DNA of 64,000 nt from Posidonia oceanica (lineage: Eukaryota; Streptophyta; Magnoliopsida; Alismatales; Posidoniaceae), in NCBI GenBank assembly GCA_037176725.1, contig JAZBRS010000020.1:83584001-83648000 (forward strand). Reading direction: 5' to 3'. Positions within the stretch are counted from its first letter, which is position 1. Each line of letters opens with the position of its first letter. Shown here piece after piece: positions 1 through 64,000 of this stretch. A program made the position numbers and the translations under genes. A model generated the notes under the pieces. That model worked only from the letters and a program-made list of their open reading frames with translations. It made no database searches and had not been told where the DNA came from.

Positions 1-1697
1 CTCTTGCCTGACATACTCGCTGGCCTATCACCATCCATCGGGATGATAGCCCCAACTATCCGGTGGCGAGTCCGTTAACTCCCTGCGGGCAGATAGCCCT
101 AACTATTCGGCGATGGGTCCGTTAACCTATCACCCATTTTCATCTTAGTGTAATAGCATTTTGTTGCATGGCATTAGCACTTCATCATCCCGTGGTCATC
201 GCGCGACCAGGATCGTTTTCCCAGTCTCGCGTGCCCGGCGTTCCATTTTTAGTACACTACATTTCACAACATTCGCTTTGCATAGCATCATGTAGCTTCT
301 TTGTATCTCCTTGTAGAGTCGGTCCTAGTATTGCATCTCATCATTACACGGACATCGCACACTTAGGATCCGAAGCCCAGGTTCACGTATTGCCTAAGGC
401 AGCATCTTCGTCGCCTGCATGCTTCTTTTTATAGCATTGCCGGCTCGGGATGATGCTCATAGTAGTGTGTAGCCCAGGATCGCTTTCTCGGTTCCACGTG
501 CCCGGCGTTCTACTGCATACCTTGCATCCCACTGCATTACATCTCATGCATTGTACCCTTTTTGCACTGCCGCTCCTCTGTGGTCCTTCCATCAACTCCT
601 GCATTTCGCTTTCCCAGGTCTTTTAGTACCCGCCGCTGCATGCACATCCCTTGCTTTAATTTACTTTCTGCTGTATCCCATGCACTTGCATTGCCATTCG
701 TCTACAGTTGAGCTTTGCGAATGGCACCCCCATTGCTTGGCCTACATGCATTGGCCAGCGACAGCATTGCATTGCATTTCCACTTTTCCGCGTGCATGCA
801 CCATCCCGCTTTCCCCCAGAGGAGTTCAACGTAATAGGCGTTAGCGTAGGCATACCATTTGCACAGCATTCTAGTGTCTGCATTTGCATTCACTCTCTTG
901 CATTGCTTAGGACCCCCTCTGCATAGCATTGCCCCTTCTGCCTCTTTTCGCCTGTCTGCTGCCTCGCCTGGAGGCAAGCATTTTCCCCTTCTCGTGGCCT
1001 CGCGAGCTCCTACTTGTTTCACTTGTCCCAAATGGACAAGGGCCCTTGGTCTCCCCTGGACTAGCAGCCTGTCCAAGCGGTAAGCGCATTAGCCCTCCCG
1101 GAGCAGCTTTTTGCGCAAGCTTGAACAAGCAGCCAACTTGCCGCACTACACTATAGAACCCTCTGCTTTTTCTCCATGCATCACTCTGCACTGCCACAGC
1201 ATTAGCACAAGCATGCATAGCATTAGCACCTGCACTCTCAAGCATTAGCACTCATAAGCATTAGCAAGCACTCACCTCAAGCATCAGAACCTGCAAGCAT
1301 TCAAGCACTAGCACTTTCAAGCATTAGCATCTGCAGCATAGCAAGCACCATGCATCAGCATCAGCATTAGTGCCAGCACTCACCATGCATCAGCATAGCA
1401 TCTCCCCATGCACAACACTCGCACGCGCACTAGTTCATACTAGTCCGACATCAGCATTCGCATCGCATACCAATTCTGCACTAACATCTAACATAACATC
1501 TGCACTAACTTCTGCATTAGCATACATTGCATCGCATTCGCATCCTGCATCTGCATCTGCATTGTGGCATCGAGTCATGATTTCCGGTGCATCCGCCGGA
1601 TAAGTGACTAACGCCAACAGCAATTTGCGCTCCTACCGGCGTCAGGTAGGGTGTCTTGTCTACCTTGAGCAGCGGTCTCGCTACGCTTGACCTCACT
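1..1697 (+). other. 3' untranslated region of a Tat-like LTR element
   Basis: No credible gene. The first 130 bases hold two degenerate copies of a roughly 50-bp unit (gatagcc-taactatc-cgagtccgttaactcc) that recurs at 24,796-24,920, just ahead of another LTR of the same family. From about 1,195 to 1,560 the DNA is a loose array of GCATTAGCA/GCATCTGCA words, matched by a shorter version at 25,130-25,190. Bases 1,560-1,711 align by eye with 25,180-25,334. The whole stretch lies directly upstream of a polypurine tract and LTR, so it is best read as the 3' UTR of an element whose body lies left of the window. Open frames here are short and on both strands, consistent with chance. Confidence 0.6.
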
Positions 1698-1711
1698 CAG
1701 GGAGGAGCATT
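1698..1711 (+). promoter_or_regulatory. Polypurine tract before LTR-A
   Basis: CAGGGAGGAGCATT abuts the TGTAGACACCCC start of LTR-A. It corresponds to AAGGAGGGGCATC before LTR-B and AAGGAGGGGCAATC before LTR-C. A tract of this kind primes plus-strand DNA synthesis and marks the following LTR as a 3' LTR. The sequence is slightly degenerate. Confidence 0.7.
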
Positions 1712-4700
1712 TGTAGACACCCCATTCTGACAGCTTGGAAGTTGGTTGTTTTCTCCAACAAGCTCGTGTGGACTCTGGAATGGCACTCCTTTTTTCTAAC
1801 CCAAAACCTAGCCTAAAACCCTACCCAAAACCCCAAGCCCTTTCTACACCTTTTTTAAACCTTCTAGCCCAAGCCCAAGCCCATTTGCAGCCTTTTGCCA
1901 ACTGAGTGCGTTGTACGCTGGAATAGGCAGCGTCCAATGTTGGACGCGTCCTGTGCCAGCGTCCAACGTTGGACGCCTTCTGCTCCAGCGTCCAAAGACT
2001 CGATTGCAGCAGTGGCTGCTCTGCCACCTTCGGCTCATCTCCCGTCCACTCCACCGCCTCCCCGCACTTACTACCCGTCCCGTCTCACACTCCATGCCAT
2101 CCACTACCTTCCAAAGCCTAGTTACTAGCCATCCTCTCCATATCAACACCATTCCCACTCTCTCTTCTCCTCACTACCAATCTACCGCCTCTATCAGCCA
2201 CCAACAGCTCCTTCGTCGGCCGACTGACATGCCCACACCCCCTCCTGCCACCCTCGTGGCCTCAGCACACTCAAAGCACCTGCCAAAGCCTGCCAATTCC
2301 CCTCTGAGCCGCTGCAATTCGGTAGCAAAACCCAAGCACCCATCACACAAAACAGCCCCAACCACCCTTCTTCCACAGAACGCACAGACCAGCACAGCCC
2401 TCTCCCTCTGCAATTCTCCACCTCCAGAGCAAGACCAAAGATCCACCTCCACTCTGGAACCTTTGCCGACCTCTCCCGTGCCTCCAGCAGCCCGCGCGAG
2501 CTCACCGGAGTCAGACTGTTGCCCACTTCCATAGCGCCGGTGAAGGAGGTCGACACGCCGTTCCAGGCCGCAACGAGGTAAGTTATCTATCCCCGTAGCT
2601 CATGCATGTTAGGGTGAATGTTCCCATGCATTTTCTTGATATTTCGAATCCTTTTGGCCGTGATTTGTGGCCAGAAGGAAGTTCAGTGTGTTGGATGCGC
2701 CATCTGGTGCGTCCAACGTTGGACGCGGCATAGGCCAGCGTCCAACACCCTGTTTTGCTTTGCTCTTGTTCTTTTGCTCTCCATGCTTTGCTATTGTTGG
2801 TTCATTTGTAAATCCATGCTGCATGTCTTCCTTGCATGTCCTCTGATGCTATGCCATGCCTATTTGCTTGTTCCATGCTTGCTTGAATCATCTTTGCATG
2901 CTCTAAGTTCATTCTGCCATCTGCCTGTGTTGGACGCCTGGGTGAGCCGCGTCCAACGTTGGACGCAGACTTACCTAGCGTCCAACACCTCTGTTAGCTG
3001 TAGCTTGCTGCCATGCTTACACTATGCCTATTTTTGATGCTATTTCATGATCCATGCTTGCTTAGAGATGCCTGGCCCTTATGGCAACCATGCTTAGGTT
3101 TGCTAGGTCCTTTCAAGTTGCATGCATTCCTTTTGCAAGTTTAATCCTTTATTTCCATGCTTGCTCTCTTTCTATTTGCTTCTCTTGGATTACATGCTTG
3201 CTATGCATGATTATTTTGCTCTGGCATGTCTTTAGTATGTTTGCATGCATATAGGTGGGGTTTATAGCTAAGCTCCCCCTTAGCACAGGTAGGTCTGCAT
3301 GCTGTGGTCGTTGGACGCCAGAGGCTTCAGCGTCCAACGTTGGACGCTATTGTCTCCAGCGTCTAACGTCCCAGCCCTCTTTTTGTTGTTTAAAGCTTGC
3401 ATGATGCCCTAATTTGTTTGCTTGCATCTCTCCTGTGTTTACATGCATGTTCAGCTTCCCTTGCAATTATTCCATGGCTTCTTTAGTTTATTTGCTAATT
3501 TTATGCAAGTTTCTTGTGTGTTTGTGCCTCCTAGGGCGTTGTACGCTGCTGGTGCAAGCGTCCAACATTGGACACCGGCCTAGCTCATGTCCAACGTTCT
3601 GGTTGTGCCTCTGGCCTGGCACATGCTGCAATTGGTAAGTTCTTAGTTTTTTTTTTTGTGATTCCATCCTTGCGTGTTTGCCCTATGCTTATGTCCAATA
3701 GCCCAAATGCATGATCCCTATTTTATTTGTCCTTTGTATGCTTTTTTCTTCTTTTTCTCTCTGGCCTGTGTTAGATGCCTGTCCCTCTGGCGTCTAACGT
3801 TGGACGCCACGCGCACCGACATCCAACAACCTGCTTGCTTTGATCCTTGATCCTAGCTTGCCTCCTGCTCTGATTCCTCCTCTAATCTCCTGTTAGGTTA
3901 GTCCTGCATGTCATGAACCCATTTAGTTGCATTCATGCATCTGTTTTGCATCCATATAGCTAGAATGCATTGTTTTCTAAAAACTGCATGCTGTCTGCCT
4001 CCAGTAGGTGTTGGACGCCAGCAATGGCAACGTCCAACGTTGGACGCCGCTGTTGCCAGCGTCCAACGCTTGTAGTTGGCTTGACTTAATTTTAAAATGC
4101 CAATTTTGTTTCGCTCGTCGTTTTTCGCGTTTTATGGCTTCTAACGCTTACTGCAACCCCTATGTGCTGCCTAATCCTTGTTTTGGTTTTGCACCCTGCT
4201 TTCACCTCGTTTTCTGTGCCTTGCATTGTTTTCCGTATTTCGCACCGTTTTCTGCACTTGCTTTGCTTTATCGCTTGCATGTCGTTTGCATTGCTTGGTT
4301 TTCCTTGCAGTTTTGCTTTATCACCTGCATCTGCATTTAGGGCTATGATGCTTACTGCCTAAGAGTTCTCACGAACCAGGGTCCGCCCAGTTCAAAACAC
4401 TAGCAGCGTTGCTGAGCACATAGATAGCACGTTTATTTCCCATGCATAGCAGGTAGACATTCATTGCATTTAGGCATTAGGTTAGCATTTCCCTGCATTA
4501 GCACGAGATTGCCTAAGAAAGACCGACTCTCGGACGTATCAGGGGTGCCTAACACCTTCCCCGTGCGTAACAGGAGTCCTTGCCCTTTCTCTTGGCTCGC
4601 ATCGACCTTTCCTTTATCCTAGGCATGAGTCATAGCATAGCATAGCATAGCTTAGCATTGCATCCCTTTGCTCCTTTGCATTCGGTTTTGCATGTCTTTT

Positions 4701-4910
4701 CATGTATTACCCCCGGTTTTACCTGTCTTCCAATTCAATAGACCTGGTGGCGACTCTGATTTTGTCTTATCATTTCTTTTCTTTTCTTTTGCCAGCGTTT
4801 CTGAGTCGAGTTTCTTCCCTCGGATCCCGCCGCATATAGTGAGCCTATTTTGATCGGTGCACGCGAGCTTTGGCATCGTGCATGGACGATCAGAATTCAA
4901 AATTACTACA
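1712..4910 (+). mobile_element. LTR-A, Tat/Ogre-like Ty3/gypsy 3' LTR (3,199 bp)
   Basis: Starts TGTAGACACCCCATTCTG and ends ATTACTACA. The 5' part has a run of CCTAAAACC-type words (1,798-1,850). The middle holds seven hairpin cassettes (1,910-4,067). The 3' part carries blocks shared with every other LTR of this family in the window: a box beginning gttctcacgaaccaggg (4,356-4,420), a very conserved block around gtgcctaacaccttcccc (4,517-4,590) and an internal match to the tRNA-Arg primer site, tggcgactct, near 4,748. The last 100 bases resemble LTRs D and J, not LTRs B and C. The base after the LTR is not a primer site, so it is not a standard 5' LTR. Confidence 0.75.
1910..4067. repeat. 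Hairpin cassettes of LTR-A
   Basis: Seven cassettes at 1,910-1,996 (an extended one with a second central palindrome), 2,690-2,746, 2,929-2,986, 3,310-3,367, 3,538-3,595, 3,770-3,827 and 4,010-4,067. Each has the order arm GTTGGACGC, 11-12 base loop, GCGTCCAAC directly joined to GTTGGACGC (together the 18-bp palindrome), a second loop, and GCGTCCAAC. Loop sequences differ in every copy. Successive cassettes from 2,690 lie 239, 381, 228, 232 and 240 bp apart, so they mark a decayed repeat of about 235 bp. Copies 5 and 6 have several arm substitutions. Confidence 0.9.
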
Positions 4911-6281
4911 CCAGGTTGAACAATCAGAGCCGGTCAATGCATGCTACCTTAAGAAGTACTACCAGTAGCCTGCCGCCGCTACCTTGTAGAGCCCCCTTCC
5001 TTGCATCTCATGCATTTACATTCACATGCATTTTAGTCATGTTTGTTTTATCAGAAAAAACAAAAAAGAGAGATGTAAATATATCATGTGCATTACTATC
5101 ATAACCCAATGATGAAAATCTAAGATGCTTGCCTTCTCTGGAAAGAGTATCCTCTACCTCACCTGACACTACTTAGATGTCCAAACCAGTGAGGGAGCCA
5201 CCATCCCGTGAGGTGGATGAAATGTCCAACCCCCTCTAGGACTTACACCCCCAAAGGGAGACAAAATCCTAGGGTATGAGAGAGTGTGAGCAGAACATAC
5301 ACGTCTTAGCCTGGGTACCACTGAAAGGGACTAGAAGGCGAAGACAGAAGTCGGCCCTAGAGATAGAGGTGTACAGCACAACTTTATCCCCTTGAATTGC
5401 TTTGGAGAGGATCCAAACTTCACACCTAGGAGTCTGCAAGCCTTGCAAGGCCTAGCCCCCCGTATCAAAACTAGGCGCCCATTACCTCTAAGTTAGGGAC
5501 AGTGGAAGCCTGCAAGCCAAAAAAGAAAAGAAAAAAAAATAAAAATAAAAACAACAAAGCAAGAAGGGCAAAGACAAAAGTCTGCCCCAAAAATAAAGGC
5601 AAGCAGCGTGATCCCGCCCCCTTTTGCCTATCTTAGGGAAGAATTAAAGTTTACGCCTGAGAAATACACAAATCCCATTAGGCCTAGCCACCCTTCCCTA
5701 GCAAGCAGCTCCTCAGCTCCAAACCAGGTGTCCATTACCTCCAAGCCGGTGATAGGGAAAATCTGCACACTTACGTGGGAGCAAAAGAAATAAGAAAAAG
5801 TAAAAAGAATAGGTGTAGGTCCTTGAGAGTTTGGCATGGAGCCCGTCCTCACTACACCACCACCCAAGCACTACCAATACCCATTCCGAAGCGCCACCAA
5901 CAGCTAGGAATCTGAGTAGAATCTGGTGAATCAGAGACCGCTCCTTTCCTTTGCAGAAGGCATCAAGCACTCCGTATGCTGAGGGCAATAAGTTTAGTAT
6001 AGATCATGCATGCATCTATCCACTGTCAACTCATTTCTTTTACCCTTTTCCTTCCACTCTGCAAGGCTCAGCTCGACGCTGGGACAGTACAGCTGCCAAG
6101 GCAGGTTGGCCGCCTTCAGGCCTCAGAGCAACCTATCACTGTCAGTGCAGTAGCTCAGGGAGTGTATCACCAACCAGAGGCAGGGCAGTCACTTCAGAGG
6201 TAGCAAGACAACCTTGGCACCTCGGGGCCCCTCATGGACCGTCGGGCCTGCGCAGTCAGGCACCGCCCCTAATCTCTGTGT
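4911..6281. other. Spacer after LTR-A
   Basis: No gene recognised. It contains a diverged direct duplication (5,325-5,515 and 5,568-5,765, listed separately), an A-rich stretch near 5,518-5,560, and a Gln-rich open stretch around 6,060-6,225 that could be an exon of the PMD-like gene downstream but has no recognisable domain. The polymer-like runs and lack of conserved motifs suggest internal retroelement DNA. Confidence 0.4.
5325..5765 (+). repeat. Diverged tandem duplication, about 245 bp period
   Basis: Two copies start near aaggcgaagacagaagtc (5,327) and aagggcaaagacaaaagtc (5,568). Both continue through a box with cctagcc followed by gcgcccattacctc or gtgtccattacctcc. They differ by many substitutions and small gaps, so the duplication is old. 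No coding potential is evident. Confidence 0.55.
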
Positions 6282-6463
6282 GACTTCGCTCCGGGCAGAC
6301 GAAGTCCCTTTCCGCTTGCTCCCTTGCTCCGTGCAGGACAAGGACAAGCATCCCCTTTTGTGACTTCGCTCCGGACGGACGAAGCACCCTTTCCTTGTTC
6401 CCTCGCTCGACGAACGAGAACAAGAGTGCCTTTTGTGTGACTTCGCCCTGTGCAGGCGAAGCC
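6282..6463. repeat. Alternating stem-loop array (GACTTCG/CGAAGTC)
   Basis: Three hairpins with arms GACTTCG and CGAAG(TC) lie at 6,282-6,306, 6,362-6,385 and 6,439-6,463, 77-80 bp apart. Between them lie two other hairpins with arms GCTTG/CAAGC (6,313-6,348) and CTTGTTC/GAACAAG (6,394-6,424). The array is therefore a roughly 79-bp repeat carrying two different stems. It lies about 150 bp upstream of the PMD-like reading frame. Function is unknown. Confidence 0.75.
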
Positions 6464-6612
6464 CCCTTACATAGTTGAATGTGCTTGAATTCTGTGGTCT
6501 GATTGTTAGCTATAACATATGAACTGCTTTATCAGCTTTTATGTGCACATCTGCTTCTCTGACAGCCAGTATTATATGCCTGTATATGTTCCATATTGAT
6601 GAACAGCCTTGA

Positions 6613-7863
6613 CTACAGGTACTCAAAGAGTCCACACCAGCTGCTCGCTTTCTCTCCTGCAATCGGTTTCCCTACCTTGATGACTCCGACACATTGCTCT
6701 GGGACTCTCCGAGAGAGGATTGCCATGCTCACTGGGCTGACCGTGAGAAGCTGAGCCTGTGGGGCATCCCACCCAGACTTTTGAAGGCTACCGATGTTGA
6801 AGTAAGCCGACATCTTCTGTGCGCTGTTGCAAGGTTCTGGAAGCTAACGCACCATGTCTTTCGCTTCGGCTGAACAGAATTAATGCCCACGCTGGAGGAA
6901 GTACGCCAGATATGTGACTTCTCCACGCTCATGGGGCCAGCTGTGTTCACAAGGCGTACTGGCTATGTCGCTGTCTTGAAACAGCTAACAGGACTCTCCG
7001 CAGAAAGCTGCGAGAAGAGACTAGTCTACATTGACGAGCCTGTACCCACGCTTCGTCTGAACTACTTTAAGGAAGTCTCCAAAAAGTGCACCGCACTAGG
7101 TGATGAACTTTGGCTCGGCAGCTTTGTCACCAGCTTCCTAGGCGAGCTAATCTTCAGCCATGGCCGGATGATAGTCGCCATTGAGGTTGCTGAGATTGCA
7201 CTTGCTGTGGTGACCCAGCAAATCAACCTGGCACCTGTCGTCCTAGCTGAGACCTATCACGGGCTGAACCGCATTTCACACCACTGCCGCCACTTTCATG
7301 GCTGCGGAGCTCTGGTACAGGTATGGCTGGCCGGACATCTGGAAATAGACATTCTGTGCCCCCAGAGGCAAGCATTTGAGATGTATTGCAGCAGCAGCCA
7401 TGCCAAGACCATCAAGAGTGTCCGGGAAGAATATGAGAAGCTGTCGAAGCTAACAGATGATACAGTGACCTGGCGTTTCATCCCATCTGTAGCAGAGCCG
7501 TTCACTATTTTCTTCGGCACCCGCGACATGCAATTGGTTGTGCTACCGAGATTCACCAAAGGCGTGGAGTATCACCCCATCCAGGTCATGCGGTAATTCG
7601 GTTTCCAGCAGGGAGCTTTTATCGACAGCACGGCACCGAAGCTGCTCCAGCCCTATCTTCTCAACACAGTTGCTGCCACAACAGAGCTAGCCGACCTCAT
7701 GCGCCATGGAGTACGATCAATAGACATTGCAGCTGTAAAGGGGTCAAGATGTACTCCTGGGTACCTGACTAAAGTGCAGGGGCTGTGGCCCATTAACGAG
7801 ATCCCACCTGGTGCACCTTTGTTTCCTGACACCAGGAAGTCGAAGAAGGCTCGGATCAGTTAG
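6613..7863 (+). pseudogene. PMD/DUF7745-like gene remnant
   Basis: One frame runs from a plausible splice acceptor (gactacag at 6,611-6,618) to TAG at 7,861, about 416 codons, interrupted only by TGA at 6,871 and TAA at 7,594. The longest uninterrupted part is 6,883-7,596. Recognisable pieces in order are an aromatic F-W motif followed by FRFG at about 6,838-6,870, MPTLEEV (where plant transposon-type proteins have a PTLEE-like motif), LAETYHGLNRI, LVQVWLAGHL, and, across the second stop, R-stop-FG where the family usually has RQFG. This pattern matches the plant-mobile-domain/DUF7745 group carried by many plant mobile elements; its molecular role is not established. Both stops fit single C-to-T or G-to-A changes. 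The frame ends in a basic tail (RKSKKARIS). It is on the same strand as the minisatellite and LTR-B that follow, so it could be cargo of that element. Confidence 0.7.
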
Positions 7864-8480
7864 GGCATTTGTGTAACCGCATGCCCCTCTTTGTGAGTCT
7901 TGCTGTACTTTGTTCAGCCTGCTACAGGCGTGTAACCAAGACTTTGTTAATACAAGGATGTTTTGTGCCAATTGCTTATGTGTTTGGTTTGCTTTCCATA
8001 ACATAATGCATGCATGGTCTCGCACAATCACATCTTCAACATGCTACTTCAGCTTCATAGATCAAACCCCTCAGAGCCGTGAGGAGGGCACTATCAGATC
8101 CTGACAGTTTGCAAGCTCAGAAGCAACTACCAACATTCTCAACGCCAAGGGAAGCTACAAGAAGACCCTGCGTTCCACTTGGATGCCAGGATCTCTGCAG
8201 ACCAACGCCATCAAGTCGAGCAAAGCCACTGAGCGCTCCCGGCTGGATCATCATGCCAGGCTGGTAGCCCTAACTACTCGCTTGATAGACGCGTCAGTTT
8301 TGTCTATGTTCGTCGCTTTTCGATGCCAAGGGCGCTTCGGCTGTCCCTTACTATCACCCTTGATACTAGGGGCATCATTTTTGCTGCCCTATGGTGTCGT
8401 TCTCTTCCGGTTGATTTGTGCATCAGCTTGCATCCTTGATTTGAGGGCAAGTCTCCCCATTTTGCGTGCCTTTCGAAGCC
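7864..8480. other. Spacer between PMD remnant and minisatellite
   Basis: No gene recognised. The 8,262-8,405 part is homologous to 24,601-24,741 on the far side of the minisatellite. From about 8,440 the sequence begins to resemble degenerate minisatellite units (tttgagggcaag, gcttgcttcc), so the array grades in. Confidence 0.5.
8262..8405 (+). repeat. Left flanking direct repeat of the minisatellite
   Basis: Shares ggtagccctaactactcg, tttcgatgcca, the gctgtccc / actgtccc box and tgatactagggrcatc with 24,601-24,741 in the same order and orientation. The same opening words occur reversed at about 39,890-39,930 inside LTR-D. The two copies bracket the array, about 16.3 kb apart. Confidence 0.75.
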
Positions 8481-9639
8481 ACGTCTGCTTGCTTCCACTA
8501 TTTGAGGGCAAGTTCATCCCCCCTTTGCATGACCTTTCAAGGTCATTTCTGCTTGTTTCCTCGATGGTTTGAGGATGAGCCCTTTTGCATGCCCTTTCAA
8601 GGTCATGTCTGCTTGCTTCCTCGATGGTTTGAGGACGAGCCCCTTTGCATGCCCTTTCGAGGTCATGTCTGCTTGTTTCCTCTTTGTTTTGAGGATGAGC
8701 CCCTTTACATGCCCTTTCAAGGCCATGTCTACGTGCTTCCCCGATGGTTTGAGGACGAGCCCCTTTGCATGTCCTTTCGAAGTCATGTCTGCTTGTTTCC
8801 TCAGTTGGTTTGAGGACGAGCGACTTTGCACGCCCTTTCGAGGTCATGTCGCCTTGCTTCCTCGATGGTTTGAGGATTAGCCCCTTTGCATGCCCTTTCG
8901 AGGTCATGTCTGCTTGCTTCCTCGATGGTTTGAGGACGAGCCCCATTGCATGCCCTTTCGAGGTCATGTCTGCTTGTTTCCTTAGTTTGTTTAAGGACAA
9001 GCCCCTTTGCAAGCCCTTTCGAGGTCAAGTCTGCTTGTTTCCTCGATGGTTTGAGGACGAGCCACTTTGCATGCCCTTTCGAGGTCATGTCTGCTTGTTT
9101 CCTCAGTTGATTTGAGGACGAGCGCCTTCGCATGCCCTTTCGAGGTCATGTCTGCTTGTTTCTTCGATGGTTTGATAACGAGCCCCTTTGCATGCCCTTT
9201 CGAGGTCATGTCTGCTTGTTTCCTCAGTTGATTTGCGGACGAGCGCCTTTGCATGCCCTTTCGGGGTCAAGCCTGCTTGCTTCCTCGATCGTTTGAGGAC
9301 GAACCCCTTTGCATGGCCTTTCGAAGTCATGTCTGCTTGCTTCCTCGATGGTTTAAAGATGAGCCCCTTCGCATGCCCTTTCGAGGTCATTTCTGCTTGT
9401 TTCATCGTTGGTTTGAGGACGAGCCCCTTTGCATGCCCTTTCGAGGTCGTGTCTGCTTGCTTCCTCGATGGTTTGAGGATGAGCCCCTTTGCATGCCCTT
9501 TCGATGTCATGTCTGCTTGCTTCCTCGTTGGTTTGAGGTTGAGCCCCTTTGCATGCCCTTTCGAGGTCATGTATGCTTGTTTCCTCATTGGTTTGAGGAC
9601 AAACCCCTTTGCATGCCCTTTCGTGGTCATGTCTGCTTG

Positions 9640-10735
9640 TTTCCTCGATGGTTTGAGGACGAGTCCCTTTGTATGCCCTTTCGAGGTCATGTTTGCTTGT
9701 TTCCTCGATGGTTTGAGGACGAGCCCCATTGCATGCCCTTTTGAGGTCATGTCCGCTACCTTCCTCGATGGTTTGAGGATGAGGCCCTTTGCATGCCCTT
9801 TCGAGGTCAAGTCTGCTTGTTTCCTCAGTTGGTTTGAGGACGAACGCGTTTGCATGCCCTTTCGAGGTCATGTCTGCTTGCTTCCTCGATGGTTTGAGAA
9901 CGAGCCCCTTTGCATGCCCTTTTGAGGTGATGTCTGCTTGCTTCCCTGATGGTTTGAGGACGAGCCCCTTTGCATGCCCTTTTGAGTTCATGTCTGCTTG
10001 TTTCCTCGTTGGTTTGAGGACGAACCCCACTGCATGCCCTTTCGAGCTCATGTCTGTTTGTTTCCTCAGTTGGTTTGAGGACGAGCGCCTTTGCAGGCCC
10101 TTTCGAAGTCATGTCTGCTTGCTTCCTCTATGATTTGAGGACAAGCCCTTTTACATGCCCTTTAGAGGTCATGTCTGCTTGCTTCCTCGATGGTTTGAGG
10201 ACGAGCCCCTTTGCATGCCCTTTCAAGGTCATGTATGCTTGTTTCCTCAGTTGGCTAGAGGACGAGTGCCTTTGTATGCCCTTTTGAGGTCATGTCTGCT
10301 AGCTTCCTCAATGGTTTGAGGACGAGCCCCTTTGCGTGCCTTTTCGGTAATGTCTGCTTGTTCCCTTAGTTGGTTTGAGGACGAGCGCCTTTGCATGCCC
10401 TTTCGAGGTCATGTGTACTTGTTTCCTTGATGATTTGAGGACGAGCCCCTTTGCATGCCCTTTCAAGGTCATGTCTGCTTGTTTCCTCAGTTCGTTTGAG
10501 GACAAGCACCTTTGCATGCCCTTTTGAGGTCATGTCTGCTAGCTTCCTCGATGATTTGAGGACGAGCCCCTTTGCATGCCCTTTCGAGGATGTCTGCTTG
10601 TTCCCTTAGTTGGTTTGAGGACGAGCAACTTTGCATGCCCTTTCGAGGTCATGTCTGCTTGTTTCCTCGATGGTTTGAGGACAAGCCCCTTCGCATGCCC
10701 TTTCGAGGTCATGTCTGCTTGTTTCATTAGTTGGT
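9640..10735 (+). repeat. Higher-order block T, copy 1
   Basis: A distinctive run of variant units (gtatgccc, then gctacc with gaggccc, then cactgcatgcc with gagctcatg, then ttttacatgccctttagagg, then ctagcttcc) recurs in the same order at about 13,380-14,465 and, with some units lost, at 19,290-20,060. Shared rare variants show block duplication rather than independent unit turnover. Confidence 0.8.
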
Positions 10736-13379
10736 TTGAGGACAAGCGCCTTAACATCCCCTTTCGAGGTCTTGTCTACATGTTTCGTCGATGGTTTGAG
10801 GACGAGCCCCTTTGCATGCCCTTTCGGGTAATGTCGGCTTGCTTCCTTGATAGTATGAAGACGCGCCCCATTGCATGCCCTTTCGAGGTCATGTCTACTT
10901 GTTTCCTCGTTGGTTTGAGGACGAGCCCCTTTCCATACCCTTTCGAGGTCATGTCCGCTTGCTTCCTCGATGGTTTGAGGATGAGCCCCTTTGCATGCCC
11001 TTTCGAGGTCATGTCTGCTTGCTTCCTCGATGGTTTGATGACGAGCCCCTTTGCATGCCCTATCGAGGTCATGTCTGCATCCTTCCTCAATGATTTGAGG
11101 ACGAGCCCCTATGCATGCCCGTTCAAGGTCATGTCTGCTTGCTTCCTTGATGGTTTGAGGACGAACCCCTTTACATGCCTTTTCGAGGTCATGTCTGCAT
11201 GTTTCCTCAGTTGGTTTGAGGACAAGCACCTTTGCTTGCCCTTTCGTGGTCATGTCTGCTTACTTCCTCGATGGTTTAAGGACGTACCCCTTTCCATGCC
11301 TTTTCGAGGTCATGTCTGCATGTTTCCTCAGTTGGTTTGAGGACGAGCACCTTTGCATGCCCTTTCAAGGTCATGTCTGCTTGCTTCCATGATGGATCGA
11401 GGACGAGCCCCTGTGCATGCCCTTTCGAGGTCATGTCTGCTTGCTTCCTCGATGGTTTGAGGATGAGTCCCTTTGCATGCCCTTTCGACGTAATGTCTGC
11501 TTGTTTCCTGAGTTGGCTCGAGGACTTGCCCCTTTGCATGCCCTTTCGAGGTCATGTCTGTTTGTTTCCTCGATGGTATGAGGACGAGCCCCATTGCATG
11601 CCCTTTCGAGGTCATGTCTGCTTGTTTCCTCGATGGCTTCAGCACGAGCCGCTTTGCATGCCCTTTCGACGTAATGTCTGCTTGTTTCCTGAGTTGGTTC
11701 GAGGACTTGCCCCTTTGCATGCCCTTTCGAGGTCATGTTTGTTTGTTTCCTCGATGGTTTGAGGACAAGCCCCTTTGCATGCCCTTTCAAGGTCATGTCT
11801 GCTTACTTTCTTTTATGGTTTGAGGACGAGCCCCTTTGCATGCCCTTTCGAGGTCATGTCTGCTTGTTTTCTCAGTTGGTTTGAGGACGAACGCCTTTGC
11901 TTGCCCTTTCGAGGATATGTCTGCTTGCTTCCTCGATGGTTTGAGGACGAGCCCCTTTGCATGCCCTTTCGATGTCATGTCTGTTTGCTTCCACGATGGT
12001 CTGAGGAGAAGCCTCTTTGCATGCCCTTTCGAAGTCACGTCTGCTTGTTTCCTCAGTTGGTTTGAGGACGAGCGCCTTAGAATGCCCTTTCGAGGTCGGG
12101 TCTGTTTGCTTCCTCGATGGTTTGAGGATGAGCCCCTTTGCACGCCCTTTTGAGCTCATGTCTATTTGCTTCCTTGATGGTTTGAGGACGAGCTCCTTTG
12201 CATGCCCTTTCGAGGTCATGTCTGCTTGTTTCCTCGTTGGTTTGAGGACGAACCCCATTGCATGCCCTTTCGATGTCTTGTCTGCTTGTTTCCTTGATGG
12301 TTTGATGACGAGTCCCTTTGCATGCCCTTTCGAGGTCATGTTTGCTTGTTTCCTCGATGGTTTGAGGACGAGACCCTTTGCTTGCTCTTTTGAGGTCATG
12401 TCTGCTTGTTTCCTTAATGGTTTGAGGACGAGCCCCTTTGCATGCCCTTTCGAGGTCCTGTCTGCTTATTTCCTCAGTTGGTTTGAGGACAAGCGCCTTC
12501 GCATGCCCTTTCGAGGTCATTTCTGCTTGTTTCCTCGATGATTTGAGGACGAGCCCCTTTGCATGCCCTTTCAAGATCATGTCTGCTTGCTTCCTCGATG
12601 GTTTGAGGACGAGCCCCTTCGCATGCTCTTTCGAGGTCATGTCTGCTTGTTTCCTCTTTGTTTTGAGGACGAGCCCTTTTGCATGCCCTTTCAAGGCCAT
12701 GTCTACTTCCTTCCCCGATGGTTTGAGGACGAGCCCCTTTGCAAGCCCTTTCGAGGTCATGTCTGCTTGTTTCCTCTGTTGGTTTGAGGACGAGCACCTT
12801 TGCGTGCCCTTTCGAGGTCATGTCTCCTAACTTCCTCGATGGTTTGAGGAAGAGCCCATTTCATGCCCTTTCGAGGTCTTGTCTGCTTACTTCCTCGATG
12901 GTTTGAGGACGAGTCCCTTTGCATGCCCTTTCGAGGTCATGTCTGCTTGTTTCCTTAGTTTGTTTAAGGACAAGACCCATTGCATGCCCTTTCGAGGTCA
13001 TGTCTACTTGTTTCCTCGATGGCTTCAGCACGAGCCGCTTTGCATGCCCTTTCGACGTAATGTCTGCTTGTTTCCTGAGTTGGTTCGAGGACTTGCCCCT
13101 TTGCTTGCCCTTTCAAGGTCATGTTTGCTTGTTTCCTCGTTGGTTTGAGGACGAGCCCCTTTGCATGCCCTTTCGAGGTCATGTCTGCTTACTTCCTTTA
13201 TGGTTTGAGGACGAGCCGCTTTGCATGCCCTTTCTTGGTCTTGTCTGCTTGCTTCCTCAATGGTTTGAGGACGAGCCCCTTTGCATGCCCTTTCGAGGTC
13301 ATGTCTACCTGTTTTCTCAGTTGGTTTGAGGACGAACGCCTTTGCTTGCCCTTTCGAGGTCATGTCTGCTTCTTTCCTC

Positions 13380-14465
13380 GATGGTTTGAGGACGAGTCCC
13401 TTTGTATGCCCTTTTGAGGTCATGTTTGCTTGTTTCCTCGATGGTTTGAGGACGAGCCCCATTGCATGCCCTTTCGAGGTCATATCCGCTACCTTCCTCG
13501 ATGATTTGAGGATGAGGCCCTTTGCATACCCTTTCGAGGTCAAGTCTGCTTGTTTCCTCAGTTGGTTTGAGGATGAACGTCTTTGCATGCCCTTTCGAGG
13601 TCATGTCTGCTTGCTTCCTCGATGGTTTGAGAACAAGCCCCTTTGCATGCCCTTTTGAGGTGATGTCTGCTTGCTTCCCTAATGGTTTGAGGACGAGCCC
13701 CTTTGCATGCCCTTTTGAGTTCATGTCTGCTTGTTTCCTCGTTGGTTTGAGGACGAACCCCACTGCATGCCCTTTCGAGCTCATGTCTGTTTGTTTCCTC
13801 AGTTGGTTTGACGATGAGTGCCTTTACAGGCCCTTTCGAGGTCACGTCTGCTTGCTTCCTCTATGATTTGAGGACGAGCCCTTTTACATGCCCTTTAGAG
13901 GTCTTGTCTGCTTGCTTCCTCGATGGTTTGAGGACGAGTCCCTTTGCATGCCCTTTCAAGGTCATGTCTGCTTGTTTCCTCAGTTGGTTAGAGGACGAGC
14001 ACCTTTGTATGCCCTTTTGAGGTCATGTCTGCTAGCTTCCTCGATGGTTTGAGGACGAGCCCCTTTGCATCCCCTTTCGGTAATGTCTGCTTGTTCCCAT
14101 AGTTGGTTTAAGGACGAGCGCCTTTGCATGCCCTTTCGAGATCATGTCTGCTTGTTTCCTCGATGGTTTGAGGACGAGCCCCTTTGCATGCCCTTTCAAG
14201 TTCATGTCTGCTTGTTTCCTCAGTTGGTTTGAGGACAAGCGCCTTTGCATGCCCTTTTGAGGTCATGTCTGCTAGCTTCCTCGATGGTTTGAGAACGAGT
14301 CCCTTTGCATGCCCTTTCGTGGTTGTCTACTTGTTCCCTTAGTTGGTTTGAGGACGAGCGCCTTTGCATGCCATTTCGAGGTCATGTCTACTTGTTTCCT
14401 CGATGGTTTGAGGACGAGCCCCTTCGCATGCTCTTTCGAGGTCATATCAGCTTATTTCCTTAGTT
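13380..14465 (+). repeat. Higher-order block T, copy 2
   Basis: Same ordered series of variant units as at 9,640-10,735. The gctacc marker is at about 13,486, some 3.74 kb from the copy-1 marker at about 9,750 and 5.84 kb before the copy-3 marker at about 19,327. The shorter first interval suggests a deletion in one higher-order unit. Confidence 0.8.
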
Positions 14466-17400
14466 GGTTTGAGGACGAGCGCCTTTGCATTTCCATTTGA
14501 GGTCATGTCTGCTTGCTTCCTCGAAGGTTTGAGGACGAGCCCCTTTGCATGCCCTTTCGAGGTCATGTCAGCTTGCTTACTCGATAGTATGAAGACGAGC
14601 CCCATTGCATGCCCTCTCGAGGTCATGTCTGCTTGTTTCCTTGATGGTTTGAGGACGAGCACCTTTGCATGTCCTTTCGAGGTCATGTCTGCTTCTTTCC
14701 TCAGTTGGTTTGAAGACAAGCGCCTTTGCATGCCCTTTCGAGGTCGTGTCTGCTTGCTTCCTCAATGTTTTGAGGACGAGCCCCTTTGCATGCCCTTTTA
14801 ATGTCATGTCTGCTTGCTTCCTCGATCGTATGAGGATGAGCCTCTTTGCATGCCCTTTCGAGGTCATGTATGCTTGTTTCCTCATTGGTTTGAGGACATA
14901 TCCCTTTGCATGCCCTTTCGAAGTCATGTCTGCTTGTTTCCTCGATGGTTTGATGACGAGTCCCTTTGCATGCCCTTTCGAGGTCATGTTTGCTTGTTTC
15001 CTCGATGGTTTGAGGACGAGCCCCAATGCATGCCCTTTCGAGGTCATGTCTGCTTGTTTCCTCAGTTGGTTTGAGGACAAGTCCCTTTGTATGCCCTTTC
15101 AAGGTCATGTCTGCTTGTTTCCTCGATGGTTTGAGGACGAGCCCCTTTGCATGCCCTTTCGAGGTCATGTCTGCTTCTTTCCTCAGTTGGTTTGAGGACA
15201 AGTGCCTTTGCATCCCCTTTCGAGGTCTTGTCTGCTTGTTTTCTCGATGGTTTGAGGACGATCCCCTTTGCATGCCCTTTCTGGTAATGTCTGCTTGCTT
15301 CCCAGATAGTATGAAGACGAGCCCCTTTGCATGCCCTTTCGAGGTCATGTTTACTTACTTCCTCAATGGTTGACGATGAGCCCCATTACTTGCCCTTTCG
15401 AGGTCATGTCTGCTTGTTTCCTTGTTGGTTTGAGGACATATCCCTTTGCATGCCCTTTCGAGGTCATGTCTACTTACTCCCTCAATGGTTTGACGACGAG
15501 CCCCTTTACATGCCCTTTCGAGATCATATCTGCTTGTTTCCTCGATGGTTTGAGGACGAGTCCCTTTGCATGCTCTTTCGAGGTCATGTCTACTTGTTTC
15601 CTCAGTTGGTTTGAGGACGAGTCCCTTTGTATGCCCTTTCGAGGTCTTGTCTGCTTGTTTCCTCGATGGTTTGAGGACGAGCCCCTTTGCATGTCCTATC
15701 GAGGTCATGTCTGCTTTTTTCCTCAGTTGGTTTGAGGACAAGCGCCTTTGCATCCCCTTTCGAGGTCTTGTCTGCTTGTTTCCTCGATGGTTTGAGGACG
15801 ATCCCCTTTGCATGCCCTTTCGGGTAACGTCTGCTTGCTTCCCAGATAGTATGAAGACGAGCCCCTTTGCATGCTCTTTCGAGGTCATGTTTACTTACTT
15901 CCTCAATGGTTGACGACGAGCCCCATTACTTGCCCTTTCGAGGTCATGTCTGCTTGTTTCCTCGATGGTTTGAGGACGAGCCCCAATGCATGCCCTTTCG
16001 AGGTCATGTCTGCTTGTTTCCTCAGTTGGTTTGAGGACGAGTCCCTTTGTATGCCCTTTCATGGTCATGTCTGCTTGTTTCCTCGATGGTTTGAGGACGA
16101 GCCCCTTTGCATGCCCTTTCGAGGTCATGTCTGCTTCTTTCCTCAGTTGGTTTGAGGACAAGCTCCTTTGCATCCCCTTTCAAGGTCTTGTCTGCTTGTT
16201 TCCTCGATGGTTTGAGGACGATCCCCTTTGCATGCCCTTTTGGGTAATGTCTGCTTGCTTCCTAGATAGTATGATGACGAGCCCCTTTGTATGCCCTTTC
16301 GAGGTCATGTCTGCTTGTTTCCTCGTTGGTTTGAGGACGAGTCCCTTTCCATACCCTTTCGAGGTCATATTTGCTTGTTTCTTTAGTTGGTTTGAGGACG
16401 AGCGCCTTCGCATGCCCTTTCGAGGTCATGTCTGCTTGCTTCCTCGATGGTTTGAAGATGAGCCCCTTTGCATGCCCTTTCGAGGTCATGTCTGCTTGCT
16501 TCCTCGATGGTTTGATGACGAGCCCCATTACATGCCCTTTCGAGGTCATGTCTGCTTCCTTCCTCAATGCTTTGAGGACGAGCCCCTATGCATTCCCGTT
16601 CATGGTCATGTCTGCTTGCTTCCTCGATGGTTTGAGGACGAACCCCTTTACATGCCTTTTCGAGGTCATGTCTACCTGTTTCCTCAGTTGGTTTGAGGAC
16701 ACGCACCTTTGCTTGCCCTTTCGTGGTCATGTCTGCTTGCTTCCTCGATGGTTTGAGGACGAACCCCTTTGCATTCCTTTTCGAGGTCATGTCTGCATGT
16801 TTCCTCAATTGGTTTGAGGACGAGCACCTTTGCATGCCCTTTCGAGGTCATGTCTGCTTGCTTCCTTGATGGATTTAGGATGAGCCACTGTGCATGCCCT
16901 TTTGAGGTCATGTCTGATTGCTTCCTCGATGGTTTGAGGATGAGTCCCATTGCATGCCCTTACGAGGTCATGTCTTCTTGTTTCCTCGTTGGTTTGAGGA
17001 CGAGCCCCTTGGCATGCCCTTTCGAGGTCATGTCTGCTTGTTTCCTTAGTTTGTTTAAAGACGAGCCCCATTCCATGCCCTTTCGAGGTCATGTCTGCTT
17101 GTTTCCTCGATGGCTTCAGCACGAGCCACTTTGCAGGCCCTTTCGACGTAATGTCTGCTTGTTTCCGGAGTTGGTTCGAGGACTTGCCCCTTTGCATGCC
17201 ATTCCGAGGTCATGTCTGTTTGTTTCATCGATGGTTTGAGGACGAGCCCCTTTGCATGCCCTTCCGAGGTCATGTCTGTTTGTTTCCTTGATGGTTTGAG
17301 GACGAGCCCCTTTGCATGCCCTTTCGAGGTCATGTCTGCTTACTTCCTTTATGGTTTGAGGACGAGCCCCTTTGCATGCCCTTTCTTGGTCTTGTCTGCT

Positions 17401-19289
17401 TGCTTCCTCAATGGTTTGAGGACGAGCCCCATTGCATGCCCTTTCGAGGTCATGTCTACCTGTTTTCTCAGTTGGTTTGAGGACGAACGCCTTTGCTTGC
17501 CCTTTCGAGGATATGTCTGCTTGCTTCCTCGATGGTTTGAGGACAAGCCCCTTTGCATGCCCTTTCGATGTCATGTTTGCATGCTTCCATGATGGTCTGA
17601 GGAGAAGTCCCTTTGCATGCCCTTTCGAGGTCACGTCTGCTTGTTTCCTCAGTTGGTTTGAGGACGAGCACCTTTGAATGCCCTTTCGAGGTCGTGTCTG
17701 CTTACTTCCTCGATTGTTTGAGGATGAGCTCCTTTGCACGCCCTTTCGAGCTCATGTCTGTTTGCTTCCGCGATGGTTTGAGGACGAGCCTCTTTGCATG
17801 CCCTTTCGAGGTCACGTCTGCTTGTTTCCTCGTTGGTTTGAGGACGAACCCCATTGCATGCCCTTTCAAGGTCGAGTCTGCTTGTTTCCACGATGGTTTG
17901 AGGACGAGCCCCTTTGCTTGCCCTTTTGAGGTCATGTCTGCTTGTTTCCTCATTTGGTTTAAAGACGAGCCCCTTTGCATGCCCTTTCGAGGTCATGTCT
18001 GCTTGTTTCCTTAATGGTTTGAGGACGAGCCTCTTTGCATGCCCTTTCGAGGTCATGTCTGCTTGTTTCCTCAGTTGGTTTGAGGAGAAGTGCCTTTGCA
18101 TGCCCTTTCGAGGTCATTTCTGCTTGTTTCTTGATGGTTTGAGGACGAGCCCCTTTGCATGCCCTTTCAAGGTCATGTCTGCTTGCTTCCTCGATGGTTT
18201 GAGGACGAGCCCCTTCGCATGCCATTTCGAGGTCATGTCTGCTTGTTTCCTCTTTGTTTTGAGGACGAGCCCCTTTGCATACCCTTTCAAGGCCACGCCT
18301 ACTTCCTTCCCCGATGGTTTGAGAACGAGCCCCTTTGCATGCCCTTTCGAGGTCATGTCTGCTTGTTTCCTCTGTTGGTTTGAGGACGAGCACCTTTGCA
18401 TGCCCTTTCGAGGTCATGTCTGCTTGCTTCCTCGATGGTTTGAGGAAGAGCCCATTTGCATGCCCTTTCGAGGTCATGTCTGCTTACTTATTCAATTTTT
18501 TGAGGACGAGCCCCTTTGCATGCGCTTTCGAAGTCATGTCTGCTTGTTTCCTTTGTTTGTTTAAGGACGAGCCCCATTGCATGCCCTTTCGAGGTCATGT
18601 CTGCTTGTTTCCTCGATGGCTTCAGCACGAGCCGCTTTGCATGCCCTTTCGTTGTAATGTCTACTTGTTTCCTCGGTTGGTTTGTTGACGAGTGCCTTCG
18701 CTTGCCCTTTCATGGTCATGTCTGCTTGTTTCTTCGATGGTTTGATGACGAGCCCCTTTGCTTGCCCTTTCGAGGTCTTGTCTGCTTGTTTCCTTAGTTG
18801 ATTTGAGGACGAGCGCCTTTGCATGTCCTTTCGGGGTCAAGCCTGCTTACTTCTTCGATCGTTTGAGGACGAGCCCCTTTGCATGGCCTTTCGAAGTTAT
18901 GTCTGCTTACTTCCTCAATGGTTTAAAGATGAGCCCCTTTACAAGCCCTTTCGAGGTCATGTCTGCTTGTTTAATCATTGGTTTGAGGACGAGCCCCTTT
19001 GCATGCCCTTTCAAGGTCATGTCTGCTTGTTTCCTCGTTGGTTTGAGGACGAGATCCTTTGCATGCCCTTTCGAGGTCATGTCTGCATACTTCCTCATTG
19101 GTTTGACGACGAGCCCCTTTGCATGCCCTTTAGAGGTCATGTCTGCTTGTTTCCTCGATGGTTTGAGGACGAGCCCCTTTGCATGCCCTTTCGAGGTCAT
19201 GTCTGCTTCCTTCCTCATTGGTTTGAGGACGAGCCCCTATTCATGCCCTTTCGAGGTCTGGTCTGCTTCTTTCCTCGTTGGTTTGATGA

Positions 19290-20060
19290 TGAGCCCCATT
19301 GCATGCCCTTTTGCGGTCATGTCTGCTACCTTCCTCGATGGTTTGAGGACAAGGCCCTTTGCATGCCCTTTCGAGGTCAAGTCTGCTTGTTTCCTCAGTT
19401 GGTTTTAGGACGAACGCCTTTGCATGCCCTTTCGAGATCATGTCTGCTTGCTTCCTCGTTGGTTTGAGAACGAGCCCCTTTGCATGCCCTTTTGAGGTGA
19501 TGTCTGCTTGCTTCCCTGATGGTTTGAGGACGAGCCCCTTTGCATGCCCTTTTGAGTTCATGTCTGCTTGTTTCCTCGTTGGTTTGAGGACAAACCCCAC
19601 TGCATGCCCTTTCGAGCTCATGTCTGTTTGTTTCCTCAGTTGGTTTGAGGACGAGCGCCTTTGCAGGCCCTATCGAAGTCATGTCTGCTTGCTTCCTCTA
19701 TGATTTGAGGACAAGCCCTTTTACATGCTCTTTAGAGGTCATGTCTGCTTGCTTCCTCGATGGTTAGAGGACGAGCCCCTTTGCATGCCCTTTCAAGGTC
19801 ATGTATGCTTGTTTCCTCAGTTGGCTAGAGGACGAGCGCCTTTGCATGCCCTTTCAAGGTCATGTCTGCTAACTTCCTCGATGGTTTGAGGACGAGCCCT
19901 TCTGCATGCCCTTTCGGTAATGTCTGCTTGTTCTCTTTGTTGGTTTGAAGACGAGCACCTTTGCATGCCCTTTCGAGGTCATGTCTGCTTGTTTCATTTA
20001 TGGTTTGTGGACGATCCCCTTCGCATGCCCTTTCGAGGTCATATCAGCTTGTTTCCTCTG
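19290..20060 (+). repeat. Higher-order block T, copy 3
   Basis: Carries the same gctacc, gagttcatg, cactgcatgcc/gagctcatg, ttttacatg and ttcggtaatg variants in order. It is shorter than copies 1 and 2, having lost several units near 19,890. It is followed by sequence matching what follows copy 2 (for example gatagtatgaagacgag at about 14,583 and 20,181). Confidence 0.75.
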
Positions 20061-23000
20061 TTGGTTTGAGGACGAGCACCTTTGCAAGCCCATTCGAGGT
20101 CATGTCTGCTTGCTTCCTCGATGGTTTGAGGACGAGCCCCTTTGCATGCCCTTTCGAGGTCATGTTAGCTTGCTTACTCGATAGTATGAAGACGAGCCCC
20201 TTTGCATGCCCTCTCGAGGTCATGTCTGCTTGTTTCCTCGATGATTTGAGGACGTGCCCCATTGCATACCCTTTCTAGGTCATGTCTGCTTGTTTCCTCG
20301 TTTATTTGAGGACGAGCACCGTTGCATGCCCTTCCGAGATCATGTCTACTTGCTTCCTCGATGGTTTGTGGACGAGCCCATTTGCAAGCCCTTTCAAGGT
20401 CATGTCTATATGTTTCCTCAATTGGTTTGAGGACGAGCGCCTTTGCAGGCCCTTTCGAGGTCAAGTCCGCTTGTTTCCTTGATGGTTTGAGGACAAGCCC
20501 CTTTGCATGCCCTTTCGAGGTCATGTCTGCTTGTTTCCTCAGTTGGTTTGAAGACGAGCTCATTTGCATGCCCTTTCGAGGTCGTGTCTGCTTGCTTCCA
20601 CAATGGTTTGAAGACGAGCCCCTTTGCATGCCCTTTCGATGTCATGTCTGCTTGCTTCCTCGATCGTTTGAGGATGTGCCCTTTTGCATGTCCTTTCGAG
20701 ATCATGTAAGCTTGTTTCCTCGTTGGTTTGAGGACATATCCCTTTGCATGCCCTTTCGAAGTCATGTCTGCTTGTTTCCTCGATGGTTTGATGACGAGTC
20801 CCTTTGCATGCCCTTTCGAGGTCATGTTTGCTTGTTTCCTCGATGGTTTGAGGACGAGCCCCAATGCATGCCCTTTCGAGGTCATGTCTGCTTGTTTCCT
20901 CAGTTGGTTTGAGGATGAGTCCCTTTGTATGCCCTTTCAAGGTCATGTCTGCTTGTTTCCTCGATGGTTTGTGGACGAGCCCCTTTGCATGCCCTTTCGA
21001 GGTCATGTCTGCTTTTTTCCTCAGTTGGTTTGAGGACAAGCGCCTTTGCAACCCCTTTCAGGGTCTTGTCTGCTTGTTTTCTCGATGGTTTGAGGACGAT
21101 CCCCTTTGCATGCCCTTTCGGGTAATGTCTGCTTGCTTCCCAGATAGTATGAAGACGAGCCCCTTTGCATGTCCTTTCGAGGTCATGTTTACTTACTTCC
21201 TCAATGGTTGACGACGAGCCCCATTACTTGCCCTTTCGAGGTCATGTCTGCTTGTTTCCTCGATGGTTTGAGGACGAGCCCCAATGCATGCCCTTTCGAG
21301 GTCATGTCTGCTTGTTTCCTCAGTTGGTTTGAGGACGAGTCCCTTTGTATGCCCTTTCAAGGTCATGTCTGCTTGTTTCCTCGATGGTTTGAGGACGAGC
21401 CCCTTTGCATGCCCTTTCGAGGTCATGTCTGCTTCTTTCCTCAGTTGGTTTGAGGACAAGCTCCTTTGCATCCCCTTTCAAGGTCTTGTCTGCTTGTTTC
21501 CTTGATGGTTTGAGGACGATCCCCTTTGCTTGCCCTTTTGGGTAATGTCTGCTTGCTTCCTAGATAGTATGATGACGAGCCCCTTTGCATGCCCTTTCGA
21601 GGTCATGTCTGCTTGTTTCCTCGTTGGTTTGAGGACGAGTCCCTTTCCATACCCTTTTGAGGTCATATTTGCTTGTTACTTTAGTTGGTTTGAGGACGAG
21701 TGCCTTCGCATGCCCTTTCGAGGTCATGTCTGCTTGCTTCCTCGATGGTTTGAGGATGAGCCTCTTTGCATGCCCTTTCGAGGTCATGTCTGCTTCCTTC
21801 CTCAATGGTTTGATGACGAGCCCCTATGCATGCCCGTTCAAGGTCTTGTCTGCTTGCTTCCTCGATGGTTTGATGACAAACCCCTTTACATGCCTTTTCG
21901 AAGTCATGTCTGCATGTTTCCTCAATTGGTTTGAGGACGAGCACCTTTGCTTGCCCTTTCGAGGTCTTGTCTACTTGCTTCCTCGATGTTTTGAGGACGA
22001 ATTCCTTTGCATGCCTTTTCGTGGTCATGTCTGCATGTTTCCTCAGTTGGTTTGAGGACGAGCACCTTTGCATGCGCTTTCGAGGTCATGTCTGCTTGCT
22101 TCCTAGATGGATTGAGGACGAGCCCCTGTGCATGCCCTTTCGAGGTCATGTCTGCTTGCTTCCTTGATGGTTTGAGGATGTGTCCCTTTGCATGCCCTTT
22201 CGTGGTCATGTCTTCTTGTTTCCTCGTTGGTTTGAGGACAAGCCCCTTGGCATGCCCTTTTGTGGTGATGTCTGCTTGTTTCCTCGATGGTTTGAGGACA
22301 TGCCCCTTTGCATGCCCTTTGGAGGTCATGTCTGCTTGTTTCCTCGATGGCTTGAGTACGAGCCCCTTTGCATGCCCTTTCGACGTAATGTCTGCTTGTT
22401 TCCTGAGTTGGTTCGAGGACTAGCCCCTTTGCATGCCCTTCCGAGGTCTTGTCTATTTGTTTCCTCGATGGTTTGAGGACGAGCCCCTTTGCGTGCCCTT
22501 TGGAGGTCATGTCTGCTTGCTTCCTCATTGGTTTGAGGACGGGCCCCTTTGCATGTCCTTTCGAGGTCATGTCTGCTTTTTTCTCAGTTGGTTTGAAGAC
22601 GAACGCCTTTGCATGTCCTTTCGAGGTCCTGTCTGCTTGCTTCCTTGATGGTTTGATGACGAGCCCCTTTGCTTGCCTTTTCGAGGTCATGTCTGCTTGC
22701 TTCCTCGGTGATCTGAGGAGAAGCCCATTTGCATGCCCTTTCGAGGTCATGTCTGCTTATTTCCTCAGTTGGTTTGAGGACGAGCGCCTTTGCATGCCCT
22801 TTCGAGGTCGTGTCTGCTTGCTTCCTCGGTGGTTTGAGGATGAGCCCCTTTGCATGCCGTTTCGAGGTCATGTCTGTTTGCTTCCTCGATGATTTGAGGA
22901 CGAGCCCCTTTGCGTGCCCTTTCGAGGTCATGTTTGCTTGTTTCCTCGTTGGTTTGTGGACGAACCCCATTGCTTGCCCTTTCGAGGTCATGTCTGCTTG

Positions 23001-24600
23001 TTTCCTCGATGGTTTGTTGACGAGTCCCTTTGCATGCCCTTTCGAGGTCATGTTTGCTTGTTTCCTCGATGGTTTGAGGATGAGCCCCTTTGCTTGCCCT
23101 TTTGAGGTCATGTCTGCTTGTTTCCTCATTTGGTTTAAAGACGTGCCCCTTTGCATGCCCTTTCGGGGTCATGTCTGCTTGTTTCCTTAATGGTTTGAGG
23201 ACGAGCCCTTTTGCATGCCCTTTCGAGGTCATGTCTGCTTGTTTCCTCAGTTGGTTTGAGGACAAGCACCTTTGCATGCCCTTTCGTGGTCGTGTCTGCT
23301 TGTTTCCTCGTTGGTTTGAGGACGAGCCCCTTTGCTTGCCCTTTCGAGGTCATGTCTGCTTGTTTCCTCAGTTGGTTTGAAGATGAGCGCCTTTGCATGC
23401 CCTTTCGAGGTCGTGTCTGCTTGCTTCCTCGATGGTTTGAGGACGAGCCTCTTTGCATGCCCTTTCGATGTCATGTCTGCTTGCTTCCTCGTTGGTTTGA
23501 GGTTGAGCCCCTTTGCATGCCCTTTCAAGGTCATGTATGCTTGTTTCCTCGTTGGTTTGAGGACAAACCCCTTTGCATGCCCTTTCGTGGTCATGTCTGC
23601 TTGTTTCCTCGATGATTTGAGGACGAGTCCCTTTGTATGCCCTTTCGAGGTCATGTTTGCTTGTTTCCTCGATGGTTTGAGGACGAGCCCCTTTGCATGC
23701 CCTTTCGAGGTCATGTCTGCTTGTTTCCTCAATTTGTTTGAGGACGAGCCCCTTTGCATGCCCATTCGAGGTCATGTCTGCTTGTTTCCTCGATGGTTTG
23801 AGGACGAGCCCCTTTGCTTGCCCTTTCAAGGTCATGTCTGCTTGTTTCCTCAGTTGGTTTGAGGACAAGCGCCTTTGCATCCTCTTTCGAGGTCTGGTCT
23901 GCTTGTTTCCTCGATGGTTTGAGGACGAGCCCCTTTGCATGCCCTTTCGAGGTCATTTTTGCTTGTTTCCTCAGTTGGTTTGAGGACGAGCTCCTTTGCA
24001 TGCCCTTTCGATGTTATGTCTGCTTGTTTCCTTAGTCAGTTTGAGGATGAGCGCCTTTGCATGTCCTTTCGAGGTCATGTCTGCTTGTTTCCTCGTTGGT
24101 TTGAGGACGAGCCCCTTTACATGCCCTTTCGAGGTCATGTCTGCTTGTTTCCTTAGTCGGTTTGAGAACGAGCGCCTTTGCATGCCCTTTCAAGGTCATG
24201 TCTGCTTGTTTCTTCAGTTGGTTTAAGGACGAGCATCTTTGCAAGCCCTTTCGAGGTCATGTCTGCTTGCTTCCTTACTTTGTTGAACAAGCACCTTTGC
24301 ATGCCCTTTCATGGTCATGTCTGCTTGCTTCCTTACTTTGAGGAATGAGTGCCTTTGCATGCCCTTTCGAGGTCATGTCTGCTCGCTTCCTTACTTTGTG
24401 GAACAAGAGCCTTTGCATGCCCTTTCGAGGTCATGTCTGCTCGCTTCCTTACTTTGTGGAACAAGTGCCTTTGCATGCCCTTTCGAGGTCATGTCTGCTC
24501 GCTTCCTTACTTTGAGGACGAGCCCCTTTTCTTTTGCGTGCCTCTTCGGAGTCTCGCCCGCTTGCTTCCTCCATCGAGGGCAAGTCTTTCCTTCCGTGCT

Positions 24601-24741
24601 GGTAGCCCTAACTACTCGGTTGACACCCGTCATAACTGTCCAACTCCTCTTTCGATGCCATGGACACCTCGACTGTCCCCTGGTATCATCCCTGATACTA
24701 GGGACATCTTTTTTGCTACCCTTGGTATCTTCTTTGGTCTG
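24601..24741 (+). repeat. Right flanking direct repeat of the minisatellite
   Basis: Homologous to 8,262-8,405. It is followed at 24,742-24,930 by further shorter units of the same kind (ataaccctaactatc, cgagtccgtcaactcc), matching the start of the window at 1-130. Confidence 0.75.
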
Positions 24742-25321
24742 GTAGCCCTAGCTACCCAAATGACACCCATCACCCTGTCAGGCGATCTTTCCTTGGGCCG
24801 ATAACCCTAACTATCCGACGACGAGTCCGTCAACTCCTTAGGCTAATAACCCTAACTATCCGCTGGCGAGTCTGTCAACTCCTTGGTCCGATATCCCAAA
24901 CTATCCAGCTATGAGTCCGTCAACTCGTAATTCATTACATCAACATTGCATGTTAGGTAACAGTACCAACATCACATGCTAGATAGCAGCGTCAGCATCA
25001 CATACACACAATCACCGCATTTTTTCCCCAGTAGAGTCGCATCTCGCATCATATCGGCATGCATCGCCCGCATCTCCCCCACGGAGTTTAGCGCGGCAAA
25101 CACTAGTACAAGTTTTACTTTTGCATTAGTATTGTTGCATCTCATTGCATCGCACTGCATCTGCATTTGCATTTACATTCGCATCACGGTAACGAATCAT
25201 GATTTTCGATGCACCCACTGAATAAGTGACTCATGCCCATAGCAACATTGCACTTCTGCCGACGTCAGGAGGGGTGTCTAGTCAGCCCTGAGCAGCAACC
25301 TCGATTCCCTTGACCTCGCTT
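24742..25321 (+). other. 3' UTR upstream of LTR-B
   Basis: Three copies of the ataaccctaactatc / gagtccgtcaactcc unit lie at 24,796-24,920, then a stretch rich in GCATC/GCATT words, then a 150-bp block (25,180-25,334) clearly homologous to 1,560-1,711 before LTR-A. No gene recognised. Confidence 0.65.
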
Positions 25322-25334
25322 AAGGAGGGGCATC
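25322..25334 (+). promoter_or_regulatory. Polypurine tract before LTR-B
   Basis: AAGGAGGGGCATC directly precedes the LTR start. This is the expected plus-strand primer of Tat/Ogre-type elements and defines LTR-B as a 3' LTR. Confidence 0.85.
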
Positions 25335-25525
25335 TATAGACACCCCATTCTGACTGCCTGGAAGATGGTGGATACTCCTGCAAGCTCACTCGAACTCTGA
25401 GGTGGCTCTTTCTCTCTCAAACCCACCCTAAAACCCTCACTCTAGCCCACCAAAGCCTTAGCCCACTTAACCAAGGCCCAAAGCCCAAAGTAAAGCCCAA
25501 CTTAGGCTTTTTTCCTCTCAGGCTT

Positions 25526-27917
25526 GTTGGACGTAGGCATGGGCAGCGTCCAACGTTGGATGTGCCCTGTGCCAGCGTCCAACGAGTCGGGAGTTGCAGC
25601 GGCAACTGCAGCCTCTGGCTCACCGCCCGTCCTCTCCTCTGTCCACCTACACTTACTACCGGTCTCCTCAGCCACTTACTCACCCCCACTACGCGCCAAG
25701 ACCAATAACTCGGCCTGCCACCGTGTCATCTCCCCCACCGCTGCGTCTCTCACTCACCATGCCCTCACTGAGCCAGCTACCTATGCTCTGCCACGCCAAG
25801 ACTTTTCCGTCCACCTCCTGACATCCACTACCTTCCTTGACATCCCTCGTGGCCTCCCCACTCACCAAGACCTCTGCCATTGCCTACAAAAGCCTCTGCA
25901 ACCGCTGCAACGCCGTTGCTTTTTGACAAACGAACCCAACAAAACACAACACTTCACCTCGATCCAGAGACCACCACACCCATCTGCGTGAGAATCCAGT
26001 GCTTGTGCGATCTCAAGAAAACTCGCACAACCCCTCCCGAGCCTCCAGCCAAGTTCCCCGAGCTTCCCTCGCGTCTAGAAGGCTCGCCGGAGTCCGCCGG
26101 CCATCATCTTCCGCAGCACCGGTGAGGAGTGCAAACACACCTCTGCAGGCCACCCCAAGTGATTTTTCTTCACCTCTAGCTCGTACATGCATGTGGTAGT
26201 GTAGCTAGGTAGTTTTTACATGGTTTAGCACAGCACACACGCCCCCTCACCTTGGCTTCCCGCCGCGAGGAGGAGGTGGGTGGAGCAATCCACCCACCTA
26301 TTTCTGGCACTGAGCACATGGACATGCTCGTCGTCACTCACTCTTGCTTCCTAGCGAGTTAGTTTGAGCTTTTTGGCCGATTTAGCCACTGTCTTTGGTC
26401 GGGGAATTTCCCGACCTGTTGGACGCACATGCTAATGCGTCCAACGTTGGACGTACCCTGAGGCAGCGTCCAACACCTCTGCAAGTCTTTATTTTGTTTT
26501 GCTTATTTTTGTTCCCAAGTTGTTATGCTTTGGTTGCATCTTTGTGAGATTACTCTACATGCTTTCCCTTAATGCTTACAGATGCCATGGTATATTCGAT
26601 ATCAAGCTTTGATCCTGGTTTGGATCCATATTTCATGTTTCAGTTCAGTATGCTTTTTACCTTTGTTGGACGCTGGAACACACTACGTCCAACGTTGGAT
26701 GCTGGTGTGTCCAGCGTCCTATTTATCTGCTTGCTGCCACTTGCTGCCATGCATGAATGCCGCTTCCTTTTGAGTTACATACTTGCTCCATATATGCTTT
26801 GTGGTGTTTGGCCTCCATGGCAGATCCATATTTATCTGCTTGTTGCCACTTGCTGCCATGCATGAATGCTGCTTCCTTTTGAGTTACATACTTGCTCCAT
26901 ATATGCTTAGTGGTGTTTGGCCTACATGGCAACCATGTTTGAGTTTGCAAGTCCCTTTTCAAGTTGCATGTGGATTTGCATGGGTTTTTGTTCCCTTATT
27001 TCCTTAGGCATGCTTCTTATAATGTTCTATATGGAATGCTTGCTTGATCTACGTTGCATGCCTTGGTTTAGCCTGCTTTCTATAGCTTGCATGCATGTTT
27101 AAGTAGTCTCTAAGCTCAGTTCTTGTTTACAGCATGATGTTCCTCTTTTATGTGTTGGACGCAGGTACACTCCACGTCCTATGTTGGACGCAGATGTGCT
27201 CTGCGTCCTATGATTCTGCTCAATTGCTCTTGTTTAAATGTTTGCAAGATTCCATTATCATTTGTGTTTGCTTGATCCACGCTTGCATGTGTGTGCTTAG
27301 CCCTCTAGCCACTGTTCCCAAGTTTGCTTGGCTTTTTATCAGGGATGTATGCAAGCTCCTTCAGGTTTGTGCCTTCCTTTGAGTTGGACGCAAGTACTAC
27401 TGGCGTCCTACATAGGACGCAGGTGTGGCTTGCGTCCTACACACTGGTTGTGTTTCCTCTGTGCATGCTTTGCAGATGCTTTCCTTCTTGGATTTTTTTG
27501 TATGATCCATGTTTGCATGCTTAGCCCTAACTTATTTACAGCAATTTAAATGTATGCCATGATGTTTCCTCTATCGTTTGCATGCTATTTTGCTGTGCTG
27601 CTGTTTGCCCTGTGTTGGACGCAGAGCCCTCTTGCGTCCAATGTTGGATGCTATGCTTTCTGGCGTCCAACACCCTGCAATGTTTAAATCCAGTTCTATG
27701 CTTGCATCTTGCTCTTAAATCGTTTCTGATTTGTTGCCTTGACTGCCTTGCATGATCTACATATCTGCCATTACCCTATTGCATTTGCATCGCATTTATA
27801 CATCTAGAATGCATGGTTTTCCAGATTGCATGCTTTTCTGCTGTTTTCCATCTGTCTGTGTTGGACGCTATATTGCCCTGCGTCCATCATTGGACGCAGG
27901 TCATAGCTGCATCCGAC
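25526..27917. repeat. Hairpin cassettes of LTR-B
   Basis: Cassettes at 25,526-25,583, 26,418-26,474, 26,665-26,722, 27,154-27,211, 27,383-27,440, 27,614-27,671 and 27,860-27,917. Intervals from the second on are 247, 489, 229, 231 and 246 bp; the 489 interval contains an extra tandem duplication. Several arms have changed from CCAAC to CCTAC/CCTAT; at 27,402-27,420 both halves of the central palindrome changed together (GCGTCCTA and TAGGACGC), keeping it self-complementary. Confidence 0.9.
26728..26940 (+). repeat. 106-bp tandem duplication in LTR-B
   Basis: Two nearly identical copies beginning ctgcttg(c/t)tgccacttgc and running through gttacatacttgctccat to tttggcct(c/a)catgg. The high identity indicates a duplication much younger than the LTR family itself. 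It accounts for the double-length gap between two hairpin cassettes. Confidence 0.85.
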
Positions 27918-28840
27918 ACTTACAGTTGGCTGAACATCGTTTTAAAGTGCCGATTTCATTCCATTTGCCGTTTTCCGCATTTATCTGCCTCCGACACATG
28001 CTTTGACACCTGTGCATGCTGCCGGACCCCTGTTTTCAGTTTTACGCCTCGTATCGCCCGTTTTCCTGTGGTTTTCCACGTCAGTTTCCTTTCCCCTTTG
28101 CGTATGCTTGCATCGTGTGATTTTTACTTGGTTTATTGAATCCGTCTTCTCTCCCCTTTGCTTGTTTCGCACTCGCATCATGTGGTTTTATTTGGCTTTT
28201 CCGCTTTGTTTCCTTTCTCCTTTGCATGTCATACTTGCATTGCGTGGTTTTATCGGCATTTTGTTTTATCGCCTGCATTTGCATTAGGGCAGTGATGCTT
28301 ACTATCAGGAGTTCTCACGAACCAGGGTTCGCCCGATTCGGAACACAGGCAGCGCTGCTAAGCACATAGGCTGCACGTTGAATTTCCCATGCATGGCATT
28401 CAGGCATTTAGGCATTTAGGCATTAAAGCATGCATAGCACGGCATAGCATCTATCGCCCCCTGGGCGTACAGTTAAAGGCAATCATTGCCGAAATTCCTG
28501 CAAATGCGAGTGATTAGCCAAGAAAGACCAATTCCTCGGGCGTGTCGGGGGTGCCTAACGCCTTCCCCGCACGTAACAGGATTCCTTACCCTTTCTTTGG
28601 ACCCACAGTGACCATTTTGCCCTCGTCCTTAGCACGAGTCATCCATTCTGCATAGCATTGCATTCATTTGCATGTTTTCTATGCTTTCCTCGGTTTTCCT
28701 CATCTCCCAATTGAATAGACTAGGTGGCGACTCTGTTTTGTCTTATCTCTTTGCTTTCCTTCTTCGCGTCGCTATCCGTGAAGACCTCCTCCCTGTTCGA
28801 ACCCTCCTCCGGTCTGGTTCTGTGGGATCAGGCATTCACA

Positions 28841-29517
28841 GTATCGTTTGGCTCCAAGATGCACAAGGGACCCAATTATCAAAGTTTTCCCAACCATGAG
28901 GTTTCCTGTTTCCCAACTCCTTGGAAGATTCTTCTTCTCCCAAAATAAAAAAAAAATGATAAAACCAAAACCCAGAAAAAAAAATGATGATAAAACCAAA
29001 AGTCCAAAAAATGATAAAACCAAAAATCCAAAAGATGATAAAACTGAAAATCCAAGAAAATGATAAAATCAAAAATCCAAAAGATGATAAAGCCAAAAAA
29101 AAGGATAAATCCAAAAAATGAGCAAAAGATCAAAAAATCTTAAAATAGAGAGTAGGGTAAAATCTACCCAACCAACATCACCTCATGAAACTAATAACAA
29201 ACCTAGCCAATGATAAAAAATCTAGGGCATTAGCGACCCCGCGTCGCATTCTGACTTCTCCTATTCAGGACGGTCACTTGGTATTCGCTTACGAGGCGAC
29301 GTTGGGATCTCGAGAAGAGACAGCCCCTCGTTAAGCATACCATTTTCATTTAGACAACAAATTTGATGCGAGATTTATTATCTTCCACCTAAGTTTATTT
29401 CAAGCAATATATGTACATATTTATTTATTATTTTTCCTTGGACTAGGGGCAAGGGGCACCCGAGATGGTCTAATATGTTTTTTTTTTTAATTTCTCTGCA
29501 AAAAAGAACTGATATAT
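28841..29517. other. Spacer after LTR-B with AT-rich minisatellite
   Basis: No gene recognised. From about 28,950 to 29,135 there are about eight degenerate copies of a 20-24-bp unit aatgataaaaccaaaaatcc. A related word in the opposite orientation (ttttggattttctgatt) makes a similar array at 56,024-56,125. The remaining sequence is AT-rich without motifs I can name. Confidence 0.6.
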
Positions 29518-29840
29518 GTTGGACGTTCAATATTATTGCGTCATACATTGGACGCAACCTGCTCTGGCGTCCAATGCAGCAAAAAAAAAAGAAAAAATAA
29601 ATAAATAAGAGTTGTTGGATGCAATCTGTTCTAGCGTTCTACGTTGAACGCATAGACAGTTGTATCCAATGCTTTTCAGCAACTTAAGTTGCTGAACTTC
29701 GCTCATGGCCCTCCAAATCCATGGACAAAATGCCAAACCAATTTCTACTAGTTCTAGAGGTTTCTACAAGTTGAAATACACGTGTGGGCGTTGGTTTCAT
29801 ATTTTTTGGACCTCCGAGCTATCTAGAATCATCTGTTGTA
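29518..29840 (+). repeat. Direct repeat downstream of the PMD gene (copy 1)
   Basis: Contains two hairpin cassettes (29,518-29,575 and 29,614-29,670), then gcaacttaagttgctgaa, then cctccaaatc and gaggtttctacaag. The same order occurs at 33,606-33,888 on the other side of the minus-strand PMD gene, in the same orientation. The pair could be the remains of terminal repeats of the unit that carries the gene. Confidence 0.75.
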
Positions 29841-30190
29841 GTTTACATTCAGTTATTAACTTACTAAAGCGCCAACAGTCGTGAAATTCAGAATTAAAGC
29901 TAGCAGGTGAAATGTTTCCTCATAATTCTGTAATTTGCATATTATTACACGTAATTAAGCTTGTTTCAAGTTAAATTGAATTAAAAGCCATTATTTGGAG
30001 GTGCTCCCCCGTTATTGGTTATTTTAGTTCATTTTCAACTTAGAGAAAGGTAAAGGAAAAAGAAAACATTTGACAAGTTTGCTAAGTGCGCAGAAAATCG
30101 TTATCATTTATAAATCTGAGTTTTCTACAATATCACCGGGGCATACCCCTAAGGTACAAGTGCTGACAAGTAAAAAAAAAGCAGCAACAA

Positions 30191-33100
30191 CTAAGTAGCG
30201 CTCTCCCCCTCTCCCTCGGGAGCTGAAGGAGGAACTGAAGGAGGAGCTGCAGGGGGCTGTGCCGACTGACGCACTGAGCCACCTGAGGAAGCCTGTGACG
30301 CAGCTCGAGACCCCTCAACCGGTGAATGAAGGCTGCTAGAGCGGTGCCTCGACATGAGAAATGGAGGAGGAGGAACTCGGCGACCAGTGGAAACACTACC
30401 AAGCATGGCCTCCCGTCAGTAATGCATCGCCTCGCTCTCGAACTGAGCTGCCATCGCATGTTCCATATCTCGTTCCTGCAAGAAAAGACAGAAAAGAAGC
30501 ATCAATCCATCAGTATAAGCGAGCATATGAATTTTAAAAAAAGGCAAAAGAGCAAGTTATACCGTCTCAACTGCCTCCAATCGCCTCCTCAGCTCGGCAA
30601 TCTCTGCAACTGAATCAGTCACTAGTGGAGGTTGCTGCTGCACAGCAAGCCGGGCAATCTCAACAGCCCTCTCCTCAGCAAGCTAACGAGCAAAGCCTAG
30701 GTCACTAGCAGCAGCCTGTACCTGCCGTTCTAGCTCCTGAACTCACGCATCCCGAAAAGACAGCTCCCTCTGAAGATCATCAATCTGCAAAGGCCAGAAC
30801 CATAGTTAGAACTGAATAAAGAATATAAAAGAAAAGTACACTACTGTACTTACCATACTCTGAAGGCAGGAAATCTCCTCGGCATGGCCTGGTGGAGGGG
30901 CAGAGCTGGTCGAAGGCTGCAAAAGCAAAGAGGCATGATTAGCACAATTTTCAAGGCAAATAACTATGCTATAAAAATAAAAATAAATTCAAACCTAAGA
31001 AGCAGAGGCTCGCAGACGCTCAACCTCCTCGGTCAGCTCAGCAACGCACCTAACCAGGTCGCGCTCGCGCTGACTGTACTCATCGGTAGTCCTCAGCTGC
31101 AAGGGGCAAGGTCCAAACGAGTTAGCTGTCAAGAAATACAAGCAATACAAATTGAAACATAAAGCTGAATACTCACCGCTATCTCCATTTGTGTCCTATG
31201 AGAGCGGACGGACTCCTACAGCTCACCCACAATCCTCGCTGCCACATCAGGAGCGGTGTCACCCATGGGAAGGATCGACCGCCCCAGAAAATGGGAGCGA
31301 TGGAAAACCATGAGCCCGCTGAACTGGTTGTCCATCCACTTGGCCCAAGTCAACTCGTCCTTAGCCGACGCATCAACAGGAGTGGTGGAGCCACCTCGAA
31401 CCCAATCCAGCAACTGTGGACCATAGGTGTCAACCCAGTGGCGAGCACGTCCACCTCCTCCCCGTATCTCACGCCAAACTCAGAATGGGTGAGCTCTGGG
31501 CTGCACCTGACGACGCCCTAACTACCTAAGCTCCCGGCTGATCTACTGGAAGTGGCAGTGGTTCCAACAGTGGAGCCAGATGTCCTGGTCGAAAACAACT
31601 CGGTCCCGAGCTATCTCGGGAACATCCTCGTGCTCCCCCTCGGCGTAAGGATGCCAGATCACCTAAAAAGCAGACAGGGAATTCAATAAACCAAAAGAAA
31701 AATAATATATCAGCAGGGGCATATGAAAAGAAGATTACCTGGGCAGGAACCAGCATCTCAAAGAAGAGACGCTCTACATAGCGATGGCCGGCGATCGCCT
31801 CAGGTGCACGATCTGCCTTGCTCCAGTATAGTCCCCGTGGGAAGGGCATCCCAGCCTCAGGAACTGAAGGTGGGGTGGGCCTCATGAATGTAAAGTGGTC
31901 CCATACCCACATCTACAAGAAAAAAAGCAAATCATCAATCGAGCATGCAAAGTAAAGAATATTTGAAGCTTAAATAAGTAGGGAAAGTTTATATACCTGA
32001 AAGAATGGCAAGTTCCCGCCAAGCTGACGAGAACTACCATCAGAAAACTTGAAGAGCACGGTATACAAGAACGACAGGCTCGCGGCTCCCCAAGCATACT
32101 CCCCTACTCGGTCCAAGTCAGCAAGCAGGGGCAGGAACACTGCTGAAACCCGTGAAGTAGCGTGGCTGAAGAGCAGGTCCCTAAACAGAACTAAAAGGAA
32201 GGCGCGGAGCTACTGATCCGCGTCCTCTCCAGGCTCTATAGTAGTTTCCTGAGAGTCCTCGATGCACTGAACCGCCGAGGTAGTAACAAAAAGGCGTGGC
32301 CTGTACATGACGACCCTCCTCCCTACTAACTCTGCCATCATAGAGGTATAGTCTAAATGTACTGAGCCGGTCACTGGACGTCCGGTCACCCCAAGTCCGG
32401 TCAGCTGAACCGTGTCCTCCAAAGAAATGACGAACTCACCGACCCGGGTCACGAATGAGCTCGTATGGTGGTGGTAGCGCTCTGCTACAGACTCCAGAAG
32501 CCCCAACTCAAGTTGGAAAAGAGGAATGGACAGGAAGTGTCCAAACCCCAACTGCCGAAGCCGCTCGTGCTGGAAAGGCGCCAACATCCAGTAGCACCTG
32601 AGGACCTGACCCTAGTGGCAACGCACGACGGTGGGAGCACGACTCTGCAAGAGAGAGGAAAATTGTCAGATCAAGTCAAATATGATAATAAATTGAATTC
32701 GAACGGGAAATATGATTACCTGTCCCCTGGCCGCCAACGCGGCTACTGCAAGCTCGGCTCGGGCCGCATCCCTACGCGGACTCGAGGCCTGCACCTCGTC
32801 ACGGGGTATGTGAGCCCGCGTGAAGTCTGGAGGAGTGCCAGCCTCGCCCTCCACCTCCCGGTGAATGAACTCTAGGATCCTCTGGTACCAAGAGTCGTCC
32901 TCAACTACCGGTGCGGCCGCCTCCTCTGCAAGACCGGAGTCCTCGCTGTCTGACCCTGTGCTCTCGAAGTCCTTGCCGAGAGTGGCTGAAGAATCAGAAC
33001 CCTTCGAGCCACCAGAGACACTCATCACCTCAGTCTCCTCAACGCTCGTTGCCTCAGCCTCCACGACGCAGGCCGCCACCTCAAGCACGTCCATTGGTGC

Positions 33101-33271
33101 CGCCACCTTGGGCACGTCTACCGGTGCCGCCACCTCAGCCTCGTCTATCGCCGGTGTCACTGCCTCCGGCACACTCACCGAAGTCGGCTCAGACCCGCCA
33201 GACGTCGACGGGCCCTCCCCCTTCCGGGCCAACTTCTTCGGCCTCATGTACGCCTTGCCAAATCTCGGCAT
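30191..33271 (-). pseudogene. Plant mobile domain (PMD) gene, eight coding exons, ten premature stops
   Basis: Exons read from the minus strand: 33,271-32,720, 32,644-31,997, 31,912-31,739, 31,662-31,177, 31,096-30,995, 30,916-30,854, 30,784-30,563 and 30,475-30,191. Every boundary has GT/AG, all introns are phase 0, and the exons sum to 844 codons in one frame. Order in the product: basic N-terminus (MPRFGKAYMRPKK), acidic Ser/Val-rich linker, PMD core (LGFGHFLSIP, VGEFVISLEDTVQLTGLGV, YAWGAASLSFLY, RGLYWSK, VIWHPYA), coiled coil over the fifth to seventh listed exons, and a Pro/Ser-rich tail. PMD proteins occur in plant mobile elements and in a few host genes acting in gene silencing and cell division; the role here is unknown. 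Ten in-frame TAG/TGA codons interrupt it, yet there is no frameshift. A 5' non-coding exon probably ends at 33,359. Exon limits come from consensus sites only. Confidence 0.8.
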
Positions 33272-33358
33272 GAACTGAAATAAAAAAAGAGAGAAGAACC
33301 AACAAGGATCAGGGCATCGCGCTGGAGGAAAGAGGAATGGCAAGGGAGGAGGAGCGTA

Positions 33359-33600
33359 CCTGCAAGTCGTCGCCGAAGCACCTGCAAATCATCGCTGGAG
33401 CACCTGCAAATCCTCGCCGCACACGCCGGAGTCGCCGAATGCATGCCCTAACTGCCGAATGCGTGCAAACGTCACCCACCGCCTCACACCGGAGGAGTTT
33501 GAAGGTGGAGGAGAGTCTGTTGTCGTCGGAGAAGGAGGAGAAAGAAGTTAAGAGCGGGAAAGTGAGGAGCCAAGGAAACAGGCGGTCTTTAAAGGGCCCA
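33359..33600 (-). promoter_or_regulatory. Probable 5' non-coding exon and promoter side of the PMD gene
   Basis: On the minus strand a pyrimidine-rich leader (about 33,520-33,570) leads to three 23-bp units with gatttgcaggtgct and a donor GCAG/GTACGC at 33,359; the acceptor TTTCAG lies at 33,275, just before the TTC-ATG of the first coding exon. A weak TATA-like tttaaag is at about 33,588. The start of transcription is inferred, not seen. Confidence 0.4.
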
Positions 33601-33605
33601 GAGAC

Positions 33606-33888
33606 GTTGGACGCTAAAGGCATTTGCGTCATACGTTGGACGCAGCTAAGTATGGCGTCCTATGCCCAGAGCACAGTTTAGATGTTGGACGCAATCAATT
33701 CTAGCGTCATATGTTTGACGCAGGCAGTTACAGCGTCCAATACTTCAAAGCAACTTAAAATGCTGAATGTCGCCAAGAAGCCTCCAAATCAATTTTCTTC
33801 CAATACCAGGAGAGGCTTCTACAAGCTAGAATGCGCATGGGGATGATGTCATCATAAGTTTTGAACCCCCGGGCAACTCAGAATCCCA
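33606..33888 (+). repeat. Direct repeat upstream of the PMD gene (copy 2)
   Basis: Homologous to 29,518-29,840: two hairpin cassettes (33,606-33,663 and 33,684-33,741), gcaacttaaaatgctgaa, cctccaaatc and gaggcttctacaag. This copy places cassettes immediately on the promoter side of the PMD gene. Confidence 0.75.
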
Positions 33889-33930
33889 GAGCACAACGGG
33901 GCAAACAAAGCCAAAGAAGTATCCTTTTAT

Positions 33931-34125
33931 TCCCTTGGGCAACCCCCTCGGCGATGTTTTGGTTCAGTTTTTCCTTGGGCAACCCCCTCGGTGTGTTTTA
34001 TTTCAGTTTTCCCCTAGGCAACCCCCTCGGCGATGTTTTAGTTCAGTTTTTCCTTGGGCAACCCCCTCGACATGTTTTATTTCAGTTTTTCCTTAGGCAA
34101 CTCCCTCGGCAAGTCTTTTAGATTT
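33931..34125 (+). repeat. Tandem repeat, ttgggcaaccccctcgg units
   Basis: About five copies of a 40-48-bp unit: ttgggcaaccccctcggc followed by gatgttttggttcagttttt. The same core gggcaacccc reappears at 34,686-34,740 and in the array at 35,650-35,920, so it is one family split by other repeats. Confidence 0.85.
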
Positions 34126-34154
34126 CGGTTCTATCCCTTTGGCCAACACCCAAA

Positions 34155-34660
34155 GGTCAATCCTTGAGTGTTGGATAATCCAACTCAATCCTTGAGTGTT
34201 GGATAATCCAACTCAATCCTTGAGTGTTGGATAAGCCAGCTCAATCCTTGAGTGTTGGATAATCCAGCTCGATCCTTGAGTGTTGGATAATCCAGCACGA
34301 TCCTTGAGTGTTGGATAATCTAGCTCAATCCTTGAGTGATGGATGTTTGATCCAGCTCGATCCTTGAGTGTTGGATAATCCAGCTCGATCCTTGAGTGTT
34401 GGATAATCCAGCTCAATCCTTGAGTGATGGATGTTTGATCCAGCTCAATCCTTGAGTGTTGGATAAGCTAGCTCAATCCTTGAGTGTTGGATAATCCAAC
34501 TCGATCCTTGAGTGTTCGATAATCCAGCTCAATCTTTGAGTGATGGATGTTTGATCCAACTCAATCTTTGAGTGTTGGATAATCCAGCTCAATCCTTGAG
34601 TGATGGATGTCTGATCCAACTCGTTTTCTCTGAGCGTTGGATGTTTGATCCAGCTCAAGT
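34155..34660 (+). repeat. Tandem repeat, 28-bp ccttgagtgttggataatcc units
   Basis: About sixteen copies of ccttgagtgttggataatcc followed by a(a/g)ct(c)(a/g)at. Some units are extended by gatggatgtttgatcc. Stop-free minus-strand frames in this stretch result from the repeat and are not taken as genes. Confidence 0.9.
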
Positions 34661-34754
34661 CTTTTAAATTTCAGTTCGACCCCTTTGGGCAACCCCCATG
34701 GCAGCGTCTTTAATTTTCTGTTTGACCCCCTTGAGCAACCCCCGTGGCCGTGTC

Positions 34755-35050
34755 CCTTAACAAAGCAAAGCCCAGAGCACAACCGGATAAACAAAGCAAA
34801 GCCCAAAGCACAACCGAATAAACAAAGCAAAGCCCAGAGCACAACCAGATAAACAAAGCAAAGCCTGGAGCACAACCAGATAAACAAAGCAAAACCCCAG
34901 AGCACAACCGGATAAACAAAGCAAAGCCCGAAGCACAACCGGATAAACAAAGCAAAGTCCGGAGCACAACCGGATAAACAAAGCAAAGCCCAGAGCACAA
35001 TCGGATAAACAAAGCAAAACCCCGGAGCACAACCGGGTCAACAAAGCAAA
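34755..35050 (+). repeat. Tandem repeat, 31-bp aaacaaagcaaagcc units
   Basis: Nine or so copies of aaacaaagcaaagcccagag followed by cacaaccggat, with a few single-base length variants. The long minus-strand frames rich in Leu/Cys/Gly here are a by-product of the repeat. Confidence 0.9.
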
Positions 35051-35053
35051 GCC

Positions 35054-35425
35054 AACGGTATTAGTGGACCCATCGCTCACTAACTCTCGGGTCAGAAGAT
35101 GACGGTCTCTGTCGAGAATGTAGACAACATTCAATGAAAGGACACCTGATTCTAACGAATAAGCCAACGGTGCTAGTGGACTAATCGTTCACTAATTCCG
35201 GGTCACAAGACGACGGTCTCTGTTAAGGATGTAAGCAACATTCGATGAAAAGACACCTGATTGTGACAAACAGAGCCAGCGCGGCTAGCAGAGAGGAGGT
35301 CAATCCCCTTTTGCCTAGGAGCATCATAGACCTCTCACTCACTAACCCGTGTGTCATGAAACGACGGTCCCTATGAAGAGTGTAGACTACACACGATGAA
35401 AGGGCACCTGATTATGACAACTTGC
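35054..35425 (+). repeat. Diverged tandem repeat with cgacggtctctgt core
   Basis: Three copies, each with a ctcactaac box, gacggtc(t/c)ct, a gtaga/gtaag-caacattc box and gaaaggacacctgatt, at about 35,075-35,155, 35,190-35,265 and 35,340-35,420. The third is separated by an unrelated 60-bp insertion. Confidence 0.7.
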
Positions 35426-35649
35426 ATTCATGCATGTGTCAGTCCGCCTCAGGTGATGAGAAAAATTCCTAAGCCAACCCGATATACAAGTTAAAGCCGG
35501 TGATGATGGAGGAACCTCATTATAGGGCCATGCATTGCATATCATGATCACCTCCTTTGCATTACCACCAGTAGGCATCCATGCATAGTGCATTGTACTG
35601 CATTCGCATTGAGTGGTCATCGGAAACATTAGCTATCCATCCCTTAAAC

Positions 35650-35930
35650 TTGGCTCCCACGGGCAAACCCCGTGGCCATGTCTTGTAGTTTGACCCCTAC
35701 GGGCAACCCCCGTAGCAGTGTCTTTAGTTTGACCTCACGGGCAACCCCTGTGGCAGTGTCTTTAGTTTAACCCCCGCGGGCAACCCCCGTGGCAAGTCTT
35801 TTAGTTTGACCCCTGCAAACAATCTCCATAGCAATGTCTTTTAGTTCGACCCCCGCGGGCAACCCCCACGGTCGTGTCTTTAGTCTGTTCCCCTTGGGCA
35901 ACCCCCTTGCCCGTGTTTCTTTATCCGACC
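35650..35930 (+). repeat. Tandem repeat, gggcaacccccgtggc units
   Basis: Seven units of about 40 bp, each gacccc(n)gggcaacccc followed by gtggcagtgtctttagttt. With the arrays from 33.9 kb on, this makes four repeat families stacked upstream of a polypurine tract, as expected for a variable Tat/Ogre 3' UTR. Confidence 0.85.
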
Positions 35931-36051
35931 CTTATTGTGTCTTGTCCAAGTCTAGTGGCAGCAGGCATTGGATTTCATTTAGGATCTCTAGATAGCGCCA
36001 CACGGGGATATCGTCTCGTCTTGTAGCTAGCTTCGTGCCGAAGCCACCTAC

Positions 36052-36065
36052 AAGGAGGGGCAATC
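36052..36065 (+). promoter_or_regulatory. Polypurine tract before LTR-C
   Basis: AAGGAGGGGCAATC directly precedes the TGTAGATACCCC start of LTR-C. Confidence 0.85.
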
Positions 36066-38633
36066 TGTAGATACCCCTTTTGGCACTCCCCTTGCATTTT
36101 TAGGTTCCATTATCTCATATCATGTTCCACTCATTTTTATAATCTTTTTTCTCAGCTGAAGTACTCTCTAAAAGTCCATTTGCCTCTCTGGAACGTTGGA
36201 CGCAGCATTTAACTGCGTCTAACGTTGGACACAGCATACAGCTACGTCCAACAGTTCCAGTTCATTTTATTTCCAAATCTGCCAATTTTCCTTTTGGACC
36301 CAAACCATCTGTGAAAGTCAAACAGGTCCACGTCAACAAAATCACCTCATTAAATTGATTGACACTTGTCCCCTTGATTGAGAAGCCAAAATTGGCAAGT
36401 TTGCAATTTGAGTGTGTTGGACGCTGGATGTCCTAGCGTCCAACGTTGGACGCTGTTAATCATAGCGTCCAATAACTTAGTTTTGTGTTTCCCCAAACTT
36501 GCCTTATTTGGCTAAAGTCAAAGTCCATGTTTTGCCTCCACTAGAGGTCCTTTGACCAGTCAAGGCTTTAATTGGCCTTACTAGTCATTAATCAGCCTTT
36601 TATTGAGGAATATTCTTTGATCTTGGCATCTTTGTCTCAGAGGGTCGTTGGACACTCCTTGTTCCAGCATCCAACAATGGACGCTGTAACGGTCAGCGTC
36701 CAACACCTCTGAAATAGGAAAGTTTGCTGACTTGGCCTTTGTGTCCTTATTTGTTCCTCCCCTGCTTCTATGAAAGCAAGGGTACCCCCACTAGGTCAAA
36801 GGACAGAAAATTGGAGTAAGGCCGGTGGGTTTTGAGTGTCACAAATTTGAACTAGAATCTTGAGAGGAATTATATTGATAGAGTTTCGAGAAAGTTTGAG
36901 TCTTCTTCCATCTCCAACCACGTCAACGGCGTCTTGTGTTCTACGCATACCACCCATATCAAAAGGGGGTTTTCTTTTTAATAGTTTGCATATCACATTT
37001 CATTTCATATATTGTTGTAGCTAGGCATATTCATTCATAATTGCAACCGGAGGAATAAAACCCCTCGGGTAAGTGTTCCTCTTTGCTTATTTTATGTCAT
37101 TTTCATTTACCTTAGATCAGTTACTACACAATATCTAATCTGCATATTTAAATCTATTTTGCAAGGAAAAGAAGAAGAAGAAGAAACTCACTAAGCACGG
37201 GCACCCTTGGGCAACGCAGGCGTTGTCCTAGGGTAGCTGAACCTGCAACCATATCACATCTCCCAAGGTGTCTTGAGGGCCAGCGAAAGCAAACCGAGAG
37301 TGGCGATCACACCAATTCTATCACCTGTGGAGTGACGGAGTTGGATACAAAAAGGGGACCCCGAGAAAGAGCAAATAGAACCAAAACAAACTCTTCTCCC
37401 TCAAAATCCCATATCCACATTCTCTGTTTTGATGTTTGATCTATTGCTGATGCTTGATTGTCTTGATCCTGTGATTCCCAACTTCCTATTTTGATTGCAT
37501 AGCATGATTTGTGTATCCTCAGTTACTGCATTGCATTTAGATCATTGTTTATCATAGCATGCATGCATTTTTCTTCAAAACCAGACTTCAGGTGTTGGAC
37601 GCCTAGATCCCAGTGTCCAACGTTGGACGCTGGTGATCACAGCGTCCAACACCCTCCGCCAGTTTAAAATCGTTTTGATGCTTGCATTTGATTTCCGAGC
37701 TTTGTGCTTTGATCTTTCAGCATGGTTTATCTGCCCATAGCTTTCTCATTGCATTAAAATACATGATTTCCAAGTTTGCATGGCTTATCTGCAGATTCTT
37801 TATTTTTCTATGTTGGACGCTATCTGTTCCAGCGTCCAACACATTACAGTTTACAGTCCACTATTTTTAAGCACTGATCTTGTTTTCGTTGTCGCTTTCC
37901 GTATTTTGTTGCCTCCGATACATGCCTTGACACCCAAGCATGCTGTCGGACCCCTGTTTCCTGTTTTACGCCTTGCATCGCCTGCTTTCCCGTGGTCTTT
38001 CACCTCGGACTTGTTTTCCATCGCATGTCACTATTTGCATTGCATGGTTTTCTTCGGCGTTTTGATTTCTCGCCTACATTGCATTTAGGGCAGTGATGCT
38101 TACTGTCTGGAGTTCTTACGAACCAAGGCTCGCTCGGTTCGGAACACTGGCAGCGTTGCTGAGCACATAGACTACACGTTTAATTCCCATACACGACACT
38201 TAGGCATTTTGAGCAAGTAAAGCATTCATAGCATGGCATAGCATCTATCGCCCTCGAGCGTACAGTTAAAGGCAAGCACTTGCCGAAATTCCTGCAAATG
38301 CGAGCGAGATTAGCCTTGAAAGACCGATTCCTCAGGCATGTCGGGGGTGCCTAACACCTTCCCCGCGCGTAACAGGAGTCCTTACCCTTTCTCTGGCCCG
38401 CAGTGACCATTTTGCCCTCGTGCTTGGCACGAGTCAATCATTTTGCATAGCATTGCATTCATTTGCATGTTTTCTTGCATTTCCCCTAGTTTTCCTCGTT
38501 TCCCGATTGAATAGACTAGGTGGCAACTCCGTTTTGCTTTATCTTTTGTTTTCCTTCTTCGCGTCGCTTCCGTGAAGACCTTCTCTCTGTCCGGGCCCTC
38601 GCCGGTCCAGATCTCTGGGGACAGGCATTCACA
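36066..38633 (+). mobile_element. LTR-C, Tat/Ogre-like LTR flanked by both PPT and PBS (2,568 bp)
   Basis: Starts TGTAGATACCCC and ends AGGCATTCACA. It has a polypurine tract on its left and a tRNA-Arg primer-binding site two bases to its right, so it belongs at once to an element on the left (as 3' LTR) and one on the right (as 5' LTR). Shared family blocks are the acgaacc box (38,117), the conserved gtgcctaac block (38,313-38,390) and the internal tggcaactcc (38,521). Its cassettes are listed separately. Confidence 0.85.
36195..37840. repeat. Hairpin cassettes of LTR-C
   Basis: Full cassettes at 36,195-36,252, 36,416-36,473, 36,647-36,704 and 37,594-37,650, and a half cassette (one hairpin) at 37,812-37,840. 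Neighbouring copies are 221, 231 and 218 bp apart. The roughly 900 bp between the third and fourth holds none. Confidence 0.9.
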
Positions 38634-38636
38634 GGC

Positions 38637-38654
38637 TGGCGACTCCGCTGGGGA
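38637..38654 (+). promoter_or_regulatory. tRNA-Arg primer-binding site
   Basis: TGGCGACTCCGCTGGGGA is complementary to the 3' end of a plant tRNA-Arg (including CCA) and is the primer site known for Ogre/Tat elements. It begins three bases after the LTR-C end. It is the best single marker of lineage in the window. Confidence 0.85.
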
Positions 38655-38906
38655 TTCTAGACTCTGGCTTTCATTTTGGCTTTCTCGCTTGCTTGGATTT
38701 CGCATTTTGCTTGCCTTATGCCCTTTTCCATGCTTTTTGCTTGCATTATGCTTATTTGTCTGCTTTATTGCTTACATTGCCTTTACTTGCTTTATTTATG
38801 CATTATACATGCCTAAATACTTGCTTGGCGCATTATACATGCCTTTTGAGTGGTGAATGCTTTGTTTTACACAGTTACTATGCCACTACACATGCACATG
38901 CCATGC
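38655..38906 (+). other. 5' leader of the element right of LTR-C, first part
   Basis: Low-complexity leader rich in TTGCTT/GCATTA words, with a short duplication of cattatacatgcct at 38,804 and 38,831. It ends with CATGC (38,902-38,906), the left target duplication of solo LTR-D, and continues at 44,788. Confidence 0.6.
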
Positions 38907-40786
38907 TGTAGCGATCCCATGGAGCTTCCGCGATCGTCCGTGCACGCTGCCAGAGCTCGCGTGCACCGATCGAAAAGCCAGGTTCACTATTAGCAGGTGA
39001 TCCGAGGAGGAAACTCGACTCAAAACACCGAAAACAGAGGCGAAAAGCCAAAGGGAAGAAGAAGAAAAAAAAGAAAGGAAAGACAAAAGGGAGTCCCCAC
39101 CATGTCTATTAAGTCGGGAGACAAGGAAAATCGGAGAAATGCATGAAAAACATGCAAAACCACACAAGAAGATGCAATACAATGCAAAAATGGATGACTC
39201 GTGCCAAAGACGAGGGCAAAAGGGTCATTGCGGGCCAGAGAAAGGGTAAGGACTCCTGTTACGCACGGGGAAGGAGTTAGGCACCCCCGACACGCCCGAG
39301 AAGCGATCTTTCTAGGCTTACGCTCGCTTTTGAGGGAAAATGCATGCTTTGAATGCCTAACTGCCATGGATGCCTAATTAGATGCTCAAATGTGTGCTCT
39401 AAGTGTTGGAATGCGTGTAAGGAATTAAACGTGCGATCTAAGTGCTCAGCAGCGCTGTCTGTGTTCTGAACCGGGCGGACCCTGGTTCGTGAGAACTCCA
39501 GGCAGTAAGCATCACTACCCTAATGCAAATGCAAGCGATTAAAACAAAACGCCGGTAAAACCACACAATGCAAGGGTGCGACAAGCAAAGGGGAAAGCAA
39601 ATCCGGGCGGAAAATAAGCGATGCAAACGTGAAAGCAAAACATCGGAAAAGCCACGCAATGCAGGGATACGACAAGCAAAGGGGAAAGCAAATCCGAGCG
39701 GAAAACAAGCAAAGCAAACGTAAAAGCAAAACATCAGAAAGGCCACGCAATGGAGGGGTACGACAAGCAAAGGGGAAAGCAAATCCGAGCAGAAAACAAG
39801 CGATGCAAATGTAAAAGCAAAACATCGAAAAAACCACGCAATGCAGGGGTACGACAAGCAAAGGGGAAGATTAGACGACATGACGGACGTCAACCGAGCA
39901 GTTAGGGCTGCCAGCCCGGATGCAAAGGAGAGACAAGCGATGTGAGTGTAAAAACAAACACCGGATAAGAACCACACAATGCAGGTGTGAAGACCTGCAA
40001 AGGGGAAAGAAAGCAAGTGGAGGGATCACCACTATTCTGTGACTGTTTCCCACTAAACCGTCTCACGATGTGTCTCGCACGCTGCCCAAAGCTCGCTGTG
40101 CAATCGGATCGTGAAAAAGGGGGAAGAAGGCCACGATCAGTAGTGAATACAAGGGAAAACTCAACCCAAAGACACTAAGAAGACACGAAAAGAGGGAGTA
40201 GAGTAGATAGGCAAGAGGGGAAGTCCTATTCTACATGTGCGAAAAACAAGGTGCAGAAAACAGTGCGTGCAATGCAAATGACAGGCAACAAATGATATGC
40301 AATGATTCAAATGGACTTACCTTGAAAATCTGAGGCCTGATCAGAGGTAACCTTGGTCAGCATGAAAGTCCGCTCCGCCAGGGTGATCCGGGTAGCTTGG
40401 TTGCGAAGATCTGACAGTCCGATCGGCAGATATCCAAGCTTCAAGGCAGAAGGCCCAAGGGCCAAGGAGAGGAAGGGATCTAAGTGAAAAAAGTCCCTAG
40501 GGGTGTGCAGAACAGGGCCTCCCACATACAAAGGAGTTAAAAGTGCTCAAAAGTGTGCTAAGATGCTAAGTGCAATGGTGTATGGGTGCAACGCATGTAA
40601 AAAATGCAGGAAAAGGACCTATGTGCAAATAGGGAAAAGTGCAGGGGCTTATGCGCAAAACATGGCAAAAATGCAGTGCAAGCATGATAGGTGCATGCAG
40701 GGATGCAAGTGCAGCAATGTGAGGGCAGTAGGGGACAAATGCAACAAAAATACAAGGCAAACATGCAATTGCTCAATAAAGGACCT

Positions 40787-41990
40787 AAATGCAATTTTTA
40801 GAAAACTTATGGGCTAAGATGCAAAAAACCAGTGAACAAGCACAAATCCCAAAAAGAAAGCCTACAGGGGATCCTCATGCAACTATGGAAAAGCTTGGAC
40901 AGGAAAAACAAAGCCAAGAAGCATTAAAAAAACCACAAAAGATGGTCCTAGGGACCCATGTGCAATTTTCAGGAAAACCAGGACTAAACAGCAAATCCAG
41001 AAAGAAAACAGGCATGCACAGCCACAGTGATGTTCAAGAACCTGGGTGCAACCTAAACAGGCTCTAGGTTTGAAAGCAGAGCCAGAAGAAAACCACATGG
41101 AAACCACAAAGCATTAGAAGGACCTACATGCAAGCTTTTAAAAAAGCTAAAGGCCTAACTGCAAGACAAAACAAAGACCTGGGGGGCATTTTGAAACTCA
41201 GAAGGACCTGGATGCAAATAACAAAAGCCTATGGACCAAACAGCAAGTCCAAAAAGAAAGCAAACATGCCACAGTTGATGTGTAGAGGACCTAAGCGTGA
41301 TTAAAATAAAATTCAGGACTAAAATGCAAGGCCAAAAAGAAAGCCCAAACCTCCTGTAAAACAAAAGAAGGACCAAACTGCAAATAAGAGAAACCAGTGG
41401 ACTGAAACGCAAAACCAGAAGAAACCTCACAGACACAGAAACACAAAAAGGGAGGACTTCTGTGCAATAAAAACAAAACACTGGATCTTACTGCAAAAAG
41501 AAAAGAAAAAGAAAAACATGTACACCTTAGCACAGAGGGACCTAGATGCAAATAAAACAAAGTCAGGGGCTTTTTTGCAGTTTTAAAAGAGAAAAAAGAA
41601 TGAAGGATGCATGCTCTGTGGACTTAGATGCAATAAATGAAAATTACAGTAGTTTCATGCAATGCAATATGATAAGAAAAGAAAATTAAATGAAAAATGA
41701 ACTAAGAAGGACCAGAATGCAAATAATGGTAAACACAGGGGTCTGGATGCAAATGGCCAAAACTATAGCATTCAGAGGGACCGAAAAGCAAATAAACAAA
41801 GTTGCAGTACTTTACATTAATGCAATAGTTAAATGAAAAATTAAATGAAACATCAACTGAGGTAGGATTAAATTGCAGATAAAATAAACATTGAAGGCTA
41901 AGCTGCAAATAATCCAAATAAACACATGCTAACTAATACAGCAGAGGACCCACACGCAAATAGGCAGAACATTAGGGGGCAAACAGCAAT
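40787..41990 (-). repeat. Degenerate repeat of ggacctagatgcaaataa words in LTR-D
   Basis: About fourteen copies, roughly 40 or 80 bp apart, of a plus-strand word ggacc(t/a)-a(g/c)atgcaaataa, usually followed 30-40 bases later by a weaker agg(a)ctaaa-tgcaa word. Examples are at 41,207, 41,367, 41,541, 41,709, 41,776 and 41,946. One related copy (ggaccagaatgcaaataaaa) is at 52,199 inside LTR-F, a different family. It occupies the position that hairpin cassettes occupy in LTRs A-C. Confidence 0.7.
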
Positions 41991-43249
41991 ATGGCATGGA
42001 TTCAGAATAAAATAAAAAAAACTAACTATAAGCAAGCACAGTACCTTAAATAAATAAAGGACTAATAAGTAAATAAAAGAAACTAACGTATTTTACTGTA
42101 ATGTAAATGAAACAAAAATAAAAAACATGCATTGCTACAGTGCCATGCGAAGGAAAAAACCAGAGGCGGCGGAGCTCCGCGCATGCCGACGTGCTCGCCA
42201 GGGAAGAAGAGAGGTCCGACGACCTCTGGAAGCGCACACAGGCGGCGAAAAGCACATGTGAAGGGCTGATAAGCAAGAGGAGGTTCGGGCGAACCTCCAG
42301 GATGAAGAAGCTACTTGAGGCGCTGTCCAGAGCAGGCTGACGACGCGGAGATTGTCGGAGCTGCAAGGCAGAGGTGGTGAGCTCGGCTAGAGCGGTTGCG
42401 GAGCTCGACGAAGGGTCCGGCGTGCTCCTGGGATCGGTGCGATGCGTTCTGGACGGCGAGGGAGCAGCTGCGCAGCGTCGGGCCCAGAGGTGGTCTCAGC
42501 TCTGGAAGTGGTGGGTGCAGAGGGGTCGTCGGGGCGTTCTGGTGCTCTGGAAGTGATGGGGAGGTAGGGGATCACTCGAGGGGGCTCTCACGAAGCTCAG
42601 GGTGCTCTCAGAAGTGGGTGTGGTGGTCTGAGCCGTTGGGAAAAGCTTCTGGTTTTGTTGGGTGCATTGGGTTCAAAACTTGATCATGGGATGCACAGAG
42701 CTTGTGCAGGCAATTGGGGGCTACTAGGCATGAGAGGGGACGTGGCTCGAGGTCTAGAAGGGTGGCAGAAGCTTGGGCAACGAAGTCGTTGCTCAAACCG
42801 AAGTTCTGGGCTGATTCTGGGCTGTGGCAGTCTCTATGTGTGAGGAGCGAGCCCGGACGGTGGTGACACGGGGCAAGGGGGTTGCTGTGACCGTTGAGAG
42901 GGTGGCTTGGTTCGAGGCTGGCCAAAGAAGTCTTGGGGGCGTCAGGTGGAGTTAATGGGGGGAGGACTTGGGTGAATTGTGAGCTGTGGATGGCCTGTGA
43001 TGAGCTGTGTTGGGTCTGGCTTGGGCGTTGGGTCTAAGGGAGAGGAGAGGTTCGAGAGGGTGGTCTGGGTTCACCTAGGTTCGGGGTTTAAGTGCTGGTT
43101 TGCAGAGATTGGGTTTGGGAGAGAATTAGGTGCTGGTTTTTTAGGATGGTTTGCGTCTACTGGTGTTGGGTTTGGTCTGTAGGTGAGGGTCTGGGTGTGA
43201 GGAGAGGTGAGGAATCGGGGTGAAGGTTCGGTCTGCAGAGGATGGTGTT

Positions 43250-43445
43250 GGGTATTGTTTTTTTTGGAGGAAGATTGGGCGGGAGAGAGGGAAGGAGGAA
43301 AGAAAGAAAAGAAGAAGGGGATCGTGGGCTTGGGCCAGCTGAAGGAAAAAAAAAGGGTGGAAAAAAGAAAAAAGAAAGAAAAAAAAAAGAAGAAGAAGAA
43401 GAAGAAGAAGGAGAAGAAGAAAAAAGAAAAAAAAAAGGGCTTAAT
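43250..43445 (+). repeat. Purine-rich simple repeat (GAA/AAG)
   Basis: An almost uninterrupted A/G stretch including a GAA run at about 43,388-43,425. Lys/Glu-rich open frames here are a consequence of composition. Confidence 0.9.
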
Positions 43446-43584
43446 GGGCCTTGGGCTTGATTTGGATTTTTGCTTTGTTTTTAATTAGTTTAGGTTTGAA
43501 TTAGTTTAAATGGATTTGGTTGTTGATTGTTTAAATTGATTAAATTCAAGTTGAAATTGACTTTGTGCTTTAAATGGGTTTTAG

Positions 43585-44680
43585 GATTTCTTAAAATGGG
43601 GTTTAGGGTTTAGTTTGTTTTTTGATGAGTTTGGATGTGTAACTTTGGTTGGTTTTAAATTTAAATGAGTTTTGATTTATTTAAGTGGGTTTTGACTTTA
43701 ATTGTTAAATTCAAATTGGTTTTAATTCTTAATTAGGTTTAAAGATAGGCTTTGCATTTTAAGTGGGCTTGAGGCTTTGATTAGATTTAATTGGGTTGTC
43801 ATTGTAATTTGAATTTGCATGGATTAGATTTAAGTTTTAGGGTTTTAAGTTTATTAGGGTCTTGATTAGGATTTTATTAGGGTCTTGATTAGGGTTTAGG
43901 GTTTTGGAGTTTAGGGTTTTTGAGTGGATTAGGGTTTAGGATTTAGGTTAGGGTTTCTTGAGTGGATTAGGGTTTAGGGTTTAGGTTAGGGTTTTTTTGA
44001 GTGGATTAAGTTTTGGGTTTTAGGGTTTTGGGTTTTGATGTGGATTAAAGTTTAGGGTTTTAGGGTTTTAGGGTTTTAGGTTTAGTGTTTAGGAGTGGAT
44101 TAGGGTTTAGGGTTTAGGATTTTGGAGTTTAGTGTTTAGGAGTGGATTAGGGTTTAGGGTTTAGTGTGGGAAGAGGAAAAGAGAGAAAGAAAGGAAGAAG
44201 GAAATAAAGAAAGAGAGGAAGGAAAGAAAAGAGATTAAAGATTGAATAGCATAGGATAAGAAAAAATAAAATAAAATAGGGATAAAATAAAGGAAAAAGA
44301 GGAGAACAAGGTGGGCCCATTGGAGAGCAAGAAGAGAGGAAAGAAAGAGAGGAAAAGAAGGAGAAGGAGAAGGAGGATAAGGAGGAGAGAGAAAAGAATA
44401 ATCAGGAGAGAGAAAAAGGATAATCAGGAGAGAGAAAAGGATAATCGGAAGAGAAAGAAGGTGTAAGGCTTGGATTTAGAAGGGGAGTTTGTGTGTGTGT
44501 GACCTAGGGCTTCTAGGGTTTGACCTAGGGTTTAATCTAGGGTTTTCTAAGGCTTTTAAATGAGATTTTTGAAAGGTTTTTGGAAGGTTTAGGGTTTAGG
44601 GTTTTGAGAGGGTTTGGGTTTGGTTTGATGGTTTGGTTTTAGGGAATGATATTGGTTTTGGAATGGGGTGAGAGTTTAGG
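43585..44680 (+). repeat. Degenerate telomere-like TTTAGGG region inside LTR-D
   Basis: Many TTTAGGG, TTTTAGGG and GGATTAGGGTTTAGGG words, densest at 43,840-44,165, broken by a purine-rich block (44,165-44,470). In the sense of LTR-D this reads CCCTAAA and lies close to the TGTAGACACCCC end, exactly where LTRs A, B, H and J have short CCTAAAACC runs. It therefore looks like an internal expansion of LTR sequence rather than a true chromosome-end remnant. Confidence 0.8.
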
Positions 44681-44787
44681 GTTAAAGGAGGGTGAGCTTC
44701 CAGACCTCAAGATCAACTTCCAGAGTGCTCCCAGAGTGTCCCCAGCCAGCTATGACCCCTTGGCTAAAATGGGGTGTCTACACATGC

Positions 44788-45656
44788 ATACATGCCTTTT
44801 TATATGATAAGTGCTTTCTTTTCACTATCATGTCCACAAACACCTGCACATGCCATGCACATGCCTTTTGCCTTGTTATGTGATTGTTTGCATGCCATGG
44901 CTTTCTGTTTCTTTCCCCTTCATGCATTTGCCATGCTTAGGATATTAGAAACATGTTTGCTCCCCTTTGGCTTAATTTAAAAGCAACAATAAAGCCAAAT
45001 TTTAAAGTTTAAGCAAAATTAGAGCTATACTTGCAATTTTCCCCCTTGGTTAAATAAAACGCAAGTAAAACACTCTAAAGCATATCGCATGTCTGATCAT
45101 ACTAGAAAGCATGCATCTTCTCATCCCTGAGTCCACCCACTTAGTCTGAGAAGGACAGTCCTGGTCTCTTGTTCTGTCGCTTTGGCATGGTGCAAGCAGG
45201 CCGGTCTGTCCCACCTTGTCTGGGGTCATGTCGGTGTTAGTCGAAGGTACAGTCCGTGCTTTGGCAGGGTCGAGGCTCCAAACGCACCACCCATTCACTA
45301 CGTGAGCTTTGGTCAGGATTTAGAGCAGGGACCTACATTTTCTGACCTGGAGTCAATAAAACCCATACCCATGAGTGAGTCCGAGTAGGCCACCTACTCA
45401 GGACATGCATGCTGAGAGAGTACATACTAGGGCATTCATCTACACGTATGCCATTCATGCCACCCCTAATAACTTTTTTTGCATCCATCCTCTAATGCCT
45501 TTGCTGTTTTTCGCAGGTAGGTGTGAGCTCCTCAACCAAGATCTCGAGCGTCCCTCCTCTCTGTCTTTGAGCCATCTATCGCCTCCGACAATAGCTCGCC
45601 TTAGGTCTCGTGTCCCTGCTTTCAGCTGCAGACTTCACGCTCGCTCGCTGTCCGTT
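44788..45656 (+). other. 5' leader, second part (after LTR-D)
   Basis: Continues the TGC/CATGCC-rich leader begun at 38,655. No domain recognised. A probable splice acceptor (ttttcgcag) ends at 45,515, followed by a pyrimidine-rich stretch ahead of the ATG at 45,657. Confidence 0.5.
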
Positions 45657-46046
45657 ATGGCCCAGCATACCGGTGAGCCCTCTTCCTCTTTGGCATCAGA
45701 GGAGATACCGACTTTGGTCTCTCCTTCCCTTGCTTTGACGTCCCCCGTCTCCTCACCTCTTCTGGTGCAGGAAACTTCTCAGCCCTTCTATCTGGAACAA
45801 GGGTCGACCCCAGTCGACCTGGAGCTCGTCACTGAGTCAACCACGGTGACCGCCACTCAAGCTCCAGGAGCGTCACCTTCTGTTCCATCCCAAGGCCTTC
45901 TCATCATGAGAATTCAGCCTTCTACGACTGCCTCTTGCATAGGGTCTCCTCCTATTGATCCCTCTGTTTCCGTGCCCCCTTTGGCGGACACCTTTTTACA
46001 TCCCGGCTCGTCAGTCGACGAGTCTCCTGCCTCGCAAGTGACCTTT
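45657..46046 (+). pseudogene. Truncated Ser/Pro/Thr-rich ORF of the element right of LTR-C
   Basis: Starts MAQHTGEPSSS and stays open for about 130 codons before running into LTR sequence at 46,049, where the frame loses meaning. The product is rich in Ser, Pro, Thr and Val with scattered acidic residues and no recognisable domain. Its place after a primer site and leader suggests the start of ORF1 or gag of a Tat-like element. I see no zinc knuckle or gag motif, so the identity is an inference from position. The abrupt junction means deletion or recombination with an LTR. Confidence 0.45.
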
Positions 46047-46048
46047 CT

Positions 46049-46337
46049 CGTGCCTAACACCTTCCCCACGCATAGCAGGAGTCCTTACCCTTTCTCTGGC
46101 CCGCAGTGATCATTTTGCCCTTGTCCTTGGCACAAGTCAATCATTTTGCATAGCATTGCATTCATTTGCATGTTTTCTTGCATTTCCCTCGATTTTCCTC
46201 GTCTCCCGATTGAATAGACTAGGTGGCGACTCCGTTTTGCTTTATCTTTTGTTTTCCTTCTTCGCGTCGCTTCCGTGAAGACCTTCTCTCTTTCCGAGCC
46301 CTCACCAGTCCGGATCTCCCGAGGACAAGCATTCACA
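46049..46337 (+). mobile_element. LTR 3'-end fragment (Tat/Ogre-like, CATTCACA type)
   Basis: Begins inside the conserved gtgcctaacaccttcccc block and is nearly identical to the last 290 bp of LTR-C, including aatagactaggtggcgactc at 46,213 and the CATTCACA end. The first nine tenths of the LTR are missing. It is followed by a weak primer-site relic, actggcagccccgc, at about 46,341. Confidence 0.8.
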
Positions 46338-46372
46338 ACAACTGGCAGCCCCGCAAGAATGGACACCTACGC

Positions 46373-47401
46373 TCGATGAACCTAAAATTGATCATCCCTC
46401 GGGATCTTACTAACTTCACCAGTGTAGGTATCCTTGATCCTAACCAGAGTCGGGCCTCAGCACAACCAGCACTGCTCCAGAGTCCCCCACTACCATCAGA
46501 GGAGTGCGTCTGTATTGAGGATTACTATTCAGACGAGGAGCAGTCTGATTCAGAGACAGAGCGGACCAACAGAGAGGTCCAGTCACATTCAGTAGCAACC
46601 CGGTCAGTTCATTTGGTCTTGCCTTCCACAGCCACTGTAGTTGGTTTAGCAGTCACCTTGTCATAGTAGACAGTTCCTGTTCCCTACACAGTTTCACCAC
46701 TATTTCCGCAAGCCGCAGTAGCAACTCCAGGGCCATCAGCACTCCCTCCAACATCACTCACCAATCTGTTCACAACTTCAGTCACATCACTACCACAATC
46801 AGCTTCACTAGCGGTACAGCCAGCCATTTCAGCCAGTACAGCAATTCGGCCCATTGCATTAGCAGTTCCACCGATAATCCAGGCGGATCCACCAATCACT
46901 CCCTCATCTTCCTTAATAAGTCAAGCCTTGTCGTGGGCCCACACGGCGTCATCAATAAGTCCACCAGCCTCATCAGCGGGCGTAGGCCTCCCACCGGTAG
47001 ATACAACTGCCCTACTATTGGCTCAGTGAGTCAGCATGATGTCGCAGCGTGTGATACAGTTAATAGCTAGAAGTGCCACTTCAGGCGAAGGAACAACCGA
47101 GCATGAGACTCAGGGGGCAGCCAGTGCCTACTACGTTGACCTTGCTTCGGATGAAGAAGAGGGAGCGATTGTAGAGGCTTAGATAGACAGCCTGTTCGGA
47201 GACCTGGAAGTGCTATTCCAGGAACAACTCGTGGTGCTGGCAGAAGATGCCGCAGAACAACACGCAAGAAGGAAAGGAAAGGCGGTGATCATGGAACACG
47301 AGCCTGTAAGTTCCAGCCAGCAGCAAGACCATCCATCCATCATGGTCTTGGAAGAGTTAGAAGTAGCACCCACTAGACCAGTTGAGTTAATCACTCCATA
47401 G
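46373..47401 (+). pseudogene. Degenerate gag/ORF1-like frame after the LTR fragment
   Basis: One frame of about 343 codons carries stops at 46,664 (two in a row), about 47,026 and about 47,180, and has no frameshift I can see. It begins with IIPRDL, has an acidic patch (EDYYSDEEQSDSETE), a long Ser/Pro/Thr/Ala-rich middle, a second acidic patch (DLASDEEEG), and a charged helical end (EDAAEQHARRKGKAV). No known domain is visible. Position just after an LTR end and primer-site relic suggests ORF1 or the N-terminal part of gag. The composition resembles the ORF at 45,657 but I see no clear alignment. It ends in TAG at 47,399. Confidence 0.5.
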
Positions 47402-47700
47402 TCGGGAGGCAGGTCTAGATGGTATATACAACCCAAGCCCCTCCTCAAGAAAGGTGGGGGTTGTAGATGTGGATTTGGGGTGTTGGATGAAGGCATCAGC
47501 GCTTCCACTACGTCAACATCTTGTTGTGATCGCCACTTGTCGATTCGCAGTGCTGGCTAACAAGGTGCCTGAAGGAGATGAAGATGTGGGGCCTTGGCTC
47601 ACTGAATCAGCGGCAGGATGCTGTCTAGCGGCGTCCTCATGCTACGTAGCATACTCCTTTCCTTCAAAACAAATGAGATAGATCTAGGTAAGTCCGAGTG
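47402..47700. other. Spacer between ORF remnant and LTR-E
   Basis: No gene recognised. It includes a tcaagaaaggtgggggttgtagatg box that looks like a worn polypurine tract and LTR start, but it is not long enough to assign. Confidence 0.35.
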
Positions 47701-48004
47701 TGTAGTAAACAATGTCAGAAAAATGATGAATAACATAAACAAATGAAGCTAATACTAACTGGGGGTGGTTCCCCGCATGCATATGCTATGGGCCTATCTA
47801 AGGAATGCAATAATGTAATAAAAATAGAGGTTGGAAGGAATGCTCCCTTCATCCATATGCTACGTGGCATGGATGAGGAAGTGGAGGCATAGACAGAGCT
47901 CCAGCTAGGCACGATCTCTAGGATCTAGGTTTTCTCACAGAATTTTGGCAGAGGTTTGTTAGAGTAGAGGGGCTATAGATCTCTCAGAATGTAGCACTCG
48001 AAGA

Positions 48005-48024
48005 TCTCTCTCTCTCTCTCTCAA
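48005..48024 (-). repeat. CT/GA simple repeat in the LTR-E leader
   Basis: A run of CT dinucleotides (GA on the sense strand), about 90 bp downstream of the TATA box, typical of plant transcript leaders. Confidence 0.7.
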
Positions 48025-48112
48025 AGCAATGGTCTCTCAGATTCTTCTCTTCTCTAACAGTCTATCCTTTAGGTTCTCAAAAGGCTCCCCTTGAGCATTA
48101 GCTCTAGGGGTC

Positions 48113-48120
48113 TATTTATA
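48113..48120 (-). promoter_or_regulatory. TATA box of LTR-E
   Basis: TATAAATA on the minus strand in the context ctttataaataga. Transcription would start near 48,085-48,090 and run left through a purine-rich leader. The ACGT-box repeats lie 115-370 bp upstream of it. Confidence 0.65.
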
Positions 48121-48236
48121 AAGTCTAGAGGTGCTAGATCTTGAGTGGATAAGCTCTAGATTTAAACTTAAATTAAAAATCAGATATTTTTAAAAGTCAA
48201 ATGAAGCTGCAACAAGCACAAATATCCTGTTTTTAC

Positions 48237-48500
48237 TGACGTGGAAATGACATGGAGGCTCACTTATCCGATAATAAAATAGTCCACGTCAGCTAGTCGC
48301 CGATGTCAGCGGTGCCTAGCTGCAAATATTCTTTTGTTAATGACGTGGAAACGACATGGACGATAAGACTAAAATATTCCACATAAGCTAGTCGCCGCTA
48401 TGAGTGGCGCCGAGCAGACGTGGTAACGACATGGAATATCAGATAAAAGATAATGAAATACTCCACGTAAGTTAGTCGCCTCTATTGGCGGCGCCGAGCT
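48237..48500 (-). repeat. Three-fold promoter repeat with ACGT boxes and GTCGCC hairpins
   Basis: Three units of about 75-100 bp, each with tgacgtgg or a relic (48,237, 48,341, about 48,417), gacatgga, a gataa word, ccacgtcag/ccacataag/ccacgtaag (48,284, about 48,379, about 48,463) and a gtcgcc...ggcgcc hairpin (48,296, 48,391, 48,475). TGACGTGG/CCACGTCA are known binding sites of plant bZIP factors, so this may be an enhancer; that is inferred from sequence. Confidence 0.7.
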
Positions 48501-48793
48501 ACTGAAATATTCCAGAATTATTTTAAATGTGGTTTTGAATTAAAAATGAACATAACACATTAAAAACGTGGTAATTAATTCAAAACCGAGATAAAATCCA
48601 ATATTCTAGGATTTTCTAGAACCTTCCTTAATTAGTTGCTATTTTTATATGATATACCATATATTTAAGTGCTAAAAAATCATAGAAATATTAATAATTA
48701 TGGGAAAAATATTATAATACTTTATAAAAATCCTATATATGATACTAAAGCTTAGGATGACGAAATATGTTGAGAGATAATGGCATGATGCTC

Positions 48794-48875
48794 GTCGCCT
48801 ATTTACAAGGCGACGACACTTAACTTGTCGCCAGCTATACTGGCGATGAGCAGTGTTGCCGCATAATGAGGCAAC
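48794..48875 (-). repeat. Three GTCGCC-9-GGCGAC stem-loops
   Basis: Each is 21 bp with six-base arms and a nine-base loop: 48,794-48,814 (GTCGCC/GGCGAC), 48,827-48,847 (GTCGCC/GGCGAT) and 48,855-48,875 (GTTGCC/GGCAAC). The last keeps perfect pairing through a double change, and the loops are unrelated in sequence. Confidence 0.85.
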
Positions 48876-48999
48876 GAGTAGGTCTTTTTGCATTTTCCCT
48901 TCTGTCTTTTATATTAATCCACAAGGATTCATTAAAAGTCCGAAAAAATTTCAAAAATTCCACAAAAATCGTAAAAACATTTCATTTAACATTAAGATA

Positions 49000-49192
49000 C
49001 TCAAATCTACCACTGATTTGAGCACAACGAGAGTTTTAACTCTGCCATAACTAATAAACTCGCATTAAATAATGTTAAAGGGACTCAAACCTGCCACTAG
49101 CTTGAGCAGAATGAGGGTGTTAACTTTGCCACAGCTAACAAACTCACTCCAAGGAATATGTTTAAGGTACTCAAACTTACCACTAGTTTGAG
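49000..49192 (-). repeat. Three CTCAAA-11-TTTGAG stem-loops in an 85-bp repeat
   Basis: Hairpins at 49,000-49,022, 49,084-49,106 and 49,170-49,192, with accompanying words ttaact(c/t)tgcca and ctaa(c/t). Here the loop (taccact or tgccact core) is conserved as well as the arms. Confidence 0.85.
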
Positions 49193-49370
49193 TGTGTCAA
49201 CTCTGCCACAACTAACGATCTTGAACCAAGTAATATCAAGTAATGTTTTTAAAGTAAATCATGAAAAATCTGGAAAATATGTTATAAGTCCTTAGTTATG
49301 TGATTCAAGGCGCCTCAAAGGTTTCCTATCCTTAATTGACTCTCGGAAATGAGAAAATGGGATATTTATA

Positions 49371-49383
49371 GATGCCCCTCCTT
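49371..49383 (-). promoter_or_regulatory. Polypurine tract before LTR-E (minus strand)
   Basis: On the minus strand AAGGAGGGGCATC, identical to that before LTR-B, directly precedes the LTR start. It fixes the orientation of the element to which the protease and integrase fragments belong. Confidence 0.8.
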
Positions 49384-50197
49384 GGAGTTGATCTTGGAAC
49401 AAGATTTGCTCCAAGGTAAGAATGATGTTCCATTGAGCATTTCCTTAAAAAGGGAGCTCGTTCTCAAACAGTCCGCCACTAGGGATAAAAAAGAAATTAA
49501 AAAGAAAGGGGTGAATAGATTCGGTTTCGGAAGATTGTCACACAACCGAATTGTTCGATTAAATGCCATCATATTGAAGACTCAGACATGGAGGGGTCAA
49601 GCCGGTTTCGGAGCTATGTGTCACAGCCGGTGTCGAGACCATGTCAACCTTGTGGAGATCACTTCAACGGGGCAGAAACTAAGGAGAAGATCGTGGGGAA
49701 TTACCCTATCGCCGATCAAAAGGAAGAAATATGGCTTCAAGTTTGAGAGCTTACTAGATTGGAATAGTAAAAGATAGGTAGGAGTTGGACTAGTTTTGGG
49801 AGGATCACATATTCTAAGGGTTTCTAACATTCTTGAAGAACATTGCTCCATCTGTGCTTCACTTCCAATGACATGAGAAATAATGCATGGATGCATGATT
49901 CAAGCAAACAATGCTAATACAAGGTCAACACACAGTGCAATGAATGATCCATATGATAGGTTAGGTCAGCGGGGTACGGTTGGTCTCAAACCATATAGAC
50001 ATGTGCAAAATGAATGAATGCAATTCGTTGTAGTCAAGTGTTTTCCGTCTTCGAGTGTGACCAATACTCTTGAGAAAGGACCGTCATCCCACAACTTGGT
50101 TTGGCAAGTAAAGGGGTTCTATGATTAAAGAACCGGGTGAGGGAGTGAACCCTTCCTTTGCCAAACTGGCGTTTGCCTTCTAGTCGAAGTGAATGTG
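49384..50197 (-). other. 3' UTR of the minus-strand element, first part
   Basis: No convincing gene; the longest frame (49,349-49,777, plus strand) starts inside LTR-E, crosses the polypurine tract and has no recognisable domain. The stretch continues across insertions F and G at 52,391-52,516 and 55,660. Confidence 0.45.
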
Positions 50198-52385
50198 TGT
50201 AATGACCCATGTCGCCACTCACAAGATTCGTTAGCCCAAACAAATTTAAACATAATCAAAAGTTACATTTATAAGCATTTACAGGCTAATACAATAACTA
50301 ATATCTGTCAAGAACCTGCAATGGACAGCTACATGACTCCGACTATTTGCACTACAAATGCAAACCACTACTCGGCTGCACCTGCAACTAAAACCACAAA
50401 GAAAACACGTGAGTGACCATAAATGTCACCCAGCACACACCCCACGGAAAACCATGCCAAAACCAGAATAAAACCTCAATGCGGAAATAAACCGGACTCC
50501 AAAACCATTATATCATTTAATTCAATTCAAATCATTTTCCTCCAAGCCATAAAACCATTCCATTAAAAATACTATATATTTTCAAAGCCCATTTATCAAA
50601 TCAAGACCCATTGGCCCAAAACTCAGCAAACTGCCACAACGCCACAAAGGCATAAAACTCAAGGCCCACTCTGGCCAGAAACCTTAAAACTAAAGCAAAA
50701 CACAATGAGTTGTGCTGCTCGGCGCCAAGCAACAAACTCTGGCCCACAAACAATCACCGAAGCGTACTGCACTGCCATGAACACCTGCCCTGTGGAGGAG
50801 CGTGCCCATCTCGGCATCTTCCCACCTGAAGGAGTCTCAAAAATGATCCCCACCTGGGAAAGCTACTCACCCCACCTAGGCGAGCTGTCCACTCTCGTGA
50901 CAAGACCACAGGGCACGCACTATCAGTGCCCAAACTCAGTGCTCAAACCCCTCAGGACTCCTCAGAACCCAAATGCGAGTCTTGGTACCCGTAGTAACCA
51001 AGATATCACAACAGCTACGCAAGAGTATCATACCTCCCGAGTCCGCTACCACGATACACTAGGTACATACGACACCTAGACCCACAGACCTCAACCTAGG
51101 TGATGTATCCGACATGCCAGGAATGTAGCCACGTAGGTTAGCCACGATCCCGGGTCTAGACAACACAACCCCAAAGTATCTTGGCCCACCGGCCTCAACC
51201 CTGGTGACGTGTCCGACACACCAGGAACGTAGTCACGTTCCTGGGTCCAGGATACACTCACCTTGGAGTCTTGGCCCCGCAAATCACGATAAAACCTCTT
51301 TGAAAACTTATCCACATTTTCCTCAAAAATCATTTTGAAAATGTTTCCATGCTACCAAGTAATCCACAAAGCCAAGGCATAAAGCATATTAATTAAAACT
51401 AACTGAAACCACTTGGAAAACAACCCTGGAATAGACTCAGGGCCTGGTTCGGCAGGCCAAAAATGACCGATTGACCGGACCAGGGACCTGTGCCCAGTTA
51501 CAGGTGCTGATTCAGTAGACCGAAAAACTTCAACCGACCGGATCAAGGACTAAGGAGCCGCACCTGAGTGCCAGAACGGCAGATCGAAAATATTTGATCG
51601 ACCGAAAGGAGTTCGTCGGCGATGCCACTACCTCAAGTCAGCCCAACATTCACCGGACAGGAGCGATCCTCCCAGTGTAGAGCTCCGTGCACGCACAGGC
51701 AGGGAAAGAAGGGGAGGAGGAGAAGGGATGAAGGAGGTGGAGGAGAAAGGGAGAAGGGGTCAAGGAAGGTGGAAGGGGGGAAGGAGAGTGAGGAAGAAGG
51801 AAAGAGAAGGAAGGGGTTGAGCTCGAGGATGTACGCCCACCAACCTGCGGAGCAGAGGAGCGTACGAGAGAGAGAGAGAGAGAGAGATGAGAGGGATGAG
51901 AGTGGTGTGGAGGGAGGGAAATGAGAGACGAGGGAGAGATATGAGAGATGAGTGTGGGAGGTACGTTGCTGGTCATGCTGATATATAGCGGCTTGAGGGG
52001 AAAAGTGCTCACAGGTGCATCCACCACTCCCCGCAAATAATGGATCTAGCTCCCTCACCAACCAGCATGCTCACGGGCTCTTCAAAGCAAGCAGCCACCA
52101 GCGCAATCAAGCTGCAGCGCACTACTCCAACAGTGCAAGGCAGGGCCTATGCGAGGAGTCTTGCACAGGCATCGGGCAAATTGCACCACACCAGGGAAGG
52201 ACCAGAATGCAAATAAAATAAAGATAGGGACAGAAGAGAAATAAACAGAGCTAGGGACCAAACCAAAAGCCGGTCCCACCCACAAACCACAAAGAAAGCC
52301 ACACAAGCCAGTAACACCCGTCTGCAATTAAAAGAATTCATTGAATCTATATAATTACAAGGGAAATGAATTCTCGGGTGTTACA
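50198..52385 (-). mobile_element. Solo LTR-F, TGTAAC family (2,188 bp)
   Basis: Plus-strand ends are TGTAATGACCC and GGGTGTTACA; the reverse reads TGTAACACCC...GGGTCATTACA. It is an inverted, shorter relative of LTR-G. Flanks ATGTG (50,193-50,197) and AAGTG (52,386-52,390) match at four of five bases. The strand is tentative: a TATATATC box on the minus strand at about 51,978-51,985 followed by a pyrimidine-rich leader (51,950-51,700) suggests transcription to the left. It carries relics of the acc-gatcgacc repeats seen in LTR-G (51,460-51,605). Confidence 0.75.
51978..51985 (-). promoter_or_regulatory. TATA-like box of LTR-F
   Basis: Minus-strand TATATATC in gctatatatcagc, followed by a CT-rich stretch with a GA/CT run at 51,867-51,888. 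The word is nearly palindromic, so orientation depends on the leader. Confidence 0.5.
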
Positions 52386-52521
52386 AAGTGCCTTGGTACA
52401 CCATATGAGCTCCCAAGGCGTGAGCTCATTCCTTAATAGGGCCCAGAATTTGCCTGGGTTATCTAACATATTGTAGGATTTATATATGCACACGTAATAA
52501 CATATGTTAGTAATCACAGGT

Positions 52522-55500
52522 TGTAACACCTGGGAATTCATTTCCTTGTAATTATGCTTGTTTAATGAATTCCTTGGCTTTGGTCGGGTGTAAGTGGCCT
52601 TACGGGCCCCACTTTGAGTTGTTGTGGGTCCCATCTGTGGTTTGTGTGGGTCTCCACCTGTATTGTTGTGGTGGACTCCCACTTGTGGTGGTTGGTGGGA
52701 CAGGTTGTGGCCTGGTCCCTGTGTTTCTCTCCCTCTTTCTCTCCCTTCTTCTCTCTCTCTTTCTTCCTTTCTCTCTCTCTCCCCCTCTCTCTCTCTTTCC
52801 TGCCCACCCTCTCCCCCTCACGTGCTCTCTCTCTCTTTTCCCCCTCCCCTCCTGCACGCGCGTCCCCCTCCTCCCCACGCGTGGCTCTCCTTCTCCCTCC
52901 CGGCTCGTGTGCCCTCCCTCCTCCTTCCCGTGCCCTAGCCTTAGCCGGCGGGCAGTCCTTCCTCCCCCTCTCCTCCCCTCCCCAGCCGATCCTTCCTCCT
53001 TCTTCCTCTCCCTCCCCTCCTTCTTCCTCTTCCGTCCCCTTCCTCCTCCTCTCCTCTTCCTCCGCTGGTGGTTGTGGTGGTGGCTGTTGGCGGCCGTGGT
53101 GGTGGCCGGTGCGTGGTGGTGCGGCGAGCGAGCTCCGGACGTCATCCCGGTGGAGCGGCGTGCTCGGGTTGCGTGTGGACCGCTAGTGGACGGAGGTGTC
53201 CCTCTGTCCCAAGGTACACGCCTCGCCTAGGAGCCTTTAATATTGTAGATTTTGCTTTGCATGCTTCCCTTGCCATGATGTGTATGTTATATTTAAGTTT
53301 GGCAATTTTTAGGGATTTATATGCATTTAGGCGAATTTAATTGGCTTCAGTAGGTTTTGAGTTGATATGTGGTTTTCCACCGTTTGATGAGGGTGAATGC
53401 TCTCAAATGGCTTGATTATAGTTTTATTGTGTGCCATGCCATGTTTATATGCTATGGTAGAGGTTTGGTAGTTTTTAGAGATTTATTGTGGTTTTGGCCG
53501 ATTTATGGCCTGTACGACTTAAATGTTAGTTTTATGGTTTCTGGGTGAATTCCGATGTTTTGGGCCTCGGATTGAGGCGATTGAGATATATTTGTGTTGC
53601 TCGAGCTGAGACGCTCGTTTGCATGTGTTGCGCGCCCGGTTTGGCACGGATTTGATATGGTTTTGTGGTTTTTATGGAAAATGACTTAAATATTGGATTT
53701 CCGGTGTTTTCTCGTGTTGCGTGCCCCGGAATGCCATACCGAGGGTATGGTTGCATTCCTTGTTTTATTCCGGAGATTCCGATATATGGCACGCTAGTTT
53801 TCGAGTTGGTTTCGGGAGTTTGAGGTTTTAAGTCGGATTTTAAAGTTTGGTGCCCTGTCCTGGTTCGGCACGACCTTTTTGGTCGGTCTGCCGATTTCTG
53901 GGGAAATCGGTACACCGGTATGATATCGGTGTGCCATTTTGCTGTTAGATTAAGGTCAGGAGCTGAATTCGGTCGACTGATATTGATCGGTCTGCCGTTT
54001 TCAGGGTTCGATCGGTCGGCCGGTGGATTTGGTTCCACCAAATCAGGGATTTTCGGTACGACTGATGTGATATCGGTCTGCCGATCACTGTACGGACCGG
54101 TCGACTTGTGGAATTGGTTCCACCGAAACAAGGATTTTCGGTATACCAGTGGGAGTACCGGTCTACCGTTTTTGGTCTGGGATGCTCTCTCGGGTTTGTT
54201 TTCCAATGGGGTTTCCTCGGTTGGCTTTTGGACTTATTGTGCTTTAGCCCACGATATTTGATAAATGTTTTCAAAGAGATTTTTGAAGAAAAATGTGAAT
54301 GGTTTGTAAATGATTTTGCCGAGATTTTCCGTGGCCGAAAACCTGGGAGTTGTGTTGGCTGGACCCGGGGATGCGACGAAGTTCCTGGTGTGTCGCACAC
54401 TTCGCCTGGGTTGAGATTTAGGGGTCGGGGTGCCGACCGTACCTAGCGGTATCGTGGCAGTGGACTCGGGAGGTATGATACTCCTGCGTAGTTGGGTGTG
54501 ATATCCTAGTTGTTACGGGCACTGGGACTCGCCTTGTTTTGGGTGCCGGCTGAGCCTAAGGGTTGGAGCCTCTAGTGGTTTAGGGCACTGGTGCTGGCTG
54601 AGCCTAGGGGTTGGAGCCTCTAGTGGTTCAGAGCACTGAGCTGAGGTCGTCGTATATTAGGCGTACCCTGTGGTTTGTCCTAAGTGGAAACAGCTCGCCC
54701 TGTTGGGGTGAGTAGCTTCCCTGGTGAGGGATTGCTTTGAGGCGTCTCTAGTGACGAGATGCCAGGACAGACACTCTCCTCCACAGGACGGGTGTCCGTG
54801 GCAATGCAGTGAGCTGCAGGGGTGAGTCCCTGGCTACTGCTTGAGGCCAGATCAATTGCTTGGCGCTGGGCAATACGATCAGTTGTGGTTTCGTGCCCGT
54901 GGGGCTGTGTTTTGTTGTTGCTGGCCGTATTAGGCCTTGTGCTTCGCCTGAGTTTCGGGCTTTGTGAGTTTTGTTGTGGTTTAGGCCATATTGGGCCAGT
55001 TGCTCTCCGCCTGTGTATGGCGTGAGTTGTGATTTGTGTTTTGGGACCGCATTAGGCCAGTTGTTTTCCCGCCTAGTTGTGGCGCGTGGTTTCGGTTTGA
55101 GCTTTGGGCCGGTGGGCCATTATATTGTTTGAGATTTCGCTTTACAAGGTATTTCCGCCTTGTCTTGGCCAGTGAGCCGAGTGTTTTCCCAGCCAGAGAG
55201 GTTGGAGGGTTTTGTGTGGTTTTGAGGTTTTGGACCGGTGGGCCGTGGCTTCGTGGTTTATTATTTCTTAAAACGCCTATCTTCCCTGGTTTTAGCTTGT
55301 GGGCCTTGGGAAGGGTGTTTTATTATTTATATTGATTGTTGTGGACCTAGATTTTTGGGGTTTTGCCGGTCGTGCCGTATTTTGAGGTTTTCCATCGATT
55401 TCTCGCGTATTTTTGCGAGGTGTGTGCTGGGTGACGATTTCTAGGTCACTCATGTGTGCTTGTTTGGTTTTCAGGTGCAAATGATTAGCTGGTTTTGAGT

Positions 55501-55654
55501 TAGTGCATATAGAGGGAGTCACATAGCTGTCCACTGCAGGTTCCTGGCATTGATATTGTTGTTAGCCCAGTGGTTTGTTGTAAAATATTGTATTTAATTA
55601 AATTTAAAATTTGTTGGGCTGTAGGTTTTGTTGGTAGCGACTTGGGTCGTTACA
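52522..55654 (+). mobile_element. Solo LTR-G, TGTAAC family (3,133 bp), target duplication CAGGT
   Basis: Starts TGTAACACCTGGG and ends TTGGGTCGTTACA, with CAGGT at 52,517-52,521 and 55,655-55,659. It matches LTR-F in reverse orientation at both ends (for example the gaattc boxes and the tgtgctgggtgac box at 55,420). Long CT-rich DNA at 52,725-53,050 accounts for the Ser/Pro/Leu-rich open frames. Bases 53,860-54,170 hold a degenerate repeat of cggtctgccg and gaccggtcgac words. Confidence 0.88.
53860..54170 (+). repeat. Degenerate inverted words gaccggtcgac / cggtctgccg in LTR-G
   Basis: Repeated elements ggtctgccg, atcggt(c/a), ggattttcggta and ggttccacc(a/g)aa(t/a)ca occur two to six times each; the ttccacc box is at about 54,031 and 54,117. 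Several words are near palindromes (gatcgg/ccgatc), so the region can form multiple stems. Confidence 0.6.
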
Positions 55655-55659
55655 CAGGT

Positions 55660-56749
55660 GGACCTTTCCCAATCCTCTAAAAGATTGGCTAAGTTATTTT
55701 AAAAGAATGGATGGTGCCATATCTAGAAATAAGGTGGAGGGAATTAGTCTTTGGCCTCAGCTGAAGAGATGGAAAATCGGAGCCCAGTGGACGCTGATTG
55801 TGAGTCATCCGTAGATTCTCTAAAGATCATTGCAGAAGTAGTGTCTTTGTTGAGAAAACGCACCCAAGCCGTGAGACACGCTTGAGTAGGACGTTAACTC
55901 CAAATCCAAGTGAGTCGATTGTTGCATCACCGGTCATACTAATTCTAGTTTCCCTACTTACTAAGTTCTCACTTGTATGTAGGGTGGATGACACCTCTTT
56001 TGTTTTCTTTTTATAGATTTCCTATTTATTTCTTTTGGATTTTTGGATTTTCTGATTTTTGGATTTTCTGATTTTTTTTGTATTTTTGGATTTTCTGATT
56101 TTTTTGGATTTTCTAATGGGAAAGGACGAGTACCTACTTTAAGCCTTAACCTAGGGTTTGCCTCAGCCATTTGAGTGTTCCTTACAATCGTGGGTGTGTC
56201 CCTTGTGTCATGCCTGCACCTTTTAGAGACTTTGGTCCACTCACTAATTCTTAATGGTTTGTTATTCCCTTAGCATTTTTGGTCCTTGACTACCTAGGGT
56301 TGCTTGCTCTTTGCCTGTGAGTGGGATAGGATGGGGGAGGCTTGAAGTACAGCAAGCTCTCGACGTTGGCTTGAGTTTAAGTTCCGCTCACCAGTTTTGA
56401 TCCTAATGCGCCTTCAATATTCCCAGGGTTTCTTTTCCTTTTCTTTTGGCTTTTCTTTTCTTTCTTTTCTTTCCTTTGCTTTTTTTTTCTTTTGGGATTC
56501 CCCTCTCTTGTTATTTTTCTGTAAGTGCCCGCCCATCACTGCCTTTCGAACATATGCTATGACGGTATACTTACTCGGCTGTTTTCTCACACCATTTTGA
56601 GTAGCCGCCCTTCACTGCCTTTCGGACTTATGCTATGACAGCATACTCCCTTTTTTGTGCACTCCCCTCTTTTGGGCGCTTTCTAGGTTAATTAGTTCTA
56701 GTGTGCTCATCCATCACTACCTTCTCGGATTTATGCTAGGGTGCCACAC
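55660..56749 (-). other. 3' UTR of the minus-strand element, second part
   Basis: No gene recognised. It has an AT-rich array of about five ttttggattttctgatt units (56,024-56,125), a T/C-rich stretch (56,430-56,515) and three diverged copies of a roughly 85-bp unit (gcccatcactgcctttcg...ttatgctatgac) at about 56,527, 56,603 and 56,707. It lies downstream of the integrase end on the minus strand. The left target duplication of LTR-H (TATAC) is at 56,750-56,754. Confidence 0.55.
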
Positions 56750-56754
56750 TATAC

Positions 56755-59164
56755 TGTAAACACCCCATTTTACATGTACTCGTCGGTGGATACCTCCAGA
56801 GGAACAAGCCTGGTTGCGACGGACCAAACCCCCATTTCAAACCCAACAAACCATCCCAAAATCCACCCCACACTTTAAAACCTACCTAAACCCAACACAC
56901 ACCAAGGCCCAGGCCTAGTGATAGCCCAATGCTCTTTGGAAATGCTCAAGATCCGATCATAGGCCTCTGACATTGTCTTAGCGTCTCTAGACGACGTCAA
57001 CTCTGGACGTCTCCAGATGACAGCATTAGCCAGCGGCTACCAAAGTCGTAGATAAGCAGCGCGCTCATCAGGCGCGCAATGCTGGCGCGACGCCCTATGT
57101 CAGATAAATATCAGTAAGGTTACTCTTGCCATTCCACCCGTTGGCGCATTGAAACCTGGCTTCCCATTGGTTCCGACGGATCTAAGCCTGGACCTTATGG
57201 CATCAAGACCATCCTACCCCCTCATCTCAATCCTAATTCCCATCTCATCCACCCCACTTGAATCTAAACCATGCATTCAAACACGTCGTTAACCAACGAC
57301 ATCCATGCAACTTCCTGGGCTATAAAATAGTGCCCCGCTCCTCACATTGGTTGGTTGCTTGCTTGCTCTCGGGTTGCTTGCCCTTGCTCCCCTACACCAT
57401 CTCGAGCCTTCCTTGCATCCTTGCAACCACCAAGCACCCCGCAACACCTCCTCACTCTCCAGGCACCCATCGCCGGCAAGCCACCACCAATCCAAGCTCG
57501 TCTCCTACACCATCCAGACATTTCCCTGAGCGAGGGAGAGACCCCCGAGCATCGCACCTCACAACCAACACCTCGCCGTCTGTCCAGCCGCGACCGATGT
57601 CGACACGTCCAGGGAACCATCGCGAGTCACCGCACCGAGAAAGCGCGCATCGATTCTCCAGCAGGTGAGCACACTCCTCCCTTAGCGCAATGTAGCCTAT
57701 CTATGCGTTGTGGACGCCGTTTCTTACTGTTTTGCATCGTCATTTCCATCATTTTTTATCGCCGACATCCGACGCATTCTGGGATTCCTCCATGGCTTTG
57801 AGCTCGACTAGAGGCCGATGAGCTTGAACTGGATGAAGCCCTACACTCATGCATAGCCCCTCGGACCCGTGGTGGTGTCCCGTCAGCTTTTTCGGCCGTG
57901 TCAATGGCCGACCACCTCCTCCATGGTGGGCGGATCCGGCAAGCCCGAGCGGTGAAGGGAGGGGCACGTTCTCTGTGTTTTTCTCTTCCACATTGCATCC
58001 TGTGGTCCCTCCTGCCTTCCTCCATCTCCGACATAAGCCGCGAATGCGTTTGGTTGGGTTCCGGCCTCGATAATGGCCGACGAACCCAACTTCTTCCTGC
58101 GTCGTGCAAGGGAGATGGGTAGGCCGATTCGTGCATGGTTTTTCTTGCTTCTTTGCTTCGAATGATGCTCTGTTATTCCCTTTTGCTTCGCCGATCGTTA
58201 GTTGTTTTGTTTCGATCTGGTATGCCGAGCAATTGTGCGATGAAGTCCATTGTTTGGACTGTAATTCCTGGAGCATGCCTTATGAGCAACTTGATCTAGC
58301 GCAACAATCTAACGTGACTTTTGAGCGCATGGATCTGGCACTAAGAGCCAGCAAGACTTGCAAGCACGCAACCTAGATCCAGAATAGATAGTGTGCAGAG
58401 CTGTGTTTTCTGGTTTTCTTATCAATTCTTCTTTCGTTGCTTCGATGTCTTTTCTCGATTTGATTACAACTGCATCGCATGATTTCCCGGTCGATTGTTT
58501 TACGATTGCATGCATATGGCAATGATGATTACTATCTGGTGTTAAATTGAACTATTGGCACGATGATTTGGCAGGCATCCCTCATGGATGATCCCAGCGC
58601 ACTATACTGGCACGAGTGCCTATTCATTTTCAGAACACTGGTAGCGTTGCTGAGCATTAGATTCATATTTTAAATGCATGTTTTCAATTTTGATTCATTC
58701 TGATCTATTTCCTACATGATTTACAGCCTCATGGCATGGCATTTTGTATCTTGCTTGTCGAGCATATATTATTTGGCATGATTTGCCTACATTTGCCACA
58801 CAAGAGCGGATTGGCCTAGAAAGACCGACTTCCTCAGGCATGTGGGGGTGCCTAACACCTTCCCCATGCGTAACAGAAGTCCTTACCCTTTCTTTGGACC
58901 GCAATGACTTCGTGTCGCATTTATTCGGGACGGATTGTATGTTTTTCTTTCGAAATTATATTGCACGTTTCCTTACTTTCTCATTTCCAGTTTTCCTCGT
59001 CTTTCCGGCTTTCAATAGACTAGGTGGCGACTCCCTTTTTTTTATCACTGTTTTCTTCGCCGTTTTTTCCGGTGTTTTCGAGTCGAGTGTCCTTCCTCGG
59101 ATTCACCCATTCATCTGTGACCCTCATGTCGGTCAATGCGCGCCGCGTGTCTGGGATGGTCACA
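56755..59164 (+). mobile_element. Solo LTR-H, Tat/Ogre-like (2,410 bp), target duplication TATAC
   Basis: Starts TGTAAACACCCC, ends GATGGTCACA, and is flanked by TATAC at 56,750-56,754 and 59,165-59,169. It contains CCTAAACCC words (about 56,880), a TATA box, the conserved gtgcctaacaccttcccc block (58,818-58,892) and the tggcgactcc site (59,026). It has no GTTGGACGC cassettes; a small cluster of gacgtc words (56,990-57,025) and a gcgcgc hairpin (57,060-57,078) lie near its start. Confidence 0.9.
57321..57329 (+). promoter_or_regulatory. TATA box of LTR-H
   Basis: TATAAAATA in the context gggctataaaatagtgcccc, about 570 bp into the LTR, followed by a pyrimidine-rich leader. This is the clearest core promoter in the window. 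Confidence 0.7.
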
Positions 59165-59360
59165 TATACAAGGCGAGCGAATTATATGATTTGCCTTAGC
59201 TCCGAGCCTACCTTTCTCTTACCTCCTTGTGCAAGGTATATGTGTAGACAGGACAAAGTATGGGTTACCTGAGCATTCATCTTCCTATAGGCTTTGGGAA
59301 TGACACCCCCTTCTAGCTTAGGGTTAGGCCCTAGGTCCCCTCTTTGTGTAGGCATGCTGA

Positions 59361-59525
59361 TCAAGGGTAGTACCTTTTCAGGTGCATTACATTCTAGAGA
59401 TCGGGAAGATTTGCCCTATCTCGGGATAGTTGATAGGCATTACCTAGATATACAACAACTACTACGTAAGGCCCTACTCAGTTTGGCTTCAGCTTCCCCT
59501 TTGGGTATGGCTCGTACTCATCAAT
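59361..59525 (-). pseudogene. Integrase C-terminal fragment (Ty3/gypsy)
   Basis: The minus-strand frame gives PKGKLKPN-stop-VGPYVV, then YLGNAYQL, then NVMHLKRYYP and a terminal stop at 59,361-59,363. Gypsy integrases typically end with K-G-KL-PNW-GPYVV and ...LKRYY, so the first stop (TGA at 59,478-59,480) replaces the usual Trp, a G-to-A change; a second stop (TAG) is at 59,394-59,396. Only about 55 residues survive. The catalytic core, RNase H and reverse transcriptase are absent between here and the protease, so at least 3 kb of coding sequence has been deleted. Confidence 0.75.
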
Positions 59526-59720
59526 TATTTTTGATATTATTGTTATTTACAATCCAACCTAGCATTAGAGACAAATAAAGACAAAAATACAGGAAACTGA
59601 ATGTCTTATTTACATATTTTAAGGTAAATTGACACTGCTCCTAGTCAAGTTCAGTGGAGTTTCGTATCCCCCTCCCCAGATGAGGGGACTTACCTAATGG
59701 GTGACCACGGAAGTCTACCC

Positions 59721-60800
59721 CTAGTGTCGAGCTTTAGGGTGCTTGTGGCGCATCTTTTTCTTTTGGCTTGTGCCCAGTCTTGCTTTTTTCGGATCAGAAT
59801 TGGACTCATCTCGACCTGCTTCTTGTGGTGTGCCATCAGTGGCTTTGTCCTTTAGTGAGGTTGTCATCAAACTTCCTTTTCTCTTTGAAGTGTAACCACT
59901 AATGTCTCTATTGGGATCTGCATTAACCTCTCCTTGGCTATTATGTTCATAACTGCCCCTAGTGTACCCACTTCTTTCTGTAGGATCGGGAGGCTCGGGA
60001 GGAGGACTGATTATTGGACGGGCTACTTGTAAGTCTTGGCAGAGTGAATGGAGTGCAGCCTCAGCTTCATACCAATCTGAGTCGGTGTACTCATCATAAA
60101 TGGGCCACATGTCATACCAACCTAGGTGGAGGGGAGAGGCTTGGACTGCTTCCCTCAGAGCTATGTGTTCCTATGTAGCATTTTACCCTATCATGTCTTG
60201 GAACATTTGAGAGTCTGCCCCTTCCTCGTACTAGTGATCGTAATCAAACCACCCATCAGGCGGCTCCTCATTGTAAGACTCGGATGGCAGTCTTTCATTG
60301 CCTGGTTCTGGAGGAATGGATTCCCAGTCCACCCCTGTATCTACCCAGTGATTAGCCATGATGACAATTACTTCCCCTTGATGTTTGAATTTGAGTAGTT
60401 GGTGTATAGGGGATGCAATAGCATTGATTTCTGCTAGCCAGGACTTGCCTAAGATTAATGGTTCAGCCAGGTCCTCCTCCATTACTATAACTATGGTAGT
60501 GCTTGTGAGGAGGCCTAAAATAAAATCCATCTTGACGGTCCCCATCGCTTCTCTTTGGCTTTTGTCATAAGCTACGCAGGCGAAGCGATGTCTAGTGATC
60601 TTGTCTTCTTTGATGCTTAGACAGTCAAAAGTGGATAAGGAGCAGACATTCCGACTAGCGCCAATATCGACCAGTACTCCAGGGAGTGGGCAATTATTGA
60701 CGTCAACAGAGATGATTGATGGGCGCGAGCGCTCTTCTGGAGTAGGTAGTTCTTCATCTCTAAAGACTATGTTCCTTTGCTCAAAACCTGTGATGACTTC
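59721..60800 (-). pseudogene. Retropepsin (aspartic protease) and linker of a Tat-like gag-pol
   Basis: One minus-strand frame runs from 60,800, where LTR-I cuts it, to TAG at 59,721, about 360 codons, with stops at 60,231, 60,183 and 60,171. The active-site region reads VLVDIGASRNVC (Asp codon 60,666-60,668); the usual Asp-Thr-Gly is Asp-Ile-Gly here. It is followed by PLILGKSWL and SPIHQLLKFKHQGEVIVI, the flap and C-terminal half of plant gypsy proteases. Retropepsins cleave the Gag-Pol polyprotein. The remainder is an acidic then Lys-rich linker with no zinc knuckle. A consensus splice donor (AG/GTAAGT on the minus strand, about 59,690) lies just beyond the end; Ogre elements have an intron in this position, so it may be a relic. 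Confidence 0.8.
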
Positions 60801-61399
60801 TTGTAACGACCCAGATTTGGAGCACAGTGCGAGTGGAAGTTCGGGGCTGCTCTTCCCTTCTTTTTACACGTCTCCTTCTTCTTACCCTTCTTCTCCTTCT
60901 TTCTTCTTCTCTTTTATGGATTTTTTTTTAAAGAGAAAAGAAGAGAAGAAGAGGGGAGAAGAATCGAGAAGGAAAGAAAGAGAGAAAGGAGAGAGAGGGA
61001 AGAGAGGAGGGAACCGAGAGAGAGAGAGAGGGAGGCTCGCCGATGAAGGGAGAAGCTCGCTGCCGTCGCCACCACCGTTGTCGCCACCAAGAGGAGGGGA
61101 GGAGGAGATCCAAAGGAGCTGTGTAGTGGAGGAGGAGGCTTGCATCGCCGGTGAATGGTACACATTTCGTTAGATTCTTCTCTTCCTTCTGTAGACACCC
61201 CAATCCGACACCTAGTCAGCGGATTTCTTGGGAAGCTTGCTCGGATTGTGGCACGGCAGACCCCCACCCTCCAATCTAGACCTAAACCCCACCTAAACTC
61301 CACCTAAACTCCACCTAAGCCTACCCAAACCTTACCGAAGCCTTAGCCTAAGTCCACCCAAAAAAGCACAGTAAAAACATCCAAAATCCACTTCAAGTC

Positions 61400-62972
61400 G
61401 TTGGACGCTAGATATGCCTGCGTCTTATGTAAGACGCAGGAAAATCAGTATTTAACACTACCTGCATCCTTGGGGCGTGCAGGAAAATCAGCGTCTAACA
61501 CTACCTGCATCCTTGGGGCGTTAGACGCTACCTGAGGCTACGTCCAACGTTGGACGCAGCTCAAGTACGCGTCCTACACACCAGGGACTACAGACAGTTG
61601 CCCTGAGCTCCCCTGACACCCCCACGACTTCGCCCATGCCTCTGGCAACCACCAATGACCTTGCTCCCATGCCGTCCTACCCTGCCACGACCTACCACCA
61701 TGCCCTGTAACCCACGACCTTTGCAACCTTGACCAAGCAAAAACCAGTGGAAGGGAACCCATTCCACACAGACCACTGATTGCCAGAGATTCCCAGAGCG
61801 AAACCAGAGCGATTCCAAGCCCTCCAAAGCGATCCTCAGCCTCCTCCCACACGTGAGAGACCCCCCGGAGCATTCCCCAGCAACCAGGCTACCGTCCAAG
61901 CCCTCTGTTCGTCCGTCGTCCGAGCTCGCCGTCGTAACTCCGGTCAACTCCGAGACACACCCCCAGCGCACACCACAGGTAATTTCCTCCTTCTCTTGCA
62001 TCCCTCACTCCTCCCTCATCTTCATCGAGCTCCACAATCGAGCTTCATGGCTCTCCGACCACTCAGGTGGCCGGAAAAGCCATGAACGCTGGCGGCAAGA
62101 GGGGGAGGTGGGTGGAGTAATCCACTGGCCCATTTAGCTTAATTTTTACATGTTCAAGATCGTTGATGCATGCTCTTGCCTATTTCATAGCTAAATCTCA
62201 GTTTCCAATCGATTTGAATGCTCTTACATGATCTGAGGTGCCCCGAGGTGTTGAATGCAGGAACTGGTGTGTCCAACGTAGGACGCTGCCAATCCCAACG
62301 TTCAACACCTCTGTCCCTTTTTTTTTAGCATATTTTCTGTCTCAGAGTATTTTAATTATTTTCTGGTCATATTACATGCAGCATGCATCAGCATACACAC
62401 ATTTTCATGCCATGTTTTGAATCTAGTGTTTTATTTCCTTTATTTCCATTTTAATCAAGTGTTTTATCAGTTTAAATCTTGTTCAGTTTGTTGGACGCTG
62501 TGAATCACTACGTCCAACGTTAGACGCAATGTTCATAGCGTCTAACACTCCTACTTGGCTAAACCCATTTCTGATGATTTGTCTCCTTGATCCTGTGTGC
62601 ACTGGCTTCTGTTTTGATCATTTAGCATGATCTGCATGTCCCCAGTTGCCATATTGCATTTGCATCATGTTTGTAGAATACCTGGCATGCATTCTTTAAA
62701 AAATCTGGCTTCAGGTGTTAGACGCTGAGGATCCCAACGTCCAACGTCAAACGCTAGTGATCCTAGCGTCCAACACCTCAAGCATTTAAAATCCCTGTTT
62801 TGATGCCTGCATGTTGCCTCTAATCTTTGTTTGCCTTAGTATCAGTTTTCTGGCATGATTACCCATCCATGGTTTTCGTACATCATCAAAATCATTAAAT
62901 TTCAAAGCATGCATTAACTTTCTACAGAATCTGATTTTAGTCTGTTAGACGTTGGTGATCTCAGCGTCCAAC
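61400..62972. repeat. Hairpin cassettes of LTR-J
   Basis: A partial cassette at 61,400-61,437, with central palindrome GCGTCTTATGTAAGACGC in which both halves have changed together. Full cassettes at 61,520-61,577, 62,250-62,306, 62,490-62,546 and 62,717-62,774, and a half cassette at 62,944-62,972. The last four are 240, 227 and 227 bp apart. Confidence 0.88.
61438..61519 (+). repeat. 43-bp tandem duplication in LTR-J
   Basis: Two nearly identical copies of aggaaaatcagyrtytaaca followed by ctacctgcatccttggggcg, lying between a partial and a full cassette; probably a recent replication-slippage duplication. Confidence 0.85.
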
Positions 62973-64000
62973 ACTTTAACTTGCTGTACTCTATTTTTTA
63001 AGTGCAGATTTCGATTCGAACATTGTTTTTCACACTCGATCGCTTCCAGGGCATGCTCCAGCACCCATGCACGCTGCTGGACTACTGTTTTATGTTTCAC
63101 ACCTTGCATTGCCTGCTTTCCCATGGTTTTCCGCCTCAGACTTGATTTCCATCGCATGTCACTATTCGCATCGCATGGTTTTCTCCGGCATTTTGGTTTC
63201 TCGTATGCATCCATTAGGGCAATGATGCTTACTGTTTGGACTTCTTTAGAACTGCGGTACGCCCGGTTCAGATACCAACAGCGCCGCTGAGCACATAGAT
63301 CACATGTCTTGTTTTCTATCATGCATCTTGACATTTTAAGCATCCATGACATTTAGGCATTTAGAGCATGATCGAGCATTCATAGCATGGCATAGCATTA
63401 TCGCCTATGGGCGTACAATTAATGGCAAGCATTGCCGATATTCCTGCATATGCGAGCGAGAAGCCTAGAAAGACCGATTCCGGGCGTATCGGGGGTGCTT
63501 AACACGTTCCCTGTGCGTAACAGGAGTCCTTACCCTTTCTCTTGGCCTACAATGACCATTATGCCCTTATCCTAGGCACGAGTCATTTACTTTTGCATAT
63601 CATTGCACCCATTTGCATGTTTTCATACTTTCCTTGGTTTTCCTCGTCTTCCGATTTAATAGACTAAGTGACGACTTCGATTTTACCTTATCTTTTGTTT
63701 TTCCGCCCTTTTCTGGTGTTTTCGAGTCGAGTTTCCTTCCTTGGATCCACCTACTATCAGCTGCCTCTCATCGGTCAATGCACGTGAGCTATAGTAGCAT
63801 GCATGGACGTGTCGATTCGAGCACGGGTTGCTACACCTTCCTCATTTGAATTGATAAGGAGCATGATAGTGTGTATGGATGTTTGGTGGAATTTATGGAG
63901 ATTTATGGTGGATTTTAATGTGGTATTTATGGCATTGGAGGAGTGGTTGTGGTTTGATATATGAATATCTTCTTTTGATGATTTCTTGTGATCCACTCAA

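What the first reader, a model, noticed from the sequence alone, without database searches (positions are those of the whole stretch)
1910..62972. About 29 tandem-hairpin cassettes built on GCGTCCAACGTTGGACGC
The sequence shows about 29 copies of a roughly 58-bp unit with four 9-base arms in the order A, A', A, A' (A = GTTGGACGC, A' = GCGTCCAAC). Arms stay almost constant across LTRs A, B, C, J and the repeats at 29.5 and 33.6 kb, whereas the loops are all different. Any transcript through an LTR could fold into paired hairpins, or the DNA could present an 18-bp palindrome to a dimeric protein. I know of no named element with this design in plant LTRs; function is inference.
Basis: partly seen in the sequence, partly recalled or inferred. 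Interest (0 to 1): 0.85.

Follow-up and report, generated by a model that had tools for sequence, protein, structure and literature searches.

The report
Four-half-site palindrome cassettes in plant retrotransposons
A family of plant jumping genes carries tens of thousands of copies of a rigidly spaced palindromic DNA cassette in its control regions and in front of an extra gene, most likely docking sites for a protein that switches the elements on or off.

Summary
The window holds 56 hairpin units (GTTGGACGC - 11 or 10 bases - GCGTCCAAC) in 29 groups. Its own genome (2.96 Gb, unnamed) holds 47,725 exact 18-bp palindromes and 96,849 exact units with a 5-17 base loop; reversed controls give 0. 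For exact arms the geometry is nearly fixed: 96,467 of 96,849 loops are 11 or 10 bases, and units abut 47,725 times against 96 with a gap of 1-17. Arms are kept where loops are not: 86% against 43% between two diverged LTRs. Arm partners do not covary significantly, which disfavours RNA pairing. In 26 of 30 copies examined a double cassette (one partly deleted) aligns upstream of an antisense plant-mobile-domain gene, followed by TTTAA in 25. Best reading: a multi-half-site DNA array for a sequence-specific protein, a gypsy-type counterpart of Sirevirus LTR palindromes. The binder is unknown; the element's own protein is the boldest candidate. Unexplained: loops diverge faster than fourfold-degenerate sites in the same copies.

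The parts
1712..4910 (+). LTR A; cassettes at 1910-1996 (three hairpins), 2690-2746, 2929-2986, 3310-3367, 3538-3595, 3770-3827, 4010-4067
   Evidence: hairpin scan; LTR limits read by eye (TGTAGACACC...CTACA) and self-comparison
25335..28840 (+). LTR B; cassettes at 25526-25583, 26418-26474, 26665-26722, 27154-27211, 27383-27440, 27614-27671, 27860-27917, at positions orthologous to those of LTR A
   Evidence: 14 of 14 hairpins aligned in register; limits by eye
29518..29670 (.). double cassette, diverged copy of the 33.6 kb antisense-promoter region
   Evidence: local alignment score 190 against null maximum 39, and 95 against 33 outside the cassettes
33606..33741 (-). double cassette (four hairpins) upstream of the antisense gene
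33587..33594 (-). TATA-like CTTTAAAG, 11 bp downstream of the cassette in gene orientation
   Evidence: read from sequence; the matching place reads TTTAA in 25 of 26 aligned copies, GTTAA in the other
31526..33271 (-). antisense plant-mobile-domain (PMD) gene in pieces: first ATG of the leading piece at 33271 (start inferred), PMD matches in 32210-32611 and 31970-32209, below cut-off in 31526-31912
   Evidence: Pfam PF10536 E 3.1e-11, 4.1e-12 and 0.36
36066..38633 (+). LTR C; cassettes at 36195-36252, 36416-36473, 36647-36704, 37594-37650, single hairpin 37812-37840; primer-binding-site-like TGGCGACTCCGCTGGGGA from 38637
   Evidence: limits by eye; 20 relatives of 36150-36750 aligned
61190..63835 (+). 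LTR J; cassettes at 61520-61577, 62250-62306, 62490-62546, 62717-62774, single hairpins 61400-61428 and 62944-62972
   Evidence: limits by eye
56755..59170 (+). LTR without cassettes (internal negative control), TATA-like ctataaaata at 57320
   Evidence: 0 exact 8-bp hairpins; 3' part similar to LTR C and J; limits by eye

Best explanation
The cassette is a DNA cis-element: four copies of an about 11-bp half-site (YWGCGTCCAAC and its reverse complement) held in fixed register, bound by a dimeric or tetrameric sequence-specific protein. Several cassettes per LTR, often about 230 bp apart, and a double cassette next to the likely core promoter of the antisense PMD gene would let one factor control both the element's transcription and its accessory gene. 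Shown: copy number, rigid spacing of exact arms, arm conservation with free loops, and position next to a TATA-like box upstream of the antisense gene. Inferred: that a protein binds, that it is multimeric, that the TATA-like box is a promoter, and that the effect is on transcription or silencing. Host factor or element-encoded factor is not decided.
For: Rigid geometry of exact arms genome-wide: A-to-A' spacing of 11 in 82,515 and 10 in 13,952 of 96,849 with spacing 5-17; A'-to-A spacing 0 in 47,725 against 96 at 1-17. Arms 216/252 against loops 66/153 and aligned spacers 968/1700 between LTR A and B. In 26 antisense promoters arms 0.858 against loops 0.588; with all 30 rows no shifted layout in the same alignment reached the arms-minus-loops difference (0 of 529). 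Loop ends continue the half-site (loop base 2 a purine in 118/134, base 10 a pyrimidine in 123/134 distinct 11-base loops) with no significant pairing of the two ends. In the antisense promoter the fourth left arm reads TAT at positions 2-4 in 26 of 26 copies; in 19 of 26 the opposite arm leaves two or three bases unpaired (counted by eye). Double cassette next to TTTAA upstream of the PMD gene.
Against: No binding, expression or methylation data were available. In 7 of the 26 promoter copies the opposite arm carries A or G at the place facing that T, which restores a pair there (5 A, 2 G; by eye): compatible with some pairing. Hairpin 1 shows a non-significant excess of same double changes (19 against 14.4, p 0.11). 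In close copies arms are not better kept than spacers. By eye most LTR cassettes may lie downstream of the transcription start, where an RNA role is possible. The 230-bp pitch and the fast loops are not predicted by simple protein binding.
Confidence: 0.65

Rival explanations
1. RNA structure: transcripts through the LTR fold into hairpins that act as RNA signals, or as Dicer substrates that seed small RNAs, as proposed for Sirevirus palindromes.
For: 58-nt cassettes have a mean RNA folding energy of -31.3 kcal/mol (26 groups of two or more units), and 16 of 26 110-nt windows are below -40, the cut-off used for miRNA-like windows in maize (PMC10760457, passages). Sirevirus palindromes are small-RNA hotspots (PMC10760457 and PMC5311732, passages). 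7 of 26 promoter copies regain a pair at one variant place.
Against: No significant covariation of hairpin partners (p 0.11 and 0.41) or palindrome partners (p 0.17), while direct-repeat arms do share changes (p <0.001 and 0.006). Loop length fixed at 10-11 and inner gap at 0, neither needed by a stem. Non-pairing bases kept in 19 of 26 promoter copies.
Confidence: 0.16
2. Structural relic: the 29-bp unit spread by tandem duplication and template switching and has no present function.
For: Direct-repeat arms share changes; groups of 1, 2 and 3 units occur (28, 83 and 9); arms no better kept than spacers in close copies.
Against: Arms stay alike across LTRs whose aligned spacers are 57% and loops 43% identical. 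Spacing is fixed in 99.6% and 99.8% of exact places. Recurrence at a fixed place in the antisense promoter.
Confidence: 0.09
3. Chromatin or architectural site: the regular pitch of about 230 bp positions nucleosomes or recruits a host silencing or insulating complex, so the cassette serves the host more than the element.
For: 38 of 51 cassette distances below 600 bp lie in 200-259 bp; the arms contain CpG.
Against: Distances come partly from homologous LTRs; the antisense-promoter pair is only 78 bp apart; nothing measured on chromatin.
Confidence: 0.08

Closest known systems
Palindromic repeated motifs (RM boxes) of Sirevirus LTRs (Ty1/copia)
   Same: Short palindromes, many copies per LTR, conserved amid divergent flanks, also present upstream of an extra gene (env) (PMC2829016, abstract and passages); one of them, Usier GTCGGACGTCCGAC, shares GGACG with the arms here. 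Maize motif CACCGGACNNNGTCCGGTG (PMC10760457, passages); palindrome region called variable and a small-RNA hotspot (PMC5311732, passages).
   Different: All listed boxes but Tnd-1 share a CGG-CCG core that is absent here; those seen are single palindromes of 10-19 bp, not a four-half-site layout with fixed 10-11 and 0 spacers. The elements here look gypsy-like (not proven), and the extra gene is antisense PMD.
VANC target motifs of VANDAL transposons
   Same: A transposon-encoded protein binds a 9-bp motif repeated in the element's non-coding DNA and causes loss of methylation (PMC5735166, passages).
   Different: DNA transposon; the word palindrome does not occur in the main text; binding proven there, not here. 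A DUF1985 match of a PMD piece was weak (E 0.11) and did not appear among 44 members of the other PMD gene's alignment.
Heat-responsive element of the ONSEN LTR
   Same: Short half-sites in an LTR bound by a host factor, HSFA2 (PMC3907296, passages).
   Different: Different motif and element class (copia), heat-specific.
Antisense ORFs of Retand elements
   Same: Antisense accessory gene between pol and the 3' LTR, with tandem arrays (PMC11963269, passages and Discussion); PMD was the most frequent atypical domain in a survey of plant gypsy elements (PMC9289625, passages).
   Different: TRP28 in Retand, PMD here; Retand LTRs are 315-1,194 bp, those here 2.5-3.5 kb. The passages read mention no palindromic promoter cassette.

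Membership tests
Sirevirus repeated motif | palindromic motif in high copy in the LTR | tested here: met
Sirevirus repeated motif | CGG-CCG core (all listed but Tnd-1) | tested here: not met
   GCGTCCAACGTTGGACGC has no CGG...CCG (definition PMC2829016)
Sirevirus repeated motif | host element is Ty1/copia Sirevirus | tested here: inconclusive
   no pol found or searched; the PMD gene points to gypsy, because in one survey the atypical domains incl. PMD were all in gypsy elements (PMC9289625)
Tat/Ogre gypsy retrotransposon | primer binding site complementary to tRNA-Arg | tested here: inconclusive
   TGGCGACTCCGCTGGGGA follows LTR C; tRNA-Arg is reported for Ogre (PMC9289625); complementarity was not computed
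Tat/Ogre gypsy retrotransposon | reverse transcriptase and dual RNase H of the Tat clade | not tested
   no pol fetched; the 3.5 kb piece of one copy (L194) has one gag-like ORF (my judgement, no Pfam match) and the antisense gene's 3' end
Retand | antisense gene upstream of the 3' LTR | tested here: met
   PMD on the minus strand before LTR C; PMD exon 2.9-3.4 kb from an LTR C match in opposite orientation also on C35, C22 and C13
Retand | TRP28 domain in the antisense ORF | tested here: not met
   the five antisense pieces scanned give PMD (three), a sub-threshold DUF1985, or nothing; no TRP28
VANC-like anti-silencing system | element-encoded protein binds the repeated motif | not testable with these tools
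   no binding data
VANC-like anti-silencing system | DUF1985/DUF287 protein | tested here: not met
   PMD instead; DUF1985 only E 0.11 in one piece, 0 of 44 in A1

The most novel reading that the evidence does not exclude
The cassette is the operator of a self-encoded regulatory circuit: the PMD protein of the element (or its partner complex) binds the four-half-site array in the LTRs and in its own promoter and protects the element from silencing or activates it. The loops, free of binding constraint, diversify faster than neutral because host small RNAs against the LTR must be escaped. That would be a retrotransposon counterpart of the VANC system and a first DNA target for element-borne PMD proteins.
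Probability: 0.2. Interest if true: 0.92.

Novelty: new variant of a known kind. Interest (0 to 1): 0.74.

Why it matters
A noncoding cassette with spacing fixed in over 99% of tens of thousands of exact genomic copies is a clear sign of a binding code in plant retrotransposons, in a superfamily where maize elements showed no obvious peak of predicted structure (PMC10760457). It gives a defined bait to identify the regulator of a very abundant element family. It links LTR control to the PMD accessory gene, whose piece shows purifying selection (median dN/dS 0.20 in selected copies). The faster-than-neutral loops offer a measurable trace of a possible arms race with host silencing.

Tried and rejected
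RNA covariation: looked for and not significant. Loop inversion inside hairpins: in the four antisense-promoter loop sets no pair matched the reverse complement at 9 or more of 11, though in one set 10 pairs fit the reverse complement better than the forward strand by more than 3. Loop exchange between cassettes: 16 near-identical loops in non-homologous places against 12.6 expected. Deamination as the cause of fast loops: Ti:Tv is lower in loops (34:39) than in spacers (125:82). Dyad symmetry of loops: not significant after composition except one position of the 10-base loops (p 0.042). The AlphaFold model of the sense PMD ORF was poor (mean pLDDT 60.9, pTM 0.36), so no fold search was made. 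DUF1985 link: not confirmed (the genome search for it did not complete). Literature: the arm words in the paper library gave 103 papers, of which the 20 listed have no transposon in the title; the other 83 were not seen. Other searches of the library for LTR palindromes. Bousios 2016 is not held; what is said of it comes from passages. A resemblance to palindromes in peanut and soybean LTRs was recalled and not tested. Not obtained: a genome count of the 18-mer with mismatches.
Full report
WHAT IS THERE. A scan for GTTGGACGC (A), a loop, then GCGTCCAAC (A') finds 56 units in the window in 29 groups from 1910 to 62972; ten shuffles gave 0-2 units. The loop is 11 bases in 50 of 56 and 10 in 6. 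Twenty-five groups are two units abutting, so the junction is the 18-bp palindrome GCGTCCAACGTTGGACGC or a variant; one group has three units and three have one. The 18-mer with up to 3 mismatches occurs 25 times, 100 dinucleotide shuffles gave none.

WHERE IT IS. Four LTRs on the + strand hold 25 groups: A (about 1712-4910, 7 groups), B (25335-28840, 7), C (36066-38633, 5) and J (61190-63835, 6) (limits by eye). LTR A and B share all seven places: 14 of 14 hairpins align in register. The other four groups are two double cassettes at 29518-29670 and 33606-33741; the two regions are homologous beyond the cassettes (score 95 against null maximum 33). An LTR with a similar 3' part at 56755-59170 has no exact 8-bp hairpin.

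GENOME SCALE. The exact 18-mer occurs 47,725 times there, the reversed control 0 times. The exact two-arm unit with a 5-17 base loop occurs 96,849 times, control 0. Of these, 82,515 have loop 11 and 13,952 loop 10, leaving 382 for the other eleven lengths. The arms in the order A', gap of 1-17, A occur 96 times, control 1, against 47,725 with gap 0. These counts are of exact arms only. In the sampled loci (arms with up to one change) the A-to-A' gap is 11 (100 times) or 10 (46), plus 38-40 for the outer pair and four single others; the A'-to-A gap is 0 (61 times), with 29 (6 times) and others at most twice among the 11 commonest. A 9-base loop occurs in three loci (L125, L131, L132).

CONSERVATION. 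Between LTR A and B arms agree in 216 of 252 letters, loops in 66 of 153, aligned spacers in 968 of 1700; non-orthologous loops agree in 28%. In the antisense-promoter region of 30 genomic copies, 26 carry the double cassette in alignment, one of them (L165) with part of the first cassette missing; four rows (L148, L154, L158, L159) do not align there and were dropped for (L158 has three upstream hairpins in another layout). In the 26, arms have 0.858 pairwise identity, loops 0.588, the 20-base gap 0.681, flanks 0.854 and 0.757; outside CpG, arms 0.894, flanks 0.816, loops 0.588. With all 30 rows arms are 0.769 and loops 0.534, and no shifted layout reached the difference (0 of 529). In 21 rows of LTR C and relatives (window plus 20 of 40 scored places), outside CpG arms are 0.923, spacers 0.914 and loops 0.779. 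Arms are not better kept than spacers there (p 0.31); this is against ongoing constraint in individual copies and fits constraint on the propagating lineage only. CpGs in arms decay about like others (197/284 kept against 478/758).

PAIRING OR HALF-SITES. In 99 distinct cassettes (150 found, near-copies dropped), same-state double changes are not significantly enriched in hairpin partners (19 against 14.4, p 0.11; 13 against 11.8, p 0.41), palindrome partners (22 against 18.4, p 0.17) or outer partners (13 against 10.6, p 0.24). They are enriched in direct repeats (25 against 10.8, p <0.001; 26 against 17.2, p 0.006). The null ignores phylogeny. Direct-repeat sharing fits duplication of the 29-bp unit. 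Loop ends are biased (base 2 purine in 118 of 134 distinct 11-base loops, base 10 pyrimidine in 123), which extends each half-site to about YWGCGTCCAAC, but the two ends of a loop do not pair beyond composition. In the antisense promoter the left arm of the fourth unit has TAT at positions 2-4 in 26 of 26 copies. In 19 of 26 the opposite arm leaves two or three bases unpaired; in 7 (5 with A, 2 with G facing the T) one pair is restored, which speaks the other way (counted by eye). On balance I read independent half-sites in fixed register, the mark of a multimeric DNA-binding protein. RNA folding stays physically possible (mean -31.3 kcal/mol per 58 nt; 16 of 26 windows of 110 nt below -40).

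THE ANTISENSE GENE. Upstream of LTR C a gene on the minus strand carries a plant mobile domain (PF10536, E 3.1e-11 and 4.1e-12 in two pieces). Its PMD piece has 15,053 first-look candidates in the genome; 150 were scored and all 150 match. Of the 30 best fetched, 27 have at least two hairpins on the upstream side and 26 align with the window's double cassette (the window's own copy, L144, is one of them). In these 26 the cassette is followed within about 20 bases by TTTAA (25) or GTTAA (1), as a core promoter might be; the window has CTTTAAAG 11 bp away. In 23 copies (of 30; copies with stops and two with other lengths left out) the PMD piece has median dN/dS 0.20 and dS 0.317 (253 pairs). The copies were picked by protein score and lack of stops, which biases this downward. 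On C35, C22 and C13 a PMD exon lies 2.9-3.4 kb from an LTR C match in opposite orientation, as in the window. One internal 3.5-kb piece (L194) shows a gag-like ORF (my judgement; no Pfam gag match) and the antisense 3' end, with no other ORF of 120 aa, so that copy looks defective or non-autonomous.

UNEXPLAINED. In 24 copies antisense-promoter loops have 0.585 pairwise identity against 0.791 at 66 fourfold sites of the PMD piece (Mann-Whitney p 2.7e-6). In LTR C the excess is mostly in variants shared by two or more copies (0.64 against 0.19 per site in spacers; singletons 0.50 against 0.31), has a low Ti:Tv (34:39 against 125:82); loop inversion (antisense promoter) and loop exchange are not evident. 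Diversifying selection, for instance escape from small RNAs, is a guess; hypermutation of single-stranded loops is another. Also, 38 of 51 cassette distances below 600 bp lie in 200-259 bp, although most LTR A spacers are hardly alike (one of 15 pairs at z 7.7, the rest at most 2.7).

WHAT IT IS. Most likely an operator-like DNA array of a sequence-specific protein, in LTRs and in an accessory-gene promoter. The closest published kind is the palindromic repeated motif of Sirevirus LTRs, also found upstream of their env gene (PMC2829016, abstract and passages); by its core motif this is not a member. It works like, and is not shown to be, a VANC-type system (PMC5735166, passages), for which RdDM targets the noncoding regions (PMC10398659, abstract). 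PMD proteins MAIN and MAIL1 act in TE silencing and gene expression, with a promoter motif in genes that need them (PMC7156037, passages), and PMD genes are sources of phased small RNAs in tea (PMC10673657, passages). This makes an element-borne PMD a candidate regulator in a conflict with host silencing. Host identity, the binding factor and the element lineage remain open.

Noticed in passing
8520-24529: A 16-kb tandem array of a 60-bp unit (266 copies); the unit is 20 codons and stays open over stretches of 180-261 aa in frames of both strands.
   Followed up: no
6613-7863 (+): A second PMD gene (PF10536 E 2.5e-9 in 6874-7596), on the + strand between LTR A and LTR B, with 64 database relatives on short contigs.
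   Followed up: partly
L174-L193 and window 36195-36704; L144-L173: Loops between the conserved arms are more variable than the surrounding spacers and, in the antisense promoter, than fourfold-degenerate sites.
   Followed up: partly
34157-34608, 34759-35053, 39540-39868: Tandem arrays of 28, 31 and 91 bp in the internal or flanking parts of the elements.
   Followed up: no
43850-44620: Degenerate TTTAGGG-like (telomere-type) repeats in an interstitial place.
   Followed up: no
26720-26931: A 109-bp tandem duplication, 96% matches, inside LTR B between two cassettes; it accounts for the longer distance there compared with LTR A.
   Followed up: yes
L006-L085: The two-arm pattern, mostly with a 10-base loop, is found in many Bacteroidales contigs (Alistipes, Paludibacteraceae) among the 80 listed, without the 18-bp junction; probably an unrelated bacterial hairpin.
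   Followed up: no
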